Assembly (NCBI RefSeq): GCF_943181405.1
Contig: NZ_CALPBY010000004.1
Location: 415,880-479,879, forward strand
Direction of reading: 5' to 3'
Length of the DNA stretch: 64,000 nucleotides
DNA from: Cellulosimicrobium sp. Marseille-Q4280
GTDB taxonomy: Bacteria > Actinomycetota > Actinomycetes > Actinomycetales > Cellulomonadaceae
The translations under genes and the position numbers were made by a program. Below, in pieces: positions 1 to 64,000 of the stretch. Every line of letters begins with the position of its first letter. The stretch's first letter is position 1. The notes beneath the pieces were generated by a model. It saw only the letters and a program-made list of their open reading frames with translations, was not told the origin of the DNA and ran no database searches.

Positions 1-114
1 AGGCGTCCGGGGGAAGTGCACCGATAGTTAGTACGCACGACCGGGGAGACGGGACGCAACGGACGCGTCGGGGGCGCCGATCCGGGTTGACCAGGGTGAT
101 GGAGGCAGGTTCGA

Positions 115-3100
115 ATGCTCCGCAGGTTGAGCGTCCGCGGGAAGATCCTTGCGGCTCTCGCGGTGCCGGTCCTCGTGCTGTTCATCGCCGCGGCCGTGAT
201 CTCCGGTCAGGCGATCGCGTCGGCACGCACGGCGAGCCAGACGAGCGCGCTCGTCGACGCCCTCGAGAAGCAGGACGTCGCCGGGACGGAGATCGCGGCC
301 GAGCGCTCGCTCTCGATCCTCGAGTCCTACCGGGCGGAAGGCGCCGAGGAGCAGATGCTCGCACAGCGCGAGAAGACCGACCGCGCGCTCGACACCCGTG
401 ACCGGGCCTACGAAGCCTTGAACCTCTCGGCGCTGGACACCCGCGTGCAGGACGCGGTCGAGCAGACGATCGCCGACCGGCAGGAGCTCGAGTCGATCCG
501 CCGCGGGATCGACCGGTCGAGCCTCGGTGAGCAGCAGCGCACGGCCCTGTACACGGGACTGATCAACAACGCGCTCGACGTGCCGGCGAGCCTCGCGGAC
601 ACCTCCACCCAGCGTGGTCTCGCGCAGTACCTCGACGCCTACGTGGTGCTGGACCGCCTGCTCGCCCAGCAGGCCGTCGAGCTCCCCGTCGCGGGCAACG
701 TGATCGCCGCGGCGCAGGTCGGCCAGGAGAACGAGACCGCGAACCAGCGGGCCGCGGTCCTCCTGACCACGGGTGACACGCTCAGCCAGGAGGCTCGTCG
801 GTCCATCCGCCTCCTGCCGGACTTCGACCAGGCGCTCCCCGTGCCCGGCGCGGTGTACAACCAGCTCCGCGCCAACGTCGCGGGCTCCCGCCCGGCGTCG
901 GTCACCGCGACCGCCGCGAGCGAGTGGCAGACGTTGTCCACGGAGGACCGTGCGAACACCACGCCCGTGCGTGACGCGGTGCGGTCCGAGACGATCACCG
1001 AGGCCTCCGCGCTCGCGACCGCCGCCACCACGCGCGCGATCCTGACCATCGCCGCGACGCTGGCCGCAGTCGTCGCCTCGATCCTCGTCGCGGGCCTCAT
1101 CGCCCGCGCGATCGTCAACCCGCTGCGCCGCCTGACCGACGCCGCCGAGGACGTCCGTGACCAGCTCCCGAAGCTCGTCGAGCAGGTCGCGGTCCCCGGC
1201 CAGGGCCCGGGCATCGACCTGACGCCGATCACCGTGGAGTCCACGGACGAGGTCGGGCAGCTCGCGACCGCGTTCAACGACGTGAACTCGACGACCGTCA
1301 AGGTCGCGCGCGAGCAGGCCGCGCTGCGTGGCTCCATCGCCGAGATGTTCGTCAACGTCGCCCGTCGCGACCAGGTGCTCCTCAACCGCCAGCTCGCGTT
1401 CCTCGACGACCTCGAGCGCTCCGAGGAGGACCCGGGGACGCTGTCGAACCTGTTCCGGCTCGACCACCTCGCGACCCGGATGCGCCGCAACGCGGAGTCC
1501 CTCCTCGTCCTCGCGGGCATCGACTCCGGCCGTCGCGTGCGTCAGCCCATGCCGGCGTCCGACGTCATCCGTACGGCGTCGTCCGAGATCGAGCTGTACG
1601 ACCGCGTCCGCCTCAACCTCGTCGTCGACCCGCTCATGCTCGGGCACAACGCGCTCAACGCCGCACACCTGCTCGCCGAGCTCCTCGAGAACGCGACGAT
1701 GTTCTCGGAGCCGCACACGCCGGTCGAGGTGACGACGGGTCGCGACGAGCACTCCGTCTACATCACGGTGCGCGACCACGGTCTCGGCATGACCGCGGAG
1801 GAGGTCGCCGAGGCGAACCGCAAGGTCGCGACGCACGCGGCGTCCGACGTCGTCGGCGCGCAGCGCCTCGGCCTCTTCGTGGTCGGCCGCCTCGCGGACC
1901 GCCTGGGCGCGCGCGTCCGCTTCGCCACCGGGTCCGACGGCAACGGGACCGAGGTCACCGTGTCGTTCCCGGGCGTGCTGTTCGTGCCCGACTCCAACGT
2001 GCCGCTCCCGCAGCCGACGGACCCGCTGGAGACGCGCACGCAGGCCGCCGCCCAGCAGCTCGCCGCCACCGGTGTGGTGCCGGCCGTGGAGGCGCCCGCG
2101 CCGCAGCAGGCCCAGCAGCTTCCCGCCGCCCCGACCGTGACGTCCGCGACCCCGGCCGTCGAGCCCGAGGCGGCACCCGTCGCGGTCCCCGTCGACCTCG
2201 CCGCCCTCACCGACGGCACGACCCAGACCGGGATGCCGCGTCGTCGGTCGCGCACCGTCGACCCCGCGGCGTCGGCGCCGAGCGCGTCGTTCGCGTCCGG
2301 TCCGCAGACCGGGGCGATCGTCCTGCCGCCGCTCGCGACCCCCGCGCTGCCCGACGAGCTGCCCGCGGGCGAGGACGCCTGGACCCCGCCTGCCGAGGTC
2401 GCTCCCGCGGGCAACGCCCTCCCGAGCCGCGCGCGCCAGGCGGCACCGACGGTCGAGCCGGTCTCGCAGGAGATCCCCGTCCTCGACGTGAGCACCCGCA
2501 GCGCGCTGTTCTCGAGCTTCCGTCCGGTCGGGGAGCGCGCTGCGACGGAGAACCCGGTCGACCTCCCGGCGGCACCCGAGGTCACCGCGACGGACATCCC
2601 GCTCGCCGCGGACACCGTCGTGAGCGAGCCGGTCGCCGAGTCGCCGTGGGCGCCGCAGGAGCCCGTGGTCCAGCAGGAGCCTGTGGTCCAGCAGGAGGCA
2701 TGGGCGCCGCAGGCGCCGGCCGAGCAGCCGTGGGCCCCCCAGCAGGCCTGGTCCGACGAGACGCTCTCGGGTCGGGCGACGGCAGCGGTCACGGACACGT
2801 CCGACGCGACGCGCGTCGTGCCCGCGGTCCCCGTAGAACCCGAGCGCTGGAGCGAACCCGTCGACGACGCGACGGTGGCTCGTGCCCCGCTCGCGCAGCG
2901 GGTGCCGGCCCCCGAGCCGGCGCGTGTCCCGGACCCGGTGAGCGACGTGCCCGTCGTGCACGGCGAGGCCGACCAGGAGGTGCCGGCAGAGCTGTCCTTC
3001 GAGGCGCTGCCGCGCTTCGAGGAGCTCATGGCGGACCTGCCGACGCGACGTTCGCTGCGGGAGAGCCAGGTGCGCAAGCGTGGCCTCTTCGGCCGGCGCC

Positions 3101-3975
3101 CGCGCACGACCGCCACACCGCGGGCGACGGTGGCCCCGGACGGTCCGTCCGCGGCGGCCCTCGCCTCACGTCCTGCGGGGCCCGTCCCGGCCGAGCCCGC
3201 TCCGTCGGCACCGCTGACGCTCACGCCCGCCGAGCTGGTCGACGACGTCCCGGCACCGGTCCGTGCCTCGGCGTTCGCGGCTCAGGCGCCGTCGTCCGCG
3301 CCGGGGGCGGACGCCGCACCGTCGCCGTTCGCGGCGCCGGCACCGGCTCCTGTGACGGGGTCCCAGCCTGCGCCCGCCGTGGCCCGCGCCTCGGTCTTCG
3401 CGCAGCCGGAGCCCGCGACGCGTCAGGCTGTGGAGACCGTCGCCCCTGTCGGGGCGGCCGGCACGGACGCGTACGTCCCGGTCGACCCGGTCCGGCCCGC
3501 GGTCGCGACCGCGCCGGGCACGGGGTTCGGTGCGCCGACGCCGCTCGTCCGTCGCCAGGTTCCCGAGGCGATCGAGCCGCTCGAGCCGGGCTACGTGAGC
3601 GACTCGGTCGAGGCGCGCTCCGACTGGATGGCCTCGGCCGTCCTGTACGAGGAGATGTCCACCCTGCTGCGGGGCAGCACCGACTTCCAGGAAGCGACGT
3701 TGGCGGACCCGAACGACGGCACGTACCAGCCCCTCACGGTGGAGTCGGCCCCGCCGGCCGGCCTCACCCGCCGTTCGCGCGGCGAGAACCGCGAGGGCTA
3801 CGTGGACCGCTTCACGGCCCGCATCGACCGTGACCCGGAGCAGCTGCGCGCCCGCCTGTCGGCCTTCCAGTCCGCCACGGCACGAGGCCGCGTCGAGGGC
3901 CAGGACGAGCCGGGCTCGACGTGGACCCCGGAGACCATGGATTATGTCCCTGATTCAGCGCCGCAGGCGCGGTGA
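115..3975 (+). CDS. conservon sensor histidine kinase-like protein (CvnA type) with nitrate-sensor (NIT)-like ectodomain
   Basis: First gene of a four-gene conservon. Membrane protein of 1286 aa: TM1 about residues 13-33, a helical extracytoplasmic region about 40-300 resembling the NIT nitrate/nitrite-sensing domain, TM2 about 307-332, a HAMP linker, then a GHKL ATPase domain about 500-625 with N box ELLENA, G1 box DHGLGM and G2 box GLFVVG. In known conservons the kinase works with the roadblock, DUF742 and GTPase partners encoded next to it, as a GPCR-like membrane complex. Beyond residue 640 lies a tail of roughly 640 residues, Pro/Ala/Val-rich and probably disordered, which is unusually long. 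ATG chosen because GGAGGCAGG lies 6 nt upstream. The signal sensed is unknown. Confidence 0.9.
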   Translation: MLRRLSVRGKILAALAVPVLVLFIAAAVISGQAIASARTASQTSALVDALEKQDVAGTEIAAERSLSILESYRAEGAEEQMLAQREKTDRALDTRDRAYEALNLSALDTRVQDAVEQTIADRQELESIRRGIDRSSLGEQQRTALYTGLINNALDVPASLADTSTQRGLAQYLDAYVVLDRLLAQQAVELPVAGNVIAAAQVGQENETANQRAAVLLTTGDTLSQEARRSIRLLPDFDQALPVPGAVYNQLRANVAGSRPASVTATAASEWQTLSTEDRANTTPVRDAVRSETITEASALATAATTRAILTIAATLAAVVASILVAGLIARAIVNPLRRLTDAAEDVRDQLPKLVEQVAVPGQGPGIDLTPITVESTDEVGQLATAFNDVNSTTVKVAREQAALRGSIAEMFVNVARRDQVLLNRQLAFLDDLERSEEDPGTLSNLFRLDHLATRMRRNAESLLVLAGIDSGRRVRQPMPASDVIRTASSEIELYDRVRLNLVVDPLMLGHNALNAAHLLAELLENATMFSEPHTPVEVTTGRDEHSVYITVRDHGLGMTAEEVAEANRKVATHAASDVVGAQRLGLFVVGRLADRLGARVRFATGSDGNGTEVTVSFPGVLFVPDSNVPLPQPTDPLETRTQAAAQQLAATGVVPAVEAPAPQQAQQLPAAPTVTSATPAVEPEAAPVAVPVDLAALTDGTTQTGMPRRRSRTVDPAASAPSASFASGPQTGAIVLPPLATPALPDELPAGEDAWTPPAEVAPAGNALPSRARQAAPTVEPVSQEIPVLDVSTRSALFSSFRPVGERAATENPVDLPAAPEVTATDIPLAADTVVSEPVAESPWAPQEPVVQQEPVVQQEAWAPQAPAEQPWAPQQAWSDETLSGRATAAVTDTSDATRVVPAVPVEPERWSEPVDDATVARAPLAQRVPAPEPARVPDPVSDVPVVHGEADQEVPAELSFEALPRFEELMADLPTRRSLRESQVRKRGLFGRRPRTTATPRATVAPDGPSAAALASRPAGPVPAEPAPSAPLTLTPAELVDDVPAPVRASAFAAQAPSSAPGADAAPSPFAAPAPAPVTGSQPAPAVARASVFAQPEPATRQAVETVAPVGAAGTDAYVPVDPVRPAVATAPGTGFGAPTPLVRRQVPEAIEPLEPGYVSDSVEARSDWMASAVLYEEMSTLLRGSTDFQEATLADPNDGTYQPLTVESAPPAGLTRRSRGENREGYVDRFTARIDRDPEQLRARLSAFQSATARGRVEGQDEPGSTWTPETMDYVPDSAPQAR

Positions 3976-4011
3976 TCACGTGCCCGCTGCGGCAACTGAC
4001 GAGGAGGAAGT

Positions 4012-4461
4012 GTGAACGCGCTCAGCACCGAGGCCACGAATTTCGGGTGGCTGCTCGACAACTTCGTGCGAACGGTCCCGGGGAGCCGGCACACGCTCGT
4101 GGTGTCGGCCGACGGCCTGCTCATGGCGATGTCGGACCAGCTCGACCGGACGAGCGGTGACCAGCTCGCGGCCATCGTCTCGGGCATGTCGAGCCTGACG
4201 CGCGGGGCCGCGCGTCAGCTCAACGGCGGCAACGTCCGGCAGGCCATCGTCGAGATGGACAACGGCTTCCTGTTCCTCATGAACGTGTCGAACGGGTCCG
4301 TTCTCGGGGTCGTCGCGGAGGCCACGTGCGACATCGGGCTCATCGGCTACGAGATGGCGCTCCTGGTCTCGCGCACGGAGGCTACGCTGACCCCGCAGCT
4401 GATCTCCGAGATGCGGGGTAGCCTCCCCGTTGACGGTGCCACCCGAGCCCCCGTGGGATGA
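4012..4461 (+). CDS. roadblock/LC7 domain protein (CvnB type)
   Basis: 149 aa, nearly the whole length one roadblock/LC7 fold (residues about 10-125, e.g. HTLVVSADGLLMAMSDQL). In conservons and in the bacterial MglB system, this fold acts as a dimeric regulator of a Ras-like GTPase, so its partner is probably the GTPase encoded at 4866. GTG start with AGGAGG 4 nt upstream (4002-4007). It lies 36 bp after the kinase gene and 10 bp before the DUF742 gene, consistent with one operon. Confidence 0.9.
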   Translation: MNALSTEATNFGWLLDNFVRTVPGSRHTLVVSADGLLMAMSDQLDRTSGDQLAAIVSGMSSLTRGAARQLNGGNVRQAIVEMDNGFLFLMNVSNGSVLGVVAEATCDIGLIGYEMALLVSRTEATLTPQLISEMRGSLPVDGATRAPVG

Positions 4462-4471
4462 GGTCTGATCG

Positions 4472-4885
4472 ATGACGAACGTACCTTTCGGCCGTGCCGG
4501 AGCCCACTCCGACGGCTACGAGGCGTCGACGGTGCGTCCGTACGCCGTGACGGGCGGTCGTGTGCGCTCGGCGACGTCGGACCTGCCTCTCGAGGCGCTC
4601 GTCGAGGTCATGCCGGGCGCCGTGAACAGCTACGGGCTGCCGCCGGAGAAGCGCTCGATCCTCCAGCACGCCGCGCACACGTACGTCTCGATCGCCGAGC
4701 TCTCAGCCCTGCTGCGGCTCCCCCTCGGCGTGACGAAGGTGCTCGTCGCGGACCTGCAGGAGGACAACTACATCACCGTGCACACGTCGACCCCGCTCAA
4801 CGTGCACACGGGTCACGGAAGCAACCACTCGGGCCTGTCCCTGAGCGTCTTGGAGAGTGTTCTCAATGGCATTTCCACCCTCTGA
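4472..4885 (+). CDS. DUF742 protein (CvnC type)
   Basis: 137 aa. Shows the winged-helix-like DUF742 core: RPYAVTGGRV near the start, then the block SILQHAAHTYVSIAELSALL and VLVADLQEDNYI. DUF742 proteins are the third component of actinobacterial conservons. Their molecular role is not settled, and they probably bridge kinase and GTPase. The 3' end overlaps the GTPase gene by 20 bp, so translation of the two is probably coupled. Confidence 0.9.
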   Translation: MTNVPFGRAGAHSDGYEASTVRPYAVTGGRVRSATSDLPLEALVEVMPGAVNSYGLPPEKRSILQHAAHTYVSIAELSALLRLPLGVTKVLVADLQEDNYITVHTSTPLNVHTGHGSNHSGLSLSVLESVLNGISTL

Positions 4886-5900
4886 GGGCTCGGGCGTCGC
4901 GCCTCAGGGCGGCCAGCCGTCCGGTGTGATCTCCGCCGTCCCCGGTGGCGCGAGGGCGGCGAGCGGACCGTCGTGGACGCCCGTCGCCGGGGGAGGGTCG
5001 CCGACGACGGCGCCTGCAACCCCCGCGCAGAACGCTCACGCGCAGAGCTCGCCCGTGGCTCCCGCGTCGGTGGCTCCCGTCCAGGGCGCGGCGACCGCGC
5101 AGCAGGGCGTGCCGGGTCAGGCTCCTGCGCAGGCGTCCGCGCCTGCCGCGCAGCCCGCGCCCAGCCCGACGGTGGCGCCGGTCGCACCGACCTCGTCGCA
5201 CCAGCCCGCGGCCCAGGCGCCGGCCGCGCACGTGCCGGCAGCCCAGGTGCCCGTCGCCCAGGCACCGGCGCCGCAGCAGCCGCGCACCGCACCGCAGCCG
5301 ATGGCCTCCGCCCAGGCGGGTGCGGCGCCGTCGGCGCCTCGCACGGCGCCGACGGTCGTGAAGATCGTCGTCGCGGGAGGTTTCGCCGTCGGCAAGACGA
5401 CGTTCATCGGCTCGATCTCCGACGTGGAGCCTCTCAACACCGAGGCGGCCATGACGGAGCACTCGGTGGGCGTCGACGACGCGGGCGGCGTCACCGACCG
5501 CAAGACGACGACCACGGTTGCCATGGACTTCGGCCGTGTGTCGCTCCCCGGCAACCTGTGGCTCTACCTGTTCGGCACGCCGGGCCAGGACCGCTTCCTC
5601 TTCATGTGGGACGACCTGGTGCGCGGCGCGATCGGTGCGGTCGTGCTCGTCGACACCGACCGTCTCGAGCAGTGCTTCCCGGCGATCGACTACTTCGAGT
5701 CGCGCAACATCCCGTTCGTCGTGGGTGTGAACTGCTTCGACGGCGTGGCCAAGCACAAGCTCGAGGACGTGCGCGAGGCGCTGCAGATCCCGGCACACGT
5801 GCCGATGCTCTACACGGACGCCCGGTCGCGGGCCGCCACCAAGCAGACGCTCATCGCGCTGGTCCAGCTCGCGATGCGCCAGCTCCGCGGCGCGGCCTGA
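4866..5900 (+). CDS. conservon Ras-like GTPase (CvnD type)
   Basis: Small GTPase with a P-loop at about residues 169-180 (GGFAVGKTTF), a G3 motif (FGTPGQDRF) and a G4-like NCFD in place of NKxD. The first ~160 residues are Pro/Ala/Gln-rich low complexity, a tail not found in minimal CvnD proteins. ATG at 4866 is preferred over the in-frame GTG at 4857 because GGAGAG (4852-4857) is then correctly spaced. In the family, the GDP/GTP switch is controlled by the roadblock partner and the membrane kinase. No CvnE cytochrome P450 gene follows; the operon ends at a hairpin and a tRNA. Confidence 0.9.
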   Translation: MAFPPSEGSGVAPQGGQPSGVISAVPGGARAASGPSWTPVAGGGSPTTAPATPAQNAHAQSSPVAPASVAPVQGAATAQQGVPGQAPAQASAPAAQPAPSPTVAPVAPTSSHQPAAQAPAAHVPAAQVPVAQAPAPQQPRTAPQPMASAQAGAAPSAPRTAPTVVKIVVAGGFAVGKTTFIGSISDVEPLNTEAAMTEHSVGVDDAGGVTDRKTTTTVAMDFGRVSLPGNLWLYLFGTPGQDRFLFMWDDLVRGAIGAVVLVDTDRLEQCFPAIDYFESRNIPFVVGVNCFDGVAKHKLEDVREALQIPAHVPMLYTDARSRAATKQTLIALVQLAMRQLRGAA

Positions 5901-5928
5901 CGCTCCGCCCGGCATCACCACCGACCAC

Positions 5929-5958
5929 GGCGGGTCACCCTCCACAGGGCGACCCGCC
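5929..5958 (+). terminator. hairpin terminator after the conservon operon
   Basis: Inverted repeat GGCGGGTC/GACCCGCC with an inner CCC/GGG pairing, 28 bp past the GTPase stop codon. No U-tract, as is common in high-GC actinobacteria. Confidence 0.6.
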
Positions 5959-6014
5959 GTCGTCGTGCACGGGGCTGACGTGCCAGAATGGCACGCCGGG
6001 CCCGCGAGGCCCGA

Positions 6015-6099
6015 GGAGGGCTGACAGAGCGGCCTAATGTGACGGTCTTGAAAACCGTTGTGCGGCAACGCACCGGGGGTTCGAATCCCTCGCCCTCCG
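6015..6099 (+). tRNA. tRNA-Ser(UGA)
   Basis: 85-nt class II tRNA with 7-bp acceptor stem GGAGGGC/GCCCTCC, long variable arm, T-loop GGTTCGAATCC and anticodon loop CTTGAAA (anticodon UGA). No encoded CCA. The following lipoprotein gene begins 11 nt after its 3' end. Confidence 0.95.
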
Positions 6100-6109
6100 C
6101 TCGAGGACC

Positions 6110-6799
6110 ATGAACACCACCACGTCCGGATCCAGCCTCTCGGTGCCCTCGCCCCGCGCGCACGCCGCACCGGCGGCGCGTCGTGCCGTCCTCACGCTGT
6201 GCGTCGCGGCGGTGGTGCTCGGGGGGTGCGCGGCGCCGTCGTCCGTCCCGAGCGTCGAGCTGTGCTCCGACCTGCACCCCGCTGACGTCGTCCCCGGGCC
6301 CGGCGAGGTGAGCGACCACGACGAGTGCGTGGCGGGAGTCCAGGCCGGTCTCGCCGCGGAGCGGCCCGACACGGTGGCGGTGGACGACCTGGGCCGGATG
6401 CTCGACGACCCGACGTCGGACGGGCAGATCACCGCGCGCACGGCTCAGGTGATGGACCTCGCGCTGGCCGAGTTCCCCGGCTCCTCCTGGTCGTGCTGGT
6501 CGCCGCGACCCGGGACCCGTTCCGAGCACCCCCTCGGCCGGGCGTGCGACGTGACGTACGGCAACGCTCTCGGCGAGGCGGCGACCGGCGACGCCCTGGA
6601 GCAGGGGTGGGCCATGACGGCCTGGTTGCAGACCCACGCCGAGGTGCTCGGGGTGGACTACGTCATCTGGCAGGGTGGCATCTGGTCGTCGCGGTGGTGG
6701 GGGGCCGAGTGGCGGCCGTACGACGGCGGAGGCATGCACGACCCCGCAGCCGTCACGGGCGGTCACTTCGACCACCTCCACGTCACCGTGCGCGGCTGA
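6110..6799 (+). CDS. M15-like zinc peptidase lipoprotein
   Basis: 229 aa. N-terminal signal peptide with a lipobox (VVLGGC, Cys about residue 40), so probably anchored to the outer face of the membrane. The C-terminal half has HPLGRACDV and GHFDHLHV, matching the HxxGxAxD and HxDHxH zinc-ligand pattern of M15/D-Ala-D-Ala carboxypeptidase-like folds seen in actinobacterial cell-wall proteins. Peptidoglycan is therefore the inferred substrate. The ATG lies directly after tRNA-Ser with only a weak ribosome site (GAGGA, 6103-6107), so the gene may be read through from the tRNA. Confidence 0.75.
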   Translation: MNTTTSGSSLSVPSPRAHAAPAARRAVLTLCVAAVVLGGCAAPSSVPSVELCSDLHPADVVPGPGEVSDHDECVAGVQAGLAAERPDTVAVDDLGRMLDDPTSDGQITARTAQVMDLALAEFPGSSWSCWSPRPGTRSEHPLGRACDVTYGNALGEAATGDALEQGWAMTAWLQTHAEVLGVDYVIWQGGIWSSRWWGAEWRPYDGGGMHDPAAVTGGHFDHLHVTVRG

Positions 6800-6899
6800 G
6801 CCCGGACGTCGTCCGCTCGGGCGCGCCCACGGGAGCCGCTGGAGGTGGCGCGACCTCCCGGCACGGGACACGCGCGGCCGCGTGCGCCATCATGGCTGA

Positions 6900-8183
6900 G
6901 TGACGCGCCAGCCCCCCGGTCCCTCCTCCGACGAGGCATCGCTCGAGCCGGTCGAGCTCATCCGACGGTCGGGGACCGTGCTGCGCATCGGCAGGCTCGC
7001 GCTGTCGGCGGGAACGGGCAGCTACCGCGTGAAGTCGCACATGTGGCGCGCCGGGCGGGCGCTCGGCCTCGACCGGGTCGCGGCGCACGTGACGCTCACG
7101 GAGATCACGGCGACGTCGTACCGCGGTCCGATCTTCCGCACGGAGCTCACGGAGGTGCGCTCCGTCGGGATCGACGCCGACAGGCTCAGCGAGCTCGAGC
7201 GCTTCTCGTCCGCGCTGCCACGGGAGGCGGACCTGGACGCGGTGGACGCCGAGCTCGACCGCATCGCGCGCAAGCCGCCGCTCTACGGGGCCTTGCTCAA
7301 CGCGACGTGGGCGGGCATGGCGTGCGCGGCGTTCGCGTTCCTCAACAACGGGGGAGCGGTCGAGTGCGGTGCCGTGCTCGTCGCGGCGGCGCTCGGCCAG
7401 CTCGTGCGCCGGGCGATGCTGCACCGGGGGATCAACCAGTTCGGCGTGACGATGCTCGCCGCGGCGGTGGCGAGCATCGCGTACCTCGTCCTCGTGCTCG
7501 GTCTGTCCGACCTCGCCGGCGTCAGCGGGAGCCACGAGGCGGGCTATGTCTCCGCGGTGCTGTTCCTCGTGCCGGGGTTCGCGCTCGTCACCGGGGCCCT
7601 GGACCTCGCGAAGCTCGACTTCTCCGCAGGGGTCGCCCGGCTGACGTACGCGTTGATGATCCTCGCGTCCGCAGCCCTCGCCGTGTGGGGGGTGTCCGCG
7701 ATCGCGGGGCTCGCTCCCGACCCCGTCCCGCCGCCGGGCCTCGACGAGCCGGCGCTCGTCGCCCTGCGCACGCTCGCGAGCTTCCTCGGCGTGCTCGGCT
7801 TCGCGCTGATGTTCAACAGCCCGTGGGCGATGGCGGTCGGTGCGGCGGCGATCGGGACCGTCGCCAACGTCGGCCGGCTCTTCCTGGTCGACGGCGGCGT
7901 GGTGTCGCAGGCCGCGGCGGCAGGGGCGGCGCTCCTGGTCGGTCTCCTCGCCGCGACGCTCGCGCCCGCGCTGCGCGTGCCGCGCATCACCGTCTCGGTG
8001 CCGGCCGTGGTGATCATGGTCCCGGGCGTCACGGCGTACCGCGCGGTCTACGAGTTCAACACCGGTGCGACGACGCAGGCGCTCGCCTATGCGGTGGAGG
8101 CCGGGCTCGTCATCGTGGCGCTGGCGATCGGGCTGGCCGTCGCGCGCATGCTCACCGACCGGCGGTGGACGTTCGAGCGGTAG
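6900..8183 (+). CDS. ThrE-type threonine/serine exporter family protein
   Basis: 427 aa. The cytosolic N-terminal part (GSYRVKSHMWRAGRALGL, then VTLTEI and a region rich in Arg/Asp) corresponds to the DUF1212/ThrE N-domain. The rest is hydrophobic with about 9-10 predicted membrane segments, ending in the ThrE_2-like part (VVIMVPGVTAYRAVYEF). Family members export threonine and serine using the proton gradient, but substrate specificity of this one is not shown by sequence. GTG start at 6900. It stands alone between the lipoprotein gene and tRNA-Ser(GCU). Confidence 0.85.
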   Translation: MTRQPPGPSSDEASLEPVELIRRSGTVLRIGRLALSAGTGSYRVKSHMWRAGRALGLDRVAAHVTLTEITATSYRGPIFRTELTEVRSVGIDADRLSELERFSSALPREADLDAVDAELDRIARKPPLYGALLNATWAGMACAAFAFLNNGGAVECGAVLVAAALGQLVRRAMLHRGINQFGVTMLAAAVASIAYLVLVLGLSDLAGVSGSHEAGYVSAVLFLVPGFALVTGALDLAKLDFSAGVARLTYALMILASAALAVWGVSAIAGLAPDPVPPPGLDEPALVALRTLASFLGVLGFALMFNSPWAMAVGAAAIGTVANVGRLFLVDGGVVSQAAAAGAALLVGLLAATLAPALRVPRITVSVPAVVIMVPGVTAYRAVYEFNTGATTQALAYAVEAGLVIVALAIGLAVARMLTDRRWTFER

Positions 8184-8258
8184 GCGGCCGTCGCAGGCCC
8201 GCGCGGCCCGCAGGTCCCGGGCGGCTCAGCGGGCACGGCGCCGTCGGCGGGGCGCGGT

Positions 8259-8287
8259 TTGGTCGTGCGCCGAGGCCCCGGTACCCT
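8259..8287 (+). promoter_or_regulatory. candidate promoter of tRNA-Ser(GCU)
   Basis: TTGGTC (8259-8264), 17-bp spacer, TACCCT (8282-8287), about 50 bp before the tRNA. Match to sigma-70-type consensus is moderate. Confidence 0.5.
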
Positions 8288-8342
8288 GGGCGACGCGGGT
8301 GCAGCTCCGTCGTCGATGCGTCGGCACGAGCAGGACCCGCGA

Positions 8343-8431
8343 GGAGACGTCGCATAGTCAGGTCTAGTGCGCCACCCTGCTAAGGTGGTAACGGGGCAAC
8401 CCGTTCGAGGGTTCAAATCCCTCCGTCTCCG
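8343..8431 (+). tRNA. tRNA-Ser(GCU)
   Basis: 89-nt class II tRNA, acceptor GGAGACG/CGTCTCC, anticodon loop CTGCTAA (anticodon GCU), long variable arm, T-arm GGGTTCAAATCCC. CCA is encoded at 8432-8434. Confidence 0.95.
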
Positions 8432-8436
8432 CCAGG

Positions 8437-8469
8437 AAGGCTCCGGCAGCCCAGCGCCCGGAGCCTTTT
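8437..8469 (+). terminator. intrinsic terminator of tRNA-Ser(GCU)
   Basis: Stem AAGGCTCCGG/CCGGAGCCTT followed by a short T run, starting 3 nt after the encoded CCA. Confidence 0.85.
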
Positions 8470-8510
8470 CTGTTGCCCGCGCACGGTCGACCGCGTCCCG
8501 CGCGCCACGA

Positions 8511-8636
8511 CGCCGAACCCCGGCATGTGCGTGACCCGCCCTCGCCGAACCCCGGGTTGTGTGTCACCCGCCCTCGCCGAACCCCGGGTTGTGGGTCACC
8601 CAAGGCGTTGAACGCCGCACAAGCCGGGGTTCGGCA
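8511..8636. repeat. GCCGAACCCCGGG hairpin-repeat cluster, copy A (three tandem 32-bp units plus one inverted unit)
   Basis: Units start at 8512, 8544 and 8576 (exact 32-bp period), each GCCGAACCCCGG followed by a GTG(T/G)GTCACCC-like stretch. An inverted copy GCCGGGGTTCGGC lies at 8623-8635. The cluster sits between tRNA-Ser and the 3' end of the convergent permease gene. It can fold into a long hairpin and probably terminates transcription from one or both sides. Confidence 0.8.
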
Positions 8637-8691
8637 GAGGACGTCCGCCCACCGGAACCTCGAGCGGACCCGGTCCGGGGGAGCCTGTCGG

Positions 8692-10062
8692 CTACGCCGT
8701 GCCCGACGTCGCGAGCGCGGACCGCACGACGAACCGGGAGGCACCCGCTCCCGCCAGGACGAGGCCCGACGCGGCCGCGACGCAGAGCAGGAACTGGACG
8801 ACGACGCCCACGTTCGCGAACGCGTTGAGCCCGATCACGGGGACCATGAACATCAGTGCCCCGACGGTCGCGACGCCGACGCTCACCGCGAGCGGGACGA
8901 GGGTCTCGCGGAACCGTGCCTGGTCGAGCGTGCGCAGGTCCGTGCCGGCGAGCACGAGCGTCCGGTACTCGCCGCGCTGGTCGATGACACGACCGGCCTG
9001 CATGACGCCCGTCGAGACGGCGGCGAGCACCCCGGAGATCGCGAGCGTCAGGAAGCCGCCCGTCTTGAGGTCGGTGAGGAACTGGACCTCGGCGGAGTCG
9101 GCTCCTGCGCCCGGGTCGAAGAGCGCGAAGATGCTCGTCAGTCCGGCGATGAAGGTCGCGAGCGCGACTCCGCCCACCGATCGCCACGCCGTCTTGGGGC
9201 TGTCGACGATGCGACGTCCCGCGAGCAGCGTCGGCACACGGCGCGCGCGGCCTGCCGTGATCCTCCCGACGAGCCAGATGACGAAGGGCCCGACGAGGTT
9301 GAGCGTCGCGAACCCGACGAGCAGGATCACGGTCAGCACGGTGATGACGACGGCGGCCGACCCGAACGACATGTTGGTGACGACGATCAGGGCGACGAAC
9401 GCGACCCCTGTCGACAGCAGGCGCACGGCCTTGAGGCCGGGGGGAGTGACGCGGGCCGCGACGCCGAGCGGCGTGATCGCGACGCGGCGCAGGCTCGCCA
9501 GCGACGAGACGAGCGCGACGACCACCACGAGCGCCACCGAGCCGAGCAGCGCGGGAACCCCGACCCACAGCTCGCCGATCCCGAAGGTGCGGCCCTGGAA
9601 GCGCAGCTGCGCGACGAGCGGCAGGAGCGCCGCGTAGCCGACGATCCCGGCGAGCGCACCGGCCACGGCCTGCGCCGCGGCGTCGAGCACGGTGAGGGTG
9701 GTGACCTGGCCGGTCGTGGCGCCGGCGAGGCGCAGCGCGGAGAGGCGCGCGTCCCGCCGCGCGACGGCGAGGCGCGCAGCCGCTCCACCCAGGGTGACGA
9801 GCGGGATGAGCAGCAGGAGCACGGCGATCCCCGCGAGGACGGGGTACTGGGTGTCGTAGTCGCTCCCGTCGGCGATGCCCGTGCGCATCCCCTCGAGACC
9901 TCCACCACGGGCGAGGAACGCGCCGAACCCACCGACCACGACGAGCAGCACCGCGGTCGTCGTCGCGAACGCGATGACGGCGAGGACGGTGGTCAGCCGC
10001 TGCGGGTCGCGGTCGTCGGCGCTGCGGCGGCGCAGGAGCCACCAGAGGTCGACTGTCCTCAT
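8692..10062 (-). CDS. FtsX/MacB-like ABC transporter permease
   Basis: 456 aa integral membrane protein. N-terminal TM segment (VLAVIAFATTTAVLLVV), then groups of hydrophobic helices separated by two cytoplasmic repeats containing the FtsX-type coupling segments RLSALRLAGATTGQV and YRTLVLAGTDLRTL. The ATG at 10062 overlaps the stop codon of the ATPase gene (ATGA), so the pair is translationally coupled. MacB/LolCDE-type systems export peptides, drugs or lipoproteins; the substrate cannot be inferred here. No periplasmic-adaptor gene is present, as expected for a Gram-positive. Confidence 0.85.
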   Translation of the reverse strand: MRTVDLWWLLRRRSADDRDPQRLTTVLAVIAFATTTAVLLVVVGGFGAFLARGGGLEGMRTGIADGSDYDTQYPVLAGIAVLLLLIPLVTLGGAAARLAVARRDARLSALRLAGATTGQVTTLTVLDAAAQAVAGALAGIVGYAALLPLVAQLRFQGRTFGIGELWVGVPALLGSVALVVVVALVSSLASLRRVAITPLGVAARVTPPGLKAVRLLSTGVAFVALIVVTNMSFGSAAVVITVLTVILLVGFATLNLVGPFVIWLVGRITAGRARRVPTLLAGRRIVDSPKTAWRSVGGVALATFIAGLTSIFALFDPGAGADSAEVQFLTDLKTGGFLTLAISGVLAAVSTGVMQAGRVIDQRGEYRTLVLAGTDLRTLDQARFRETLVPLAVSVGVATVGALMFMVPVIGLNAFANVGVVVQFLLCVAAASGLVLAGAGASRFVVRSALATSGTA

Positions 10063-10859
10063 CGTGCACCCTCCGAGCTCGTCGCCGGGGGTGCGGGGAC
10101 CGCGTGCTGGACGGCGGCGCTCGCCGGCGCCGCCTTCGTCCCGGGGGCGTAGAACTCGCCCGAGATGCGTCCGTCGCGCATCGTCACCGTGCGGGAGCAG
10201 TGCCGGGCCACGCCGGCGTCGTGCGTGACGATCACGAGGGCGGCGCCCGACGCACGGGTCGCGTGCGTGAGGACGTCGAGGACCTCGGAACCGGTGGACT
10301 GGTCGAGCGCGCCCGTGGGCTCGTCCGCGAAGACCACGCCGGGCGAGCCGACGAGCGCCCGTGCGATGGCGACGCGCTGCGCCTGGCCGCCCGAGAGCTC
10401 TCCCGGTCGCCGCTGCTCCATCCCCGCGAGCCCGAGGTGGGCGAGCCACCGGGCCGCGACCGCCGTCGCCTCGGCGCGCGACGTGCCCGCGAGCATGAGC
10501 GGCAGCGCCGCGTTCTCCACCGCGGGAAGCTCCGGCAGGAGCTGCCCCGACTGGAAGACGAAGCCGAAGTCGTTGCGCCGCAGCACGGTGCGGCGCGCGT
10601 CGGAGAGCGTCGCGACGTCCTCCCCGCGCCAGGCGACCGAGCCGGACGTCGGCGTGAGGATCCCGGCGAGGCAGTGCAGCAGCGTGGTCTTGCCGGAGCC
10701 GGACGGGCCCATGATCGCGAGCGACTCGCCCGGGTGGACGGTGAGGCTCACGCCGGCGAGAGCGTGCGTCGTCGCCTCGGCGGTGCCGTAGACCTTCGTG
10801 AGGGCGCTCGCGACGAGCGGCGAGCCACCGGGGGAGGGGGCGGGGTGCGTGGACGTCAT
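10059..10859 (-). CDS. MacB/LolD-type ABC transporter ATPase
   Basis: 266 aa. Walker A GPSGSGKTTLL, Q-loop region FVFQSGQLL, signature LSGGQAQRVAIARAL, Walker B VVFADEPTGALD and the switch His in VIVTHD. The EPTGALD sequence after Walker B is typical of the LolD/MacB branch. Energises the FtsX-like permease encoded immediately downstream. Start ATG at 10859; no other gene lies between it and tRNA-Arg. About 25 C-terminal residues after the ATPase core are Pro/Ala-rich. Confidence 0.9.
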   Translation of the reverse strand: MTSTHPAPSPGGSPLVASALTKVYGTAEATTHALAGVSLTVHPGESLAIMGPSGSGKTTLLHCLAGILTPTSGSVAWRGEDVATLSDARRTVLRRNDFGFVFQSGQLLPELPAVENAALPLMLAGTSRAEATAVAARWLAHLGLAGMEQRRPGELSGGQAQRVAIARALVGSPGVVFADEPTGALDQSTGSEVLDVLTHATRASGAALVIVTHDAGVARHCSRTVTMRDGRISGEFYAPGTKAAPASAAVQHAVPAPPATSSEGAR

Positions 10860-11048
10860 GGTCCGATCCTCGGGCGTCGACCGCCGACGCGGCGTCGGGC
10901 TGCGGGAGGGACGTGTCGCCAGGCGTGTCCCACCGTGGGAGGACCGGGTGTGCTGCGCCAGGCGGACACGGGACCGCCGCGCGGTCGGGAGCGAGCGGGA
11001 GGGCGGTCGTGGCGTCCGTCACCTCCGGCCTCCCGGGGCCGTATCGGT

Positions 11049-11077
11049 TTGGGATCGCCGCCGGGACACGGTAGTCT
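11049..11077 (+). promoter_or_regulatory. promoter of tRNA-Arg
   Basis: TTGGGA (11049-11054), 17-bp spacer, TAGTCT (11072-11077), about 50 nt upstream of tRNA-Arg. The remainder of 10860-11048 shows no gene or clear signal. Confidence 0.6.
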
Positions 11078-11128
11078 TCTGGACGGCCGGTGAGCGATCG
11101 CCGGCCCTGCGAGAGCAGAGCACGACCA

Positions 11129-11201
11129 GCGCCCGTAGCTCAACGGATAGAGCATCTGACTACGGATCAGAAGGTTGGGGGTTCGAATCCCTTCGGGCGC
11201 A
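11129..11201 (+). tRNA. tRNA-Arg(ACG)
   Basis: 73 nt; acceptor GCGCCCG/CGGGCGC, D-arm GCTCAACGGATAGAGC, anticodon stem-loop TCTGACTACGGATCAGA (anticodon ACG), T-arm GGTTCGAATCC, discriminator A. ACG is expected to be deaminated to ICG by TadA. Confidence 0.95.
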
Positions 11202-11206
11202 CAGCT

Positions 11207-11239
11207 GAAGCCCCGGAACTGTGACGGTTCCGGGGCTTC
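11207..11239 (+). terminator. terminator after tRNA-Arg
   Basis: 13-bp perfect stem GAAGCCCCGGAAC/GTTCCGGGGCTTC, 5 nt after the tRNA, followed by a T-containing GTCGTTCTC stretch. Confidence 0.8.
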
Positions 11240-11285
11240 GTCGTTCTCGGCTCCGGAGGTCCGGGCACGGCCGTCTCCGCGCCCC

Positions 11286-11291
11286 TAGACT
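11286..11291 (+). promoter_or_regulatory. -10 element for leaderless SGNH hydrolase mRNA
   Basis: TAGACT ends 6 nt before the GTG at 11298, placing the transcription start on or next to the start codon. No ribosome-binding site is present. Confidence 0.6.
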
Positions 11292-11297
11292 GCCGCC

Positions 11298-11906
11298 GTG
11301 CTGGGATCGGACCGCGACGTGCGGGTCTGCTTCGTCGGCGACTCCTACGTCGCGGGAGTCGGTGACGAGACCGCGCTCGGCTGGGTCGGGCGCGTCGCCG
11401 CCGTGTCCGCGATGCGCGGGCTGCCGCTGACGTCGTACAACCTCGGCGTCCGGCGCGACACGTCGGCGGACGTCGCGGCACGGGTCGCGGGTGAGGTCGC
11501 GCCGCGACTCCGGGAGGCGACCGAACCGCGGGTCGTCGTCTCGTTCGGCGTGAACGACACGGTCCTCGACGGCGGTGCGCCCCGGCTCTCCGTCGACGAG
11601 ACGCTCGCCGCGCTCGACCGGGTGCGCGTCGTGGTCCGCGACGAGCTGGACGTCCCGCTCCTGGTGGTCGGACCGGTCGCCGTCGCGGACGTCGAGCACG
11701 ACGTGCGGATCGGGCGGCTCGACGACGCGCTGGCGGTCGAGACGGAGAGGCTCGGCATCCCGTACGTCCCCGTGTTCGACGCGACGTCGCGCGACGAGGC
11801 GTGGCGGCACGCCGTCGTGGCGGGGGACGGCTACCACCCGGGCGCGAACGGCTACGAGATCCTCGCCGACCTGGTGGTCGCCCGGGTCCTCGACTGGGTC
11901 GGCTGA
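11298..11906 (+). CDS. SGNH/GDSL-type hydrolase
   Basis: 202 aa, cytosolic (no signal peptide). Block I FVGDSYVAG with the nucleophile Ser16, block III FGVNDTV with the oxyanion Asn, and block V DGYHPGANGY carrying the catalytic Asp-x-x-His pair. These are the hallmarks of SGNH esterases/lipases; the ester substrate is not predictable. Start chosen at GTG 11298 because a -10 TAGACT lies 6 nt upstream and no Shine-Dalgarno sequence exists, indicating leaderless expression. Confidence 0.85.
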   Translation: MLGSDRDVRVCFVGDSYVAGVGDETALGWVGRVAAVSAMRGLPLTSYNLGVRRDTSADVAARVAGEVAPRLREATEPRVVVSFGVNDTVLDGGAPRLSVDETLAALDRVRVVVRDELDVPLLVVGPVAVADVEHDVRIGRLDDALAVETERLGIPYVPVFDATSRDEAWRHAVVAGDGYHPGANGYEILADLVVARVLDWVG

Positions 11907-12064
11907 GCACCGAGGTCTCACCAGGAGAGACACGCGGTGTGTCCGTGATCGAATCGATACCTGACAGGCACGAACCGCGGTCCGTTGCGGATCCCGGCCT
12001 GTCTCCGGCTCGCTGTTCGTCACGGGATCACCATCTCCGGGTGTCGGTCCGGCGCGGATGCGCC

Positions 12065-12070
12065 TAGGGT
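12065..12070 (+). promoter_or_regulatory. -10 element of the ect operon
   Basis: TAGGGT ends 10 nt before the ectA ATG (12081), predicting a 5' leader of only a few nucleotides. A weak -35-like TGTCGG lies near 12043. Confidence 0.5.
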
Positions 12071-12080
12071 CGTCGACGGT

Positions 12081-12692
12081 ATGGACACGACGCCGAACGC
12101 CGCGCCCACAGCACCTCCGACCCCGAGCAGGACCCCGGGCACCGCCCGGAGCGCGAGCCCTGCAGCGCTCGCCGACCACGACGGTCCGCCGGCAGGCCTG
12201 CGCGTCCGCCGGCCCGCCACGGCCGACGGCGCCGCCATGTGGCGCGTGGCCCGCGACTCCGGGGAGCTCGACCTCAACTCGTCCTACGCGTACCTGGTGC
12301 TGGCCGAGCACTTCGCGGAGACCTGCCGTGTGGCGGTCGTCCCGGACGGTGCGAGCCCGACGGGAGAGCGGGTCGTCGGGTTCGTCTCCGGCTATCGGCT
12401 CCCCGACGACGTCGCGCACCTCTTCGTCTGGCAGGTCGCGGTGGACGAGGAGGCGCGGGGCAACGGGATCGCGGGGCGGCTGCTCGACGCGCTCGTCGAC
12501 GACGCGCCCGACCTGACGACCGTGAAGACCACCGTCGCCGAGGACAACGTCGCGTCGCGGACGCTCTTCGTCCGCTGGGCCGCGCGTCGCGGCGCGACGA
12601 TCGGCACGACCCCGCTCTTCACCGCGGACCACTTCCCCGACGCCCACGTCGACGAGCCGATGCTCGTCATCGACGGCGTCCACGCTCGCTGA
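12081..12692 (+). CDS. ectA: L-2,4-diaminobutyrate N-gamma-acetyltransferase
   Basis: 203 aa GNAT-fold enzyme for the acetylation of diaminobutyrate with acetyl-CoA, the second step of ectoine synthesis. After a ~35-residue Thr/Pro/Ala-rich lead (MDTTPNAAPTAPP) the EctA core runs RVRRPATADGAAMWRVARDS, LDLNSSYAYLVLAEHF and acetyl-CoA motif A VAVDEEARGNGIAGRLLDAL. Identity is secured by ectB and ectC directly downstream. ATG 12081 is preferred to upstream in-frame codons because the -10 element lies at 12065. The 98-bp gap to ectB holds no hairpin, so the genes are probably one transcript. Confidence 0.95.
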   Translation: MDTTPNAAPTAPPTPSRTPGTARSASPAALADHDGPPAGLRVRRPATADGAAMWRVARDSGELDLNSSYAYLVLAEHFAETCRVAVVPDGASPTGERVVGFVSGYRLPDDVAHLFVWQVAVDEEARGNGIAGRLLDALVDDAPDLTTVKTTVAEDNVASRTLFVRWAARRGATIGTTPLFTADHFPDAHVDEPMLVIDGVHAR

Positions 12693-12790
12693 CCGCACGA
12701 CATCGGGCTGCGCCGGTCCGGCGCGCGGGTGACGACGCAGCCTCCGACATGCCACGCACCCGTGCGCACCAGCACAAGGAGAGCTCCTTC

Positions 12791-14089
12791 GTGACAACCT
12801 CGACCGCCCCTACCGCCGCCGCGTACACCGCCGACGACCCGCTCGGCTTCACCTCGCTGGAGTCCGGTGTCCGCAGCTACTCGCGCGCCTGGCCCGTCGT
12901 CTTCGACCGGGCACGTGGCGCTGCGGTGTTCGCCGAGGACGGCACCGAGTACCTCGACTTCTTCGCCGGGGCGGGCTCGCTCAACTACGGCCACAACGAG
13001 CCGCGCCTGAAGAAGGTGCTGATCGACTACCTCGCGGACGACCGCATGGTGCACAGCCTCGACATGCTGACCACCGCCCGTCGTGACTTCCTGGAGACCT
13101 TCGAGTCGACGATCCTGCGGCCCCGCGGGCTCGACCACAAGGTCGTGTTCCCCGGTCCGGGCGGCGCCAACGCGGTCGAGGCGGCGCTCAAGCTCGCGCG
13201 GAAGGTGACAGGACGCGAGTCGGTCATCAACTTCACGAACGCGTTCCACGGCATGACGCTGGGCGCGCTGTCGGTGACAGGGAACTCGATGAAGCGCGGC
13301 GGCGCGGGCATCCCGCTCGTCCACGCGACGCCGATGCCCTACGACGACTACTTCAACGGCGACGTCGACGACTTCGTGTACCTCGAGCGCCTGCTGGGCG
13401 ACGGGGGCAGCGGTCTCAACGAGCCGGCCGCCGTGATCGTCGAGACCGTGCAGGGCGAGGGCGGCATCAACGCCGCACGCGCCGAGTGGCTGCGCGGGCT
13501 CGCGGACCTGTGCACGCGCCACGGGATCCTGCTCATCGTCGACGACATCCAGATGGGTTGCGGCCGCACGGGCGGGTTCTTCAGCTTCGAGGAGGCCGGG
13601 ATCGTCCCCGACATCATCTGCCTCTCGAAGTCGATCTCGGGCTACGGGCTGCCCATGGCGCTCACGCTCGTGCGTCCCGAGCTCGACATCTGGGAGCCCG
13701 GCGAGCACAACGGCACGTTCCGCGGCTTCGCGCCCGCGTTCGCGACGGCGGCCGAGGCGATCCGCACCTACTGGTCGGACGACGCGCTCGAGCGCGCCAC
13801 GCTCGCGAAGGGCGCGCTCGTGGAGTCGCACTTCAACGCGGCGGTCGCGCAGCACCCCGACGCCGGGCTGATCTCGAAGGGCCGTGGTCTCGCGCGCGGC
13901 CTCCAGATGGCTGACGGCGAGGTCGCGGGCCGGGTCTGCGAGGAGGCCTTCGCGCGGGGCCTGCTCATGGAGACGTCGGGCCCCGACGGCGAGGTCGTCA
14001 AGCTGCTGCCGCCCCTCACGATCACCGAGGACGAGCTGCGCCGAGGGCTCGCGATCCTGGACGAGGCGATCGCCGTCGTCCTCCCCTGA
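12791..14089 (+). CDS. ectB: diaminobutyrate--2-oxoglutarate transaminase
   Basis: 432 aa class III PLP aminotransferase converting aspartate semialdehyde to 2,4-diaminobutyrate, the first step of ectoine synthesis. Conserved blocks include [20 protein letters not shown] (cofactor phosphate site), [21 protein letters not shown] (Asp binding the PLP ring nitrogen) and the Schiff-base Lys280 in [11 protein letters not shown]. Length matches EctB (about 420-435 aa). GTG 12791 is preceded by AAGGAGAG at 12778-12785. Expression is likely governed by the ectA promoter; osmotic control cannot be read from the sequence. Confidence 0.95.
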
Positions 14090-14172
14090 ACCGTCCCGCA
14101 CCCGGGCCCGTCGTCGTGCTCGGGAGCGGGACGCCCGTCGACCGACCTGCCGAACCAGCACTGGAGGTACCC

Positions 14173-14574
14173 ATGATCGTGCGCACCATCGACGAGATCA
14201 CCGACACCGACGCCGACGTGCGGAGCGAGAACTGGCGCAGCAAGCGCATCGTCCTCGCGAAGGAGGGCGTCGGGTTCTCCGTCCACGAGACGACGCTCTA
14301 CGCGGGCACGGAGAACGAGTTCTGGTACGCGAACCACATCGAGGCGGTCTTCGTCGTCGAGGGCGAAGGAAGCATCACCGATCTCGCGACGGGCGAGACG
14401 CACGAGCTCGCGCCGGGCTCGCTGTACCTGCTGGACGACCATGACAAGCACGTCGTGCGACCCCGCACGCAGATGCGCACCGTGTGCGTGTTCAACCCCC
14501 CGGTGACGGGTCGCGAGGTGCACGACGAGAACGGCGTGTACCCGCTCGTCACCGAGGAGCCCGCGTCGGTCTGA
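14173..14574 (+). CDS. ectC: L-ectoine synthase
   Basis: 133 aa cupin that cyclises N-gamma-acetyldiaminobutyrate to ectoine. Characteristic EctC sequence: [40 protein letters not shown] and [10 protein letters not shown], with cupin-type metal/substrate residues (Tyr, Glu, His) in these blocks. Strong ribosome site GGAGG 5 nt before the ATG. No ectD hydroxylase follows; a long hairpin 9 nt past the stop closes the operon, so only ectoine, not hydroxyectoine, is encoded here. Confidence 0.95.
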
Positions 14575-14583
14575 CCGGCTCGA

Positions 14584-14645
14584 CGCCGAACCCCGGGTTG
14601 TGAGGCGATCCGACGCCGGATCGCCTCACAACCCGGGGTTCGGCG
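14584..14645. repeat. GCCGAACCCCGGG hairpin repeat, copy B
   Basis: Near-perfect 62-bp palindrome centred at 14614.5: 31-nt arms with one internal mismatch at the centre. Outer arms CGCCGAACCCCGGGTTGTG match copy A; the inner part (AGGCGATCCG) is unique. It starts 9 nt after the ectC stop and probably acts as the ect terminator. Confidence 0.9.
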
Positions 14646-14697
14646 CACGCAGGTTCGGGGCCGTCCGGAGTCGGGGGCGCGAGACCCTCGCCGTTTC

Positions 14698-14716
14698 AGC
14701 ACGGTCGTGCTAACGT
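14698..14716 (+). promoter_or_regulatory. TetR gene promoter with overlapping palindromic operator
   Basis: Palindrome AGCACG-GT-CGTGCT (14698-14711) abuts and overlaps the -10 TAACGT (14711-14716), which lies 7 nt before the GTG start. The layout suits autorepression by the TetR protein and a leaderless mRNA. Confidence 0.6.
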
Positions 14717-14723
14717 CGCGAGC

Positions 14724-15323
14724 GTGACCAAGGGCGACGAGACGCGGCAGGCGATCCTGCACCACGGCGTGGAGGCCGCCTACCGCGTCGGGCTGTCCGG
14801 GCTGACCATCGGCGAGCTGGCCCGGAGCACGGGCATGTCCAAGAGCGGGCTGTACGCGCACTTCCGGTCGAAGGAGTCGCTGCAGCTGGCCGTGCTGGAG
14901 CAGGCGCGCGCCGAGTTCGTCGAGTCGGTCGTCCTGCCCGCGCTCCGCACGCCGCGCGGCGAGCAGCGCCTGCGGACCCTGTTCGAGCGCTGGGTGTGGT
15001 GCGACCTGGTCCAGCAGCCCGGCGGGTGCCTGTTCGTCAAGGCGGCGACGGAGCTCTCGGCGCAGTCCGGCCCGGTCCGCGACCAGCTCGTCCGCGACCA
15101 TCAGGACCTCTACGACGCGATCGCCCAGGTGTACCGCACGTGCGTCGACGACGGGTTCCGCGACGACGTCGACGCGCAGCAGGTCGCGTCGGACCTCTAC
15201 GGGATCATGCTCGCGCTCCACCACGCGCACGTGTTCATGGGCGACGCCGCCGCCGAGGACCGCGCCCGGCGCGCGTTCGAGGCCCTGCTCGACGCCGCGC
15301 GCGTCCAGACCCCGGTCGGCTGA
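14724..15323 (+). CDS. TetR-family transcriptional regulator
   Basis: 199 aa. N-terminal TetR helix-turn-helix (residues about 5-50: ETRQAILHHGVEAAYRVG, then LTIGELARSTGMSKSGLYAHF). The C-terminal ligand domain has CDLVQQPGGCLFVKAATEL, resembling the YsiA/TetR_C_13 type. It probably represses itself through the palindrome over its promoter and perhaps the alpha/beta hydrolase gene 120 bp downstream on the same strand. The ligand is unknown. GTG start at 14724, apparently leaderless. Confidence 0.85.
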   Translation: MTKGDETRQAILHHGVEAAYRVGLSGLTIGELARSTGMSKSGLYAHFRSKESLQLAVLEQARAEFVESVVLPALRTPRGEQRLRTLFERWVWCDLVQQPGGCLFVKAATELSAQSGPVRDQLVRDHQDLYDAIAQVYRTCVDDGFRDDVDAQQVASDLYGIMLALHHAHVFMGDAAAEDRARRAFEALLDAARVQTPVG

Positions 15324-15443
15324 CCGCGCCGCCCAGGCCGCCCGACCCAGACCCGCCCGACCCGGGCTCGCCGCCGAGCACCCGCCCGACACCCACCCTC
15401 GCCGTCCCACCCCGAACGCCCCACCCCCCGAGAGGAAGTCGCC

Positions 15444-16505
15444 ATGACGGAGTCAGGCGCTCAGAAAAGCACGATCGTTCGTGCTGAGTCGGATCGTCGC
15501 GTCGCGCGCCGTCGTGCTGCCCGCCGTCGGCGAGCAGCGCTGCAGCTCGCCGTCGTCCGTGCGCGCCTCGGGCTCCTCCAGCGCATCGCTCCGCGCCGGG
15601 CCGCGCAGCACGCCCTGGACCTGTGGGCCACGCCGCCCGACGGGGCCGGCCGCCGCCGCGACGACCGGCCCGCGCCCGGCACGCTCGGCTCGGTGACGAC
15701 CGACGGAGGGTCGCACCTCGTCGTCGAGACGTGGTCCCCGCCGTCCGGCCCGGTGCCGGCGGAGGTGCTGGTGACGGGGGCGCCGACCGCGGTCGCGCCG
15801 TCGTCCGGGTCGACGCCGGGCGGGACCGTCGCAGACCTCGGCGCCGTCTACCTCGTCCACGGCTGGGGCGGGTGGCGCGGCCAGCTCGGCGCGTTCGTCG
15901 AGCCGCTGCGGGCGGCGGGGTACCGCGTCGTGGCGTTCGACGCCCTCAGCCACGGTGACTCCGGCCCCGGGCGCTTCGGGCCGCGCCGGAGCACGGTGCC
16001 CGAGATGGCGGAGTCGCTCGCCGCGGTGGTGCGCGTCCACGGCGAGCCGACGGCCGTCGTCGCGCACTCGCTCGGCACGGCGACGACGACGCTCGCCGTC
16101 CGGGACGGGCTGGAGGTCGGTCGCCTCGTGCTCGTCGCCGCGATCACCGACCCGCTCGGCGAGCTGGAGCGGTTCGCCGACGCCCTGCGCCTCGCGGCAC
16201 CGACGCGTGCGCTGCTCCGTGCGCTGATCCTCGACGTGGCGGGCCGTCCGCTCTCGGACCTGGACGTGCTCGACACCGTCCGCAGCCACCCGCTGCCACC
16301 GGCGCTCGTCGTGCACGACCGCGCCGACAAGGAGGTGCCGTTCGAGGTCGGGGCCGCGCTCGCGGCGGCGTGGCCCGAGGGTGAGCTCCTCGCCACGGAC
16401 GGCCTCGGGCACCACCGGCTGCTGCGCGACCCCACGGTGGTGCGCACGGTCGTCGACTACCTGGCGCCGGTCGGCGTGCGGGCGGCCGGGGTCGGCGACG
16501 CGTAA
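15444..16505 (+). CDS. alpha/beta-fold hydrolase
   Basis: 353 aa. Oxyanion-hole motif VHGWGG, nucleophile elbow AHSLGT with Ser209, acidic residue in VVHDRADKEVPF and catalytic His in the block DGLGHHRLLRDP, in the order expected for the fold. A basic N-terminus (about 40 residues with RRVARRRAARRRRAAL) precedes the catalytic domain and is unusual. It may be a nucleoid- or membrane-binding extension. ATG with GAGAGGAAG 5-6 nt upstream. Probably co-transcribed with the TetR gene; the substrate is unknown. Confidence 0.75.
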   Translation: MTESGAQKSTIVRAESDRRVARRRAARRRRAALQLAVVRARLGLLQRIAPRRAAQHALDLWATPPDGAGRRRDDRPAPGTLGSVTTDGGSHLVVETWSPPSGPVPAEVLVTGAPTAVAPSSGSTPGGTVADLGAVYLVHGWGGWRGQLGAFVEPLRAAGYRVVAFDALSHGDSGPGRFGPRRSTVPEMAESLAAVVRVHGEPTAVVAHSLGTATTTLAVRDGLEVGRLVLVAAITDPLGELERFADALRLAAPTRALLRALILDVAGRPLSDLDVLDTVRSHPLPPALVVHDRADKEVPFEVGAALAAAWPEGELLATDGLGHHRLLRDPTVVRTVVDYLAPVGVRAAGVGDA

Positions 16506-16508
16506 CGT
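16503..16508 (+). promoter_or_regulatory. -10 element for leaderless GyrI-like gene
   Basis: TAACGT ends 7 nt before the ATG at 16516 and overlaps the stop codon region of the preceding hydrolase gene. Confidence 0.5.
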
Positions 16509-16515
16509 CCCTCCC

Positions 16516-17157
16516 ATGGCCGCCAGCGACGACGCCCCGCCCAAGGTCGACCTCAAGAGGCTGCACCGCGAGCTGTACGCCCCGCCGCGCGGACGGTTCG
16601 TCGAGGTCGACGTCCCGTCGCTGACGTACCTCGCGGTCGACGGCGAGGGCGACCCCAACACCGCGGCGTCGTACCGCGAGGCTGTCGAGACGCTGTTCGG
16701 GCTGTCGTACGCCGTGAAGTTCGCGAGCAAGCGGGAGCTCGGCAGGGACTACGTCGTCGGGCCGCTGGAGGGGTTGTGGACGGCCGAGGACCCCCGCGCG
16801 TTCGTGCGTCGGGACAAGGACGCCTGGCGGTGGACGATGCTCGTCCTGCAACCCGACTGGGTCGACGCGGACCTCGTGGCCGACGTGACGTCGACGGTCC
16901 GGGCGACGAAGGACCTGCCGGCCCTCGACCTCGTCGAGCGGCGCCCGATCACCGAGGGCCGATCGGTGCAGACGCTGCACGTCGGGTCGTACGACGCCGA
17001 GACGCCGGTGCTCGCGGAGCTGCACGACGTGTACCTGCCCGAGCACGGGCTGACGTTCGCCGGGCCGCACCACGAGATCTACCTCAGCGACCTGCGCCGC
17101 ACGGACCCGGCGAAGCTGCGGACGGTCCTGCGGCAGCCGGTGCGACCCACGGCGTAG
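16516..17157 (+). CDS. GyrI-like small-molecule-binding domain protein
   Basis: 213 aa, soluble. Matches the GyrI-like family in the blocks FVEVDVPSLTYLAVDGEGDP, YREAVETLFGLSYAVKF, WTMLVLQPDWV, VQTLHVGSYDAETPVLAEL and LTFAGPHHEIYLSDLRR. The fold binds hydrophobic or cationic small molecules, and stand-alone members are mostly uncharacterised; some hydrolyse cyclopropanoid toxins. No DNA-binding domain is present. It follows the hydrolase gene by 10 bp and ends at a hairpin shared with the convergent nrdG gene. Confidence 0.8.
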   Translation: MAASDDAPPKVDLKRLHRELYAPPRGRFVEVDVPSLTYLAVDGEGDPNTAASYREAVETLFGLSYAVKFASKRELGRDYVVGPLEGLWTAEDPRAFVRRDKDAWRWTMLVLQPDWVDADLVADVTSTVRATKDLPALDLVERRPITEGRSVQTLHVGSYDAETPVLAELHDVYLPEHGLTFAGPHHEIYLSDLRRTDPAKLRTVLRQPVRPTA

Positions 17158-17241
17158 CGCCGAGCACGGGGCTGCCGACGGCCGAGCACGGGGTAGTCCA
17201 CCGGTTCCGCGCGGAAACGGTGGCCGACCCCGTGCTCGGCG
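17158..17241. repeat. variant hairpin repeat, copy C (GCCGAGCACGGGG)
   Basis: Two direct copies of GCCGAGCACGGGG (17159, 17181) and an inverted copy CCCCGTGCTCGGC (17228-17240), with an inner CCACCG/CGGTGG stem. It fills the whole gap between two convergent genes and is likely a bidirectional terminator. Arm sequence differs from copies A, B, D, E and F but the architecture is the same. Confidence 0.75.
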
Positions 17242-17955
17242 TCAGGCGGTGGTGCGGCGGCTCGCCCAGGGCAGGTCGGTCTCGTCGAGGACGTCGGCGA
17301 GACGTCGCCCGGTGAGCGTCGCGGCCCAGGCCGGGTCCGCGCCGTCGGGCCGCGCCTCCTGGAGGACCCAGCGTCGGACGCCGAGGCGGTGCAGGTGCGT
17401 GCCGAGCGCGAGGAGCTCGGGACGGGTGTGGACGTGCGGGTCCACGGTCGTGCGGACCTCGTGGTCGACACCCGACCGCAGGAGCACGGCGAGAGACTCG
17501 AACGCCCGACGCCCGGACGGCACGGTCCCCGTCACGGCGGGATAGCGGGACGGCAGGTGCTTGACGTCCAGCCCCACCCAGTCGAGGAACGGCAGGATCC
17601 GGGCGAGCCGGGCGGGCCAGGCGCCGCCCGTGTGCAGCCCGACGGCGAACCCGAGCGAGCGTGCGTCGTCGATCGCACCCAGCAGTCCGGGATGGAGCGT
17701 CGGCTCGCCGCCGGAGAACACGACGCCGTCGAGGAGACCGCGCCGTCGTTCGAGGAACGCGAGGACCTCCGACCACCGCGGAGTGCCCTCGGTTGCGGCT
17801 GCGCCGGGTGGCGGGACCGGCACGAGACCCGGGTTGTGGCAGTACGCGCAGCGCCAGGGGCAGCCCTGCGTGAAGACGGTCGCGACGAGCCGCCCGGGCC
17901 AGTCGACGGTGGAGAGCGGGGACATCCCGGCGAGCACGAGGTCAGGCCGGGACAC
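17242..17955 (-). CDS. nrdG: anaerobic ribonucleoside-triphosphate reductase activating protein
   Basis: 237 aa radical-SAM activase. The [4Fe-4S] motif is C32PWRC36AYC39, followed by the SAM-binding GGE in VVFSGGEPTLHPG. It uses SAM and an electron donor to install the glycyl radical on NrdD. Its first codons overlap the 3' end of nrdD by 14 bp, so it is translated with its target enzyme. It is somewhat longer than the E. coli protein (154 aa) and matches the pyruvate-formate-lyase-activase-like NrdG type. Confidence 0.92.
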   Translation of the reverse strand: MSRPDLVLAGMSPLSTVDWPGRLVATVFTQGCPWRCAYCHNPGLVPVPPPGAAATEGTPRWSEVLAFLERRRGLLDGVVFSGGEPTLHPGLLGAIDDARSLGFAVGLHTGGAWPARLARILPFLDWVGLDVKHLPSRYPAVTGTVPSGRRAFESLAVLLRSGVDHEVRTTVDPHVHTRPELLALGTHLHRLGVRRWVLQEARPDGADPAWAATLTGRRLADVLDETDLPWASRRTTA

Positions 17956-19801
17956 GGTCGCCCGCCTCGACGTCGTGCCCGCGCGCCTCGACGTCCTGCT
18001 CGGGCTCGCGGTCGACGTGCGCCGCTGCGCGCTCCTCCCGGAACGGTGTGCGCTCGGCGTACTCGCCCTTCTTGCCGATGTTGAACGACGACACCGGCCG
18101 GAAGTACCCCATGACGCGGGTCCAGACCTCGGCGGTCGCGCCGCAGGCCGGGCACGTCCAGTGCTCGCCCACGAGGTAACCGTGCGTGGGGCACACGGAG
18201 AAGGTCGGGGTGACGGTGAGGTAGGGCAGGCGGAACCGCGTGATCGCGCGCCGCACGAGCTCCTTGCACGCTTGCGTACTGGAGACGGCCTCGCCCATGT
18301 ACAGGTGCAGGACGGTCCCGCCGGTGTACCGGGTCTGGAGGTCTTCCTGGCGTTCGAGGGCCTCGAACGGGTCCTCGGTGAAGCCCACGGGGAGCTGGGT
18401 CGAGTTGGTGTAGTACGGGTTGTCGCCCGTGCCCGCCTGGAGGATGCCCGGGAAGCGCGCGCGATCCTCCTTGGCGAAGCGGTAGGTCGTGCCCTCGGCG
18501 GGGGTCGCCTCCAGGTTGTACAGGTTCCCGGTCGTCTCCTGCGCCGCGACGAGCCGCTCGCGCGCGTGGTCGAGGAGGCGGACGGCGAGGGCGTGGCCGT
18601 CCTCGCTCGTGAGGTCGTGCGTGTCGCCCGTGACGTTGCGGATCATCTCGTTGACGCCGTTGACCCCGACGGTCGAGAAGTGCGCGTCGAGAGACCCGAG
18701 GTAGCGACGCGTGTACGGGAAGAGGCCGTCGTCCAGGAGGCGCTGCACCGTCGCGCGCTTCGTCTCGAGCGACTCGACCGCGAGGTCGAGCAACCGGTCG
18801 AACGCGCCGAGCAGCCCGTCGACGTCTCCTCGGTGGAGGTGCCCCAGGCGCGCGCAGTTGATCGTCACGACGCCGACCGACCCCGTCTGCTCGCCGGACC
18901 CGAACAGACCGTTGCCGCGCTTGAGCAGCTCGCGCAGGTCGAGCTGGAGCCGGCAGCACATGGACCGGACGTCGCCGGGGTCCATGTCGGAGTTCACGAA
19001 GTTCTGGAAGTACGGCGTGCCGTACTTCGCGGTCATCGCGAAGAGCGCGTCCGCGAGCGGCGAGTCCCAGTCGAAGTCCTCCGTGACGTTGTACGTGGGG
19101 ATCGGGAACGTGAAGGCCCGCCCGGTCGCGTCGCCGGCCGTCATGACGTCGATGTACGCGCGGTTGATCATGTCCGCCTCGACCGCGAGGTCGCTGTACG
19201 TGAAGTCGGCCGTCGCGCCGCCGACCACCGGGTGCACGTCGGCGAGGTCGTGCGGGCACGTGAGGTCGAACGTGAGGTTGGTGAACGGCGTCTGCGTGCC
19301 CCAGCGCGACGGCACGTTGAGGTTGTGGACGAGCTCCTGGACGCCCTGCCGCACCTGCTCGTACGTCAGGCCGTCGACGCGCACGTACGGTGCCATGAGC
19401 GTGTCGAACGAGCTGAAGGCCTGCGCGCCCGCCCACTCGTTCTGGAGGATCCCCAGGAAGTTGACGACCTGGCCGATCGCCGAGGAGAAGTGCCGCGGGG
19501 GAGCGGAGTCGACCGCGCCGGGGACCCCGCCGAGCCCTTCCGCCAGGAGCGCGCGCAGCGACCAGCCGGCGCAGTAGCCACCGAGCACGTCGAGGTCGTG
19601 CACGTGCAGGTCTCCGCTGCGGTGCGCCACGGCGAGGTCGGGGGCGTAGACCTCGTCGAGCCAGTAGTTCGCCACGACCTTGCCGGCCGTGCTGAGGACG
19701 AGCCCTCCGAGCGAGAAGCCCTGGTTGGCGTTCGCGTTCACCCGCCAGTCCGACCGGTCGAGGTACTCCGAGACGGTGCTCGCGACGTCGACGTGACCCA
19801 T
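17942..19801 (-). CDS. nrdD: anaerobic ribonucleoside-triphosphate reductase
   Basis: 619 aa class III ribonucleotide reductase making dNTPs without oxygen. Seen: N-terminal barrel blocks DLHVHDLDVLGGYCAGWS and SSAIGQVVNFLGILQNEWAG, CCRLQLDLRELLKRG, TINCARLGHL, the C-terminal zinc site CPTH...CPAC and the glycyl-radical loop RVMGYFRP. Shorter than the ~710-residue E. coli enzyme: an N-terminal ATP-cone is missing, implying altered allosteric control. Ribosome site GGAAGGAAG precedes ATG 19801. An aerobic-looking actinobacterium with this pair can probably replicate DNA anaerobically. Regulated through the palindrome at 19869. Confidence 0.95.
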   Translation of the reverse strand: MGHVDVASTVSEYLDRSDWRVNANANQGFSLGGLVLSTAGKVVANYWLDEVYAPDLAVAHRSGDLHVHDLDVLGGYCAGWSLRALLAEGLGGVPGAVDSAPPRHFSSAIGQVVNFLGILQNEWAGAQAFSSFDTLMAPYVRVDGLTYEQVRQGVQELVHNLNVPSRWGTQTPFTNLTFDLTCPHDLADVHPVVGGATADFTYSDLAVEADMINRAYIDVMTAGDATGRAFTFPIPTYNVTEDFDWDSPLADALFAMTAKYGTPYFQNFVNSDMDPGDVRSMCCRLQLDLRELLKRGNGLFGSGEQTGSVGVVTINCARLGHLHRGDVDGLLGAFDRLLDLAVESLETKRATVQRLLDDGLFPYTRRYLGSLDAHFSTVGVNGVNEMIRNVTGDTHDLTSEDGHALAVRLLDHARERLVAAQETTGNLYNLEATPAEGTTYRFAKEDRARFPGILQAGTGDNPYYTNSTQLPVGFTEDPFEALERQEDLQTRYTGGTVLHLYMGEAVSSTQACKELVRRAITRFRLPYLTVTPTFSVCPTHGYLVGEHWTCPACGATAEVWTRVMGYFRPVSSFNIGKKGEYAERTPFREERAAAHVDREPEQDVEARGHDVEAGDRVPA

Positions 19802-19860
19802 GGGCGCTTCCTTCCGGCCGAGTTGAGGCGCCCACCTCCCGCCGGCGACGGGACATCGTC

Positions 19861-19890
19861 ACCCTAGACCATGTGAAGGCTTTCACATGG
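19861..19890 (-). promoter_or_regulatory. nrdDG promoter with palindromic operator
   Basis: On the minus strand a -10 TAGGGT (19861-19866) is followed upstream by a perfect inverted repeat CCATGTGAA-N4-TTCACATGG (19869-19890) that covers the spacer and the -35 position. A bound protein would block RNA polymerase. The sequence does not resemble the NrdR box. Confidence 0.7.
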
Positions 19891-19938
19891 GCTACCGCAC
19901 GCGCGCTCCTCGGCCGGTCCCCGACGGACCCAGGGGCA

Positions 19939-19952
19939 TGAGAGTCCTCTCA
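19939..19952. promoter_or_regulatory. inverted repeat upstream of the glycosyltransferase operon
   Basis: Perfect palindrome TGAGAG-TC-CTCTCA, 38-50 bp before the first glycosyltransferase start codon. Candidate operator; no clear -10 can be assigned. Confidence 0.45.
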
Positions 19953-19989
19953 CAGCACGTTCACGGGCGTCTCACCGCGCGCCGACATC

Positions 19990-21378
19990 GTGGCGGTCAT
20001 GACAGGGGCACCCGAACACCTCGCCGGTCGCGGTCACCGCACCCGCCGGCGCATCGCGCTGTACTCGCACGACACGCAGGGCCTGGGCCACGTGCGCCGC
20101 ACGTCGCTCCTCGCCCGCGCCGTCGTCGAGGCCGACCCGGACGTCGACGTCCTGCTCCTCTCCGGCGCGGCCGAGGCGACCAGCCTGCCGCTGCCGGCGC
20201 GGACCGAGGTCGTCACGCTCCCGGGCATCACGAAGGACCCGGCCACGGGGTACGGGCCGCGCCGCTGGGGCGGCGACCTCGGCGGCGTCGTCGACGTGCG
20301 CGCCGGGGTGCTCGACGGCGCGCTCGCCGCGTTCGACCCCGACGTGCTCGTCGTGGACAAGGTCCCGCTCGGCGTCGGCGGGGAGCTGCGCCCGGCGCTG
20401 GAGCGACTGCGCGCCCGGGGCCGCACGGCCTGCGTCCTCGGGCTCCGCGACGTGCTCGACGTCCCGGAGGTCGCCGTGCGCGAGTGGGACGACCAGCGCA
20501 GCACGTCGGTCGTGGCCCGGTTCTACGACGAGGTGTGGGTCTACGGCGACGCGCGCGTCTACGACCCGCTCGTCGAGTACGCGCTCCCCGACGTCGTCGC
20601 GCGGCGGACGGTCTTCACCGGGTACCTGGGCCACGGCCGGTCGGTCGCGGCGGCCCGGGTGGGCTCGCCCGCCGACCACCGCGCTGCGCGCGCCGTGGCC
20701 GTCCCGGACGTGCCGTACGTCCTGTGCCTCGTCGGCGGCGGGCAGGACGGCGCGGAGCTCGCCCGGTCGTTCGCCCGGACCGCCCTGCCCGACGGCGTCC
20801 GGGGCGTCCTCGTGACCGGCCCCTACCTGCCCGCCGCCACGCGTGCGGTGCTGCGCCGCGCCGCGCTCGCCCGCCCGGACCTCGAGGTGCACGCGTTCGT
20901 GCGCGACGTCGTCCCGCTCGTCGAGGGAGCGCGCGCCGTCGTGACGATGGGCGGCTACAACTCGGTGTGCGAGGTGCTCGCGAGCCGCCGCCCGGCGCTC
21001 GTGGTGCCCCGCACCCGACCCCGAGCCGAGCAGCTCGTGCGCGCCCGGCGCCTCGCCGAGCTCGGCCTCGTCGACGTGCTCGACGGCGACCCCGCACCCG
21101 AGCGGCTCGCGTCCTGGCTGCGCGGGGTCGCCGGGGGCGACGGGACCGCCGGCCGCGCGGCACGCCGGGCCGACGGCGCGCCGTCCGCCGTCGAGGTCGA
21201 CCTCGACGGGCTCGCGCGAGTGCCCGCCCTCGTCGCCCGGCTCGTCGCGCGTGCGCGCTCCGCCGACGTCACGCCGGACGTCACGGCGGCTCGGGACGCC
21301 CGCGTCCGGACCGCACCGCTCATGACCGCCCCGACCACGACCGCGCCGACCGAGGAGGACCACCGTGCGACCGCCTGA
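19990..21378 (+). CDS. MurG-like (GT28-type) glycosyltransferase
   Basis: 462 aa. A GT-B glycosyltransferase: N-terminal RRIALYSHDTQGLGHVRR has the GLGH acceptor-side loop typical of MurG/GT28 relatives, and the C-terminal domain shows VLVTGPYLP and the donor-site block VVTMGGYNSVCEVLASRRP followed by ALVVPR. The donor is probably a UDP-sugar (family knowledge) and the acceptor is unknown. First gene of a five-gene operon; its end overlaps the next gene by 14 bp. GTG 19990 or ATG 19999 could be the start. The last 60 residues are Thr/Asp/Ala-rich and not part of the fold. Confidence 0.8.
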   Translation: MAVMTGAPEHLAGRGHRTRRRIALYSHDTQGLGHVRRTSLLARAVVEADPDVDVLLLSGAAEATSLPLPARTEVVTLPGITKDPATGYGPRRWGGDLGGVVDVRAGVLDGALAAFDPDVLVVDKVPLGVGGELRPALERLRARGRTACVLGLRDVLDVPEVAVREWDDQRSTSVVARFYDEVWVYGDARVYDPLVEYALPDVVARRTVFTGYLGHGRSVAAARVGSPADHRAARAVAVPDVPYVLCLVGGGQDGAELARSFARTALPDGVRGVLVTGPYLPAATRAVLRRAALARPDLEVHAFVRDVVPLVEGARAVVTMGGYNSVCEVLASRRPALVVPRTRPRAEQLVRARRLAELGLVDVLDGDPAPERLASWLRGVAGGDGTAGRAARRADGAPSAVEVDLDGLARVPALVARLVARARSADVTPDVTAARDARVRTAPLMTAPTTTAPTEEDHRATA

Positions 21379-22696
21379 GAACCCGACCGCAGGACCGACC
21401 ACCGTTCCGACCTCCGTGCCGCCCGCCGCGCTGCGCGTCGGGTACGTCACGAAGATGTACCCGCGCTTCTCCGAGACGTTCGTCGTCAACGAGGTGCGCG
21501 GCCTCGAGCGCCGCGGTGTGGAGATCGCCATCTTCTCGCTGCGCGCACCCGTCGACACGCGCTTCCACGCTTCCCTCGCCGCCGTGCGCGCGCCCGTCCG
21601 CTACGTGCCGCGCACGACGCGGCCGTCGGACGTGTGGCGCGCGCTCGCCGCGGCGCACGCCCGGTTCGGTGACGCCCTCTCGGGACCGGTGCTCGACGAG
21701 CTCCTCGCCGCCGACCCGGAGGACGCGACGCAGGCCCTGGAGGTCGCGCTCGCGGCCGACGCCGCCGGGATCACGCACCTGCACGCGCACTTCGGGTCCG
21801 TCGCCACCACGGTCGCGCGCCTCGCGGCGGTCGTGCTCGGCGTCGGGTTCACGTTCACGGCGCACGCGAAGGACATCTTCCACGAGGACGTCGACGCCGC
21901 GGACCTGCGCCGCAAGCTCGCCGACGCGCGCGCCGTCGTGACGGTGAGCGACCACAACCTCGCCCACCTGCGCACGACGTTCGGCCCCGCGGCCGACGGC
22001 GTGCGCCGCGTGTACAACGGCCTCGACCTCGTCGAGCACGCCCGTTCACGCGACCCCCGCACGCCGGGCCGGATCGCCGCCGTCGGGCGGCTCGTCGAGA
22101 AGAAGGGCTTCGGCGACCTGCTCGACGCCGTCGCCCTCCTCGTGCGCGACGGCCGTGACGTCCACCTGGACCTCGTCGGCACCGGACCGGAGGACGAGAC
22201 GCTGCGGGCCCTGGCGGCGCGGCTGGGCCTCGACACGCAGGTGACCTTCCACGGGCCGCTGTCCCAGGACCGTGTGCGCGACGTCGTGGCACGGGCCACG
22301 GTCCTCGCCGCGCCGTGCGTGCTCGGCGCGGACGGCAACCGGGACGGGCTGCCGACCGTGCTGCTCGAGGCCATGGCCGCCGGGACGCCCGTCGTCTCGA
22401 CGCCCGTCACGGGGATCCCCGAGGCCGTGCGCGACGGCGAGACGGGCCTGCTCGTCCCCGAGCGCGACGTGCCGGCGCTCGCCGCGGCCCTCGGCCGGGT
22501 CCTCGCCGACCCGGCGCTCGCGGGCCGGCTCGCCGACGGCGCCCGCGCTCTCGCGGAGGCGGAGTTCGACGTCGAGCGCACGTCGGCCGCGCTCCTCGAC
22601 CTGCTCCGGTCCGCCGCAGATCCCTCCGGGGCCGTCCCGCGCGGGTCCACGACCGGCGCACCGACGAGCGCCACGTCCGAGGGGAGGGCGGCATGA
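21365..22696 (+). CDS. GT4-family glycosyltransferase (first of two)
   Basis: 443 aa GT-B enzyme. N-domain VGYVTKMYPRFSETFVVNEV, THLHAHFGSVATTVARL and FTFTAHAKDIFHED resemble colanic-acid/exopolysaccharide-type GT4 proteins. C-domain has the nucleotide-sugar site AAVGRLVEKKGFGDLLDAV and the EX7E-like block LPTVLLEAMAAGTPVVSTPV. It transfers a sugar to an unidentified acceptor in the cytoplasm. Overlaps the upstream gene by 14 bp and the next by 4 bp (ATGA). Confidence 0.85.
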   Translation: MRPPENPTAGPTTVPTSVPPAALRVGYVTKMYPRFSETFVVNEVRGLERRGVEIAIFSLRAPVDTRFHASLAAVRAPVRYVPRTTRPSDVWRALAAAHARFGDALSGPVLDELLAADPEDATQALEVALAADAAGITHLHAHFGSVATTVARLAAVVLGVGFTFTAHAKDIFHEDVDAADLRRKLADARAVVTVSDHNLAHLRTTFGPAADGVRRVYNGLDLVEHARSRDPRTPGRIAAVGRLVEKKGFGDLLDAVALLVRDGRDVHLDLVGTGPEDETLRALAARLGLDTQVTFHGPLSQDRVRDVVARATVLAAPCVLGADGNRDGLPTVLLEAMAAGTPVVSTPVTGIPEAVRDGETGLLVPERDVPALAAALGRVLADPALAGRLADGARALAEAEFDVERTSAALLDLLRSAADPSGAVPRGSTTGAPTSATSEGRAA

Positions 22697-23886
22697 GGAT
22701 CGCCTACGTCAGCACCGACCCCGGTGTCCCGGTCTTCGGGCGCAAGGGCTCGTCGGTCCACGTCCAGGCCGTCCTGCGCGTGCTCGTGCGGGCCGGCGCC
22801 ACCGTCCACCTCGTCACCACGCGCCCGGGCGACGACGTGCCGCCCGACCTGAGCGACGTCGTCGTGCACACCCTTCCCGTGGCCGCGACGCGCTCGATCG
22901 CCGAGCGCGAGCGGGCGCTGCAGGAGGCCGACGCGCTCGTCGGGCCGCTGCTCGACGACCTCGCCGCCGGCGGCGGCCTCGACCTCGTCTACGAGCGGTA
23001 CGCGCTGTGGGGCACCGCGGCGACCGCGTGGGCGCGCCGGACGGGGACGCCGAGCGTGCTCGAGGTCAACGCGCCGCTCCCGCAGGAGCAGGCACGGCAC
23101 CGCGAGCTGGTCGACGCCGAGGGGGCCGAGCGCTGCGCCCGGGCCGCGATCGGCGCCGCCGGGGCCGTCGTCGCGGTGAGCGGGCCGGTGGCCGCGTGGG
23201 CCGCGGAGCGCGCCGTCGACCCGGCGCGGGTGCACGTGCTGCCCAACGGCGTCGACACGACGCGCGTCACCCCGGCCGCGCGCCCGGCGGACCGCTTCAC
23301 CGTCGCGTTCGTCGGGACGCTCAAGCCGTGGCACGGCGTCGACGTGCTGCTCGACGCGTTCGCGCGGGTGCTGCCCCGGGTGCCGCACGCGCGGCTCCTC
23401 GTGGTCGGGGACGGCCCGCAGGCCGACAGGGTCGACGAGCGCACCCGCGCCCTGGGGATCGGCCCCGCGGTCGAGCGCACGGGTGCCGTCGCGCCGTCGG
23501 ACGTCCCCGCGCTCCTGCACCGCGCGGACGTGGGCGTCGCGCCCTACCCGGCGCTCGACGACTTCTACTTCTCGCCCCTCAAGGCGTACGAGTACCTCGC
23601 GGCAGGCCTGCCCGTGGTCGCGAGCGCGGTCGGCGAGCTGCCCGCGGCGCTCGCCGGCCCGGACGGCGACGCGCTCGGCGTGCTCGTCCCGCCGGGCGAC
23701 GCCGCGGCGCTCGCCGACGCTCTCGTGGGGCTCGCGCACCATCCCGCGCGCCGCGCCGCGCTCGGCGCACGGGCCCGGGAGGCCGCCGTCGCGCGGCACG
23801 ACTGGACGGTCGTCGTCGGGCGCGCGCTCGACCGGGCGGGCGTCGGCCTGCCCGACGCCGCGCGGGCGGAGGTGTCCCGTGGCTGA
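22693..23886 (+). CDS. GT4-family glycosyltransferase (second of two)
   Basis: 397 aa. MRIAYVSTDPGVPVFGRKGSS is the glycosyltransferase_4 N-terminus; VLPNGVDTTRVTP, FVGTLKPWHGVDVLLDAF and YFSPLKAYEYLAAGLPVVAS are the linker and donor-binding motifs of the GT4 C-domain. Only distantly similar to its neighbour, so it probably adds a different residue. ATG 22693 overlaps the preceding stop (ATGA). Its own stop lies inside the start region of the ABC exporter gene (GTGGCTGA), an 8-bp overlap. Confidence 0.85.
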   Translation: MRIAYVSTDPGVPVFGRKGSSVHVQAVLRVLVRAGATVHLVTTRPGDDVPPDLSDVVVHTLPVAATRSIAERERALQEADALVGPLLDDLAAGGGLDLVYERYALWGTAATAWARRTGTPSVLEVNAPLPQEQARHRELVDAEGAERCARAAIGAAGAVVAVSGPVAAWAAERAVDPARVHVLPNGVDTTRVTPAARPADRFTVAFVGTLKPWHGVDVLLDAFARVLPRVPHARLLVVGDGPQADRVDERTRALGIGPAVERTGAVAPSDVPALLHRADVGVAPYPALDDFYFSPLKAYEYLAAGLPVVASAVGELPAALAGPDGDALGVLVPPGDAAALADALVGLAHHPARRAALGARAREAAVARHDWTVVVGRALDRAGVGLPDAARAEVSRG

Positions 23887-25780
23887 GACCCGGAGCCCGC
23901 GCACGGGCCGGACGTCCCTCCGCGGGACGGGCCGTTCGTTCCGCCGCTCGTGGCCGCACCTGCGCGAGCACGTCGGGCCGCAGCGCCGGCTGCTCGTCCT
24001 CGGGACCCTCGCGCTGTTCGCCGAGGTCGCGATGCGCCTCCTCGAGCCGTGGCCGCTGAAGGTCGTCGTGGACGGGATCGTCGCGGCGACCGGGTCGACG
24101 GTCGCCGGGCCCGCGCCCGCGAACCTCGGGCTCGTCATCCTCTACGCCGCGCTGTCGCTCCTCGTGATCGCCGTGCTGCGCGCGGCCGCCGCGTACGCGA
24201 GCACCGTGTGCTTCGCGCTCGCGGGCAACCGCGTGCTCACGGGCGTGCGCGCCGACCTCTACGACCACCTCCAGCGCCTGTCGCTCGCGTTCCACGACCG
24301 GACGCCGACGGGCGACCTCGTGACGCGCGTGACGAGCGACGTCGGGCGCCTCAAGGAGGTGTCCGTGACGGCCATGCTCCCCATGCTCGGGAACGTCGTG
24401 ACCCTCGTCGGGATGGTCGTCGTGGTCGCGGTGCTCGACCTCCAGCTCGCGCTCGTCATGCTCGTCGTGCTGCCGGTCTTCCTCCTCACGAGCACGCGGC
24501 TCACGCGGCGCATCCGCACGGTCTCGCGCGACCAGCGCAAGGCCGAGGGCAACCTCGCCTCGCTCGCGACCGAGACGTTGTCGGCCGTGAAGGTCGTGCA
24601 GGCGTACTCGCTCGAGGACCGGATGCGCGCCGGGTTCGCGCGCTCGAACGACACGTCGCTGCGCGAGGGCGTGAAGGCCAAGCGCCTGTCGGCCGGGCTC
24701 GAACGCTCGACCGACGTGCTCGTCGGCGCCGCGACGGCGCTCGTCCTCTACGTCGGCGCACGCCGCGTGCTCGACGGCGCCCTCACGCCGGGCGAGCTCA
24801 CCGTGTTCCTCACCTACCTCAAGGCGGCGTTCAAGCCGATGCGCGACCTCGCGAAGTACACCGGGCGGATCGCCCAGGCGGCGGCGTCGAGCGAGCGCGT
24901 CGTCGACGTGCTCGAGGAGCGGCCCGACGTCGTGGACGCGACCTGGGCGCGGCCCCTCACCCGGGTCCGGGGCGCGGTCCGGTTCGAGGGGGTGTGGCTG
25001 TCCTACGTGCCGGGCCACCCGGTCCTGCGCGGTCTCGACCTCACGGTCCGGCCGGGGGAGCGGATCGCCGTCGTCGGGGCGTCGGGCGCGGGGAAGTCGA
25101 GCCTCGTGGCGCTGCTGTCCCGCCTGCGCGACCCCGACGCGGGCGTCGTCCGGATCGACGGCTACGACCTGCGCGAGCTCACCGTGCGCAGCGTGCGCTC
25201 GTCGGTCGCGGTCGTGCTGCAGGAGAGCGTGCTGTTCCGGGGCACGGTGCGCGAGAACATCGCGACCGGGCTCGACGACGCGACCGACGCCGACGTCGAG
25301 CGCGCCGCGCGGCTCGCGGGCGCGCACGACTTCGTCCTCGCGCTGCCGCACGGGTACGACACCGTCGTGGGAGAGCGGGGGGCGACGCTCTCGGGCGGTC
25401 AGCGCCAGCGCATCGCCATCGCGCGCGCCGCGATCCTCGACGCGCCGATCGTCGTGCTCGACGAGGCGATGACCGGTCTCGACGAGGACACCGAGCGCGA
25501 GGTCGTCGAGGCGATGGGCCGGCTGACGTCCGGGCGCACGACGATCGTCATCACGCACGACCTCGGCGCCGCGCGCGGGTGCGACCGCGTCGCGCGCGTC
25601 GAGGGCGGGCGCGTCGTCGCGCAGGGGCGGCCGGCGGACGTCCTGGGCGGCCTCGCGACCGTCGGTCGCGCGGCGGGCGATCCGGACGGTCGAGAGGTCA
25701 CCGATCCGGACGGTCGAGCGCTCGAACGTCCCGCGGCCGGCGATGGCCCGTCCACGCGCGAGGCGGTGCGCCGTGGCTGA
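23879..25780 (+). CDS. ABC exporter (fused transmembrane and ATPase domains)
   Basis: 633 aa half-transporter, functional as a dimer. Residues about 30-320 form the six-helix type I exporter domain (e.g. LLVLGTLALFAEVAMRLLEP, VVTLVGMVVVVAVLDLQLAL). The ATPase domain follows with Walker A GASGAGKSSLVALL, Q-loop VVLQESVLF, signature LSGGQRQRIAIARA, Walker B IVVLDEAMTGLD and the His in VITHD. The setting among glycosyltransferases suggests export or flipping of the glycosylated product. GTG start overlaps the upstream stop by 8 bp, and the same GTGGCTGA overlap is repeated at its own 3' end. Confidence 0.9.
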   Translation: MAETRSPRTGRTSLRGTGRSFRRSWPHLREHVGPQRRLLVLGTLALFAEVAMRLLEPWPLKVVVDGIVAATGSTVAGPAPANLGLVILYAALSLLVIAVLRAAAAYASTVCFALAGNRVLTGVRADLYDHLQRLSLAFHDRTPTGDLVTRVTSDVGRLKEVSVTAMLPMLGNVVTLVGMVVVVAVLDLQLALVMLVVLPVFLLTSTRLTRRIRTVSRDQRKAEGNLASLATETLSAVKVVQAYSLEDRMRAGFARSNDTSLREGVKAKRLSAGLERSTDVLVGAATALVLYVGARRVLDGALTPGELTVFLTYLKAAFKPMRDLAKYTGRIAQAAASSERVVDVLEERPDVVDATWARPLTRVRGAVRFEGVWLSYVPGHPVLRGLDLTVRPGERIAVVGASGAGKSSLVALLSRLRDPDAGVVRIDGYDLRELTVRSVRSSVAVVLQESVLFRGTVRENIATGLDDATDADVERAARLAGAHDFVLALPHGYDTVVGERGATLSGGQRQRIAIARAAILDAPIVVLDEAMTGLDEDTEREVVEAMGRLTSGRTTIVITHDLGAARGCDRVARVEGGRVVAQGRPADVLGGLATVGRAAGDPDGREVTDPDGRALERPAAGDGPSTREAVRRG

Positions 25781-28403
25781 CACTCCCGCCGTCCCCGCCG
25801 CTGCGCCGGCCCTGCCGGCGCCCGCCCGCGCCGTGGCCCTCGACGCCCTCGCCGGTCGCCTCTCCGAGGTCACCGGGAGGGCGGGCTCTCTCACCCGGCC
25901 GTACCTGCGGCTCAAGCCCGGCACGAGCTGCGTCCTCGCCGCGACGTGGACGACGGTCGACCGCGAGCCCGAGGGTGTCGTCGCGCGGGCGTACGCGCCG
26001 CACGCGCTGCCGAAGCTCGACAAGACGGTCCGCAAGGCCGACCCCGCGGACGTGCTGCTCGTCGACCGCGACGCCGGCCTCGTCGTCACGACGTGGCGCG
26101 CCGACCGGGACGTCCCGGGCCTCCGCGTCCTCACCGACGGCGGCCGTCGTGCGGCGTGGGCCGCGACGCTGCCCGCACGGTTGCGCCCGTCGTTCGACCG
26201 GGCGCCCCGCCTCGTGCGGCACAACCCCGAGCGGCGCGCCGTCCTCCGCGCGGACGGCCCGGGAGGCACGCTCCTCGTCCGTGCGGTCCGGCCCGACGAC
26301 GTCGCGCGCGTCGTCCGGGGATACGCGGCCCTCGCGGCCGGTCCGGTCGCGTCGCCCGCCGTGCTCGCCGTCGACGAGGTGCTCGGCCTCGTGGTCACGG
26401 AGTGGCTCGACGGGACACCGGTCGACACGCTGCCGCGCGACGTCGCGCTGCTCCGGCGGGTGGGGGAGACGGTGGCGACGCTCCACTCCCACCGTGCCGA
26501 CGGTGCCGACACTGCTGACGGTGCTGACCGGGCCGACCGGGCCGACGGTGCCGACCGTGCCGACGGGGCCGGTGCGCCGGTCCCCGGTGCCGGTCGCCCC
26601 GGTGCGGTGCCGGCCGCGGCGGAGTCTGTCGCGGTGCTGCTGCCGGACCTCGCCGAAGACGCGCGGCGGCTCGCGGGGCGCCTCTCGGCGACCGTCCCGG
26701 GCCGGGCGGGCCGCGGGCGCGTGCTCGTGCACGGTGACCTGTCGCTCGACCAGGTCGTGCTCGCGCCGGACGGTGCGCTGGGTCTCGTCGACGCGGACGC
26801 CGCCGGGCCGGGCGACGCCGTCGACGACCTCGGGTCCCTGGTCGCGTCGCTCGTCCGCGCCGACGCCGCCGGTGCGCCCGATGCGGCACGTGCGGTGCTC
26901 GACGGGTACCGCGCCGCGGGCGGGCCGCCGCTCGCCACGGACGCGCTGCGGCACGCGACGGCCGCCCGGCTGCTGCGCCGCGCGACGGAACCCTTCCGCA
27001 GCCTCGAACCGGGCTGGGACGGGTCGTGCGCCGCGCTGCTCGTCGCGGCCCGTGACGTGCTCGACGGCCTGGGCGACCTGGCGCGCGCACTCGACGGCTC
27101 CGCGACCCACAGCGGTGAGACGCGAACGGCAGGGCGGAGCCCGTGGGACCGGCCGCGCCGTGACCCGTCGGGACGATCCGCCTCCTCGCGCGTGCGGTAC
27201 GCGCCGCGCGCGGTCGAGATCGCGGTCCGCCTCGCCGAGGGTGGTCGCACCCTGCGCGCGACGATCCCGCGCTCCGCGGAGCACCTGCTCCTCGTCGGGG
27301 CCGAGGGCCCCGCGTGCCCGACGGCGGCCTCGTCACCTGGTGGCGACCCGCGCGTCCTCGCGGGCCAGTGGTTCGCGGACCCCGGCCGTGCGGCGCGTGT
27401 CGCCGACCGGCTCGGGGTGGACGGGACGTCCGTCGCGACGGACCGCGGCGCCGTCGTCGTCCACCACGACGGCGCGGACCTGCACCTGCCGGGGCTCGCG
27501 GAGGCGGTCCGCCGCCCGGGGGCGCGGCTCGTCGCGCACCGGCCCGGCCGACGCGGCGTCGTGCGGGACCCCGAGGGGACGTACACCAAGCTCGTCCGTC
27601 CCGGCCGGTCCGTGCCGGAGCCCGTCGTGCCCGACGGCGCGTTCTCCACACCCGCGGTGGTCTCCCGGGGAGACGGGGCGGTCACGACGAGCGCCCTGCC
27701 CGGGCGCACCCTGCACGCCCTCCTCGCCGACCAGTGCGTCCCCGACGAGGCGCTGGCCCGGGCCGGCCGAGCCGTCGGGCGCGGGCTGCGCGGTCTTCAG
27801 GCGGGGCCCGGCGCCGCGCCCGGGGAGGCGCCGCGGACCGACGTCGGGCACCGAGCCGCGGTGCCTCCCGCGCGGCACGACGCCGCGGCCGAGCTCGCGG
27901 TCGTCGAGCGCTGGTGGTCCTGGGCGGTCGTGCACGAGGCGGTGACGCCGTCGCTCGCCCACGAGGTGCTCGCGCACGTCGAGGACGCGCTGCGGCGGTG
28001 CGGCGCCGAGGATCCTCCGCCCGTGCCGACGCACCGCGACCTGCACGACAAGCAGCTCCTCGTCGACGAGCACGACCCCGACCGGGTCGGCCTGCTCGAC
28101 CTCGACCTCGCGACGACGGCCCACCCGGCCCTCGACCTCGCGAACCTGCTCGCCCACCTCGAGCTGCGCGCGCTGCAGGGCGTGTGCGGGCCGACCCGGG
28201 CGCGTGCGGTCGCGGCCGCGGTCCTCGACGGCTACGCCCCGCACGACGACGTCCTCGCAGCCCTGCCCGCGTGGACCACCGCCGCGCGGGCGCGCCTCGT
28301 CGCGGTCTACGCGTTCCGCCCGGCTCCCGGCGACGTGCCGGCCCGGCTGCTCGACGCCGTCCTCGCCGGCGCCCACCGACCGACACTCCTGGAGGCATCA
28401 TGA
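25773..28403 (+). CDS. double aminoglycoside-phosphotransferase-fold (APH) protein
   Basis: 876 aa with two kinase-like domains in one chain. The first has catalytic loop HGDLSLDQ (Asp322) and metal site LGLVDADAAGPGD. The second has HRDLHDKQ (Asp756) and VGLLDLDLATTAHPALDLANL. Both keep catalytic Asp and metal ligands, so both could phosphorylate a small molecule or sugar. Between about residues 245 and 272 lies an acidic/basic low-complexity stretch of ADGADR-type repeats. Chosen start GTG 25773 (overlapping the ABC gene by 8 bp) rather than ATG 25743. It may phosphorylate the sugar precursor or product of the operon; resistance kinase is an alternative. Confidence 0.8.
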   Translation: MADTPAVPAAAPALPAPARAVALDALAGRLSEVTGRAGSLTRPYLRLKPGTSCVLAATWTTVDREPEGVVARAYAPHALPKLDKTVRKADPADVLLVDRDAGLVVTTWRADRDVPGLRVLTDGGRRAAWAATLPARLRPSFDRAPRLVRHNPERRAVLRADGPGGTLLVRAVRPDDVARVVRGYAALAAGPVASPAVLAVDEVLGLVVTEWLDGTPVDTLPRDVALLRRVGETVATLHSHRADGADTADGADRADRADGADRADGAGAPVPGAGRPGAVPAAAESVAVLLPDLAEDARRLAGRLSATVPGRAGRGRVLVHGDLSLDQVVLAPDGALGLVDADAAGPGDAVDDLGSLVASLVRADAAGAPDAARAVLDGYRAAGGPPLATDALRHATAARLLRRATEPFRSLEPGWDGSCAALLVAARDVLDGLGDLARALDGSATHSGETRTAGRSPWDRPRRDPSGRSASSRVRYAPRAVEIAVRLAEGGRTLRATIPRSAEHLLLVGAEGPACPTAASSPGGDPRVLAGQWFADPGRAARVADRLGVDGTSVATDRGAVVVHHDGADLHLPGLAEAVRRPGARLVAHRPGRRGVVRDPEGTYTKLVRPGRSVPEPVVPDGAFSTPAVVSRGDGAVTTSALPGRTLHALLADQCVPDEALARAGRAVGRGLRGLQAGPGAAPGEAPRTDVGHRAAVPPARHDAAAELAVVERWWSWAVVHEAVTPSLAHEVLAHVEDALRRCGAEDPPPVPTHRDLHDKQLLVDEHDPDRVGLLDLDLATTAHPALDLANLLAHLELRALQGVCGPTRARAVAAAVLDGYAPHDDVLAALPAWTTAARARLVAVYAFRPAPGDVPARLLDAVLAGAHRPTLLEAS
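26491..26576. repeat. degenerate short tandem repeat (GACGGTGCC/GACCGGGCC units) inside the double-kinase gene
   Basis: About nine imperfect 9-bp units encoding Ala-Asp-Gly/Arg repeats in the interdomain loop of the first kinase domain. In-frame unit size means expansions would not shift the frame. Confidence 0.7.
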
Positions 28404-28449
28404 CCAGCACCGGAACGACCACGCCCGCCCCGACCGCGCGGTGCCCGGC

Positions 28450-29190
28450 TCAGCAGCCCGCCGAGTCGTACGCGCACAGCAGCTCCCACGCCGCCTGGGC
28501 GTTGCCGGTGACGGTCTCGCGCGCGACGCCGACGGTGCTCTCGCCCCCGTCGAGCGCGACGAGCGTCACCGCGGTGCCCCGGCGCGTCGTGGCGAGGTAG
28601 GTGCCGAGCGCGTCGTCGAGCCCGCCGCCCTCGGCGGCGCCGTAGTAGTCCGTCGCGAGCCCGGTGCCCTGGGCGCCGACCTCGACGGGCTCGGCGACGT
28701 ACGTCGTGCCTCCGGACGCGTCGTCGGGCACCTGCTCGGCGCACGCGGCGACGGCGGCGGCCAGCCGGTCCGCCTCGGCCGCGGCGGCGTCCGCGTCGGC
28801 GAAGAGCGCGACCTGCTGCACCCCGACGGGCGCCTCCTCGGCGCCGTCGCCCTGCGTGACGGTGCGCATCGTCGTCGCCGTCGTGGGCTCGCCGGCGGTG
28901 CAGGCCTCGGGCAGGCGCCAGGCGCCGACGCCGTCGGACTCCTCGCGCGGGCCGGTCGACGCCTCCCAGGCCGAGCCCGGGAGCAGCGCCTCGGGCGGCA
29001 GGTCGGTCGGCACGTCGTCGCTCGGCGCTCCGGTCTCCGAGACATCGGGGCTCTCCGGGTCGTCGGGCGCCTCGGACGACGCGGGAGGGGCTGACGGTAG
29101 GTCCGATCCGTCGGGTGCGGGCGACGCTGAGCAGGCCGCCAGGAGGAGGGCGCACACGGCGAGGGCAGACGTCCGGATCGTGAGTCGCAT
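28450..29190 (-). CDS. secreted lipoprotein, PknH-sensor-like
   Basis: 246 aa. Signal peptide and lipobox LLLAACSAS (Cys20), then a Ser/Pro/Asp-rich linker (about 20-65), then a globular domain with CTAGEPTTATTMRTVTQG, QQVALFADADAAAAEADRL and a C-terminal Cys pair. The pattern of a spaced Cys pair with an FADADAA-type helix resembles the PknH extracellular sensor fold, but this is a weak assignment. Convergent with the double-kinase gene (46-bp gap); a role in the same surface pathway is possible but unproven. Confidence 0.65.
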   Translation of the reverse strand: MRLTIRTSALAVCALLLAACSASPAPDGSDLPSAPPASSEAPDDPESPDVSETGAPSDDVPTDLPPEALLPGSAWEASTGPREESDGVGAWRLPEACTAGEPTTATTMRTVTQGDGAEEAPVGVQQVALFADADAAAAEADRLAAAVAACAEQVPDDASGGTTYVAEPVEVGAQGTGLATDYYGAAEGGGLDDALGTYLATTRRGTAVTLVALDGGESTVGVARETVTGNAQAAWELLCAYDSAGC

Positions 29191-29364
29191 GCACCTCACC
29201 CTCGCAGAGGCCGGCGCGGCCCGCGACGTCGCTCCTCGTCCCGCGCGCGGGAGCGGCGTCCTGCCGCTGCGCGCCACCGGTGCGAGGTGCGGCCACCGAA
29301 CCGTCCATCGAAGCTCCCGTCCGAGAACCCCGTCCTCGACAGCGGCACGGCCTTCCCGGGACGT

Positions 29365-29425
29365 GCCGAACCCGGGGCTACCGGTCACCAGACTGCTCTG
29401 GTGACCGGCAAGCCCCGGGTTCGGC
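29365..29425. repeat. GCCGAACCCGGGG hairpin repeat, copy D
   Basis: 61-bp palindrome with arms GCCGAACCCGGGGCT/AGCCCCGGGTTCGGC and inner GTCACCAGA/TCTGGTGAC, 19 nt past the stop of the minus-strand glycosidase gene. Inner stem is shared with copy E. Confidence 0.9.
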
Positions 29426-29444
29426 GCCGTCGGGTTCGGACGCC

Positions 29445-29705
29445 TCAGCCGCAGGCCGGCGTCTCGTACGACGCGCTCGTGACCGTCTCGCGCTCGTCGG
29501 CGTCGTCTCTCGGGCGCACCGTGACGGTCGCGTCGCCCGCGGGCGCGTCGGCCGCGCGGACGGCGAACGACTGGTACGCGTTCTTCCCGGGCACGACGTG
29601 CGTGAACGTCCGCGAACCGAACGGCGTGGTGACCTCGACGTCGAGGGCCGTGTCGTCGTCGTTGACCACGCGCACGGCGACGTACGGCTTCCCGGCCAGG
29701 CAGCG
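29445..29705 (-). other. C-terminal RCLAGK...CG module, copy 1
   Basis: 86 codons plus stop. Starts RCLAGKPYVAVRVVNDDD, contains PGKNAYQSFAVRAAD, ends PACG. Shared with three other enzymes of the locus (copies at 33623, 47176, 60098); two invariant Cys near the ends suggest a disulfide. Confidence 0.85.
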
Positions 29706-32700
29706 CACCTCGGCCGTCGCCGTCACCGCGACCGGCGCCGGGAGGTCCGGGTCGCTCGCCCCGGGGGCCAGGACGCGCAGCGCGGCGAGCCCGGGGTCGC
29801 CGTCCGTCCACGACGTGCTGAGCGCGACGTACCGCGCGGTCCGGTCGACCGCGAGCGAGCCGCGGACGGTGGTGCCGTCGACGACCCCGCCGATCGTGCC
29901 CACGTCGGTGAACGTCAGCCCGTCGTCGCTCACCGAGACCACGGCGTCGGGTGCGCCGTCGGCGTCCCAGGTCGTGACGACGGACCCGATCTCGCGCGGT
30001 GCGCCGAGGTCGGTGACCATCCGCCCGTCCGCCCCGGGGACCCAGGCCGTGGCCGGGTCGCCGTCGACGGCCAGCGACGGCGACGTCATGCCCTCGGGCA
30101 GCACCGACGCCGGGAACGTGAGCGTGCTCAGCGCGTGGTCGGCGACCGGGTACGGCGTCGCGTCGGGGAAGCGCACGGTCGTGCCCGACGCCGAGACCTG
30201 GGTCTCGCGGGCCTCGCCCGTCTCGGCGTTGCGCACCTCGACCGACGCGGAACCGCCCTCGACCGAGAGACGCACCGTCCGTGCGTCGGGCACCGTCGCC
30301 GTCACGCCGCCCGTCACGTCGTCCGGTGCCCCGTGCTCGGCGGACAGCGTGGCCCGCGGTGCCAGGACGACCGCCGAGCCCGCGGGCACGGTGACCTCGA
30401 CGGACGACGTGTCCGCGCCGACGACCTGCGTGCCGGCGTAGAGCGCCACGTCGGAGCCCTCGTGGGGGACCGTGACGGTGGTCGTCACGTCCGACCCCGA
30501 GAGGTTGAACGCCGTCAGATACCCGTCGAGCGTGCTCACGAGCACGTCCTCGGCGTCGGCGGTGGCCTGCGGCGCCGCGGCCCGCGCGGCGGTCGCCGAC
30601 GCGTCGCCGGGCAGCATCTCGACGAGCCGCGGCCCGTCCGCGCCGTCCGCGAGGCGCACGACGTGGCGGGTGTCGGTCGCCCGCGAGACGCTGATCGGCG
30701 CCTCGGAGCCCCGCACGACGAAGCCCGCAGTGCCCTCGACGTTCAGCCAGTCCCCGGCGCTCTCGAGCACCTGGTCGCCGGTGTACCGGAAGCTCGCGGC
30801 GTCGTGCCAGGTCGTGCCGTCGAGCGAGGTCTGGACCCGGTACTCCTGGCCGGCCGCGGACTCCCAGCCGAGCTGGACCTGCGCGACGTCCACGGCCGCG
30901 CCGAGGTCGACCTGGACCCACGAGTCAGGACGCGTGCGGTCTTCCCGCGACACGGCCCACCGGGTCGTCGCGCTGCCGTCGGTGACGGCGCCCGCGCCGT
31001 TGCTGCCGTCGGCGCTCGACGCGGTCGCCGGACGGCCCGCCGCGACGTCCGTGCCCGCGGGCGAGAACGCACGCAGGTGGTAGAGCGAGTAGCCGTACTC
31101 GGGGTTGCCCCGCACGCCCTGCATGCGCACGTAGCGGGCCGAGACCGGGGCCGGCTCCGTCGCACCCTCGGGGACGAGGTCCACGGTGTCGAGCCGCGCG
31201 ACGTTCACGTCGGCGGGTGCCTTGCCGTAGGCGGTCGCCGTCGTCCAGGTGACGCCGTCGGTCGAGGTCTGGACGAGGTACCTGGCCCCGGCGCTCGCCT
31301 CCCACGCGAGCCGGACGCCGCCGACCGTGGTCTGCTCGCCGAGGTCGACCTGGATCCACGAGTCGGGTCGGGTGCGCTCGGCGACGGCGACGGCCCAGCG
31401 CGTGGTCGGGTTGCCGTCGGTCACGCGGGCGGCGGTGCGGCCGTTCGCGGAGTCCTGGCTGGACGCCGTGGCCGGCCGGCCGGCAGCGAGGTCGACGGGG
31501 GACGCGTCGTCGGCGCCGTAGGCGTGGAACGCGTGCATCGAGTAGCCGTACTGCGCGTTCCCCTGCTGCCCGAGCATCCGCACGTAGCGCGCCGTGACCG
31601 GCTCGAACGTGAGGTCGTCGACGCGCGCGGCCCGGGCGTCCGCGGGGTCGGCCGGCCGGGTCACGGGGAGCGACGCCGTCGTCTCGCCCTCGGCGGTCGT
31701 GTAGGTGCGCGAGCCGTCGAGACCGGAGTAGCCGTCCATGTCGAGGTTGCGCACGGACAGGCTCGCGTCGTCGGCCCCTGCGCCGGTCGAGGCGTAGAGC
31801 GCCGAGCCGGTCGGCAGGGTGACCTGGCCCGCGTAGCCGGCACCGATCCGGAACACGGACGACGTGCCCTCGAAGCCGTCGCGCGGCTCGGTGTACGTCG
31901 TGACGGCGCGGTCGTCGACCGTCGCGCCCGGCGTCGGGTAGAGGAACGGGGTCGAGCCCGAGACGTGGAAGAGCCACGAGTCGTGCCCGGGCACCCACGG
32001 GAACTTGAGGAAGCCCTTGCGGCTCCCGGCCGCGGCCCACGCGGCGCCGGTCTGCTGGACCGTGAGGCCCGGACCTGCGCCGAAGTCGCGGACGCCCGCG
32101 AGGCGGTCGAAGAGCTCGTCCTCCGGGGTGGGTACGACGGGGCCGTCCTCGTGCTCCGCCGCCTCGACGTGCAGGAGGTAGGAGATGGCGATCTCGGCGC
32201 GCGCCTCCGGCTCGTACTTCGGCTCGCCGGAGAACTTGGTGAGACGGTACTCGGGCGCGTAGCCCTGGTAGTCCTCGAGCGCGGCGGCGAGACCGGCCTC
32301 CGCGCGGGCGGCGTCGGGGTCGCGCAGAACCTGCCCGAGGAAGGCCATGGGCAGCACGTCGCGCCCGTAGAGGAACTCGCGGTCGTTCACCATGGGCATG
32401 AACGGCTCGCCCTGCTCGGACATGACGAGCTTGATCGCCTCCCACAGCTCCGCCGAGTTCGGCTGGCGCGTGAGGATCTCGGGCAGTGGCTCGTCGTGCA
32501 GGAGGAAGTGGATCGCGTTGCGCGCGCCCGACCGCCAGATGTCCGACTGGTAGTGCGGCCCGAACGAGCCGTGGTTCTCGACGAGGTACGTGTCGTAGAT
32601 CGTCTGCATCGTGTTGGAAGACACCGGCTTCCCGGCCACGACGGCCGGGTTGTTGCGGTCGGCGGTCGGCTGGCCGGCGGCGTTGCGCCCCCAGTCGCCG

Positions 32701-33419
32701 AGCTGCTCGTCCCAGCGGGCGGCGTCGGGGTCGTCGGGTGCCCACGCGAGACCCGGCGCGAGGGCCTGCGTGTAGACGCCGGCCTCCTCCTGCGCGGTGT
32801 CGCCGACGTGCTTGCCGGTCGGCCAGTCCGCGGTCCAGCTCCCCGACAACGGGTCCTTGCCGAAGTCCAGGTCGGCCGTGTAGCGCGACTGCTCGACGGC
32901 GATCGTCGTGAGGTTCGCCCGCGTCGCCTCGTCGAGCTCGTCCCACATCAGCGTCCCCGCGTCGAGGAAGTACGACTGGAACGTCGAGTCCCAGAACAGC
33001 TTCTTGCCCCACGTCCCCGCCGGGTCGACGAAGCGGTTCGTCGCCGCGTAGTGCTCGATCGTCGCGATCGTCTGCGCGCGCAGCTCGGCCTCGGGGACGC
33101 CGGCGATCTCGGCGTCGTACTCGCCGTGCGTGAGGAGCACCGCGTTGCCGAGGACGACGGCGAAGTTCATGTCCTTCGCCTGGTAGACGCCTGCGGCGTC
33201 GTCCCAGACGGTCTCGACCCAGTTGGTGTGCCGCAGCAGGGCCTCGTAGTAGTCGGCGGCGATCGGGTCGGGTGCGCCGTGGTCGACGGCGGCGTCGGCG
33301 GTGGTCTCGCCGTGCGCCGCGGACGCGGGCACCAGCAGGGTCCCGGTCAGGACGGCCGCGAGCAGCGCACCCGTCCGTCGGGCGCGCGGCGGGCGCGTGG
33401 TCGGTGTCGTCATCGACAT
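29445..33419 (-). CDS. secreted multi-domain carbohydrate-active protein, unassigned catalytic domain with F5/8C (CBM32) modules
   Basis: 1324 aa. Signal peptide (basic start, hydrophobic core LLAAVLTGTLLVPASAAHG). Residues about 45-430 are rich in aromatic and acidic residues (DYYEALLRHTNWVETVWDD, GTWGKKLFWDSTFQSYF) and probably an alpha/alpha toroid of unknown family, followed by a beta-rich domain to about 600. Then come F5/8 type C (CBM32-like) modules at about 640-790 and 800-930, a weaker one about 1090-1235, and the shared RCLAGK...CG module (last 86 residues). Likely hydrolase or lyase on glycan chains. ATG 33413 fits GAGAGG better than 33419. Promoter carries a LacI-type operator at 33499. 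Confidence 0.7.
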   Translation of the reverse strand: MSMTTPTTRPPRARRTGALLAAVLTGTLLVPASAAHGETTADAAVDHGAPDPIAADYYEALLRHTNWVETVWDDAAGVYQAKDMNFAVVLGNAVLLTHGEYDAEIAGVPEAELRAQTIATIEHYAATNRFVDPAGTWGKKLFWDSTFQSYFLDAGTLMWDELDEATRANLTTIAVEQSRYTADLDFGKDPLSGSWTADWPTGKHVGDTAQEEAGVYTQALAPGLAWAPDDPDAARWDEQLGDWGRNAAGQPTADRNNPAVVAGKPVSSNTMQTIYDTYLVENHGSFGPHYQSDIWRSGARNAIHFLLHDEPLPEILTRQPNSAELWEAIKLVMSEQGEPFMPMVNDREFLYGRDVLPMAFLGQVLRDPDAARAEAGLAAALEDYQGYAPEYRLTKFSGEPKYEPEARAEIAISYLLHVEAAEHEDGPVVPTPEDELFDRLAGVRDFGAGPGLTVQQTGAAWAAAGSRKGFLKFPWVPGHDSWLFHVSGSTPFLYPTPGATVDDRAVTTYTEPRDGFEGTSSVFRIGAGYAGQVTLPTGSALYASTGAGADDASLSVRNLDMDGYSGLDGSRTYTTAEGETTASLPVTRPADPADARAARVDDLTFEPVTARYVRMLGQQGNAQYGYSMHAFHAYGADDASPVDLAAGRPATASSQDSANGRTAARVTDGNPTTRWAVAVAERTRPDSWIQVDLGEQTTVGGVRLAWEASAGARYLVQTSTDGVTWTTATAYGKAPADVNVARLDTVDLVPEGATEPAPVSARYVRMQGVRGNPEYGYSLYHLRAFSPAGTDVAAGRPATASSADGSNGAGAVTDGSATTRWAVSREDRTRPDSWVQVDLGAAVDVAQVQLGWESAAGQEYRVQTSLDGTTWHDAASFRYTGDQVLESAGDWLNVEGTAGFVVRGSEAPISVSRATDTRHVVRLADGADGPRLVEMLPGDASATAARAAAPQATADAEDVLVSTLDGYLTAFNLSGSDVTTTVTVPHEGSDVALYAGTQVVGADTSSVEVTVPAGSAVVLAPRATLSAEHGAPDDVTGGVTATVPDARTVRLSVEGGSASVEVRNAETGEARETQVSASGTTVRFPDATPYPVADHALSTLTFPASVLPEGMTSPSLAVDGDPATAWVPGADGRMVTDLGAPREIGSVVTTWDADGAPDAVVSVSDDGLTFTDVGTIGGVVDGTTVRGSLAVDRTARYVALSTSWTDGDPGLAALRVLAPGASDPDLPAPVAVTATAEVRCLAGKPYVAVRVVNDDDTALDVEVTTPFGSRTFTHVVPGKNAYQSFAVRAADAPAGDATVTVRPRDDADERETVTSASYETPACG

Positions 33420-33498
33420 CCTCTCGTCGGTCCCGTCGTCGACGACGGGTAGGAGATCCGGGGGCGTGTCGCCGTTCGGGGCAACCGGCTCACTGAGG

Positions 33499-33517
33499 TG
33501 ACAGCGCTATCAGCATA
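33499..33517 (-). promoter_or_regulatory. LacI-type operator and -10 element of the unassigned glycosidase gene
   Basis: Palindrome TGACAGCGCTATCA (33499-33512; minus strand TGATAGCGCTGTCA) lies directly after a minus-strand -10 TATGCT (33512-33517), about 80 nt before the start codon. It matches the sites in front of the GH92 gene at 13 of 14 positions. Confidence 0.7.
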
Positions 33518-33542
33518 CGGTGCTCGGACAGCGGGCGGTACT

Positions 33543-33602
33543 GCCGAACCCGGGGTTGCGCGTCACCAGACCGCTCTGGTGCCGCGCAACCCCGGGTTCG
33601 GC
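33543..33602. repeat. GCCGAACCCGGGG hairpin repeat, copy E
   Basis: 60-bp palindrome, arms GCCGAACCCGGGGTTGCG/CGCAACCCCGGGTTCGGC and inner CACCAGA/TCTGGTG, 20 nt past the GH97 stop codon (minus strand). Confidence 0.9.
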
Positions 33603-33622
33603 GTCGGGAGTGCGTCGACGGC

Positions 33623-33889
33623 TCAGCCGCAGTCGACCGCCGGGACGTCGACCGCGACCTCGGCGGCGAGAGGCTCCCCGCCGACCGTGCCGCTCGCCAC
33701 GACCGTCGCGGTGGACGCGTCGACGGCGACGGACCGGGTCGCGAACGACTGGTAGGCGCTGGTCCCGGGTGCGACCGACGCGGACGTCCGCTCGCCGACG
33801 GCGGTCCGCAGGGTGAGCGCGAGGTCGACGGGCACGTCCTCGGCGTTGAGCGCCCGCACGGACACGTACGCCTTCCCCGCGAGGCAGCG
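33623..33889 (-). other. C-terminal RCLAGK...CG module, copy 2
   Basis: 88 codons plus stop in the GH97 gene: starts RCLAGKAYVSVRALN, contains TSAYQSFATR, ends VDCG. The most diverged of the four copies. Confidence 0.8.
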
Positions 33890-36800
33890 GGACTGCGCCT
33901 CGACGGTGACGTCGACCGCGTGCTCGGGCGTGCTCACGAGGACCCCGCGCGACGGCACGAGCCGCACGTGGTCGACGTTGACGTTGCCCGTGTCGCCTGC
34001 CGCGTACAGCAGGCCGACCGTGCCGGCGTCCTCGTCGAACGTGACGCGCGCCGACGGCGAGTAGTCCCAGCGCCGCCACCGGTCGGCGTCCTGGCCGAGG
34101 TTCGGGAACGCCTGCGGACCGACGTTCTCGCCGTCGACCGTGAGGGAGAGCTGACGGTCGAGCGGCGCGACGACCATGCCGTTCGCGTAGCGGAACGACA
34201 CGTCGTAGGCCGTCCCCGCGACGACGTCGGCGTCGACCTCGAACGCCGCTCCGAGCTTCGACAGCGTGCGCACGAACCCGGTACCCGTGTAGCCCGGGTG
34301 CTCCTTCGTCGTGATCGCTCCGCCCGACAGCGTGCCGTTCTCCGCCTCCAGGACGAGGTCGACGCGCTGCGCCTCGACCCTCGCGGAGAGCGCGGCGACC
34401 GCGTCGCCGTCCGCGGCGTCGAGGGCGTCCACCGCACGACCGAGCGTGCGGTCCACGGCGTCGTCGTCGCCCCGGACCGCTGCCCGGAGCGCTGCGGCGA
34501 GGGGCTCGCGGACCTGCGTCGCCGACGCGGGGTCGACCCCGCCGTCCGTCTCTGCCGCACTCAGGTCCGACAGGACCTCCGGCAGCCCGACGGCGTCCCC
34601 GAGCCACGGCGAGACCGTGTCCTCGAGCGCGGCGAGGGTCGCGGCGTCGACGTCGGACGGGCCGCGCGTGACGGCGACGGTGCGGATGCTCTGCGCCGCC
34701 TGCTCCGTCCCCGCGAGGTCTCCGTCCGCCGCCGCGGACACGAGCGCGTCCGCGCGGTCGCGCAGGACCCGAGCCGTCGCGGACGACAGCGCGCCGTCCG
34801 CCTGCGCGTCCTCGAGCAGCGCCGTCAGCGCGGCGCCGTCGGGGAACGGCAGGAGCGCGACGTCGATGGGCTCGCCGGCGTCCGCGTCGCCCGCCACGAG
34901 AGCGAGCGAGGAGGACGCGACGTACGGGACGTCGTCGGCGGCGAGCGTGTAGACGAGGTCGCGCGACCCGCCACCGGCGATGCGCGCGGCCGGGACGTCC
35001 GCGGGCTCGCCGTCGAGCACGAGCCGCACGTCCGCGACCGACGTGCCGGCGTTTTGCGCCTCGAGCGTCACCGTGACGGTGCGCGTCACCGGGTCGTACG
35101 ACGTCGCCGGTGACCCGACGGCCTCGACGCTCGGGCGCGCGTACGGCGCGAGGGTCGCGACGTCGTCGTCCGTCGCCGGGCGCAGCCGCACGGCCTGCCC
35201 GCCCGCACCGACGAGCGACGCGCTGAGGACGTCGTCCGCCGTGACGAGGGACCGGGTCACCTCGACCGCGGTCGGGTTCCCCTTCCAGCTCGCGTCCTGG
35301 GCGTCGGCCCAGACCTCAGCGACGTAGGTGACGTCGGCGTCCAGCATGTCGAGCGGGACGTCGAGCGTGCGGTCGTTCTCGTCCGTGACGACGCCGACGT
35401 ACCAGTCGTCGCCGCTGCGGCGTGCCGTCGTGACGTGGTCACCGATCTCGGCGTCGACGTGCGACTCGTCCCACGTGGCCGGCATGTCCTTCAGGTACTC
35501 GAACGCCTCGGGGTGCTTCGCGTAGTTCTCCGGGGTGTCGGCGAGCATCTGCAGCGGGCTGTAGAAGGTCGTGTACAGCGCGAGCTGGGTCGTGGTCGTC
35601 GTCTGCACGCGCGTGCCCAGGTTCGCCGGGTCCCACAGCACGTCGAGCACGCCCGGCGTGTAGTCCGCCGGGCCGCCGATCCAGCGGGTGAACGGCAGGA
35701 TCGTGGCCTGCTCCGGCGGGTTGCCGTTCGAGCCCATGTAGTTCTGCTGCTCCATGCCCGCGACGCCCTCGCCCGTCATCATGTTCGGGTAGGTGCGCTC
35801 CTTGCCGGTGGGCTTGATCGCCTCGTGCGCGTTGATCGAGATCTTGTGCCGTGCCGCGGCGTCGATGACCCGCTGGAAGTGCTTGACCGCCTCCTGGTCG
35901 AAGGTGCTGCGGTTCACGCCGCCGAGCTCGAACCGGGTCGCGTAGCCCGTCTTGATCGCGTGGACGCCCCACTCCTCGTACTGGCTGAAGATCTCCTCCA
36001 TGTGCGTGTCGTAGTAGTCGACGTAGCCGCGCGTCTCGTTGTGGGCGACGAACCCGACGCCCTTCGACTCCGCGTAGGCCAGCACCTCGTCGATGTCGAC
36101 GTCGGCCTGCGGGGTGACGAAGTCCTGGTTGGTCCACGACCCGCCCGCGTTGGTGTTCCATCCCTCGGCGAGCACGTACTTCGCCCCCGCGTCGGCCGCG
36201 AGGTCGACGTAGTCCTTGATGCGCTGGGTCGTCGCACCGTGCTTCGGGCCCGCGTTCCAGGTCGTGTGGCGGCGCTGCAGCTCCCACCACACGCCCGTGT
36301 ACGTGGCGGGATCGATCCAGTCCGTCGTGTCGTCGACGCCGTCGCCGTCGGAGTCGACGTCGCAGATCGCGCAGGGGTCGTTGAGGTTCTGGATCAGGTG
36401 CGACTCGGCGAGGTCGCCCGCCTCGCGGCCGATCTGCACGGTCCGCCACGGCGTCGCGAAGTCGTCCGCGGTCGTGTCCAGGACCGCCTTGGTCCCGTCC
36501 GGCAGGGAGTTCAGCTCGCTCACGAACGTGCCGGGCCTCCCGCTGACGCGCTTGAGGCTCATGCTCGCGTAGTCCGTCAGGTCCGCCTCGTGCACCGCGA
36601 GGAACAGGTCCCCGCCGCGCGAGAACGTGATCGGGGTCTGGGCGGTCGCGACGTCGCCGATCGGCGCGGTCCTGTAGTGCTTCTCGTCCGCACGCCAGTC
36701 CTTGCCGGCCTCGAGGTAGTACGCCGTGAGGTCGTCGGGGAGCGCGATCTCGGTCGACTCGGACAGGACGACGAACGGCCCGTCGAGCGCGGGCTGCTGC

Positions 36801-37345
36801 GGGAAGACGTAGCGGAACCCGACGCCGTCGTCGAAGACGCGCGCGACGACGTCGACCGCGAGACCGGACTCGTGGCGCGCGTGCACCGTGAGCTCGTTCG
36901 CGTGGTTGCGGACGGAGGACTGCGTCCCCCAGGCGGGGGTCCAGGTCTCGTCGACCTCGTCGCGCTCGACCGACTCGATCGTCATGCCGGTGGTGAGGTC
37001 GACGTCCGGGCCGCGCAGGGCGAGGCCGAGCCCGGACGCGCCGACGACGCTCGTCGAGCCGTCGCGCACGACGTCGTAGGTGAGGCGCCCGTCGACGACG
37101 CCGAGCGTGAGGTCGAGGCTGCCGTCGGGGGACACGACGTCGTGCCCGGTGATCTGCGGGACGGCGGCGGGGACCGCCGTCCGGGACCCGGATGGCAGCG
37201 CTGTCGGCGCCGCGAGGGCGGGCGTCGCGGCGGCGACGGGGGCCAGCAGGGCGAGGGCGAGACCGACGCCCGTGAGTCGTCGGGCGGTGTGCGAGCGGGA
37301 CGCGCGAGGCCCGGGGGACGGGGGTCGAGAGGCGGTGAGATGCAT
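33623..37345 (-). CDS. secreted GH97 glycoside hydrolase (inverting, alpha-glucosidase-like) with C-terminal CBM35-like module
   Basis: 1240 aa. Signal peptide (LALALLAPVAAATPALA). GH97 super-sandwich (about 65-310) and barrel (about 320-610) with the inverting set of the SusB type: Glu437 (HNETRG), Glu508 (NAHEAIKPTG), Glu526 and Glu532 (GEGVAGME). The retaining-type Asp nucleophile is replaced by Gly467 (IKTGYAT). An extra Ca-binding-like loop DVDSDGDGVDD is inserted after NDPCAIC. Then a C-terminal beta domain, a NEW3-like domain, a helical Asp/Ala-rich stretch, a CBM35-like module (about 990-1135) and the RCLAGK...CG module. Inferred: exo-acting on alpha-glucosides or alpha-galactosides. 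Lies downstream of the MalEFG-type importer genes. Confidence 0.88.
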   Translation of the reverse strand: MHLTASRPPSPGPRASRSHTARRLTGVGLALALLAPVAAATPALAAPTALPSGSRTAVPAAVPQITGHDVVSPDGSLDLTLGVVDGRLTYDVVRDGSTSVVGASGLGLALRGPDVDLTTGMTIESVERDEVDETWTPAWGTQSSVRNHANELTVHARHESGLAVDVVARVFDDGVGFRYVFPQQPALDGPFVVLSESTEIALPDDLTAYYLEAGKDWRADEKHYRTAPIGDVATAQTPITFSRGGDLFLAVHEADLTDYASMSLKRVSGRPGTFVSELNSLPDGTKAVLDTTADDFATPWRTVQIGREAGDLAESHLIQNLNDPCAICDVDSDGDGVDDTTDWIDPATYTGVWWELQRRHTTWNAGPKHGATTQRIKDYVDLAADAGAKYVLAEGWNTNAGGSWTNQDFVTPQADVDIDEVLAYAESKGVGFVAHNETRGYVDYYDTHMEEIFSQYEEWGVHAIKTGYATRFELGGVNRSTFDQEAVKHFQRVIDAAARHKISINAHEAIKPTGKERTYPNMMTGEGVAGMEQQNYMGSNGNPPEQATILPFTRWIGGPADYTPGVLDVLWDPANLGTRVQTTTTTQLALYTTFYSPLQMLADTPENYAKHPEAFEYLKDMPATWDESHVDAEIGDHVTTARRSGDDWYVGVVTDENDRTLDVPLDMLDADVTYVAEVWADAQDASWKGNPTAVEVTRSLVTADDVLSASLVGAGGQAVRLRPATDDDVATLAPYARPSVEAVGSPATSYDPVTRTVTVTLEAQNAGTSVADVRLVLDGEPADVPAARIAGGGSRDLVYTLAADDVPYVASSSLALVAGDADAGEPIDVALLPFPDGAALTALLEDAQADGALSSATARVLRDRADALVSAAADGDLAGTEQAAQSIRTVAVTRGPSDVDAATLAALEDTVSPWLGDAVGLPEVLSDLSAAETDGGVDPASATQVREPLAAALRAAVRGDDDAVDRTLGRAVDALDAADGDAVAALSARVEAQRVDLVLEAENGTLSGGAITTKEHPGYTGTGFVRTLSKLGAAFEVDADVVAGTAYDVSFRYANGMVVAPLDRQLSLTVDGENVGPQAFPNLGQDADRWRRWDYSPSARVTFDEDAGTVGLLYAAGDTGNVNVDHVRLVPSRGVLVSTPEHAVDVTVEAQSRCLAGKAYVSVRALNAEDVPVDLALTLRTAVGERTSASVAPGTSAYQSFATRSVAVDASTATVVASGTVGGEPLAAEVAVDVPAVDCG
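37193..37206. promoter_or_regulatory. possible intragenic LacI-type site in the GH97 signal-peptide region
   Basis: TGGCAGCGCTGTCG, 12 of 14 matches to TGACAGCGCTGTCA, about 140 bp inside the GH97 coding region. It could act as a roadblock or auxiliary operator, or be chance in GC-rich coding sequence. Confidence 0.3.
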
Positions 37346-37480
37346 GCGGTGGGGCTCCTTGGGACGTCGTCGTCTTGCGGATGCCGGCGGGGTCCGCGCG
37401 GTGGCGCGGCACCGCGCGGCGCCGCGGTCGCGCTGGGTGGGGCGACCGGCGTCGTGCGGGTGGTGGCGGAGGCGTCGCGG

Positions 37481-37525
37481 CCGCGAGGTGGAGCCCTGGT
37501 CAGGGACCGGGGCTCCACCTCGCGG
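37481..37525 (-). terminator. hairpin between the permease gene and the GH97 gene
   Basis: 16-bp perfect stem CCGCGAGGTGGAGCCC/GGGCTCCACCTCGCGG with a 13-nt loop, 36 bp past the permease stop. It probably ends or attenuates the transporter transcript before GH97. A smaller hairpin (GCGCGGTG/CACCGCGC) lies at about 37397-37418. Confidence 0.7.
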
Positions 37526-37561
37526 GACCGCTCTGCCGTGCGGGGAGAGGGTGCGCGGTCG

Positions 37562-38463
<902 letters not shown>

Positions 38464-38464
<1 letters not shown>

Positions 38465-39363
38465 CACTTCTCCTGACGGTTGGTGCGGATCAGGTACGGC
38501 ACGATGACGACGGCGACGATGACCAGGAGGATCGAGCCGACGGCCGCGGCGCTCGCGTAGTCGAAGCTCGACTTGAACACGTACATGTCGACGGCGGGCA
38601 CCTTGGTCTGGTAGTTCGCCGGCTTGGAGATCGACATGATGAGGTCGAACGCCTTGAGCGACATGTGGCCGATGATGATGAGCGCCGAGAGCGCGATGGG
38701 CGACAGCTGCGGGAACAGCACGTGGCGGTACAGCTTCCACTCGCTCGCGCCGTCCATGCGCGCGGCCTCGCGCAGCTCGTCCGGGATACCGCGGAACCCG
38801 GCGAGGAACAGGGCCATGACGTACCCGGAGAGCTGCCAGATCGCCGGGATGGCGATCGCGGTGATGCCCCAGGAGACGTTGTTCCACCAGTTGTTCTGCA
38901 GGAAGTCCAGGCCGACCATCTGGAACAGGCGGTTGAGCCCGCTCGCCGACTCGTCCTGGTTCGAGTTCAGCAGCCAGCGCCACACCACGCCGGACGCCAC
39001 GAACGACACGGCCATGGGGAACAGGTAGACCGAGCGGAAGATCCCCTCGCCCCGCAGGGGCTTGTCGAGGAGCCAGGCCCACAGGAATCCCATGAGCATC
39101 GTGCCGACGAGGAACACCACCGTGTACAGCACGAGGTTCTTCAGCGAGTGCTGGAACGCCTCGCTGCCCAGCAGGTCGGTGTAGTTCTGGAACCACACGA
39201 CGACCGACGGCTGCTGGCCGGTGGCCTGTGCGGCGGTGTGGTTGTCGGTGATCGAGGTCTGGAAGTTCGCGCCGATGAGCCCGTAGACGAAGACGCCCAC
39301 GAGGATCAGCGAGGGGGCGAGCATGAGCAGCGCGGGGCCTGCTCGCCGCAGGGACTTGAGCAT
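38464..39363 (-). CDS. sugar ABC importer permease, MalF type
   Basis: 299 aa, about six to seven TM segments beginning ALLMLAPSLILVGVFVYGLI. EAA loop PDELREAARMDGASEWKLYR. Pairs with the MalG-type protein to form the channel. Separated from the binding-protein gene by a strong intercistronic hairpin, which would give more binding protein than permease. A glucose/mannose-type relative is likely from its resemblance to GtsB-like permeases, but the substrate is inferred only from context. Confidence 0.9.
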
Positions 39364-39414
39364 TGTTGGACTTCCCGGGTCGGGGACTGTGCGTCAGGCG
39401 GTCGGCACGGGCCG

Positions 39415-39452
39415 GCCGCGCGTCGTCGGGGCGGTGCCCGACGACGCGCGGC
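39415..39452 (-). terminator. intercistronic hairpin between binding protein and permease genes
   Basis: 16-bp perfect stem GCCGCGCGTCGTCGGG/CCCGACGACGCGCGGC with a 6-nt loop, in the 149-bp gap. No U-tract: probably a partial terminator or mRNA 3'-stabiliser. Confidence 0.75.
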
Positions 39453-39512
39453 GGCCCGGGCGTGCGGGTGCGGGCCCTGCGCGTCGCCCGCGCAGGTCCC
39501 GCACCCCGGAGG

Positions 39513-40805
39513 TCAGCCCTGCGCGGCGGCGGCGAGCTCGGTCTGGTAGGTCGCGAGGTCGGACCCACCGGACGTGAACTTGCTCGTCGCGTCGGAGACC
39601 GCGTTGAGCGTCGCGACGGGCGCGGCGGCACCGTGCGCGAGCGAGGACACGATGGTGTCCTGGCCGAACGACTCGATCGCCGTCTGCTGGTACTCGGAGA
39701 ACTCCGAGGGGTCGGCGTCGGTGCGGGCTGGGATGGAGCCCTTGGCCTTGTTGAACGCGACCTGGCCCTCGAGGGAGCCGACGGTCTCGAGCCACGCCTT
39801 GGCGCCGTCGGGGTGCGGCGCGCCCACCGGGAGGGTGAACGAGTCGGCGAGGAAGTCGAACACGCCGTCGGTGCCCGGCACGGGGAACGCGATGAAGTCG
39901 GTGCCGAGGGCCTTGTCCTGCTCCTCGAACGCCGCGACCGCCCAGTCGCCCATGACGTTGAACGCGGCGTTGCCGTCGATCACCATCTGGGTCGCCTCGG
40001 GCCAGTCGAGCCCGTCACGGTCGGTGTTGGTGTAGCTCATGAGCGTCTCGAACTTCTCGAGCGCGCCGGTGACCTCGGCACCCTCCCAGTCGGTCGAGCC
40101 GTCCCACAGACCGGTGTACGACTCGGCGCCGAGCTCGGCGAGGAGCACGGTCTCGAGCAGGTGCACCTGGGTCCACGTCGTCGCGACGGACAGCGGCGTG
40201 ACGCCGGCAGCCTTCAGCGTCTCGAGGTCCGCCATCCAGGCGTCGAGGTCCGCGTACTCGGCGGCGGGGTCGATCCCGTTGTCCTCGAGCACGGTCGGGT
40301 TGGCCCACACGACGTTGGCGCGGTGCACGTTCGACGGGATCGAGTAGATCGCGCCGTCCTCGGCCGTGACGCGGTCGACCAGGTCGGCCGGGAACACGTC
40401 GGTGAGGCCGAACTCGTCGTACAGGTCGGAGACGTCCTCGATCTGCGCGGCGTCGATGTAGTCCTGGAGCTCCGCGCCGGCGTGCGCCTGGAACGTGTCC
40501 GGCGGGTCCTGCGCCTGGAGGCGGGACTGGAGGAGGTCCTTCGCGGCGGAGCCTGCGCCGCCGGCGACCGCGCCGTTGATGAACTCGGTGTCGGGGTGCT
40601 GCTCGTCGAACACGCCGACGAGGGCGTCGAGGCCCGCCTTCTCGGAGCCGGCCGCCCACCAGGTGAAGACCTCCACCTCGTCGCCGCCGCCGCTACCGCC
40701 TTCGGTGTTGTCGTCACCGGAACCGCCGCCGCTGCACGCGGCGAGTGCCAGACCCACGAGGGCGGCACCGGCCACCGTCGCGCTCGTCCTGCGAGTGAGT
40801 CGCAT
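39513..40805 (-). CDS. extracellular sugar-binding lipoprotein of an ABC importer
   Basis: 430 aa. Signal peptide with lipobox LALAACSGGG (Cys24). Solute-binding protein family 1 features: VEVFTWWAAGSEKAGLDALV near the start and the C-terminal block AFNVMGDWAVAAFEEQD / GAPHPDGAKAWLETVGS. Similar architecture to glucose/mannose-binding proteins. Captures sugars released by the neighbouring secreted glycosidases and hands them to the MalF/G-type permeases. Expressed from the promoter at 40910-40938, which carries a candidate ROK-type operator. An AGGGAT ribosome site precedes the ATG. Confidence 0.9.
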   Translation of the reverse strand: MRLTRRTSATVAGAALVGLALAACSGGGSGDDNTEGGSGGGDEVEVFTWWAAGSEKAGLDALVGVFDEQHPDTEFINGAVAGGAGSAAKDLLQSRLQAQDPPDTFQAHAGAELQDYIDAAQIEDVSDLYDEFGLTDVFPADLVDRVTAEDGAIYSIPSNVHRANVVWANPTVLEDNGIDPAAEYADLDAWMADLETLKAAGVTPLSVATTWTQVHLLETVLLAELGAESYTGLWDGSTDWEGAEVTGALEKFETLMSYTNTDRDGLDWPEATQMVIDGNAAFNVMGDWAVAAFEEQDKALGTDFIAFPVPGTDGVFDFLADSFTLPVGAPHPDGAKAWLETVGSLEGQVAFNKAKGSIPARTDADPSEFSEYQQTAIESFGQDTIVSSLAHGAAAPVATLNAVSDATSKFTSGGSDLATYQTELAAAAQG

Positions 40806-40909
40806 CGTGTCTATCCCTACGCCTTCTTCGGTGTCGGGGGCCGGCGGGCGGACGGGGGAGGTCCACGTCGTCGGCCGGGCGCATCGGTGCGCCCTCGAAC
40901 CCGAGCCCC

Positions 40910-40938
40910 ATACAACGTCGGCCAGGGCTTGATGTCAA
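40910..40938 (-). promoter_or_regulatory. sigma-70-type promoter of the sugar importer operon
   Basis: Minus strand TTGACA (40933-40938), 17-bp spacer, TTGTAT (40910-40915). Strong match; leader of about 100 nt to the binding-protein ATG. Confidence 0.75.
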
Positions 40939-40950
40939 GAAATGAACGCA
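40937..40950. promoter_or_regulatory. candidate ROK-regulator operator, copy 1
   Basis: AAGAAATGAACGCA, overlapping the -35 of the importer promoter; 12 of 14 identical to the site at 47516 in front of the ROK gene. Confidence 0.5.
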
Positions 40951-41098
40951 GCCGAGACTCTTTCGTGATGTTCCCATCATGACTTGGACGCAAGGCGCGC
41001 GTGACCCGGGGTGGACTGCCGCGCCGGGCCTGGCGCGCGGGGTGGGCAAGGGCTGCTCGGAGGCGAGGCGGGCCGCGCCACCGTCATGATGGGTCGTG

Positions 41099-41128
41099 TT
41101 GTTTTTTGTTGAGATGTGATCGTAGACT
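41099..41128 (+). promoter_or_regulatory. candidate promoter of the GH2 gene
   Basis: AT-rich patch with TTGTTT (41099-41104), 18-bp spacer and TAGACT (41123-41128). Leader of about 130 nt to the GH2 ATG. The rest of the 460-bp divergent region (40806-41265) holds no gene; a short TGATG-N4-CATCA repeat is at 40966-40979. Confidence 0.45.
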
Positions 41129-41265
41129 GCGCGTGCGCTGGTCCCCCGAGCGCTCGTCCCCTGCGGTGCGACCCGCGCGTCGCCCCCCGTCCTGGCAGTC
41201 CTCCGGTCCGCGTCGTCGCCGACGCGCAGCCACCCTGAGCAGCACCGCGCCCTCGAAGGAGAGAG

Positions 41266-44200
41266 ATGCGAAGCACGAGCGACGTCCCCGGACGTCCTGT
41301 CCACAGCAGGCCCGCACGATGGGCGGTCGCGGTCGCGACCGCCGCGGGGCTCGCCGTGTCGGGGCTGGTCGCTCCGGCGGCCGGTGCCGCGCCGGCCGTC
41401 CAGGCGGTCGACAACCCGGAGGTCACCGGGACCGAGTGGACGACGCCGACGGCGGTGAAGGTCGGTCAGACGCCGTCACGCTCGGTCATGGTGCCGTTCG
41501 ACACGGTCGACGAGGCCAAGGCCAACCCGACCCTCCACCGGGCCCAGCGCGCGTCGGAGAACATCCGCCTGCTCAACGGCACGTGGCAGTTCAACCAGGT
41601 GGACGCCCCGGCCGACAAGCCCGACGTCTCCGGCGTGACGAGCATCCCCGACGAGGGGTTCCAGGACATCGAGGTCCCGTCGAGCTGGCAGGTGGCCGGC
41701 AGGTACGCGGGCGCCCTGGGCACCGACTTCCCGATCTACAACAACCAGGACTACCCCTTCCAGTCCTCCGGCGGGGGCGTCCCGAACCAGGGCGACTTCG
41801 ACGCAGCGCAGGCGTCGACGGCGTTCAACCCGGTCGGCACCTACATGCGCACGCTCGACCTGACCGCCGAGGACATCACCGACAACCGGCTGATCCTGTC
41901 CTTCCTCGGGGTCGAGTCCGGCTTCTACCTCTCCGTGAACGGGGCCGTCGTCGGGTACGGCGAGGACAGCTTCAGCACGTCGGAGTTCGACGTCACCGAC
42001 TACGTGCACGAGGGCGAGAACCTCATCACGGTCCAGGTGTACCGGTGGACCACGGGCAGCTTCCTGGAGAGCCAGGACGGGCTGAACTTCGCCGGGATCC
42101 ACCGCGACGTCTACCTGACCGTCCAGCCCGACGTCGCGGTGTACGACTACGACGTCGAGACGACGTTCACGGACCACGACTACTCGTCCTCGCAGCTCGA
42201 GGTCGAGGTCGACGTGGCGAACACGTCAGCGGAGGCCGCCGAGCGCACGGTAAAGGCGCACCTCTTCGACGCGCAGGGCGAGCCGGTCGGTGAGCCCGTG
42301 AGCACGTCCGTGACGGTGGGCGCCGGCGAGACAAGCACCGCCGACCTCACCACCACCGTCGAGGACCCCGCGCTCTGGTCCGCCGAGCTGCCGAACCTCT
42401 ACACGCTGGTCCTCGAGCTGACGGACGCGGACGGCACGACGCTCGAGACCTTCGGCAAGCGCGTGGGCTTCCGCGAGTTCTACATGGAGCACGCGGGCAC
42501 GTCGGACTCGACGTCGAACATGCGCATCAACGGCCAGAACATCGAGCTCTACGGCGTCAACCGCGGCGAGAACGACCCCGCGTTCGGGCACCACGTGCCG
42601 TACGAGAACGTCGTGGCCGACGTGCGCAACGCCAAGCAGCTCAACATGAACGCGATCCGCACGAGCCACTTCCCGCCGGACCCGCACCTGCTCGACCTCG
42701 CGGACGAGTACGGCCTGTACGTCATGGACGAGGTGAACGTCGAGTCGCACAACGGGCGCGACGGCATCAACAACACGCCGTACGCCATCGACCCCTCGCT
42801 GACGAGCCGTGACTTCCCGGGCAACGACTCGCGGTACACGGTCTCGATGGAGCAGCGCATGCGCAGCATGGTCGAGCGGGACAAGGGCTACCCCTCGGTG
42901 ATCATCTACTCGCTCGGCAACGAGGCGGGCACCGGCCCGAACTTCGACACGATGATCGACGTCATCAAGGAGCTCGACGGCGAGAAGCTCGTCCACTACC
43001 AGGGCGACAACGGCAACCCGCGCGTCGACATGATCGGCGCGATGTACCCGGCGTACAGCGCCGCGAACCGCCCGACGGCGGAGAAGCCGTTCATCATGAT
43101 GGAGTACCAGCACTTCATGGGGAACACGGGCGGCGAGCTGTCGCGCTACGTCGAGATCATGGAGAGCAGCCACCGCCAGCAGGGCGGGTTCATCTGGGAC
43201 TACGTCGACCAGTCGGCGCTCACGCTCAAGGAGGGCGCGGACACGTCCGACGGGGTCACCCGGGACGAGCTGTTCTTCGGCATGGACGGCAGCTGGCCGC
43301 AGGTGTCCGGCGACGGCAACTTCCTCATGAACGGCGTGCTGTTCCCGGACCGCACGTGGAAGCCCGGCGCCTACGAGGTCAAGAAGCAGTACCAGGACCT
43401 CAAGTTCTCCCAGACGGACGCGCAGCGCGCGGAGCGTCAGGTCACGATCACGAACCTCAACCGGTTCAAGAACGCGAGCTACTACGACGTCGTGTGGTCC
43501 CTGCAGGAGGACGGCACGACCGTCCAGAGCGGCACGCTGACCGACGCCGAGGTGGACCTCGCGCCGCCGACGGGTGACGTGGACGCGGGCTCGACGACGA
43601 CGGTGACGCTCCCGTACGGGATCGAGGACCCGACGCCGGGCGCCGAGTACCAGCTCCTCGTCGAGTACCGGCTCGCCGCCGACACGCCCTACGCGGAGGC
43701 GGGCTACGTCCAGGGCAGCGCCCAGTTCGCGCTCGACGCCCGCGGCGTCGACCAGGTCGTCGACGTCGAGGCGCTCGGCGCGTCGCGCACCGACACCACC
43801 GACGACGCCGTGACCGTCACGGGCACGACGCCCGAGGGCTCGCCCTTCACGGTCGCGGTCGACAAGGCCACGGGCCTGCTGGACACGTACCAGGTCGGCG
43901 ACGACGACCTCGTCACCAAGGCCCCCGTGGGATCGTTCTTCCGCGCGGAGACCGACCAGAACGGCGCGGTGCGCGGCAACGCGCACAACCTCGCCACGCC
44001 GGAGGGCTACCAGGCCTGGCTGAACCAGGGCGAGGACCTGCAGGACGTCTCCGTCAACACGCTGGGCGGCGACGGCGGGACGACGAAGATCGTCGTCAAC
44101 GCGACGCTGCGCAACGGCAGCGCGTACACGACGACGTACACGGTGTACGCCGACGGGACGGTCGTCGTGGGCGCGCGGCTCGCGCCGTCCGCCGAGGCGC

Positions 44201-47200
44201 CCGACCAGCTCGGCGAGTTCGGCATGATGATGCAGCTCCCGAGCCGGTTCGAGAACGTCGAGTGGTACGGACGGGGGCCGTCGGAGACGTACTGGGACCG
44301 CAAGGCGGGCAACAACGTCGGCGTGTGGTCCGGCACCGTCACCGACCAGTTCGTGCCCTACCCGCGCATCCAGGAGAACGGCAACAAGACGGACGTGCGC
44401 TGGATGGCGCTCACCGACGACGACGGCACGGGCCTGCTCGCCTCCATGACGTACGGCGAGGGCTACTCGGGCGACCCCCTGGAGGCGGTCGCGCTCCACC
44501 ACACGCCGGAGTCGCTGTCGTCCTTCAGCTCCAAGAAGCGCTACCCGCACGAGGCCGAGCGGACGGACGACGTGGTGCTGCGCGTGCTCGAGCACCAGAA
44601 GGGCGTCGGCAACCTCGACTGGGGCTCCGAGCCGCCGTCGGCGATGATCCGCAAGACCGACGCGGCGCTGCTCGACTACACGTACACGCTGACGCCGCTC
44701 GAGGCCGGCTCCGACCCGATGGCGCGCTCCAAGGCGATCTACCCGGCGCCGACGTTCGCGCTGCTCGACTCCGTGTCGGTCGACGGCATGCCGCTGGAGG
44801 GGTTCACCCCGGAGACGTTCGGCTACGACTTCACGCTCCCCGAGTACTACCCGGAGTCGTTGCTGCCGGAGGTCACGGCGACCGCGCCCGAGGGCACCAC
44901 GGTGACGATCGACCAGCCGACGGAGATCCCCGGGACGGCCGTGCTGCACGTGACGTCCGGTGCGTCGTCGGTGGACTACACCGTGAACATCACGCGGGCC
45001 CCCGAGCCGCAGCCGGTGCTCGCGGTCTCGGACCTCGTGGACGTCCCGCCGACCGTGTCGGCGTCCGGCGCCTACACCGGCGGGCAGCCCGGCGTGGGCG
45101 AGCTGCTCTACGCGTACAGCGGCTACTCGCGGATCTTCGAGGACGTCAGCGGGACGGGTGCCGCCCTCCAGACGGCGAGCGGCGCCTACGAGAAGGGGTT
45201 CCAGGGCAACGCGCACCAGATCGTCGACCTCGACATCTCCGACCACGCCGTGACCACGTTCTCCGGCACCGGCGGGATCGACCCGTCGAAGTGGTCGGGC
45301 TCCGGCGCGACGCGTTCCAGCGTGGTCTTCGAGGTGTGGGGTCACCCGGACGTCGACGCCCTGACGGCCGACTACTACGCGCCGATGGCCCCGGGGTCCG
45401 CCGGCACCGGGACCGTCGTCACGGACGGGTGGACGAAGCTCGCCGCCAGCCCGGTGATCTCCGGGCGGAACGACTTCGCGTTCGACGAGGTCCCCCTGAC
45501 CTACGAGGCGGACGGCGGGACCGCCCGCTACGAGGCGCTGCGTCTCGTCATGAACGCCAACGGCGACAACGGCCACGACCAGGGTGTGTGGGGCGACCCG
45601 CGCATCGCCGTCGACCTGCCGGAGGACCCCCAGCTCCACGGGATCTCGCTCGACGGTGCGACGCTGCCCGGCTTCGACCCCGAGGTGCACGAGTACACGC
45701 TGGTGCTCGGGTCCGGCGCCGACGTGCCGACGGTCTCGGTCGACCACGACCGTGGTCTCTTCGTCCACGTCACGCAGGCGACGCAGGTCCCGGGCACCGC
45801 GACGGTCCGCGTCGGCACCGAGACCTACGAGGTCGCGTTCGAGCGTGCGGGGTCCCCGGAGGGCCAGCAGGCGTACGTCGGCGACCTCGTCACGGTCCCC
45901 GCGTCGATCGCCGCGGACGGCGAGGACCAGACCGCGGTGCTGCACGGCAACCTGCTGTACGCGTACAGCGGCTCGGGCGGCGTCTACCTCGACCGCAGCG
46001 AGGGTGCCGGGGGCGACACGACCCTGCGCCTGCGCGAGAGCGGCGAGGGCGCCGGTGCCGTCGTCCGGGAGTACGAGCACGGCCTGGCCGGCCGGGCCGC
46101 GCAGGTGCTCGACGTCGACGTGTCCCACCGGGACGCGCTGCGCTTCACGGCGGACGTCGGCGTGGACTGGACGATGCAGCCCGACGGCGGCGACGGCGCG
46201 GCCGTGCGGTTCGCCGTGTGGGGTGCGCGCGACGCCGCGGCGCTCACGAACGGCTTCTACGCCGGGGCGACGGGCGCCGACGTGCCGACCGAGGGCTGGG
46301 ACGAGCTGGGCACCTCTCCGGTCCTGGCGAACGCCGGGTACACGGGCGACCTCGAGGTGCAGCGCGACCTGCACCGGTTCGACCTCGACCTGATGTACGA
46401 GGGCGAGGACGGCCAGCGTCACCCGTACGAGGCGCTGCGTCTCGTGATGCTCCCGGTCGAGGGTGCGACGGCTCCCGCGCAGGGGGTGTGGGGCGACCCG
46501 CAGGTCACCTTCGTGGGCGACGAGCTCGACGAGCCCGTCGACATGATCCGGCTGACGTCCGAGGTGAGCGGGACGACGGCGTCGATCGGCTACCTGCTCA
46601 GCACGGAGCCGACCGGGCAGAAGATCCGCAGCATCGCCGTGGCGTACGACGACGCGAACCGGATGCTCGGCTACCGCGAGGTCACGTTCGACACCGAGGA
46701 CGGCAACCAGGACGGCGACCTGCCGATCTCGCTGCCGGAGGGCACCACGCCCGCGTCGCTGTCCTACCTCCTGGTCCAGGACGGCACGCTCGCCCCCGTG
46801 GCGGGTGCCTGGACGAAGGACCTCGCGGCCGGCGAGGAGTCCTTCTCCCACGCGGCGCTGCGCGAGGTCGTCCCCGGCGCCGAACCGGCGTTCGAGGTGG
46901 GCTTCGCGGCGGACACGCAGGCGGTCACGCTGCACGGGTCCGGGTTCTCCCCGGGTGCGGTCCTCGTCGTCGAGGGGACGGCGGACGGCGTGGACGGTCT
47001 GGACCACGTCGCGTTCGTCACGGCCGACGGCCGGGGCGTGCTCGACTACAGCTACCGGTCCGCCGCGAGCTCGCTCGACGCGATCACGGTGCGGGTGGGC
47101 GGCCAGGGCGTCGACGGCGTCATCGAGCGTCCCGAGGCACCCGAGGGCGTGGCGGTCACCGTCACCGCCGACGTGCGGTGCCTCGCGGGCAAGCCCTACC

Positions 47201-47436
47201 TCGCCGTCCGTGCGGTCAACGACGACGACGTCCCGCTGGACGTCGAGATCGCCACCCCGTACGGGACGAAGACGTTCACCGGCGTCGCGCCGGGGAAGAG
47301 CGCGTACCAGTCCTTCGCGGTGCGGGGCGCGGACCCGCAGGCCGACGCCGCGACGGTCACGGCCCGGCCGTCGGACGCCGGCGACGACCGCGAGACCGTC
47401 GCCAGGCCGGAGCACGCCGCTCCGACCTGCGGCTGA
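41266..47436 (+). CDS. secreted multi-domain GH2 beta-galactosidase-type enzyme
   Basis: 2056 aa. Signal peptide (VAVATAAGLAVSGLVAPAAGA). LacZ-type architecture: jelly-roll sugar-binding domain (about 80-300), Ig-like domain, TIM barrel with acid/base Glu553 (SLGNEAGTG) and nucleophile Glu613 (IMMEYQHFMGN), further beta domains including a Bgal_small_N-type domain (about 860-1150, FGMMMQLPSRFENVEWYGRGP). Then two tandem units, each a cadherin-like beta-sandwich plus a ~190-residue NPCBM-like module (about 1165-1450 and 1450-1760), an Ig-like region and the RCLAGK...CG module. Acts outside the cell, probably on beta-galactosyl glycans; beta-mannosidase or glucuronidase less likely. AAGGAGAGAG precedes the ATG. 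Divergent from the importer operon. Confidence 0.9.
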   Translation: MRSTSDVPGRPVHSRPARWAVAVATAAGLAVSGLVAPAAGAAPAVQAVDNPEVTGTEWTTPTAVKVGQTPSRSVMVPFDTVDEAKANPTLHRAQRASENIRLLNGTWQFNQVDAPADKPDVSGVTSIPDEGFQDIEVPSSWQVAGRYAGALGTDFPIYNNQDYPFQSSGGGVPNQGDFDAAQASTAFNPVGTYMRTLDLTAEDITDNRLILSFLGVESGFYLSVNGAVVGYGEDSFSTSEFDVTDYVHEGENLITVQVYRWTTGSFLESQDGLNFAGIHRDVYLTVQPDVAVYDYDVETTFTDHDYSSSQLEVEVDVANTSAEAAERTVKAHLFDAQGEPVGEPVSTSVTVGAGETSTADLTTTVEDPALWSAELPNLYTLVLELTDADGTTLETFGKRVGFREFYMEHAGTSDSTSNMRINGQNIELYGVNRGENDPAFGHHVPYENVVADVRNAKQLNMNAIRTSHFPPDPHLLDLADEYGLYVMDEVNVESHNGRDGINNTPYAIDPSLTSRDFPGNDSRYTVSMEQRMRSMVERDKGYPSVIIYSLGNEAGTGPNFDTMIDVIKELDGEKLVHYQGDNGNPRVDMIGAMYPAYSAANRPTAEKPFIMMEYQHFMGNTGGELSRYVEIMESSHRQQGGFIWDYVDQSALTLKEGADTSDGVTRDELFFGMDGSWPQVSGDGNFLMNGVLFPDRTWKPGAYEVKKQYQDLKFSQTDAQRAERQVTITNLNRFKNASYYDVVWSLQEDGTTVQSGTLTDAEVDLAPPTGDVDAGSTTTVTLPYGIEDPTPGAEYQLLVEYRLAADTPYAEAGYVQGSAQFALDARGVDQVVDVEALGASRTDTTDDAVTVTGTTPEGSPFTVAVDKATGLLDTYQVGDDDLVTKAPVGSFFRAETDQNGAVRGNAHNLATPEGYQAWLNQGEDLQDVSVNTLGGDGGTTKIVVNATLRNGSAYTTTYTVYADGTVVVGARLAPSAEAPDQLGEFGMMMQLPSRFENVEWYGRGPSETYWDRKAGNNVGVWSGTVTDQFVPYPRIQENGNKTDVRWMALTDDDGTGLLASMTYGEGYSGDPLEAVALHHTPESLSSFSSKKRYPHEAERTDDVVLRVLEHQKGVGNLDWGSEPPSAMIRKTDAALLDYTYTLTPLEAGSDPMARSKAIYPAPTFALLDSVSVDGMPLEGFTPETFGYDFTLPEYYPESLLPEVTATAPEGTTVTIDQPTEIPGTAVLHVTSGASSVDYTVNITRAPEPQPVLAVSDLVDVPPTVSASGAYTGGQPGVGELLYAYSGYSRIFEDVSGTGAALQTASGAYEKGFQGNAHQIVDLDISDHAVTTFSGTGGIDPSKWSGSGATRSSVVFEVWGHPDVDALTADYYAPMAPGSAGTGTVVTDGWTKLAASPVISGRNDFAFDEVPLTYEADGGTARYEALRLVMNANGDNGHDQGVWGDPRIAVDLPEDPQLHGISLDGATLPGFDPEVHEYTLVLGSGADVPTVSVDHDRGLFVHVTQATQVPGTATVRVGTETYEVAFERAGSPEGQQAYVGDLVTVPASIAADGEDQTAVLHGNLLYAYSGSGGVYLDRSEGAGGDTTLRLRESGEGAGAVVREYEHGLAGRAAQVLDVDVSHRDALRFTADVGVDWTMQPDGGDGAAVRFAVWGARDAAALTNGFYAGATGADVPTEGWDELGTSPVLANAGYTGDLEVQRDLHRFDLDLMYEGEDGQRHPYEALRLVMLPVEGATAPAQGVWGDPQVTFVGDELDEPVDMIRLTSEVSGTTASIGYLLSTEPTGQKIRSIAVAYDDANRMLGYREVTFDTEDGNQDGDLPISLPEGTTPASLSYLLVQDGTLAPVAGAWTKDLAAGEESFSHAALREVVPGAEPAFEVGFAADTQAVTLHGSGFSPGAVLVVEGTADGVDGLDHVAFVTADGRGVLDYSYRSAASSLDAITVRVGGQGVDGVIERPEAPEGVAVTVTADVRCLAGKPYLAVRAVNDDDVPLDVEIATPYGTKTFTGVAPGKSAYQSFAVRGADPQADAATVTARPSDAGDDRETVARPEHAAPTCG
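47176..47436 (+). other. C-terminal RCLAGK...CG module, copy 3
   Basis: 86 codons plus stop at the end of the GH2 gene: RCLAGKPYLAVRAVNDDD start, KSAYQSFAVRGAD, ends PTCG. Closest to copy 1. Confidence 0.85.
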
Positions 47437-47448
47437 CCGAACCGCCCG

Positions 47449-47486
47449 GGGTGCGCCGGTCGTCCGACCGTCGGACCGGCGCACCC
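47449..47486 (+). terminator. terminator of the GH2 gene
   Basis: 13-bp perfect stem GGGTGCGCCGGTC/GACCGGCGCACCC, 12 bp past the stop codon; no U-tract. Confidence 0.75.
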
Positions 47487-47515
47487 GGGGCACCCTCGGC
47501 CTCGCAGTTCAGGCC

Positions 47516-47541
47516 AGGAAGTGAACGCAAGGAGCTATTCT
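47516..47541 (+). promoter_or_regulatory. ROK gene promoter with candidate operator, copy 2
   Basis: AGGAAGTGAACGCA (47516-47529) lies over the -35 position; -10 TATTCT (47536-47541) ends 7 nt before the GTG start, so the mRNA is probably leaderless and autoregulated. Confidence 0.55.
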
Positions 47542-47548
47542 GGCGCTC

Positions 47549-48733
47549 GTGCGCGCTGACCGGGTGACCCCGGGCTCGCAGACTTCACTGCGTGAGGCCA
47601 ACCGAGCCCGGATCGTGAGCGCCGTCCAGCAGCGTGGCTCCCTCACGCAGATCGAGCTGGCCGGCGTCACCGGGCTGTCCCCGGCGACCGTCTCCAACAT
47701 CGTCAAGGAGCTCACCGGCGCGGGCGTCCTGCACACGTCGCCGTCGACGCGCAGCGGCCGCCGCGCGCTGCAGGTCACGCTCGCGCGCAACCTCGGCCTC
47801 GTCGCCGGCGTCCACTTCGGCACCCGCTCGCTGCGCGTCGCGCTCGCCGACGCCTCGATGCGGGTCCTCGCCGACCAGCGCATGCCCCTCGCGCCCGACC
47901 ACCGTGCCGACACGGGGCTCCAGCGCGCGGCGATGCTCGTCGAGGAGATGGTCGCCTCGGTCGACGCCGCGCCCGGCGAGCTGCTCGCCGTCGGGGTCGG
48001 TGTCCCGGCGCCCGTGGACGTGCGCACCGGGCGGATCGCGACGGTGGGGATGCTGCGCGGGTGGGACGGCGTGGTGGTCCCCGAGCTGCTCGAGGCCGAG
48101 GTCGGCGCACCCGTCACCGTGGACAACGACGCGAACCTCGGCGCGCTCGCCGAGACCCGGTTCGGCGCGGCCCAGGGCCACGACGCCGTCGCCTACCTGC
48201 GCGTCTCGCACGGCGTGGGCGGCGGGCTCGTGCTCGGCGGCCGCCTCGTGCACGGGCGCGGTGGGGTCGCGGGGGAGATCGGGCACGTGACGATCGACGA
48301 GAACGGGCCGATCTGCCGGTGCGGCAACCGCGGCTGCCTCGAGACGTTCGTCGGGGCGAACGTGCTGCTCGGCATGCTGTCCGAGAGCCGCGGCCACCTC
48401 ACGCTGCGCGACGTCATCGCCCGGGCGCGGGAGGGCGACCCCGGCTGCCGACGCGTCCTGTTCGACGCCGGGCAGCACCTCGGCGTCGCCGCGGCGAACC
48501 TGTGCAACCTGGTCGACCCCGAGATCGTCGTCGTCGGGGGACAGCTCGCCGAGGCGGGCGAGATCCTGCTCGGACCGCTGCGCACCGTCCTCGAGCAGCG
48601 CACCGTGCCGAGCACGGCCGGGCCGGTCGAGGTCGTCGCGTCCGCGCTGGGCTCCGCGGCCGAGGTCCGCGGCGCGCTGGCCGTCGCGCTCGACACGGCA
48701 CGCGTCAGCGGCGCGCTGGGGGTGGGGGCGTGA
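47549..48733 (+). CDS. ROK-family transcriptional regulator
   Basis: 394 aa. N-terminal winged helix (residues about 10-75: SLTQIELAGVTGLSPATVSN), then a ROK domain with DNDANLGALAETRFGAAQGH, GGLVLGGRLVHGRGGVAGEIGHV and the zinc-type motif CRCGNRGCLE. Such regulators (XylR/NagC type) respond to free sugars. It heads an operon with a sugar importer and a LacI regulator; overlaps the next gene by 4 bp (GTGA). Likely target: the TGAACGCA motif in its own and the MalEFG-type promoter. Confidence 0.9.
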   Translation: MRADRVTPGSQTSLREANRARIVSAVQQRGSLTQIELAGVTGLSPATVSNIVKELTGAGVLHTSPSTRSGRRALQVTLARNLGLVAGVHFGTRSLRVALADASMRVLADQRMPLAPDHRADTGLQRAAMLVEEMVASVDAAPGELLAVGVGVPAPVDVRTGRIATVGMLRGWDGVVVPELLEAEVGAPVTVDNDANLGALAETRFGAAQGHDAVAYLRVSHGVGGGLVLGGRLVHGRGGVAGEIGHVTIDENGPICRCGNRGCLETFVGANVLLGMLSESRGHLTLRDVIARAREGDPGCRRVLFDAGQHLGVAAANLCNLVDPEIVVVGGQLAEAGEILLGPLRTVLEQRTVPSTAGPVEVVASALGSAAEVRGALAVALDTARVSGALGVGA

Positions 48734-49854
48734 GCCGTCGACCCGGGGCCGCGCGGCCCGCACCGCGTCGTCGGGCCCTCCGCGTCGCGGCGATCGCCGC
48801 GGTGACGCTCGCGCTCGGGGCGGGCTGCGCCGTCGACCAGGGCGCGGAGCAGACCGGTCCCACCGAGGGCACGATCGGGCTCCTGCTGCCCGAGGCGAAG
48901 ACGGCCCGGTACGAGACGACGGACCGGCCGACGTTCGTCTCCGTCGTCGAGCGGCGCTGCCCCACGTGCGAGGTGCTGTACGCCAACGCCGCGCAGGACG
49001 CGGCGAACCAGCAGCAGCAGGCCGAGTCGATGCTCGCGCGCGGGGCGGACGTCCTCGTGCTCGACGCCGTCGACACGGTCGCCGCCGTGAGCGTCGTGGC
49101 GGAGGCCCGGCGCCTCGGGGTGCCCGTCATCGCCTACGATCGCTTCGTCGCCGACGCGGACTACTACGTGTCGTTCGACAACGAGCTCATCGGCTACCTC
49201 ATGGGGGAGGCCCTGGTCGGCGCGGTCGAGGCCCGCGCCGAGGAGGACCCGCCCGCAGAGGGCCGACCGGGGGTGCTGCTCGTCCAGGGGTCGCCGACCG
49301 ACCCGAACTCCGCGGCGCTCGCCGCGGGCGCCCACCGCGCTCTCGACGGAGAGGACATCGACGTGCTCGCCGAGTACGACACCCCCGACTGGAGCCCCGA
49401 CAAGGCCACCGAGTGGGTCGAGGGGCAGCTCACCCAGTACCCCGGCCGCGTCGACGGCGTCTTCGCCGCGAGCGACGGCATCGCGGGGGGCGCCATCGCC
49501 GCGATGAAGGCCGCCGGCCTCGACCCCGTGCCGCCGACCACCGGCCAGGACGGCGAGCTCGCCGCGGTGCAGCGCGTCATCTCGGGCGACCAGTACATGA
49601 CGGTCTACAAGGCGACCTCGCAGCAGGCGCGCACCGCCGCGGAGCTCGCCGTGCGGCTGCTGCGCGGGCAGGACCCGCGCGCCACGGCCGTGATCGACGG
49701 CGTCCCGAGCCTCCTGCTGGCGCCCCGCGCCGTCGGGCCCGACGACGTGCAGCGCGTCCTCGTCGACGGCGGCGTCTACACCGTCGACGAGATCTGCACC
49801 CCGTACTACGTCGAGGCCTGCCTCGACGTCGGACTGCTGGAGGCCGCCTCGTGA
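48730..49854 (+). CDS. ribose/xylose-type periplasmic-binding lipoprotein (family 2)
   Basis: 374 aa. Signal peptide and lipobox LALGAGCAVDQG. XylF/ChvE-like fold: EGTIGLLLPEAKTARYETTD, ANAAQDAANQQQQAESMLAR, VLVLDAVD, VPVIAYDRFV, GGAIAAMKAAGL and GQDGELAAVQRVISGDQYMT. Binds an aldose and delivers it to the permease encoded two genes on. GTG start overlapping the ROK gene stop; Cys-rich segments (RRCPTCEV, CTPYYVEAC) may form disulfides. Confidence 0.9.
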   Translation: MSRRPGAARPAPRRRALRVAAIAAVTLALGAGCAVDQGAEQTGPTEGTIGLLLPEAKTARYETTDRPTFVSVVERRCPTCEVLYANAAQDAANQQQQAESMLARGADVLVLDAVDTVAAVSVVAEARRLGVPVIAYDRFVADADYYVSFDNELIGYLMGEALVGAVEARAEEDPPAEGRPGVLLVQGSPTDPNSAALAAGAHRALDGEDIDVLAEYDTPDWSPDKATEWVEGQLTQYPGRVDGVFAASDGIAGGAIAAMKAAGLDPVPPTTGQDGELAAVQRVISGDQYMTVYKATSQQARTAAELAVRLLRGQDPRATAVIDGVPSLLLAPRAVGPDDVQRVLVDGGVYTVDEICTPYYVEACLDVGLLEAAS

Positions 49855-50621
49855 GCGCGCCCCAGCCGGTGCTGTCCCTGCGCGGCGTGTCGAAGAGCTT
49901 CGGCGGCGTGCGCGCGCTCGTCGACGTGGACGTCGACGTGCACGAGCACGAGGTCCTCGCCGTCGTCGGCGACAACGGCGCGGGGAAGTCCACGCTCGCG
50001 GGCGTCGTCGCCGGCGCGTTCCGCCCCGACACCGGGCAGGTCCTGCTCGACGGCGAGCCCGTCGCCATCTCGTCCCCGAAGGCGGCTCGCGAGCTCGGGA
50101 TCGCCGCCGTCTTCCAGGACCTCGCGCTCGTCGACGACCTCGACGTCGTCGAGAACCTCTTCCTCGGGCAGGAGACGGTCCACGGACCGTTCCTCGACGA
50201 GGTCGCGATGGAGCGCGAGGCGTGGGGCCTGCTCGACCAGCTCGCGGCGACCGTCCCGTCCGTGCGGCTCCCCGTCCGGGCGCTGTCCGGCGGGCAGCGC
50301 CAGGTCGTCGCCGTCGCGCGCGCCCTCCTCGGCGCGCCGCGCGTGCTCGTCCTCGACGAGCCGACGGCGTCGCTCGGCGTGCGCCAGACCGCCGAGGTCC
50401 TCAACCTCATCGAGAAGCTGCGCGAGCGCGGCCACGCCGTGGTGCTCGTGAGCCACCAGGCGGGCGAGCTGCAGGCCGTCGCCGACCGCATCCTCGTGCT
50501 CCGGCTCGGGCGCGTGCACGGCGAGTTCGCGGGCGACACGTCGTACGAGGACCTGCTCGCCGCGATGACGGGTGCCGTGCGCCCCGGTCGCACCGGTGGC
50601 CCGAGGGCGGTGCCGCGATGA
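49851..50621 (+). CDS. ribose/xylose-type ABC importer ATPase (single-domain)
   Basis: 256 aa. Walker A GDNGAGKSTLAGVVAGAF, signature LSGGQRQVVAVARALL, Walker B VLVLDEPTASLG, H-loop VLVSHQ. RbsA/XylG relatives normally carry two fused ATPase domains (~500 aa); this one has a single domain, like the FrcA-type minority. GTG start overlapping the binding-protein gene by 4 bp. The C-terminal ~15 residues are Arg/Pro-rich. Confidence 0.9.
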   Translation: MSAPQPVLSLRGVSKSFGGVRALVDVDVDVHEHEVLAVVGDNGAGKSTLAGVVAGAFRPDTGQVLLDGEPVAISSPKAARELGIAAVFQDLALVDDLDVVENLFLGQETVHGPFLDEVAMEREAWGLLDQLAATVPSVRLPVRALSGGQRQVVAVARALLGAPRVLVLDEPTASLGVRQTAEVLNLIEKLRERGHAVVLVSHQAGELQAVADRILVLRLGRVHGEFAGDTSYEDLLAAMTGAVRPGRTGGPRAVPR

Positions 50622-51838
50622 GCGTCCCCGGCCCCTCCGCGGGCGTCCCCCTCGACCGCGCGGCCGACCGTCACGGCACGCTCTCGGGCTCCGTCGTGCA
50701 GCGGGTCCGCGGCGCGCACCTCGGCATGCTCCCGATCGTCGGCGCGCTCCTGCTCATCTGGGCCGTGCTCGGCGCGATCAACCCCGCGTTCCTGTCCGCC
50801 GAGAACCTCGTCAACCTCACGCTCCAGAGCGCGCCCACCGGGATGATCGCGCTCGGCGTCGTCCTCGTGCTGCTCGTGGGGCAGATCGACCTGTCCGTCG
50901 GCTCCGTGAGCGGTCTCGCCGCGGCCGTGCTCGCCGTCGGGACGGTGAGCCTCGGGTGGCCCGTCGCGCTCGCGATCCTCGCGGCGCTCGCGGTGGGCGT
51001 CGTCGTCGGGCTCGGGTACGGCGCGCTGTCGACGCGCCTCGGGCTGCCGTCGTTCGTCTTCACGCTGGCCGGGCTGCTGATCCTCGCGGGCGTCCAGCTG
51101 CGCGTCCTCGGGCCGAAGGGCTCGATCAACCTCCCGTTCGAGTCGTGGCTCGTGCGCACCGTCCAGCAGGGCTTCCTGCCGCAGGCCGCCGCCTGGGCGG
51201 TCGTCGTGGTCGTCGTCGCCGGGTACCTCGCGGTCCAGGTGGTCGACCACGTGCGCCGGGTGCGCGCAGAGCTCCCCGCGCCGGGGGTGGCGCGCATCGC
51301 GGTGCGGACCGGGATCCTCGCCGTCGTGCTCGCGGGGACGGTCGCGTACCTCGGCACGGCGCGCGGTGTCGGGTACACGGTCGTGCTGTTCGTCGCGCTC
51401 GTCGTCGTGGTCGACGTCCTCCTGCGGCGCACGCGCTGGGGGCGGTCGGTGCGCGCCGTCGGCGGCGACCGGCGGTCGGCGCTGCTCGCCGGCGTCGCGG
51501 TGCGCCGCACGGTCGTGTCGTGCTTCGTCGCGTGCTCCACGTTCGCGGCGCTCGGCGGCGTCCTCGCGGCCGGCCGGCTCGCCGCCGCGAACCAGGGCAC
51601 GGGCGGCGCGGACACGTACCTCACCGCCATCGCGGCGGCCGTCATCGGCGGCACGAGCCTGTTCGGCGGGCGCGGCAGCGCGTGGTCGGCGCTGCTCGGC
51701 GTGCTCGTCATCCAGTCGATCGCGAACGGCCTCACGCTGCTCAACCTCGACACGGCGACGCGGTACATCGTGACGGGAGCGGTCCTGCTGCTCGCTATCG
51801 TCGTCGACATGCTCATCCGCGGTCGACGAGAGGTCTAG
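50618..51838 (+). CDS. ribose/xylose-type ABC importer permease
   Basis: 406 aa with about ten TM segments (e.g. IVGALLLIWAVLGAI, VVLVLLVGQIDLSVGSV). The GQIDLSVGS and AAVIGGTSLFGGRG motifs are diagnostic of the RbsC/XylH family; length fits XylH. ATGA overlap with the ATPase gene. Probably imports pentoses or hexoses liberated extracellularly. Confidence 0.92.
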   Translation: MSVPGPSAGVPLDRAADRHGTLSGSVVQRVRGAHLGMLPIVGALLLIWAVLGAINPAFLSAENLVNLTLQSAPTGMIALGVVLVLLVGQIDLSVGSVSGLAAAVLAVGTVSLGWPVALAILAALAVGVVVGLGYGALSTRLGLPSFVFTLAGLLILAGVQLRVLGPKGSINLPFESWLVRTVQQGFLPQAAAWAVVVVVVAGYLAVQVVDHVRRVRAELPAPGVARIAVRTGILAVVLAGTVAYLGTARGVGYTVVLFVALVVVVDVLLRRTRWGRSVRAVGGDRRSALLAGVAVRRTVVSCFVACSTFAALGGVLAAGRLAAANQGTGGADTYLTAIAAAVIGGTSLFGGRGSAWSALLGVLVIQSIANGLTLLNLDTATRYIVTGAVLLLAIVVDMLIRGRREV

Positions 51839-51841
51839 ACG

Positions 51842-52939
51842 ATGGTGCTGCAGGGGGAACCCGGAACGGCTGCGACGACGTCTCGCGGCGAGAGGCGCGC
51901 GCCCGGTGCGCGCGGCGGTCGGCGCCCGACGCTCGCCGCCGTCGCCGAGCTCGCGGGCGTGAGCCTCAAGACGGCCTCGCGCGTCCTCAACGACGAGCCC
52001 AACGTCGCCGCGCCCACGCGGGAGAAGGTCCAGGAGGCGGCCCAGCGGCTCGGGTTCCGGCGCAACGCCGTCGCGGCCGACCTGGCGCGCGGCGGTTCGT
52101 CGCGTCTCGTCGGGTTCGTCACCGGCGACCTCGCGAACCCGTTCTACTCCGCCCTCGCGAGCGGGATCGAGCGGGAGCTGCGCCACCACGGCCTCCAGCT
52201 CATCACCACGAGCTCCGACGAGGACCCGGAGCGCGAGCGCTCGCTCACGGAGGCGCTCGTCGAGCGTCGCGTCGGTGCGCTCGTCGTGACGCCCACGGCC
52301 ACGGACCACTCCTCCCTGCAGCACGAGCTCGACGGCGGGCTCCCCGTCGTCTTCGTCGACCGCCCGGCGCAGGGCGTCGAGGCCGACACCGTGGTCATCG
52401 ACAACCGCGGCGGGATGCGCGACGCCGTGACGCACCTCCTCGCCCACGGCCACCGGCGCATCGCGCTCGTCGGCGACGAGTCGAGGCTGTGGACGTTCCA
52501 GGAGCGTCGCGACGAGTTCGTCGCGACCCTGCGGGGAGCGGGCGTCGAGTCGCCTCACGACTACGTGCGCGACGGCGCGCACGACGCCGACCTCGCGCGC
52601 GCGTTCGTCACCGAGCTGCTCGCGCTCCCCGAGCCGCCGACGGCGCTGCTCACGGCCAACAACAAGATCACCGTGGGCGCCCTCCAGGCGCTCCGCGACC
52701 ACGCCGGGGGTCCCGGTGCGGGGCCCGTCGCGCTCGTGGGGTTCGACGACTTCGCGCTCGCCGACCTCCTCGACGTGACGGTCGTCGGCTACGACGTCGT
52801 CGAGATGGGCCGCAAGGCCGCCGCGCTCGCCGTGTCCCGCTCGGAGAACCCGGACCTCCCGCCGCGGCTCGTGGTCGTGCCGACCCGGCTCGTCGTGCGG
52901 GGGACGGGAGAGGTCGCGGCCCCGGGGACGGACGGCTGA
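51842..52939 (+). CDS. LacI-family transcriptional regulator
   Basis: 365 aa. After ~30 basic residues the LacI headpiece PTLAAVAELAGVSLKTASRV begins (residues about 33-80), followed by a periplasmic-binding-like ligand domain (LVGFVTGDLANPFYSALASG, VVFVDRPAQGVEADTVVIDN, VGFDDFALADLL). Follows the permease gene by 3 bp. Best candidate to bind the TGACAGCGCTGTCA palindromes in front of the GH92 gene (54859, 54904) and the unassigned glycosidase gene (33499). Effector unknown, presumably a released sugar. Confidence 0.9.
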   Translation: MVLQGEPGTAATTSRGERRAPGARGGRRPTLAAVAELAGVSLKTASRVLNDEPNVAAPTREKVQEAAQRLGFRRNAVAADLARGGSSRLVGFVTGDLANPFYSALASGIERELRHHGLQLITTSSDEDPERERSLTEALVERRVGALVVTPTATDHSSLQHELDGGLPVVFVDRPAQGVEADTVVIDNRGGMRDAVTHLLAHGHRRIALVGDESRLWTFQERRDEFVATLRGAGVESPHDYVRDGAHDADLARAFVTELLALPEPPTALLTANNKITVGALQALRDHAGGPGAGPVALVGFDDFALADLLDVTVVGYDVVEMGRKAAALAVSRSENPDLPPRLVVVPTRLVVRGTGEVAAPGTDG

Positions 52940-52961
52940 CGGTCCCGTCCGGAACATCCGC

Positions 52962-52967
52962 TACCCT
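52962..52967 (+). promoter_or_regulatory. -10 element for leaderless lipoprotein gene
   Basis: TACCCT ends 7 nt before the ATG at 52975; no Shine-Dalgarno sequence. Confidence 0.55.
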
Positions 52968-52974
52968 CCGGGCC

Positions 52975-53571
52975 ATGACGCGCCCACGACGCTCCGGCCC
53001 GCAGCCCGCCGCCCCGTCGCGGGGACACCGGGGTCGACGGACGGTCGCCGTGGCGGCAGGAGCCGTCGTCCTGGGACTTGCCCTCGGAGCGTGCTCGGGT
53101 GACGACGCGGCCGAGGCGCCGACACCGGTCGTCGTCGGCGCGACCGAGTACGAGCCGATCCTCGAGACGCGGCTGCCCGTCCCCGGCTCGGCCGAGGACG
53201 AGGTGACCGTCGGGCTCGTCTCGCTCGTCGCCGAGGGCTCCACGGTCGAGCTGCGGGTCGTTCTCACCCCGCACTTCGCGGAGGACGACCCGGACCGGCC
53301 CGAGGAGCACTCGGTGTACGACATGCTCGGCGGCCACCACGACCCGTGGCTGCTCGACGTCGGCTCGCTCACGCGGTACGACGTCGTCTCCGCCCCGGGC
53401 AAGGACATGGCCACGGACGTCGTGTACGCGCAGACGGCCAACGGCCACCCCCTGCTCTACCAGGCGTGGTTCCCGCGCCCCGAGGGCGACCCCGCGACCG
53501 TCGACGTGCGGCTGCACGACGCGTGGCCGGCCTTCGAGGACGTGCCGGTGACCTGGGAGGCGACCGAGTGA
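52975..53571 (+). CDS. uncharacterised lipoprotein with DVPV-type C-terminal domain
   Basis: 198 aa. Lipobox LALGACSGDD after a basic start. The folded part (about 60-198) has VELRVVLTPHF, YDVVSAPGKDM, LLYQAWFPRPEGDP and WPAFEDVPV. The same order of blocks recurs in the C-terminal domain of the protein encoded next, so the two are paralogous over ~120 residues. No family recognised. Overlaps the next gene by 4 bp (GTGA). Confidence 0.75.
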   Translation: MTRPRRSGPQPAAPSRGHRGRRTVAVAAGAVVLGLALGACSGDDAAEAPTPVVVGATEYEPILETRLPVPGSAEDEVTVGLVSLVAEGSTVELRVVLTPHFAEDDPDRPEEHSVYDMLGGHHDPWLLDVGSLTRYDVVSAPGKDMATDVVYAQTANGHPLLYQAWFPRPEGDPATVDVRLHDAWPAFEDVPVTWEATE

Positions 53572-54767
53572 CGCGCCGACGCCGCGTCGCCGGTCCCGCG
53601 CTCGCCGCGACGGTCGCCGCCGGGCTGGTGGCCGCGGCGTCGCTCACCCCGGCGGCGGCCTCGACGACCGTGGCCGGGCCGACCGGGGCCGGTGCGACCG
53701 AGGCCGACCAGACCGGGACCGGGACGACCGACGAGGCCGCGTTCCTGCCCGGCGTCGACCCGGTCACGGTCGAGGACCTCGGCGGGCAGCCGTCGCGCGA
53801 GCTGCTCGACCAGGCCGTGACGCGCTTCGACCCGGCCGTCGCGAGGACGTTCGAGCTCGAGGGTGCGGTGAAGTCCTTCGAGTACGTCGAGGTGTTCGAG
53901 GAGGAGGTCGTCGTCACGCTCGAGACGGACGTGCTGTTCGACGTCGACTCCGCCGAGCTCTCCGAGGCCGCGGTCGAGCGCGTGCGCGAGGTGGCGAGCG
54001 AGCTGCCCGCGGACGTGGTCGCGAGCGTCGTGGGCCACACCGACTCGGTGGGGGAGGAGGACGCCAACCAGGACCTGTCGCTGCGCCGCGCGCAGGCGGT
54101 CGCCGACGCCGCGGCCGCGGAGCGACCCGACGTGGCCTTCGCCGCGGAGGGGCTCGGCGAGTCCCGGCTCAAGGTGGCGGAGAGCGGCGACGAGGTCGCG
54201 GACGCGCGTGCGCAGAACCGCCGCGTGGAGCTGCGCTACTCGGGCTCGACGGCCGGGGGTGCGACGCTGGAGCGCGAGGAGCAGGACCTCGAGCCGGTCA
54301 CGGTGCCGTTCGTCGCCGGGGACGGCCCGCGCGTCGAGCTCGTCGAGGACGTGGAGACGGTCGCGGAGGAGGTCGTGACCGTCCCGTCGGAGGACGGTGG
54401 CGACGAGCAGGTCCGCGTCGGCGTCGAGCCGATCGTCGTGCGGGGCTCCACGATGCGGCTGCGCCTGCAGCTCACGCCCCTCGGTCCGGTCGGTGGTGAC
54501 GAGGACCGGATCACCGTCTACGACATGACCGCGGGCGAGCTCCACCCCCGGGCCGTGGACCCGTACCGGCTCGTGTCCTACGAGCCGGTGTCCAGCCGCG
54601 GCCTCGAGCTCGAGACCGACCAGTTCGGCGCGAGCACGGCGGTCGGCGGGACGGTGCGCTACGAGGTGTACCTCCCGCGGCCGGTCGACGAGTCGCTCTC
54701 CTCGCTGTACGTGTCCGTCCTCCCGACGTGGCCCACGTTCGAGGACGTCCCGGTCGTCCGGGACTGA
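53568..54767 (+). CDS. secreted OmpA-like domain protein
   Basis: 399 aa. Signal peptide (ALAATVAAGLVAAASLTPAAA), then an OmpA/MotB-type peptidoglycan-binding domain (about 115-225: [49 protein letters not shown]), whose Asp and Arg contact diaminopimelate in the family. The C-terminal ~130 residues (MRLRLQLTP...WPTFEDVPV) repeat the domain of the preceding lipoprotein. Probably a wall-associated partner of that lipoprotein. GTG start in a GTGA overlap. Confidence 0.8.
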   Translation: MTRRRRVAGPALAATVAAGLVAAASLTPAAASTTVAGPTGAGATEADQTGTGTTDEAAFLPGVDPVTVEDLGGQPSRELLDQAVTRFDPAVARTFELEGAVKSFEYVEVFEEEVVVTLETDVLFDVDSAELSEAAVERVREVASELPADVVASVVGHTDSVGEEDANQDLSLRRAQAVADAAAAERPDVAFAAEGLGESRLKVAESGDEVADARAQNRRVELRYSGSTAGGATLEREEQDLEPVTVPFVAGDGPRVELVEDVETVAEEVVTVPSEDGGDEQVRVGVEPIVVRGSTMRLRLQLTPLGPVGGDEDRITVYDMTAGELHPRAVDPYRLVSYEPVSSRGLELETDQFGASTAVGGTVRYEVYLPRPVDESLSSLYVSVLPTWPTFEDVPVVRD

Positions 54768-54818
54768 GCGCGGGAGGACGACGGCACCGGGACGACGTCG
54801 TGGGCGGGCGCGCTCCCG

Positions 54819-54847
54819 TTGACACCGGTGCCACGGGCGCATAGGTT
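54819..54847 (+). promoter_or_regulatory. sigma-70-type promoter of the GH92 gene
   Basis: TTGACA (54819-54824), exact 17-bp spacer, TAGGTT (54842-54847). Strong match. Confidence 0.8.
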
Positions 54848-54858
54848 CGCCCTGCCCC

Positions 54859-54917
54859 TGACAGCGCTACCCCCTGCGCGCTGTCGGGGGCACCCGCTCA
54901 GGCTGACAGCGCTGTCG
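54859..54917. promoter_or_regulatory. two LacI-type operators downstream of the GH92 promoter
   Basis: TGACAGCGCTACCC (54859-54872) and TGACAGCGCTGTCG (54904-54917), 45 bp apart, plus a GCGCTGTCGG half-site between them. Both lie between the predicted transcription start and the AAGGAG ribosome site, the usual position for repression. Confidence 0.75.
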
Positions 54918-54937
54918 ATCGAAGGAGATCGCTCGTC

Positions 54938-57900
54938 ATGACCCCACTCCACCGCGCACGCGCCGCGCACCGACCCTCAGGCAGGTCGAGATCCCTCGGG
55001 ATCGCGATCGCCGCAGCCCTGGCCGTCCCGCTCGCCGTCCCGCTGGGCGCCGCGACGGCCCTGCCCGCCGCGGCCGCCGAGCCCGGCGACTTCGCGTCGT
55101 CGTTCGAGCAGGCCGACCCCGCGCCGCTCGCCACCACCGTGGCGGAGCGCGACGGCGCCCCCTGGCAGACCAACGTCGGCTCCTTCACGAGCGGCCTGCC
55201 GGGCAGCGTGCTCGGGAAGATCAAGACGGTCACGGCCAGCGCGCAGAACCTGCCCAACGAGGGCGCCGCGAACCTCGCCGACGGCAGCTCCGGCACCAAG
55301 TGGCTCGCGTTCGCCTCGACCGGCTGGGTCACGTACGAGTTCACCGAGCCTGTCGCGTTCGGCGCCTACGCGCTGACGTCGGCCGACGACGCGGCGGGCC
55401 GCGACCCGAAGACGTGGACCATCGAGGGCTCGAACGACGGCTCGACGTGGACGCCCCTCGACCAGCGCGCCGAGGAGGACTTCCCACAGCGTCAGCAGCA
55501 GCGGCTCTTCGAGCTCGACGCGCCGACGGCGGCGTACACGCACCTGCGCCTGAACGTCACCGCGAACTCGGGCGACCCGATCATCCAGCTCGCCGGGTGG
55601 GACCTCTCGGCCGACATGTCCGCCGGTCCGAGCGCCGCGCCCATGACGACGAAGGTCGGCACCGGGCCGCGGGTCAACTTCACGAACAAGGCGGGCGTCG
55701 GGTTCTCCGGCCTCGCCTCGCTCCGCTACGACGGCTCGCACCTCGCGGACGGCCCGGCGAACGCGACGAACGTCCTCTACGACGACGTCGACGTCGAGGT
55801 CGGCGAGGACACGCGCCTCAGCTACACGATCTTCCCCGAGCTCCTCGACGACCTGCAGTACCCGTCGACGTACGCCGCGGTCGACCTGCTCTTCACCGAC
55901 GGCACGTACCTGTCCGACCTCGAGGCGCGCGACGCGCACGAGACCGTCGCGACGGCGCGCGCGCAGGGCGAGGGCAAGATCCTCTACGCCGACCAGTGGA
56001 ACTCCGTGCGCGTCGACGTCGGCGACGTGGCCGAGGGCAAGACCGTCGACCAGGTGCTCCTCGGCTACGACAACCCGGGCGGCGCGGCCGGCACGCGGTT
56101 CGCGGGCTGGCTCGACGACGTCGCGCTCACGGCGCAGCCGGAGACGGTCGACGGCTCGAGCCTCGCCAACTACGTGGACACGCGCCGCGGCACGCTGTCG
56201 AGCGGCAGCTTCTCGCGCGGCAACAACATCCCCGCGGCCGCGGTCCCGAACGGCTTCAACTTCTGGGTGCCGATGACCAACGCGTCGTCGCAGAGCTGGC
56301 TGTACGAGTACCAGAAGGCCAACAACGCGAACAACAAGCCGGTCCTGCAGGGCCTCGGCATCTCGCACGAGCCGAGCCCGTGGATGGGCGACCGCAACCA
56401 GCTCGCGTTCCTGCCCGCCGTCGGGCCCGCGACGGGTGCGCCGAACGGCACGCTCGCGCAGCGCGGCCTCGAGTTCGACCACGCCGACGAGACGGCGCGG
56501 CCGGACTACTACGGCGTGACGTTCACCAACGACAGCGCCCTCGAGGTGGCCCCGGCGGACCACGCCGCGGTGCTGCGCTTCACCTACCCGGGCGACGTCG
56601 GGCACGTGCTCGTCGACAAGGTCGACGGCACCTCCAAGCTGTCCTTCGACCAGGCCACGGGCACGCTCTCCGGCTGGGTCGAGAACGGCTCGGGTCTGTC
56701 CGTGGGCCGCACGCGCATGTTCGTCGCCGGTACCTTCGACCGTAGTCCGACGGCGGTCGGGAATGCCGCGGGGAACCGCGCGGACGCGCGCTACGCCACG
56801 TTCGACACGTCGTCCGACGACACCGTCGAGCTGCGCGTCGCGACGTCGTTCATCGGCCTCGACCAGGCCCGCAAGAACTTGGCGCAGGAGGTCGAGGGGA
56901 AGTCGTTCACCGAGGTCAAGGCCGCGGCGACAAACGCGTGGAACGACCGCCTGGAGGTCGTCGAGGTCGAGGGCGCGAGCGAGGACCAGCTCGTCACGCT
57001 GTACTCGAACCTCTACCGCCTCAACCTGTACCCGAACTCGCAGTTCGAGAACACGGGCACGCCCGAGGCCCCGGTCCACAAGTACGCGAGCCCGGTGTCG
57101 CCGACGTCGGGCAGCGCGACCGACACCACGACGAACGCCAAGGTCGTGGACGGCAAGATCTACGTCAACAACGGGTTCTGGGACACGTACCGCACGGCCT
57201 GGCCGGCGTACTCGTTCCTCTACCCCGAGCTCGCGGGCGAGCTGATCGACGGCTTCGTCGAGCAGTACCGCGACGGCGGCTGGATCGCCCGCTGGTCCTC
57301 GCCCGGCTACGCCGACCTCATGACGGGTACGAGCTCGGACGTCGCGTTCGCCGACGCCTACCTCAAGGGCTCGCTGCCGACCGACGTGGCGCTCGAGGCG
57401 TACGACGCCGCGGTGAAGAACGCGTCCGTCTCCCCGCCGAACAACGCCGTGGGCCGCAAGGGCCTGCAGACGTCGCCGTTCCTCGGGTTCACGCCGGAGT
57501 CCACGCACGAGTCCGTGTCGTGGGGCCTGGAGGGCCTGATCAACGACTTCGGCATCGGCAACATGGCCGCGGCCCTCGCCGAGGACCCGGCCACGCCGGA
57601 CGAGCGTCGCGAGACGCTGCGCGAGGAGTCCGCCTACTACCTCGAGCGCGCCACGCACTACGTCGAGCTGTTCGACCCCGAGGTCGACTTCTTCGTCCCG
57701 CGCCACGCGGACGGCGAGTTCGCCGTGGACCCGGAGACGTACGACCCCGAGGCCTGGGGCGGCGGCTACACCGAGACGAGCGGCTGGAACTTCGCGTTCC
57801 ACGCGCCGCAGGACCCGCAGGGTCTCGCCAACCTCTACGGCGGCAAGGAAGGGCTCGAGGCCAAGCTCGACGAGTTCTTCTCCACGCCGGAGCAGGGCGC

Positions 57901-60358
57901 GGGCAACGGCGGCATCCACGAGCAGCGCGAGGCGCGCGACGTCCGCATGGGCATGTGGGGCATGAGCAACCAGGTGTCCCACCACATCCCGTGGCTCTAC
58001 GACGCCGCGGGCGCTCCGCACAAGACGCAGGAGAAGGTCCGCGAGGTCACGCGCCGCCTCTTCGTGGGCAGCGAGATCGGCCAGGGCTACCCGGGTGACG
58101 AGGACAACGGCGAGATGTCGTCGTGGTGGATCTTCGCCTCCCTCGGCTTCTACCCGCTGCAGGTCGGCTCCGACGAGTACGCGGTCGGCTCGCCCCTGTT
58201 CGACAAGGCCACCGTGCACCTGCCCGGCGGCGACCTCGTGGTCAACGCCGAGAACAACTCGGTGGACAACGTCTACGTGCAGTCGCTCGCCGTCGACGGC
58301 GAGACCCGCACCTCGACCTCGCTCTCTCAGGCTGACCTCTCGGGCGGCGCGACCCTCGACTTCGTCATGGGTCCGGAGCCGTCCGCGTGGGGCACGGGCG
58401 AGGACGACGCGCCGCCGTCGCTCACCGAGGGCGACGAGGCGCCGGAGCCGGTGAAGGACGCGACGGCGTCGGGCCTCGGCACGACGACCGTCACCGACGG
58501 TGACGCCGCGACGAGCGCCGCGGCGCTCGTGGACGACACGTCGGCGACCCGCACCACGTTCGCCGGTGCCACCCCGACCGTCACGTGGTCGGGCAACGGC
58601 ATCCGGCCGACCGTCGGCACGTACACGCTGACCTCCGGCGCGAGCGGGACGGCGTCGCCGTCCGCATGGGCCCTCGAGGGCTCCGACGACGGCGAGACGT
58701 GGACGACGCTCGACGAGCGTTCCGGCGAGCAGTTCCGCTGGGCGCTGCAGACGCGGCCGTTCACGGTCGCCGAGCCGGCGGCGTACGCGCACTACCGGGT
58801 CGTCGTCACGGCGTCGGCCGGGGAGGGCGCGCTCTCGCTCGCCGAGGTCGAGCTGCTCGCCGACCCGTCCGAGTCCGGGGCCACCGAGCTCACGCTCAAC
58901 GCCGCGGCGGACCGCGACGCCGTCACGGGTCGCGAGGTCACGGGGACGTTCGCCACGCTCACGGGCGTCGACGACGCCGAGGGCCTGGACGTCTCGGTGA
59001 CGTTCGGCGACGGCTCCGAGCCCGCCGCTGCCACGCTGGTGCAGGGCGCGTTCGGGTCGTGGTCGGTGCAGGCCGCGCACACGTGGACCGCTCCGGGCGT
59101 CTACCCGGTCACGGTCACGGTGACGCCGGACGGCGGGGAGCCGGTCACGGCGACCTCGTCCGTGTCGGTCTCGCTGCTGCGCGAGGGCTCGCTCCTCGGG
59201 GCCTTCGACAACGTCTGCATCGGCGACCCGGGCACGACCGTCGGCTCGTGCGACGGCCAGGGCGTGTTCTTCGACCGCACGCAGCTCGCGGCCAAGGGCT
59301 TCGTCCAGGGTGAGCGCGGGTCCGTCCCCGGCACCGACCTGCAGTTCGACGTGCCCGCGGTCCCCGCGGGCGAGCCGGACAACGCGACCGGTGACGGCCA
59401 GACGATCGAGCTCGACGTCCCCGCGGACGCGGAGCAGCTCTCGGTGATCGGGACGGGCACGGAGAAGAACCAGCAGGCCTCGGGCACGCTGACGTTCGAC
59501 GACGGCTCCACCCAGGCCATCGGCCTGAGCTTCGGCGACTGGTCGGGCGCGGCCCGCAACCCCGTGTTCGGGAACATCCCGGTGGCCGTGACGGACAGCC
59601 GCCTGCGCGGCGGCAGCCCGCAGACCGGTACGCCCGCCGCGTTCTTCGCGACGGCGCCGATCACGCTCCCCGAGGGCAAGCGGCCCGTGAGCATCACGCT
59701 CCCGGACCAGCCGGGCGTGCTCGAGCGCGACGGCCGCATCCACGTGGTCGCGTTCGCGCACGACGGGACCTTCGTGGAGCAGCCCGCGCTCGAGGTGACG
59801 GCCGCGGACGGCGTGAGCGTCGCCGTCGGGCAGGAGACCGACACCGTCCTGGCGACCGTTACCGGCGGGCGCGAGGGCGCGGAGCTCCGCGCCGCGATCA
59901 CGTGGGGCGACGGGTCCGACGTCGCCGCAGGGGCCGTCGCCGACGGTCAGGTCACGGGCGCGCACGCCTACGCCGAGGCCGGGACGTACACGGCGTACGT
60001 CGTGGTCGACGACGGGTGGACGAGCAGCGTGGTCGAGGTCCCCGTGACCGTGACCGAGGCGGCCCCGACGCTCGACGTCGAGGTCACCGCGAGCACGCGG
60101 TGCCTCGCGGGCAAGGCCTACGTCGCCGTCCGCGCCGTCAACGGCGAGGACGCCCCGCTCGCGGTCCGGCTCGTCACGCCGTTCGGGACCAAGGCGTTCG
60201 CCGCGGTGCAGCCGGGTCAGTCGGCGTACCAGTCGTTCGCCGTCCGCGCGACGTCCGTGGACGCCGGGACCGTGACGGTCGAGGCCGTCGGAGGCTCGGG
60301 CGACGAGGAGGTGACCGCGAGCATCGAGGCCGGCTTCGACGCGATCAGCTGCGGCTAG
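54938..60358 (+). CDS. secreted multi-domain GH92 exo-alpha-mannosidase
   Basis: 1806 aa. Signal peptide, then F5/8C-like domain (about 95-230), a beta region, GH92 catalytic module (about 405-1140) with the blocks YVDTRRGTLSSGSFSRGNN, HESVSWGLEGLINDFGIGNM and GDEDNGEMSSWW; Asp1054 and Asp1056 correspond to the catalytic-base pair. Family enzymes are Ca-dependent, inverting exo-alpha-mannosidases. C-terminal to it: a second F5/8C-like domain, PKD-like, NPCBM-like and PKD-like domains and the RCLAGK...CG module. Released mannose could feed the isomerase encoded next. Ribosome site AAGGAG; LacI-type operators upstream. Confidence 0.93.
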   Translation: MTPLHRARAAHRPSGRSRSLGIAIAAALAVPLAVPLGAATALPAAAAEPGDFASSFEQADPAPLATTVAERDGAPWQTNVGSFTSGLPGSVLGKIKTVTASAQNLPNEGAANLADGSSGTKWLAFASTGWVTYEFTEPVAFGAYALTSADDAAGRDPKTWTIEGSNDGSTWTPLDQRAEEDFPQRQQQRLFELDAPTAAYTHLRLNVTANSGDPIIQLAGWDLSADMSAGPSAAPMTTKVGTGPRVNFTNKAGVGFSGLASLRYDGSHLADGPANATNVLYDDVDVEVGEDTRLSYTIFPELLDDLQYPSTYAAVDLLFTDGTYLSDLEARDAHETVATARAQGEGKILYADQWNSVRVDVGDVAEGKTVDQVLLGYDNPGGAAGTRFAGWLDDVALTAQPETVDGSSLANYVDTRRGTLSSGSFSRGNNIPAAAVPNGFNFWVPMTNASSQSWLYEYQKANNANNKPVLQGLGISHEPSPWMGDRNQLAFLPAVGPATGAPNGTLAQRGLEFDHADETARPDYYGVTFTNDSALEVAPADHAAVLRFTYPGDVGHVLVDKVDGTSKLSFDQATGTLSGWVENGSGLSVGRTRMFVAGTFDRSPTAVGNAAGNRADARYATFDTSSDDTVELRVATSFIGLDQARKNLAQEVEGKSFTEVKAAATNAWNDRLEVVEVEGASEDQLVTLYSNLYRLNLYPNSQFENTGTPEAPVHKYASPVSPTSGSATDTTTNAKVVDGKIYVNNGFWDTYRTAWPAYSFLYPELAGELIDGFVEQYRDGGWIARWSSPGYADLMTGTSSDVAFADAYLKGSLPTDVALEAYDAAVKNASVSPPNNAVGRKGLQTSPFLGFTPESTHESVSWGLEGLINDFGIGNMAAALAEDPATPDERRETLREESAYYLERATHYVELFDPEVDFFVPRHADGEFAVDPETYDPEAWGGGYTETSGWNFAFHAPQDPQGLANLYGGKEGLEAKLDEFFSTPEQGAGNGGIHEQREARDVRMGMWGMSNQVSHHIPWLYDAAGAPHKTQEKVREVTRRLFVGSEIGQGYPGDEDNGEMSSWWIFASLGFYPLQVGSDEYAVGSPLFDKATVHLPGGDLVVNAENNSVDNVYVQSLAVDGETRTSTSLSQADLSGGATLDFVMGPEPSAWGTGEDDAPPSLTEGDEAPEPVKDATASGLGTTTVTDGDAATSAAALVDDTSATRTTFAGATPTVTWSGNGIRPTVGTYTLTSGASGTASPSAWALEGSDDGETWTTLDERSGEQFRWALQTRPFTVAEPAAYAHYRVVVTASAGEGALSLAEVELLADPSESGATELTLNAAADRDAVTGREVTGTFATLTGVDDAEGLDVSVTFGDGSEPAAATLVQGAFGSWSVQAAHTWTAPGVYPVTVTVTPDGGEPVTATSSVSVSLLREGSLLGAFDNVCIGDPGTTVGSCDGQGVFFDRTQLAAKGFVQGERGSVPGTDLQFDVPAVPAGEPDNATGDGQTIELDVPADAEQLSVIGTGTEKNQQASGTLTFDDGSTQAIGLSFGDWSGAARNPVFGNIPVAVTDSRLRGGSPQTGTPAAFFATAPITLPEGKRPVSITLPDQPGVLERDGRIHVVAFAHDGTFVEQPALEVTAADGVSVAVGQETDTVLATVTGGREGAELRAAITWGDGSDVAAGAVADGQVTGAHAYAEAGTYTAYVVVDDGWTSSVVEVPVTVTEAAPTLDVEVTASTRCLAGKAYVAVRAVNGEDAPLAVRLVTPFGTKAFAAVQPGQSAYQSFAVRATSVDAGTVTVEAVGGSGDEEVTASIEAGFDAISCG
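60098..60358 (+). other. C-terminal RCLAGK...CG module, copy 4
   Basis: 86 codons plus stop of the GH92 gene: RCLAGKAYVAVRAVNGED, QSAYQSFAVRATS, ends ISCG. Confidence 0.85.
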
Positions 60359-60438
60359 CCTCACAGCAGGAGGCCCGCCCCACGGCCTGCACCCGTCCTC
60401 GGACGGTCCAGGTCGTGAGGCGGGTACGCACCACCGTC

Positions 60439-60468
60439 GGTGCCCCGGGATGATCGTCCCGGGGCACC
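60439..60468 (+). terminator. terminator of the GH92 gene
   Basis: 12-bp perfect stem GGTGCCCCGGGA/TCCCGGGGCACC, 6-nt loop, 81 bp past the stop codon. Confidence 0.8.
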
Positions 60469-60530
60469 GCGCCGTACCGGAGGGAATCCGGGCGCAGGCG
60501 TCGCCCACCTCCGCACACCGAAGGGCCTTC

Positions 60531-61817
60531 ATGACCACCGACCGACCCACGCCCGCCACGGACCTCACCGCGGACCGGATCCCGGACCTCGCCGCCTGGC
60601 GTCGCGACCAGCTCGCCGCGCTGCTGCGCTTCGCCGAGCCGACGCTGCGCGCCGACGGCGCGGCGCAGTGGCTCGACGACGACGGTCGCCCCGACCTCAC
60701 GCGCCCCGTGCACACGTGGATCACGTCCCGCACGGCGCACGTCGAGTCGTTCGCGTCGCTGCTCGGCGTCCCGGGCGCGGGGGAGCGCGCGGACCGCGCG
60801 CTGCACGGATTGCGAGCGGTGCTCGTGGACGCCGAGCACGGCGGCTGGGTGTCGTCGCGGGGACCGGCGCCCCGGCCGGGCGACGTCGTGGACTCCGCCG
60901 AGGAGCCCGTCGACGGGACGAAGAGCGCCTATGCGCACGCGTTCGTGGTGCTCGCCGCGGCCTCGGGGACGATCGCCGGCCGCGACGGGGCGCGCGAACT
61001 GCTCGAGGCGGCGCTCGCCGTGCTCGACGAGCGGTTCTGGGAGGCCGGCCCGCGCATGCACGCCGACGAGTGGTCGCGCGACTGGACCGTGCTCGACGAC
61101 TACCGCGGCGTGAACGCCAACATGCACTCCGTCGAGGCGCTGCTCGCCGCGCACGACGCGACGGGCGACGGCGAGTGGCTCGCCCGCGCGGCGTCGGTCG
61201 CGGACCGCGTCGTGGGCTGGGCCGCGGAGAACGACTGGCGCATCCCCGAGCACTTCGACGCGTCGTGGACGCCGCTGCCGGAGTACAACGCGGACCGTCC
61301 GCGCGACCCGTTCAAGCCGTACGGCTCGACGCCCGGCCACGGCCTGGAGTGGGCGCGGCTGCTGCTGCAGCTCGACGTCGCCGCCGGCACGCCCGGTGCG
61401 CGGACCGAGGCGGCCGTCGCGCTGTTCGACCGCGCGGTGGCCGACGGCTGGGACGGCGCGCACGGCGGCGGGTTCGTCTACACCGTCGGCTGGGACGGCG
61501 TGCCCGTCGAGCCGCGCCGCTACCACTGGGTCGCGGCCGAGGCCGTCGCCGCGGCGGACGTGCTCGGCCGCGTGACGGGCGACCCGCGGTTCGCCGAGGC
61601 CGCAGCGGGCTGGTGGGCGTGGATCGACCGGTATCTCGTGGACCACGAGCGCGGGTCGTGGCACCACGAGCTCGACACGGGCAACCGGCCCGACGGCGTC
61701 ACGTGGGTCGGCAAGCCCGACGTCTACCACGCGGCGCAGGCCGTGATCCTGCCGGACCTCCCGCTCACGGGCTCGCTCGCGGCGTCGGCCAAGGCGGCGG
61801 GCCGGATCCTGGGCTGA
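60531..61817 (+). CDS. AGE-family sugar isomerase/epimerase (mannose isomerase-like)
   Basis: 428 aa alpha/alpha-barrel of the N-acylglucosamine 2-epimerase family. Conserved His-bearing blocks: SRTAHVESFASLL, SAYAHAFVVLAAAS, NANMHSVEALLAAHDATGD, GHGLEWARLLLQL, RYHWVAAEAVAAADVL and a late WHHELDTGN. This pattern, including NANMH and the YHW-E block, matches mannose/YihS-type aldose-ketose isomerases more than GlcNAc epimerases. Placed after the GH92 gene, it plausibly converts mannose to fructose. ATG 60531 has AAGGG 5-6 nt upstream; an upstream in-frame GTG lies inside the terminator. Confidence 0.85.
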   Translation: MTTDRPTPATDLTADRIPDLAAWRRDQLAALLRFAEPTLRADGAAQWLDDDGRPDLTRPVHTWITSRTAHVESFASLLGVPGAGERADRALHGLRAVLVDAEHGGWVSSRGPAPRPGDVVDSAEEPVDGTKSAYAHAFVVLAAASGTIAGRDGARELLEAALAVLDERFWEAGPRMHADEWSRDWTVLDDYRGVNANMHSVEALLAAHDATGDGEWLARAASVADRVVGWAAENDWRIPEHFDASWTPLPEYNADRPRDPFKPYGSTPGHGLEWARLLLQLDVAAGTPGARTEAAVALFDRAVADGWDGAHGGGFVYTVGWDGVPVEPRRYHWVAAEAVAAADVLGRVTGDPRFAEAAAGWWAWIDRYLVDHERGSWHHELDTGNRPDGVTWVGKPDVYHAAQAVILPDLPLTGSLAASAKAAGRILG

Positions 61818-61825
61818 GACGCTCC

Positions 61826-61915
61826 GCCGAACCCGGGTCGTGGGTCACGAGGTCTGCCGAACCCCGGGTTGCGCTGCAATGAGGGGGTTGATCAGGGCGC
61901 AGCCCGGGGTTCGGC
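61826..61915. repeat. GCCGAACCCCGGG hairpin repeat, copy F
   Basis: One direct unit (61826, GCCGAACCCGGGTCGTGGGTCACG) followed by a 60-bp hairpin with arms GCCGAACCCCGGG/CCCGGGGTTCGGC and TGCGC/GCGCA (61856-61915). Begins 8 nt past the isomerase stop. Confidence 0.85.
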
Positions 61916-61931
61916 GGGTCAGGTGGACGGC

Positions 61932-61937
61932 TAGGGT
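61932..61937 (+). promoter_or_regulatory. -10 element for leaderless GNAT gene
   Basis: TAGGGT ends 6 nt before the GTG at 61944. Confidence 0.55.
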
Positions 61938-61943
61938 GCCGGC

Positions 61944-62402
61944 GTGACCTCTGACACGACCGCCCCTGCCGCAACGGCACGCCTGACGCTCGTCGACCTC
62001 GGCGCCGACGACCCGCGCTGGGCCGCGGCGCTGCCCGTGCTGCAGGCGCTGCGGCCGCACCTCACGGCGGACCTCCTGCGGCAGGTCCTCGCCGACGACA
62101 TACCCGGCCCCCGTTTCCTCGCGGCGTTCGACGGCGACTCGTGCCTCGGCGTCGCGGGCTGGCGCGTCCTCGCGAACACGAGCGCGGTGCGCAAGCTGCA
62201 CGTCGACGACCTCGTGACGGCGCCTGGAGCGCGGTCCCGCGGTGTCGGGGCGGCGCTTCTCGGCGAGCTCGAACGCCGGGCGCGCGACGCCGGGTGCTCG
62301 GCGCTCGACCTCGACTCGGGCGTGCAGCGGTTCGGCGCCCACCGCTTCTACCTGCGCGAGCGCCTGAGCATCGTGGGGCACCACTTCGCGAAGGCCCTCT
62401 GA
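61944..62402 (+). CDS. GNAT-family N-acetyltransferase
   Basis: 152 aa. Acetyl-CoA motif A DDLVTAPGARSRGVGAALLG (R/Q-x-x-G-x-G/A) at about residues 88-110, and C-terminal SGVQRFGAHRFYLRERLSIV typical of small GNAT enzymes. Substrate unknown. GTG start at 61944 fixed by the leaderless-type -10. Ends next to the inverted repeat of the DUF234 relic. Confidence 0.85.
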   Translation: MTSDTTAPAATARLTLVDLGADDPRWAAALPVLQALRPHLTADLLRQVLADDIPGPRFLAAFDGDSCLGVAGWRVLANTSAVRKLHVDDLVTAPGARSRGVGAALLGELERRARDAGCSALDLDSGVQRFGAHRFYLRERLSIVGHHFAKAL

Positions 62403-62460
62403 CGTCAACCCTCACAAGGTTTACTATTCTCGATGAGGGTTACGTCGAGGAGGGTTGACG
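62403..62460. promoter_or_regulatory. inverted-repeat promoter/operator before the DUF234 relic
   Basis: CGTCAACCCTC (62403-62413) is the perfect complement of GAGGGTTGACG (62450-62460); a third TGAGGGTT lies at 62434. Between them is a -10-like TACTAT (62422-62427). Locally AT-rich in a very GC-rich region. Confidence 0.6.
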
Positions 62461-63254
62461 TGGCTTAGGAGCGGCGTGCCGGCGAGGCACCCCGGACGTT
62501 CGTCCGACGGTCCTTCGAGCGGTCGACCAGCGCGCTCGTCGTCTCCGGTTCTCGCGTCCTGGACGGCGAGCTCCCGGAGTCGACCCACGCGAGAGCGGTA
62601 CTCACCGCGATCGGCGGGCGAGGAGAGCGGACCTACACCGGCGTTCTGCGAACCCTTGACGGCCTGCTCTCGCCCGCGACGCTCGACCGTGCGCTGGCCA
62701 CGCTCACCACGAAACGCGTGATCGTCGCGGACGAACCGCTGTCGACGAAGGACGCGACCAAGGACCGCCGGTGGCGGGTCTCGGACCCTGCGCTCCGCTT
62801 CTGGCTCGCCCTCGTGGACCCCGTGCTCCCCGACGTCGACCGCGGCCGGCCCGACCTCGCGGCGGCGAGGTTCGATGCGCAGTTCGCCTCGTGGCGAGGG
62901 CGCGCGGTGGAACCCGTGGTGCGTGAGGCCCTCGGGCGGCTGCTTCCCGACGACCGGTGGCCGGCCGCGCGCGAGCTCGGCGGGTGGTGGCCGCGGTCGA
63001 ACACCCCGGAGATCGACCTCGTCGCGGCTGACAGACGTCCGGCGAGGAGCATCGCGTTCGTGGGCACGGTGAAGTGGCACGCGGACCGACCCGTCGACGT
63101 ACGGGAGATCAGCAGGCTCGCCGCGGACGCCATCAAGGTCCCGGGCGTCGGCGCCGCGACGCCGATGGTCGCCGTGTGCCCCGCGGGGGCGGTCGACGAC
63201 CCGCGTCTCGCGCAGGTCTGGACCGCGGACGACCTGCTCGCCGCGTGGCCGTGA
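62460..63254 (+). pseudogene. 5'-truncated DUF234/archaeal-type ATPase family gene
   Basis: An open frame from 62469 to 63254 encodes the C-terminal half of the AAA-type ATP-binding protein/DUF234 family: a winged-helix stretch (LTAIGGRGERTYTGVLRTLD), then WRVSDPALRFWLALVDPVLP, VEPVVREALGRLLPDD, GGWWPRSNTPEIDLVAADR and VGTVKWHADRP. The P-loop ATPase domain (~200 residues) is missing. The only well-placed start, GTG 62460 after GGAGGG, is stopped by TAG at codon 3; the next in-frame start is GTG 62718, inside the family domain. So an intact protein is not made. Possibly a deletion remnant. Confidence 0.75.
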
Positions 63255-63280
63255 CGGGTCGTCGGCGGACCCGTGGACGA

Positions 63281-63314
63281 CGAGAGCCCCGCACCTCGTG
63301 GTGCGGGGCTCTCG
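63281..63314 (-). terminator. hairpin terminator between DUF234 relic and tRNA-Gly
   Basis: 15-bp perfect stem CGAGAGCCCCGCACC/GGTGCGGGGCTCTCG with a TCGT loop, 7 nt beyond the tRNA 3' end. Serves the tRNA and possibly the convergent relic. Confidence 0.85.
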
Positions 63315-63321
63315 GGCGCTG

Positions 63322-63392
63322 AGCGGGTGACGGGAATCGAACCCGCGCTATCAGCTTGGGAAGCTGAAGTTCTACCATTGAACTACACCCGC
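63322..63392 (-). tRNA. tRNA-Gly(CCC)
   Basis: 71 nt on the minus strand; acceptor GCGGGTG/CACCCGC, anticodon loop TTCCCAA (anticodon CCC), T-arm GGGTTCGATTCCC, discriminator U as usual for glycine tRNAs; CCA not encoded. Confidence 0.95.
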
Positions 63393-63457
63393 GCGACGCT
63401 GGTGGCGCTCGCCCCGGCTCCTCTGGGAGGATCCTCGGCGAACCAGCGCGCGCCCCG

Positions 63458-63486
63458 ATCATAGCGGACGACGCCGGGGATGCCAG
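63458..63486 (-). promoter_or_regulatory. promoter of tRNA-Gly
   Basis: Minus strand CTGGCA (63481-63486), 17-bp spacer, TATGAT (63458-63463), about 65 nt before the tRNA 5' end. Confidence 0.65.
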
Positions 63487-63506
63487 CACCGCTCCGAGGA
63501 GGCGTC

Positions 63507-64000
63507 TTGTCCCAGAACCCGTACCAGCAGCAGCCCGACCCGCAGCAGCCCACGCCCTACGAGGCGAGCGCCGCGAGCCAGGACCGGGGCGAGCCCGCGT
63601 ACGGGAGCCCGGCGCCGACGTCGGGCACGCCGCCCAGGGCGAGCGGCGGCGGCGCCCCGCCGTCCCGCGTCCCCGCGCGCGTCCCCCGGGCGGGGTGCAC
63701 CCGGCGCGCCGCGCCCCGCGCGCACCGCCACCGGCGCCGTGGGCCCTCCGGGCCGCCCCACCGCCCTGGGCCGCTTCTTCGGCCGCCAGCCCGCGACGCT
63801 CTTCCCCCCGCACTCCGCCGTCGTCGCCCCCCCCCGGGACGTCGCCGACGGGACGGAAAAGCCGGCGCCCGACCCCGCCGAGTCGGACGAGGAGCGACGC
63901 GAGCGCGAGGCGGCCGAGCGTCGTCGGGCCGCGCGAGCGCTCACGGTGTTCCTCGACGTCGTCGCGATGCACGCGGAGCGCGACGCACCGCACCTGCTCG
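63507..64000 (+). CDS. incomplete uncharacterised gene with apparent frameshift, runs off the window
   Basis: TTG start at 63507 after GAGGAGG (63496-63502) opens LSQNPYQQQPDPQQPTPYEA, a Gln/Pro-rich lead. From about 63640-63700 on, plausible coding shifts to another frame: GRPTALGRFFGRQPATLF, a charged helix SDEERREREAAERRRAARAL and TVFLDVVAMHAERDAPHL up to the window end. Switching requires a +1 shift in a very GC-rich stretch with long C runs (e.g. near 63826), so either the gene is broken or a base is miscalled. No family recognised; the continuation lies outside the window. Confidence 0.4.
   Translation, partial: MSQNPYQQQPDPQQPTPYEASAASQDRGEPAYGSPAPTSGTPPRASGGGAPPSRVPARVPRAGCTRRAAPRAHRHRRRGPSGPPHRPGPLLRPPARDALPPALRRRRPPPGRRRRDGKAGARPRRVGRGATRARGGRASSGRASAHGVPRRRRDARGARRTAPA

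Follow-up and report, generated by a model that had tools for sequence, protein, structure and literature searches.

The window, that is, the whole 64-kb stretch of Cellulosimicrobium DNA analysed here, carries four genes whose long products end in one and the same module. Two of them lie on the minus strand: host gene 1 (29445..33419) encodes a 1324-aa protein (P0007) with several F5/8 type C domains, no other assigned domain and an unassigned catalytic part, and host gene 2 (33623..37345) a 1240-aa GH97 protein (P0008). Host genes 3 (41266..47436) and 4 (54938..60358), on the plus strand, code for a 2056-aa LacZ-type GH2 protein with NPCBM (P0009) and for a 1806-aa GH92 protein with F5/8 type C and PKD domains (P0010). 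The core of the module starts with RCLAGK, contains AYQSFA and ends in Cys-Gly-stop; it occupies 29445-29705 and 33623-33889 (minus strand), and 47176-47436 and 60098-60358 (plus strand), corresponding to 86, 88, 86 and 86 residues. An earlier note on this DNA had described a C-terminal RCLAGK...CG module common to the four proteins, and the coordinates, lengths and motifs bear this out, together with 28 invariant columns in the alignment of the four copies.

In the AlphaFold model, strand 1 of the predicted fold begins about seven residues upstream of RCLAGK, and the module coordinates used hereafter comprise the core and 14 extra N-terminal residues. Stop codons included, the modules thus extend over 29445..29747 in P0007 (minus strand, residues 1225-1324), 33623..33931 in P0008 (minus strand, from residue 1139), 47134..47436 in P0009 (plus strand, from residue 1957) and 60056..60358 in P0010 (plus strand, residues 1707-1806), the latter being the sequence used for folding. 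Residues are numbered along this 100-residue module, the cysteines being residues 16 and 99.

Copies, hosts and fold of the module

A profile built from the four copies matched the genome at no fewer than 49 places, of which 45 had E <= 8.6e-16, well beyond what chance would yield; the total is a lower bound, since scoring covered 150 of the 169 first-look candidates. All 45 clear copies extend to the stop codon of their host, and the hosts comprise 21 glycoside hydrolases, 17 other enzymes (proteases, phosphatases, ThuA/GSDH and 3-keto-sugar enzymes) and seven unassigned proteins. The module is therefore not confined to carbohydrate-active enzymes (CAZymes): its earlier description as an actinobacterial module of secreted CAZymes stands as to secretion and lineage, and as to the 21 glycoside hydrolases, but is too narrow for the 17 other enzymes. 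An additional glycan-binding-type domain scored above the Pfam cut-off in 24 of the 45 hosts. According to a home-made signal test, the hosts carry ordinary N-terminal signals, which makes a role of the module as a secretion signal unnecessary.

Among 246 distinct matches in the loci compared for this purpose, 235 are located at the very C-terminus and 11 are not, one of which (L176) is followed by two CBM5/12 modules; the module is thus predominantly, not strictly, C-terminal as had been proposed. The 234 complete terminal copies contain both cysteines (221 copies) or neither (13 copies), never a single one, and the C-terminus of those 221 consists of the cysteine followed by zero to two residues. 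Since the two cysteines are retained or lost as a pair, the terminal disulfide predicted to close the module is well supported. No sorting motif or membrane segment was found after the module; in particular, the LPXTG signal (an L-P/A-x-T-G motif, a hydrophobic stretch and a basic tail) was detected in none of the 234 complete modules, and the 13 copies lacking cysteines are no exception. The P0010 module was modelled by AlphaFold with high confidence (pLDDT 95.7, pTM 0.86) as an all-beta, two-sheet sandwich of seven strands, Ig-like or FnIII-like, in line with the beta-sandwich anticipated by the earlier note.

That note had recognised no named domain, and neither did profile and sequence searches of Pfam, NCBIfam and the PDB. 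None of the four window modules matched a Pfam or NCBIfam family above cut-off. When 89 diverse members were compared with Pfam, the best family listed matched 11 of them at E <= 0.1 and the best single value, 0.00067, concerned one member; no listed NCBIfam family matched more than five at the same threshold (best E 0.00051, one member). The commonest Pfam resemblance, to DUF4232 (PF14016; 11 of 89 members at E <= 0.1, best 0.0044), reached 16.4, 14.6, 14.5 and 14.3 bits where listed, against a gathering cut-off of 27 bits, and may merely mirror the Ig-like fold. The PDB returned two designed Ig proteins (best E 0.0076) and chance rows by sequence, and generic Ig-like domains by fold. No paper naming this domain was found in the literature searched, in which the string RCLAGK does not occur.

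The domain is new, yet the kind of job that we propose for it, that of a docking or retention tag, is already known. The dockerins of cellulosomes would work alike, as tags gathering many enzymes on a common partner. A dockerin is a helical pair of EF-hands, whereas the module is modelled as a beta-sandwich; Dockerin_1 (PF00404) matched neither the four modules nor the hosts scanned (L159 over its first 1200 aa only), and is not among the best 25 of 36 Pfam families for the 89 members. The C-terminal domains of the type IX secretion system (T9SS; TIGR04183 and kin) of Bacteroidota form the conserved tail of many secreted proteins and are read by a common machinery, the cargo being either released or anchored at the surface. 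These domains are Ig-like, measure about 80-100 aa and number dozens per genome. The module is likewise an Ig-like tail of this size, a resemblance in type rather than one of common descent: it is closed by a predicted disulfide, and its hosts belong to Gram-positive bacteria devoid of an outer membrane, Cellulosimicrobium itself being a Gram-positive genus. No T9SS sorting-domain model of NCBIfam matched the four modules or appeared among the 21 families listed for the 89 members, one of which touches a T9SS DNase model (E 0.086).

Substitutes for the module in orthologous enzymes

The C-terminal tail is dispensable in orthologues. Four of 30 5'-nucleotidase loci end in the module, and all four come from genomes with at least 25 copies. 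The remaining loci carry LPXTG-type tails (4), SLH domains (2), CBM5/12-like repeats (4), a hydrophobic tail (1), or other or plain ends (15); nine of the 30 tails, including two of the four CBM5/12-like cases, were checked against Pfam. In five module-bearing genomes of family f19 (G547, G379, G250, G484 and G531), the 5'-nucleotidase is without the module. Of the pullulanase loci that have no module, 11 of 26 stop directly behind the catalytic part. SLH, LPXTG-type and CBM5/12 tails occupy the same slot as the module in some orthologues of related genomes, but differ from it: no library match links them to the module, which is followed by neither sorting motif nor membrane segment. We also considered the module as a replacement for LPXTG anchoring, and rejected it: within the family, the 10 module-rich genomes average 1.6 LPXTG proteins per genome versus 3.5 in the 17 module-free ones, a weak and non-significant trend (p = 0.09), and G262 combines 27 LPXTG hits with at least 12 modules.

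A putative docking face and its possible partners

Among paralogues of the same genome, the outer residues of sheet A-B-E show a lower mean entropy than their counterparts in the second sheet (1.19 vs 2.21 bits over 11 and 14 positions, respectively; p = 0.004), faces being assigned by strand alternation rather than from coordinates. A second test omitting three strand-A positions gave p = 0.0002; chosen post hoc, it is not relied on here. The outer face of sheet A-B-E is not conserved in family f19 (48 modules). Conservation also extends to Asp36, an outward residue on the other sheet. Residues 22 and 58 are both aromatic in 149 of the 154 modules of the g1 set, and neither is in any of the 25 modules sampled from two genomes of genus g23. 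In three host enzymes common to G000, G011 and G023, these two residues track the genome rather than the host. Mean identity over the whole module (nine modules) is 0.45 for different hosts of the same genome, 0.47 for the same host in different genomes and 0.40 when both differ, so that whole-module similarity itself does not track the genome. Shared ancestry could explain much of the signature at residues 22 and 58. The tree of modules, built from 234 rows by 100 columns and leaving open 103 of its 231 inner branches, served solely to see lineage labels cluster.

From these observations we infer that the module is probably a C-terminal docking, or retention, domain binding one extracellular partner. 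After ordinary export, it would fold into the seven-strand Ig-like sandwich, its disulfide linking the end of strand A to the last residues. The binding face, pointing outward, would be formed by the outside of sheet A-B-E and comprise Arg15, Tyr22, Ala24, Arg26, Tyr58 and Ser60, probably completed by Arg64 just behind strand E. This face would bind one extracellular partner common to the module proteins of a given genome, with the outcome that dozens of different enzymes would be kept close to one another, either on the cell surface or within multienzyme particles derived from it. Of the three functions initially suggested for the module, retention and protein interaction fit best, a secretion signal being superfluous, and a carbohydrate-binding module for the substrate of each enzyme fits less well.

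The aromatic residues of the g1 set, lying on a sheet face that is expected to be flat, could suggest that the module is a carbohydrate-binding module directing enzymes to insoluble plant or fungal wall instead of the producer, and CBM5/12-like repeats take the place of the module in four 5'-nucleotidase orthologues (Pfam-checked in two cases) and stand behind it in L176. We consider this unlikely, considering that the substrates of the hosts are unrelated and include proteins, phosphate esters and nucleotides, that 24 of the 45 hosts already own another glycan-binding-type domain, and that the aromatics are missing from 25 out of 25 modules in the two g23 genomes sampled, despite their many copies. 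No CBM family could be assigned either, the best listed being CBM_35 (six of 89 members, best E 0.013). Modules could also bind each other, the enzymes clustering by their tails without a separate receptor, which would account for the face residues shared by paralogues and switching jointly, as well as for the failure to find a receptor; such homotypic binding seems rather improbable, as it alone leaves unexplained the SLH and LPXTG-type anchors that occupy the same slot. There is little to recommend a structural cap protecting long secreted proteins from proteases and spread by shuffling, with no partner at all: an Ig fold closed by a disulfide at the extreme C-terminus and the many module-free orthologues would suit it, but a mere cap would need neither a conserved outer face nor lineage-specific residues shared by paralogues.

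A single-cohesin protein (G000 contig C2, 585099) might be regarded as the receptor of the module, given that, in the first search, Cohesin scored above cut-off in 10 of 12 genomes with modules and in none of 63 without (two of these having matches below cut-off), and that the protein ends, judged by eye, in an LAxTG-type anchor; on four such proteins, Pfam gave no domain besides Cohesin. This candidate is very improbable and was set aside because the protein is missing from all 17 further module-bearing genomes and has a ready-made cohesin partner next to it: a homologous amidase gene lies near the cohesin gene in 10 of 10 stretches, and is its immediate neighbour in the four that were listed, and three of four amidases show an N-terminal Dockerin_1 match, one above cut-off (E 1.1e-5) and two below. 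No dockerin was detected in the module hosts scanned. No binding partner was found for the module among the candidates considered.

The Xyl_I particle and enzyme assembly

Cellulosimicrobium cellulans F16 produces Xyl_I, an 18-MDa multienzyme particle or 'hemicellulosome' in which cohesin and dockerin were reported to be absent (PMC4562250). The paper names no assembly domain, leaves the assembly of the subunits as its stated open question, and gives the remaining subunits in its text by class only (PMC4562250). Xyl_I comprises 27 identified proteins, and the F16 genome (ATNL00000000) has 4,102 protein-coding genes; the last ~90 residues of M768_06655 are the candidate module in that genome. 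The key subunit has a ThuA-GSDH-PKD-CBM6-PKD architecture and is full length in the complex, while its free forms, one of the two being produced by proteinase K, lack the C-terminal ~500 aa (PMC4562250). Both systems belong to the same genus, and the module host L141 agrees with this subunit in domain order and estimated mass; the region missing from the free subunit corresponds to other domains as well as to the module. The truncation of the free forms speaks for the docking reading. No L141 orthologue of C. cellulans was present in the two sets of loci retrieved, and 28 module-bearing frames were counted in the stretches retrieved for L141 orthologues. The related host L134 has orthologues there in two more genomes (L329 and L330), L330 being the same gene as the module host L069.

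We tentatively suggest, as a possibility somewhat short of probable, that the module serves as assembly tag in a machine resembling the cellulosome but operating without cohesin and dockerin, which would add a third type to the systems that assemble enzymes outside the cell. Cellulosimicrobium would rely on such a tag, as would several further lineages of actinobacteria whose docking faces are altered. If this proves true, it would explain how the subunits of the 18-MDa F16 particle are held, and why one of them is released when its C-terminal region is lost.

A tag borne by some 45 secreted proteins of a single genome and standing outside Pfam and NCBIfam would allow annotators to spot a whole co-localised secretome. 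Should the module assemble the C. cellulans particle, it would answer how its subunits come together, and those who display enzymes or design complexes would gain a new docking pair.

Hosts, position and distribution of the C-terminal module

Four stretches of the window, two of them on the minus strand, encode the same C-terminal module, which begins at RCLAGK and ends in Cys-Gly. According to Pfam, its hosts of 1324, 1240, 2056 and 1806 aa contain, in this order, F5/8 type C domains only, GH97, GH2 and GH92. The 28 invariant columns in the alignment of the four modules, all located at protein ends, bear out the claim of an earlier note that a single module is common to these hosts, and neither Pfam nor NCBIfam returned anything over cut-off for the four modules, in agreement with its remark that it was not recognisable as a named domain. 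In the first host (window 29445-33419, minus strand), the catalytic part (residues ~50-590) has no Pfam or NCBIfam family over cut-off, matched no PDB chain by sequence, and may represent a new enzyme family. Sugar ABC-transporter-like genes (38464-40805) and regulator-like genes (at 47549 and 51842) accompany the four host genes; judged by eye from translations, window 29445-60358 looks like a polysaccharide utilisation locus.

With a profile of these four rows (150 of 169 candidates scored), at least 49 module places were found in the window's own genome, G000. Of these, 45 count as clear copies (E <= 8.6e-16) and measure 78-89 residues from the first residue of the module to the stop codon; they include L158, a bare 97-aa frame, and L152, whose host start is lost at a contig end. 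In L160 an asparaginase ends in a divergent copy (E 2e-6). The copy of L159 (contig C8, 46906) is broken off in mid-domain, which leaves the reading frame without the normal tail at its end. Two weak matches to the four-row profile fall within one sigma-factor fusion protein, L161 (contig C1, ~279.8-285.1 kb). Besides sigma-70 regions, a putative zinc finger (zf-HC2) and a hydrophobic stretch, this 1764-aa protein has a row of Ig domains resembling the module, one of which shares its pair of cysteines; it may be a sigma factor to which an extracellular sensor is fused.

By Pfam, the 45 hosts comprise 21 glycoside hydrolases (GH2, 10, 13, 30, 43, 51, 59, 76, 92, 97 and 127, some of these numbers being those we take the Pfam names to denote, and the GH43 assignment of L127 being below cut-off), 17 other enzymes and 7 unassigned proteins. 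The other enzymes are six ThuA and/or GSDH hosts, four phosphatases/nucleotidases, three 3-keto-disaccharide hydrolases, and one each of AP_endonuc_2, subtilase, M28 peptidase and Abhydrolase_10; hence the description of the hosts as CAZymes holds for 21 of the 45 but fails for 17. A second glycan-binding-type domain (CBM, F5/8 type C, laminin-G-like, PA14, NPCBM or ricin) is over cut-off in 24/45 hosts. The ten ThuA, GSDH, AP_endonuc_2 or 3-keto-disaccharide hydrolase hosts (L119, L131, L133, L134, L137, L139, L141, L142, L147 and L148) suggest an extracellular oxidative (3-keto) sugar pathway with the same tag.

Among 246 distinct module matches in the window and the loci fetched at that stage of the analysis (L001-L038 left out), 235 are terminal, so that "strictly C-terminal" is right for most copies but too strong for 11. 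These are L198 and L182, which extend seven or eight residues further, the tandem pairs near the end of L170 and L171, L176, where two CBM5/12 modules follow, three matches in L161 and the broken L159. A home-made test found a signal peptide in 188 of the 208 ORFs with an intact 5' end, in line with the proposed secretion. Both cysteines (16 and 99) are present in 221 of 234 complete terminal copies (after removal of a row truncated at the edge of its locus), a single one in none and neither in 13, which by eye belong to at least six host groups, one group giving five.

A pattern search of the genome contig collection gave 291 matches, of which 276 encode a relative; by title, the 80 that were kept come from Cellulosimicrobium (72), Oerskovia flava (4) and Sphaerisporangium cinnabarinum (4). 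The last (L054, L078, L088 and L118; strain ATCC 31213) carry modules much like those of Cellulosimicrobium, and we would guess that this record may be mislabelled or contaminated. The profile of the 45 paralogues matched 85/200 genomes of the family draw (E <= 1e-3) and, at E <= 1e-5, 52/396 of the order, 34/394 of the class and 4/296 of the phylum draw, these draws overlapping and hits per genome being capped; the four genomes from the phylum draw are without exception members of the window's order. Within the window's genus, each of the 17 genomes in the family draw reaches the cap and so has at least 25 copies. Outside it copy number is uneven (some at least 10, many 1-7), and over half of each draw is module-free.

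The C-terminal slot in orthologous enzymes

Orthologue C-termini were read by eye, nine 5'-nucleotidase tails also being scanned with Pfam. The module terminates each of three enzymes in the same four genomes (G000, G011, G023 and G043). For the 5'-nucleotidase (30 loci read, from 40 genomes with a match), the other ends are LPXTG-type (4), SLH (2), CBM5/12-like (4), a hydrophobic tail without motif (1), and other or plain (15). Pfam recovered SLH and CBM5/12 in both tails sent for each, an Ig-like Big_3_5 in one tail, and Gram_pos_anchor over cut-off in one, below it in two and absent from one of the four tails sent for it. Of the other subtilase ends (17 loci in all), one is LPXTG-type and the rest differ or, in six cases, run off the locus. 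Among 30 pullulanase loci from 31 genomes, two are LPXTG-type (G262 and G019), 11 stop right after the catalytic part, seven of family f19 carry an Ig-like domain and the rest differ. The module thus occupies the place of surface or wall devices in some relatives, and many orthologous enzymes manage without any tail device.

Two further tails were observed. Short tryptophan-rich ones on several orthologous enzymes of related genomes (L216, L230, L231, L259, L262, L263 and L268) are possibly another unnamed retention tail. In family f19, the unrelated 5'-nucleotidase and pullulanase share a similar ~95-aa Ig-like C-terminal domain (L226-L228, L232, L233, L265-L267, L269-L271 and L273; Big_3_5 in one scanned; last residues e.g. 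PILVW or PVLAW), which would be a parallel shared C-terminal domain.

Putative conserved face and lineage signature

Whether a residue points inward or outward was deduced from the alternation within each strand, not from coordinates. At outward positions of the own-genome copies, strands A, B and E are less variable than the other sheet (1.19 versus 2.21 bits; 11 versus 14 positions; p = 0.004), the best conserved being Arg15, Tyr22, Ala24, Arg26 and Tyr58. However, the other sheet also has a conserved outward residue, Asp36, and the A/B/E face is variable in 48 f19 modules from several genomes.

Positions 22 and 58 separate own-genome copies from those of genus g23 almost fully (residue overlap 0.02 and 0.00). 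Both are aromatic in 149/154 modules of the g1 set (g1 being the window's genus), which includes all genome contig collection loci, also those titled Oerskovia and Sphaerisporangium, versus 0/25 of the g23 set, which consists of two genomes (G023 and G043) and includes orthologous pairs. In 5'-nucleotidase, subtilase and pullulanase respectively, residues 22/58 are Y/Y, Y/Y and Y/Y in G000, H/Y, H/Y and F/F in G011, and Q/A, Q/S and T/Q in G023, thereby tracking the genome rather than the enzyme. To us this pattern probably reflects one face having adapted to a single partner in each genome, nine modules being few; the alternative is shared ancestry. Wholesale gene conversion is not the cause, since whole-module identity has no genome trend (mean 0.45 for different hosts of one genome versus 0.47 for one host across genomes).

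Candidate partners and proposed role of the module

A single-cohesin protein, with a LAxTG-type end by eye, occurs in 6/6 tested genomes of the window's genus and in four relatives, whereas none was reported for C. cellulans F16 (PMC4562250). A homologous amidase gene accompanies it in 10/10 fetched stretches, directly adjacent in 4/4 listed; three of four amidases scanned have an N-terminal Dockerin_1 match, one over cut-off. The cohesin was found in 0/17 further module-bearing genomes and, over cut-off, in 0/63 module-free ones. Its absence from all 17 and the dockerin-like neighbour led us to reject it as the module receptor, and we take the two proteins as a separate cohesin-dockerin pair. 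In G000 they lie at L303:6480-7259 and L303:7256-9169 (contig C2, ~585-587.7 kb), with homologues in L304-L312, and this sortase-type cohesin protein with its dockerin-like amidase is possibly a one-enzyme mini-cellulosome in an actinobacterium.

C. cellulans F16 secretes a ~17.9-MDa complex of 20-65 nm, Xyl_I, whose 27 identified proteins are glucanases, xylanases, mannases, peptidases and laccases; cohesin and dockerin were reported absent from its genome and subunit assembly was called ambiguous (PMC4562250). Its key catalytic subunit M768_06655 (ThuA-GSDH-PKD-CBM6-PKD) is full-length in the complex, and its two free forms, from culture supernatant and from proteinase K release, both lack the C-terminal ~500 residues (PMC4562250). 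The domain order of the module-bearing host L141 agrees with M768_06655 by Pfam. From a guessed start, its estimated mature mass is 172.9 kDa, and the value of 118.3 kDa given in the paper falls near residue 1240 of its 1755; the stretch corresponding to the lost region would consist of the module together with GH43_C2/DUF1349-type sequence. Such a loss fits an assembly role, though it does not single out the module from the GH43_C2/DUF1349-type sequence. That the module itself assembles the F16 particle is a tentative proposal, which we somewhat doubt.

Tested by sequence, the module does not belong to the dockerin, T9SS-CTD, LPXTG or known CBM families. It is a real, widespread, unnamed domain, we lean towards its being a docking or retention tag, and its function may be alike to that of a dockerin, T9SS-CTD, LPXTG or CBM family.
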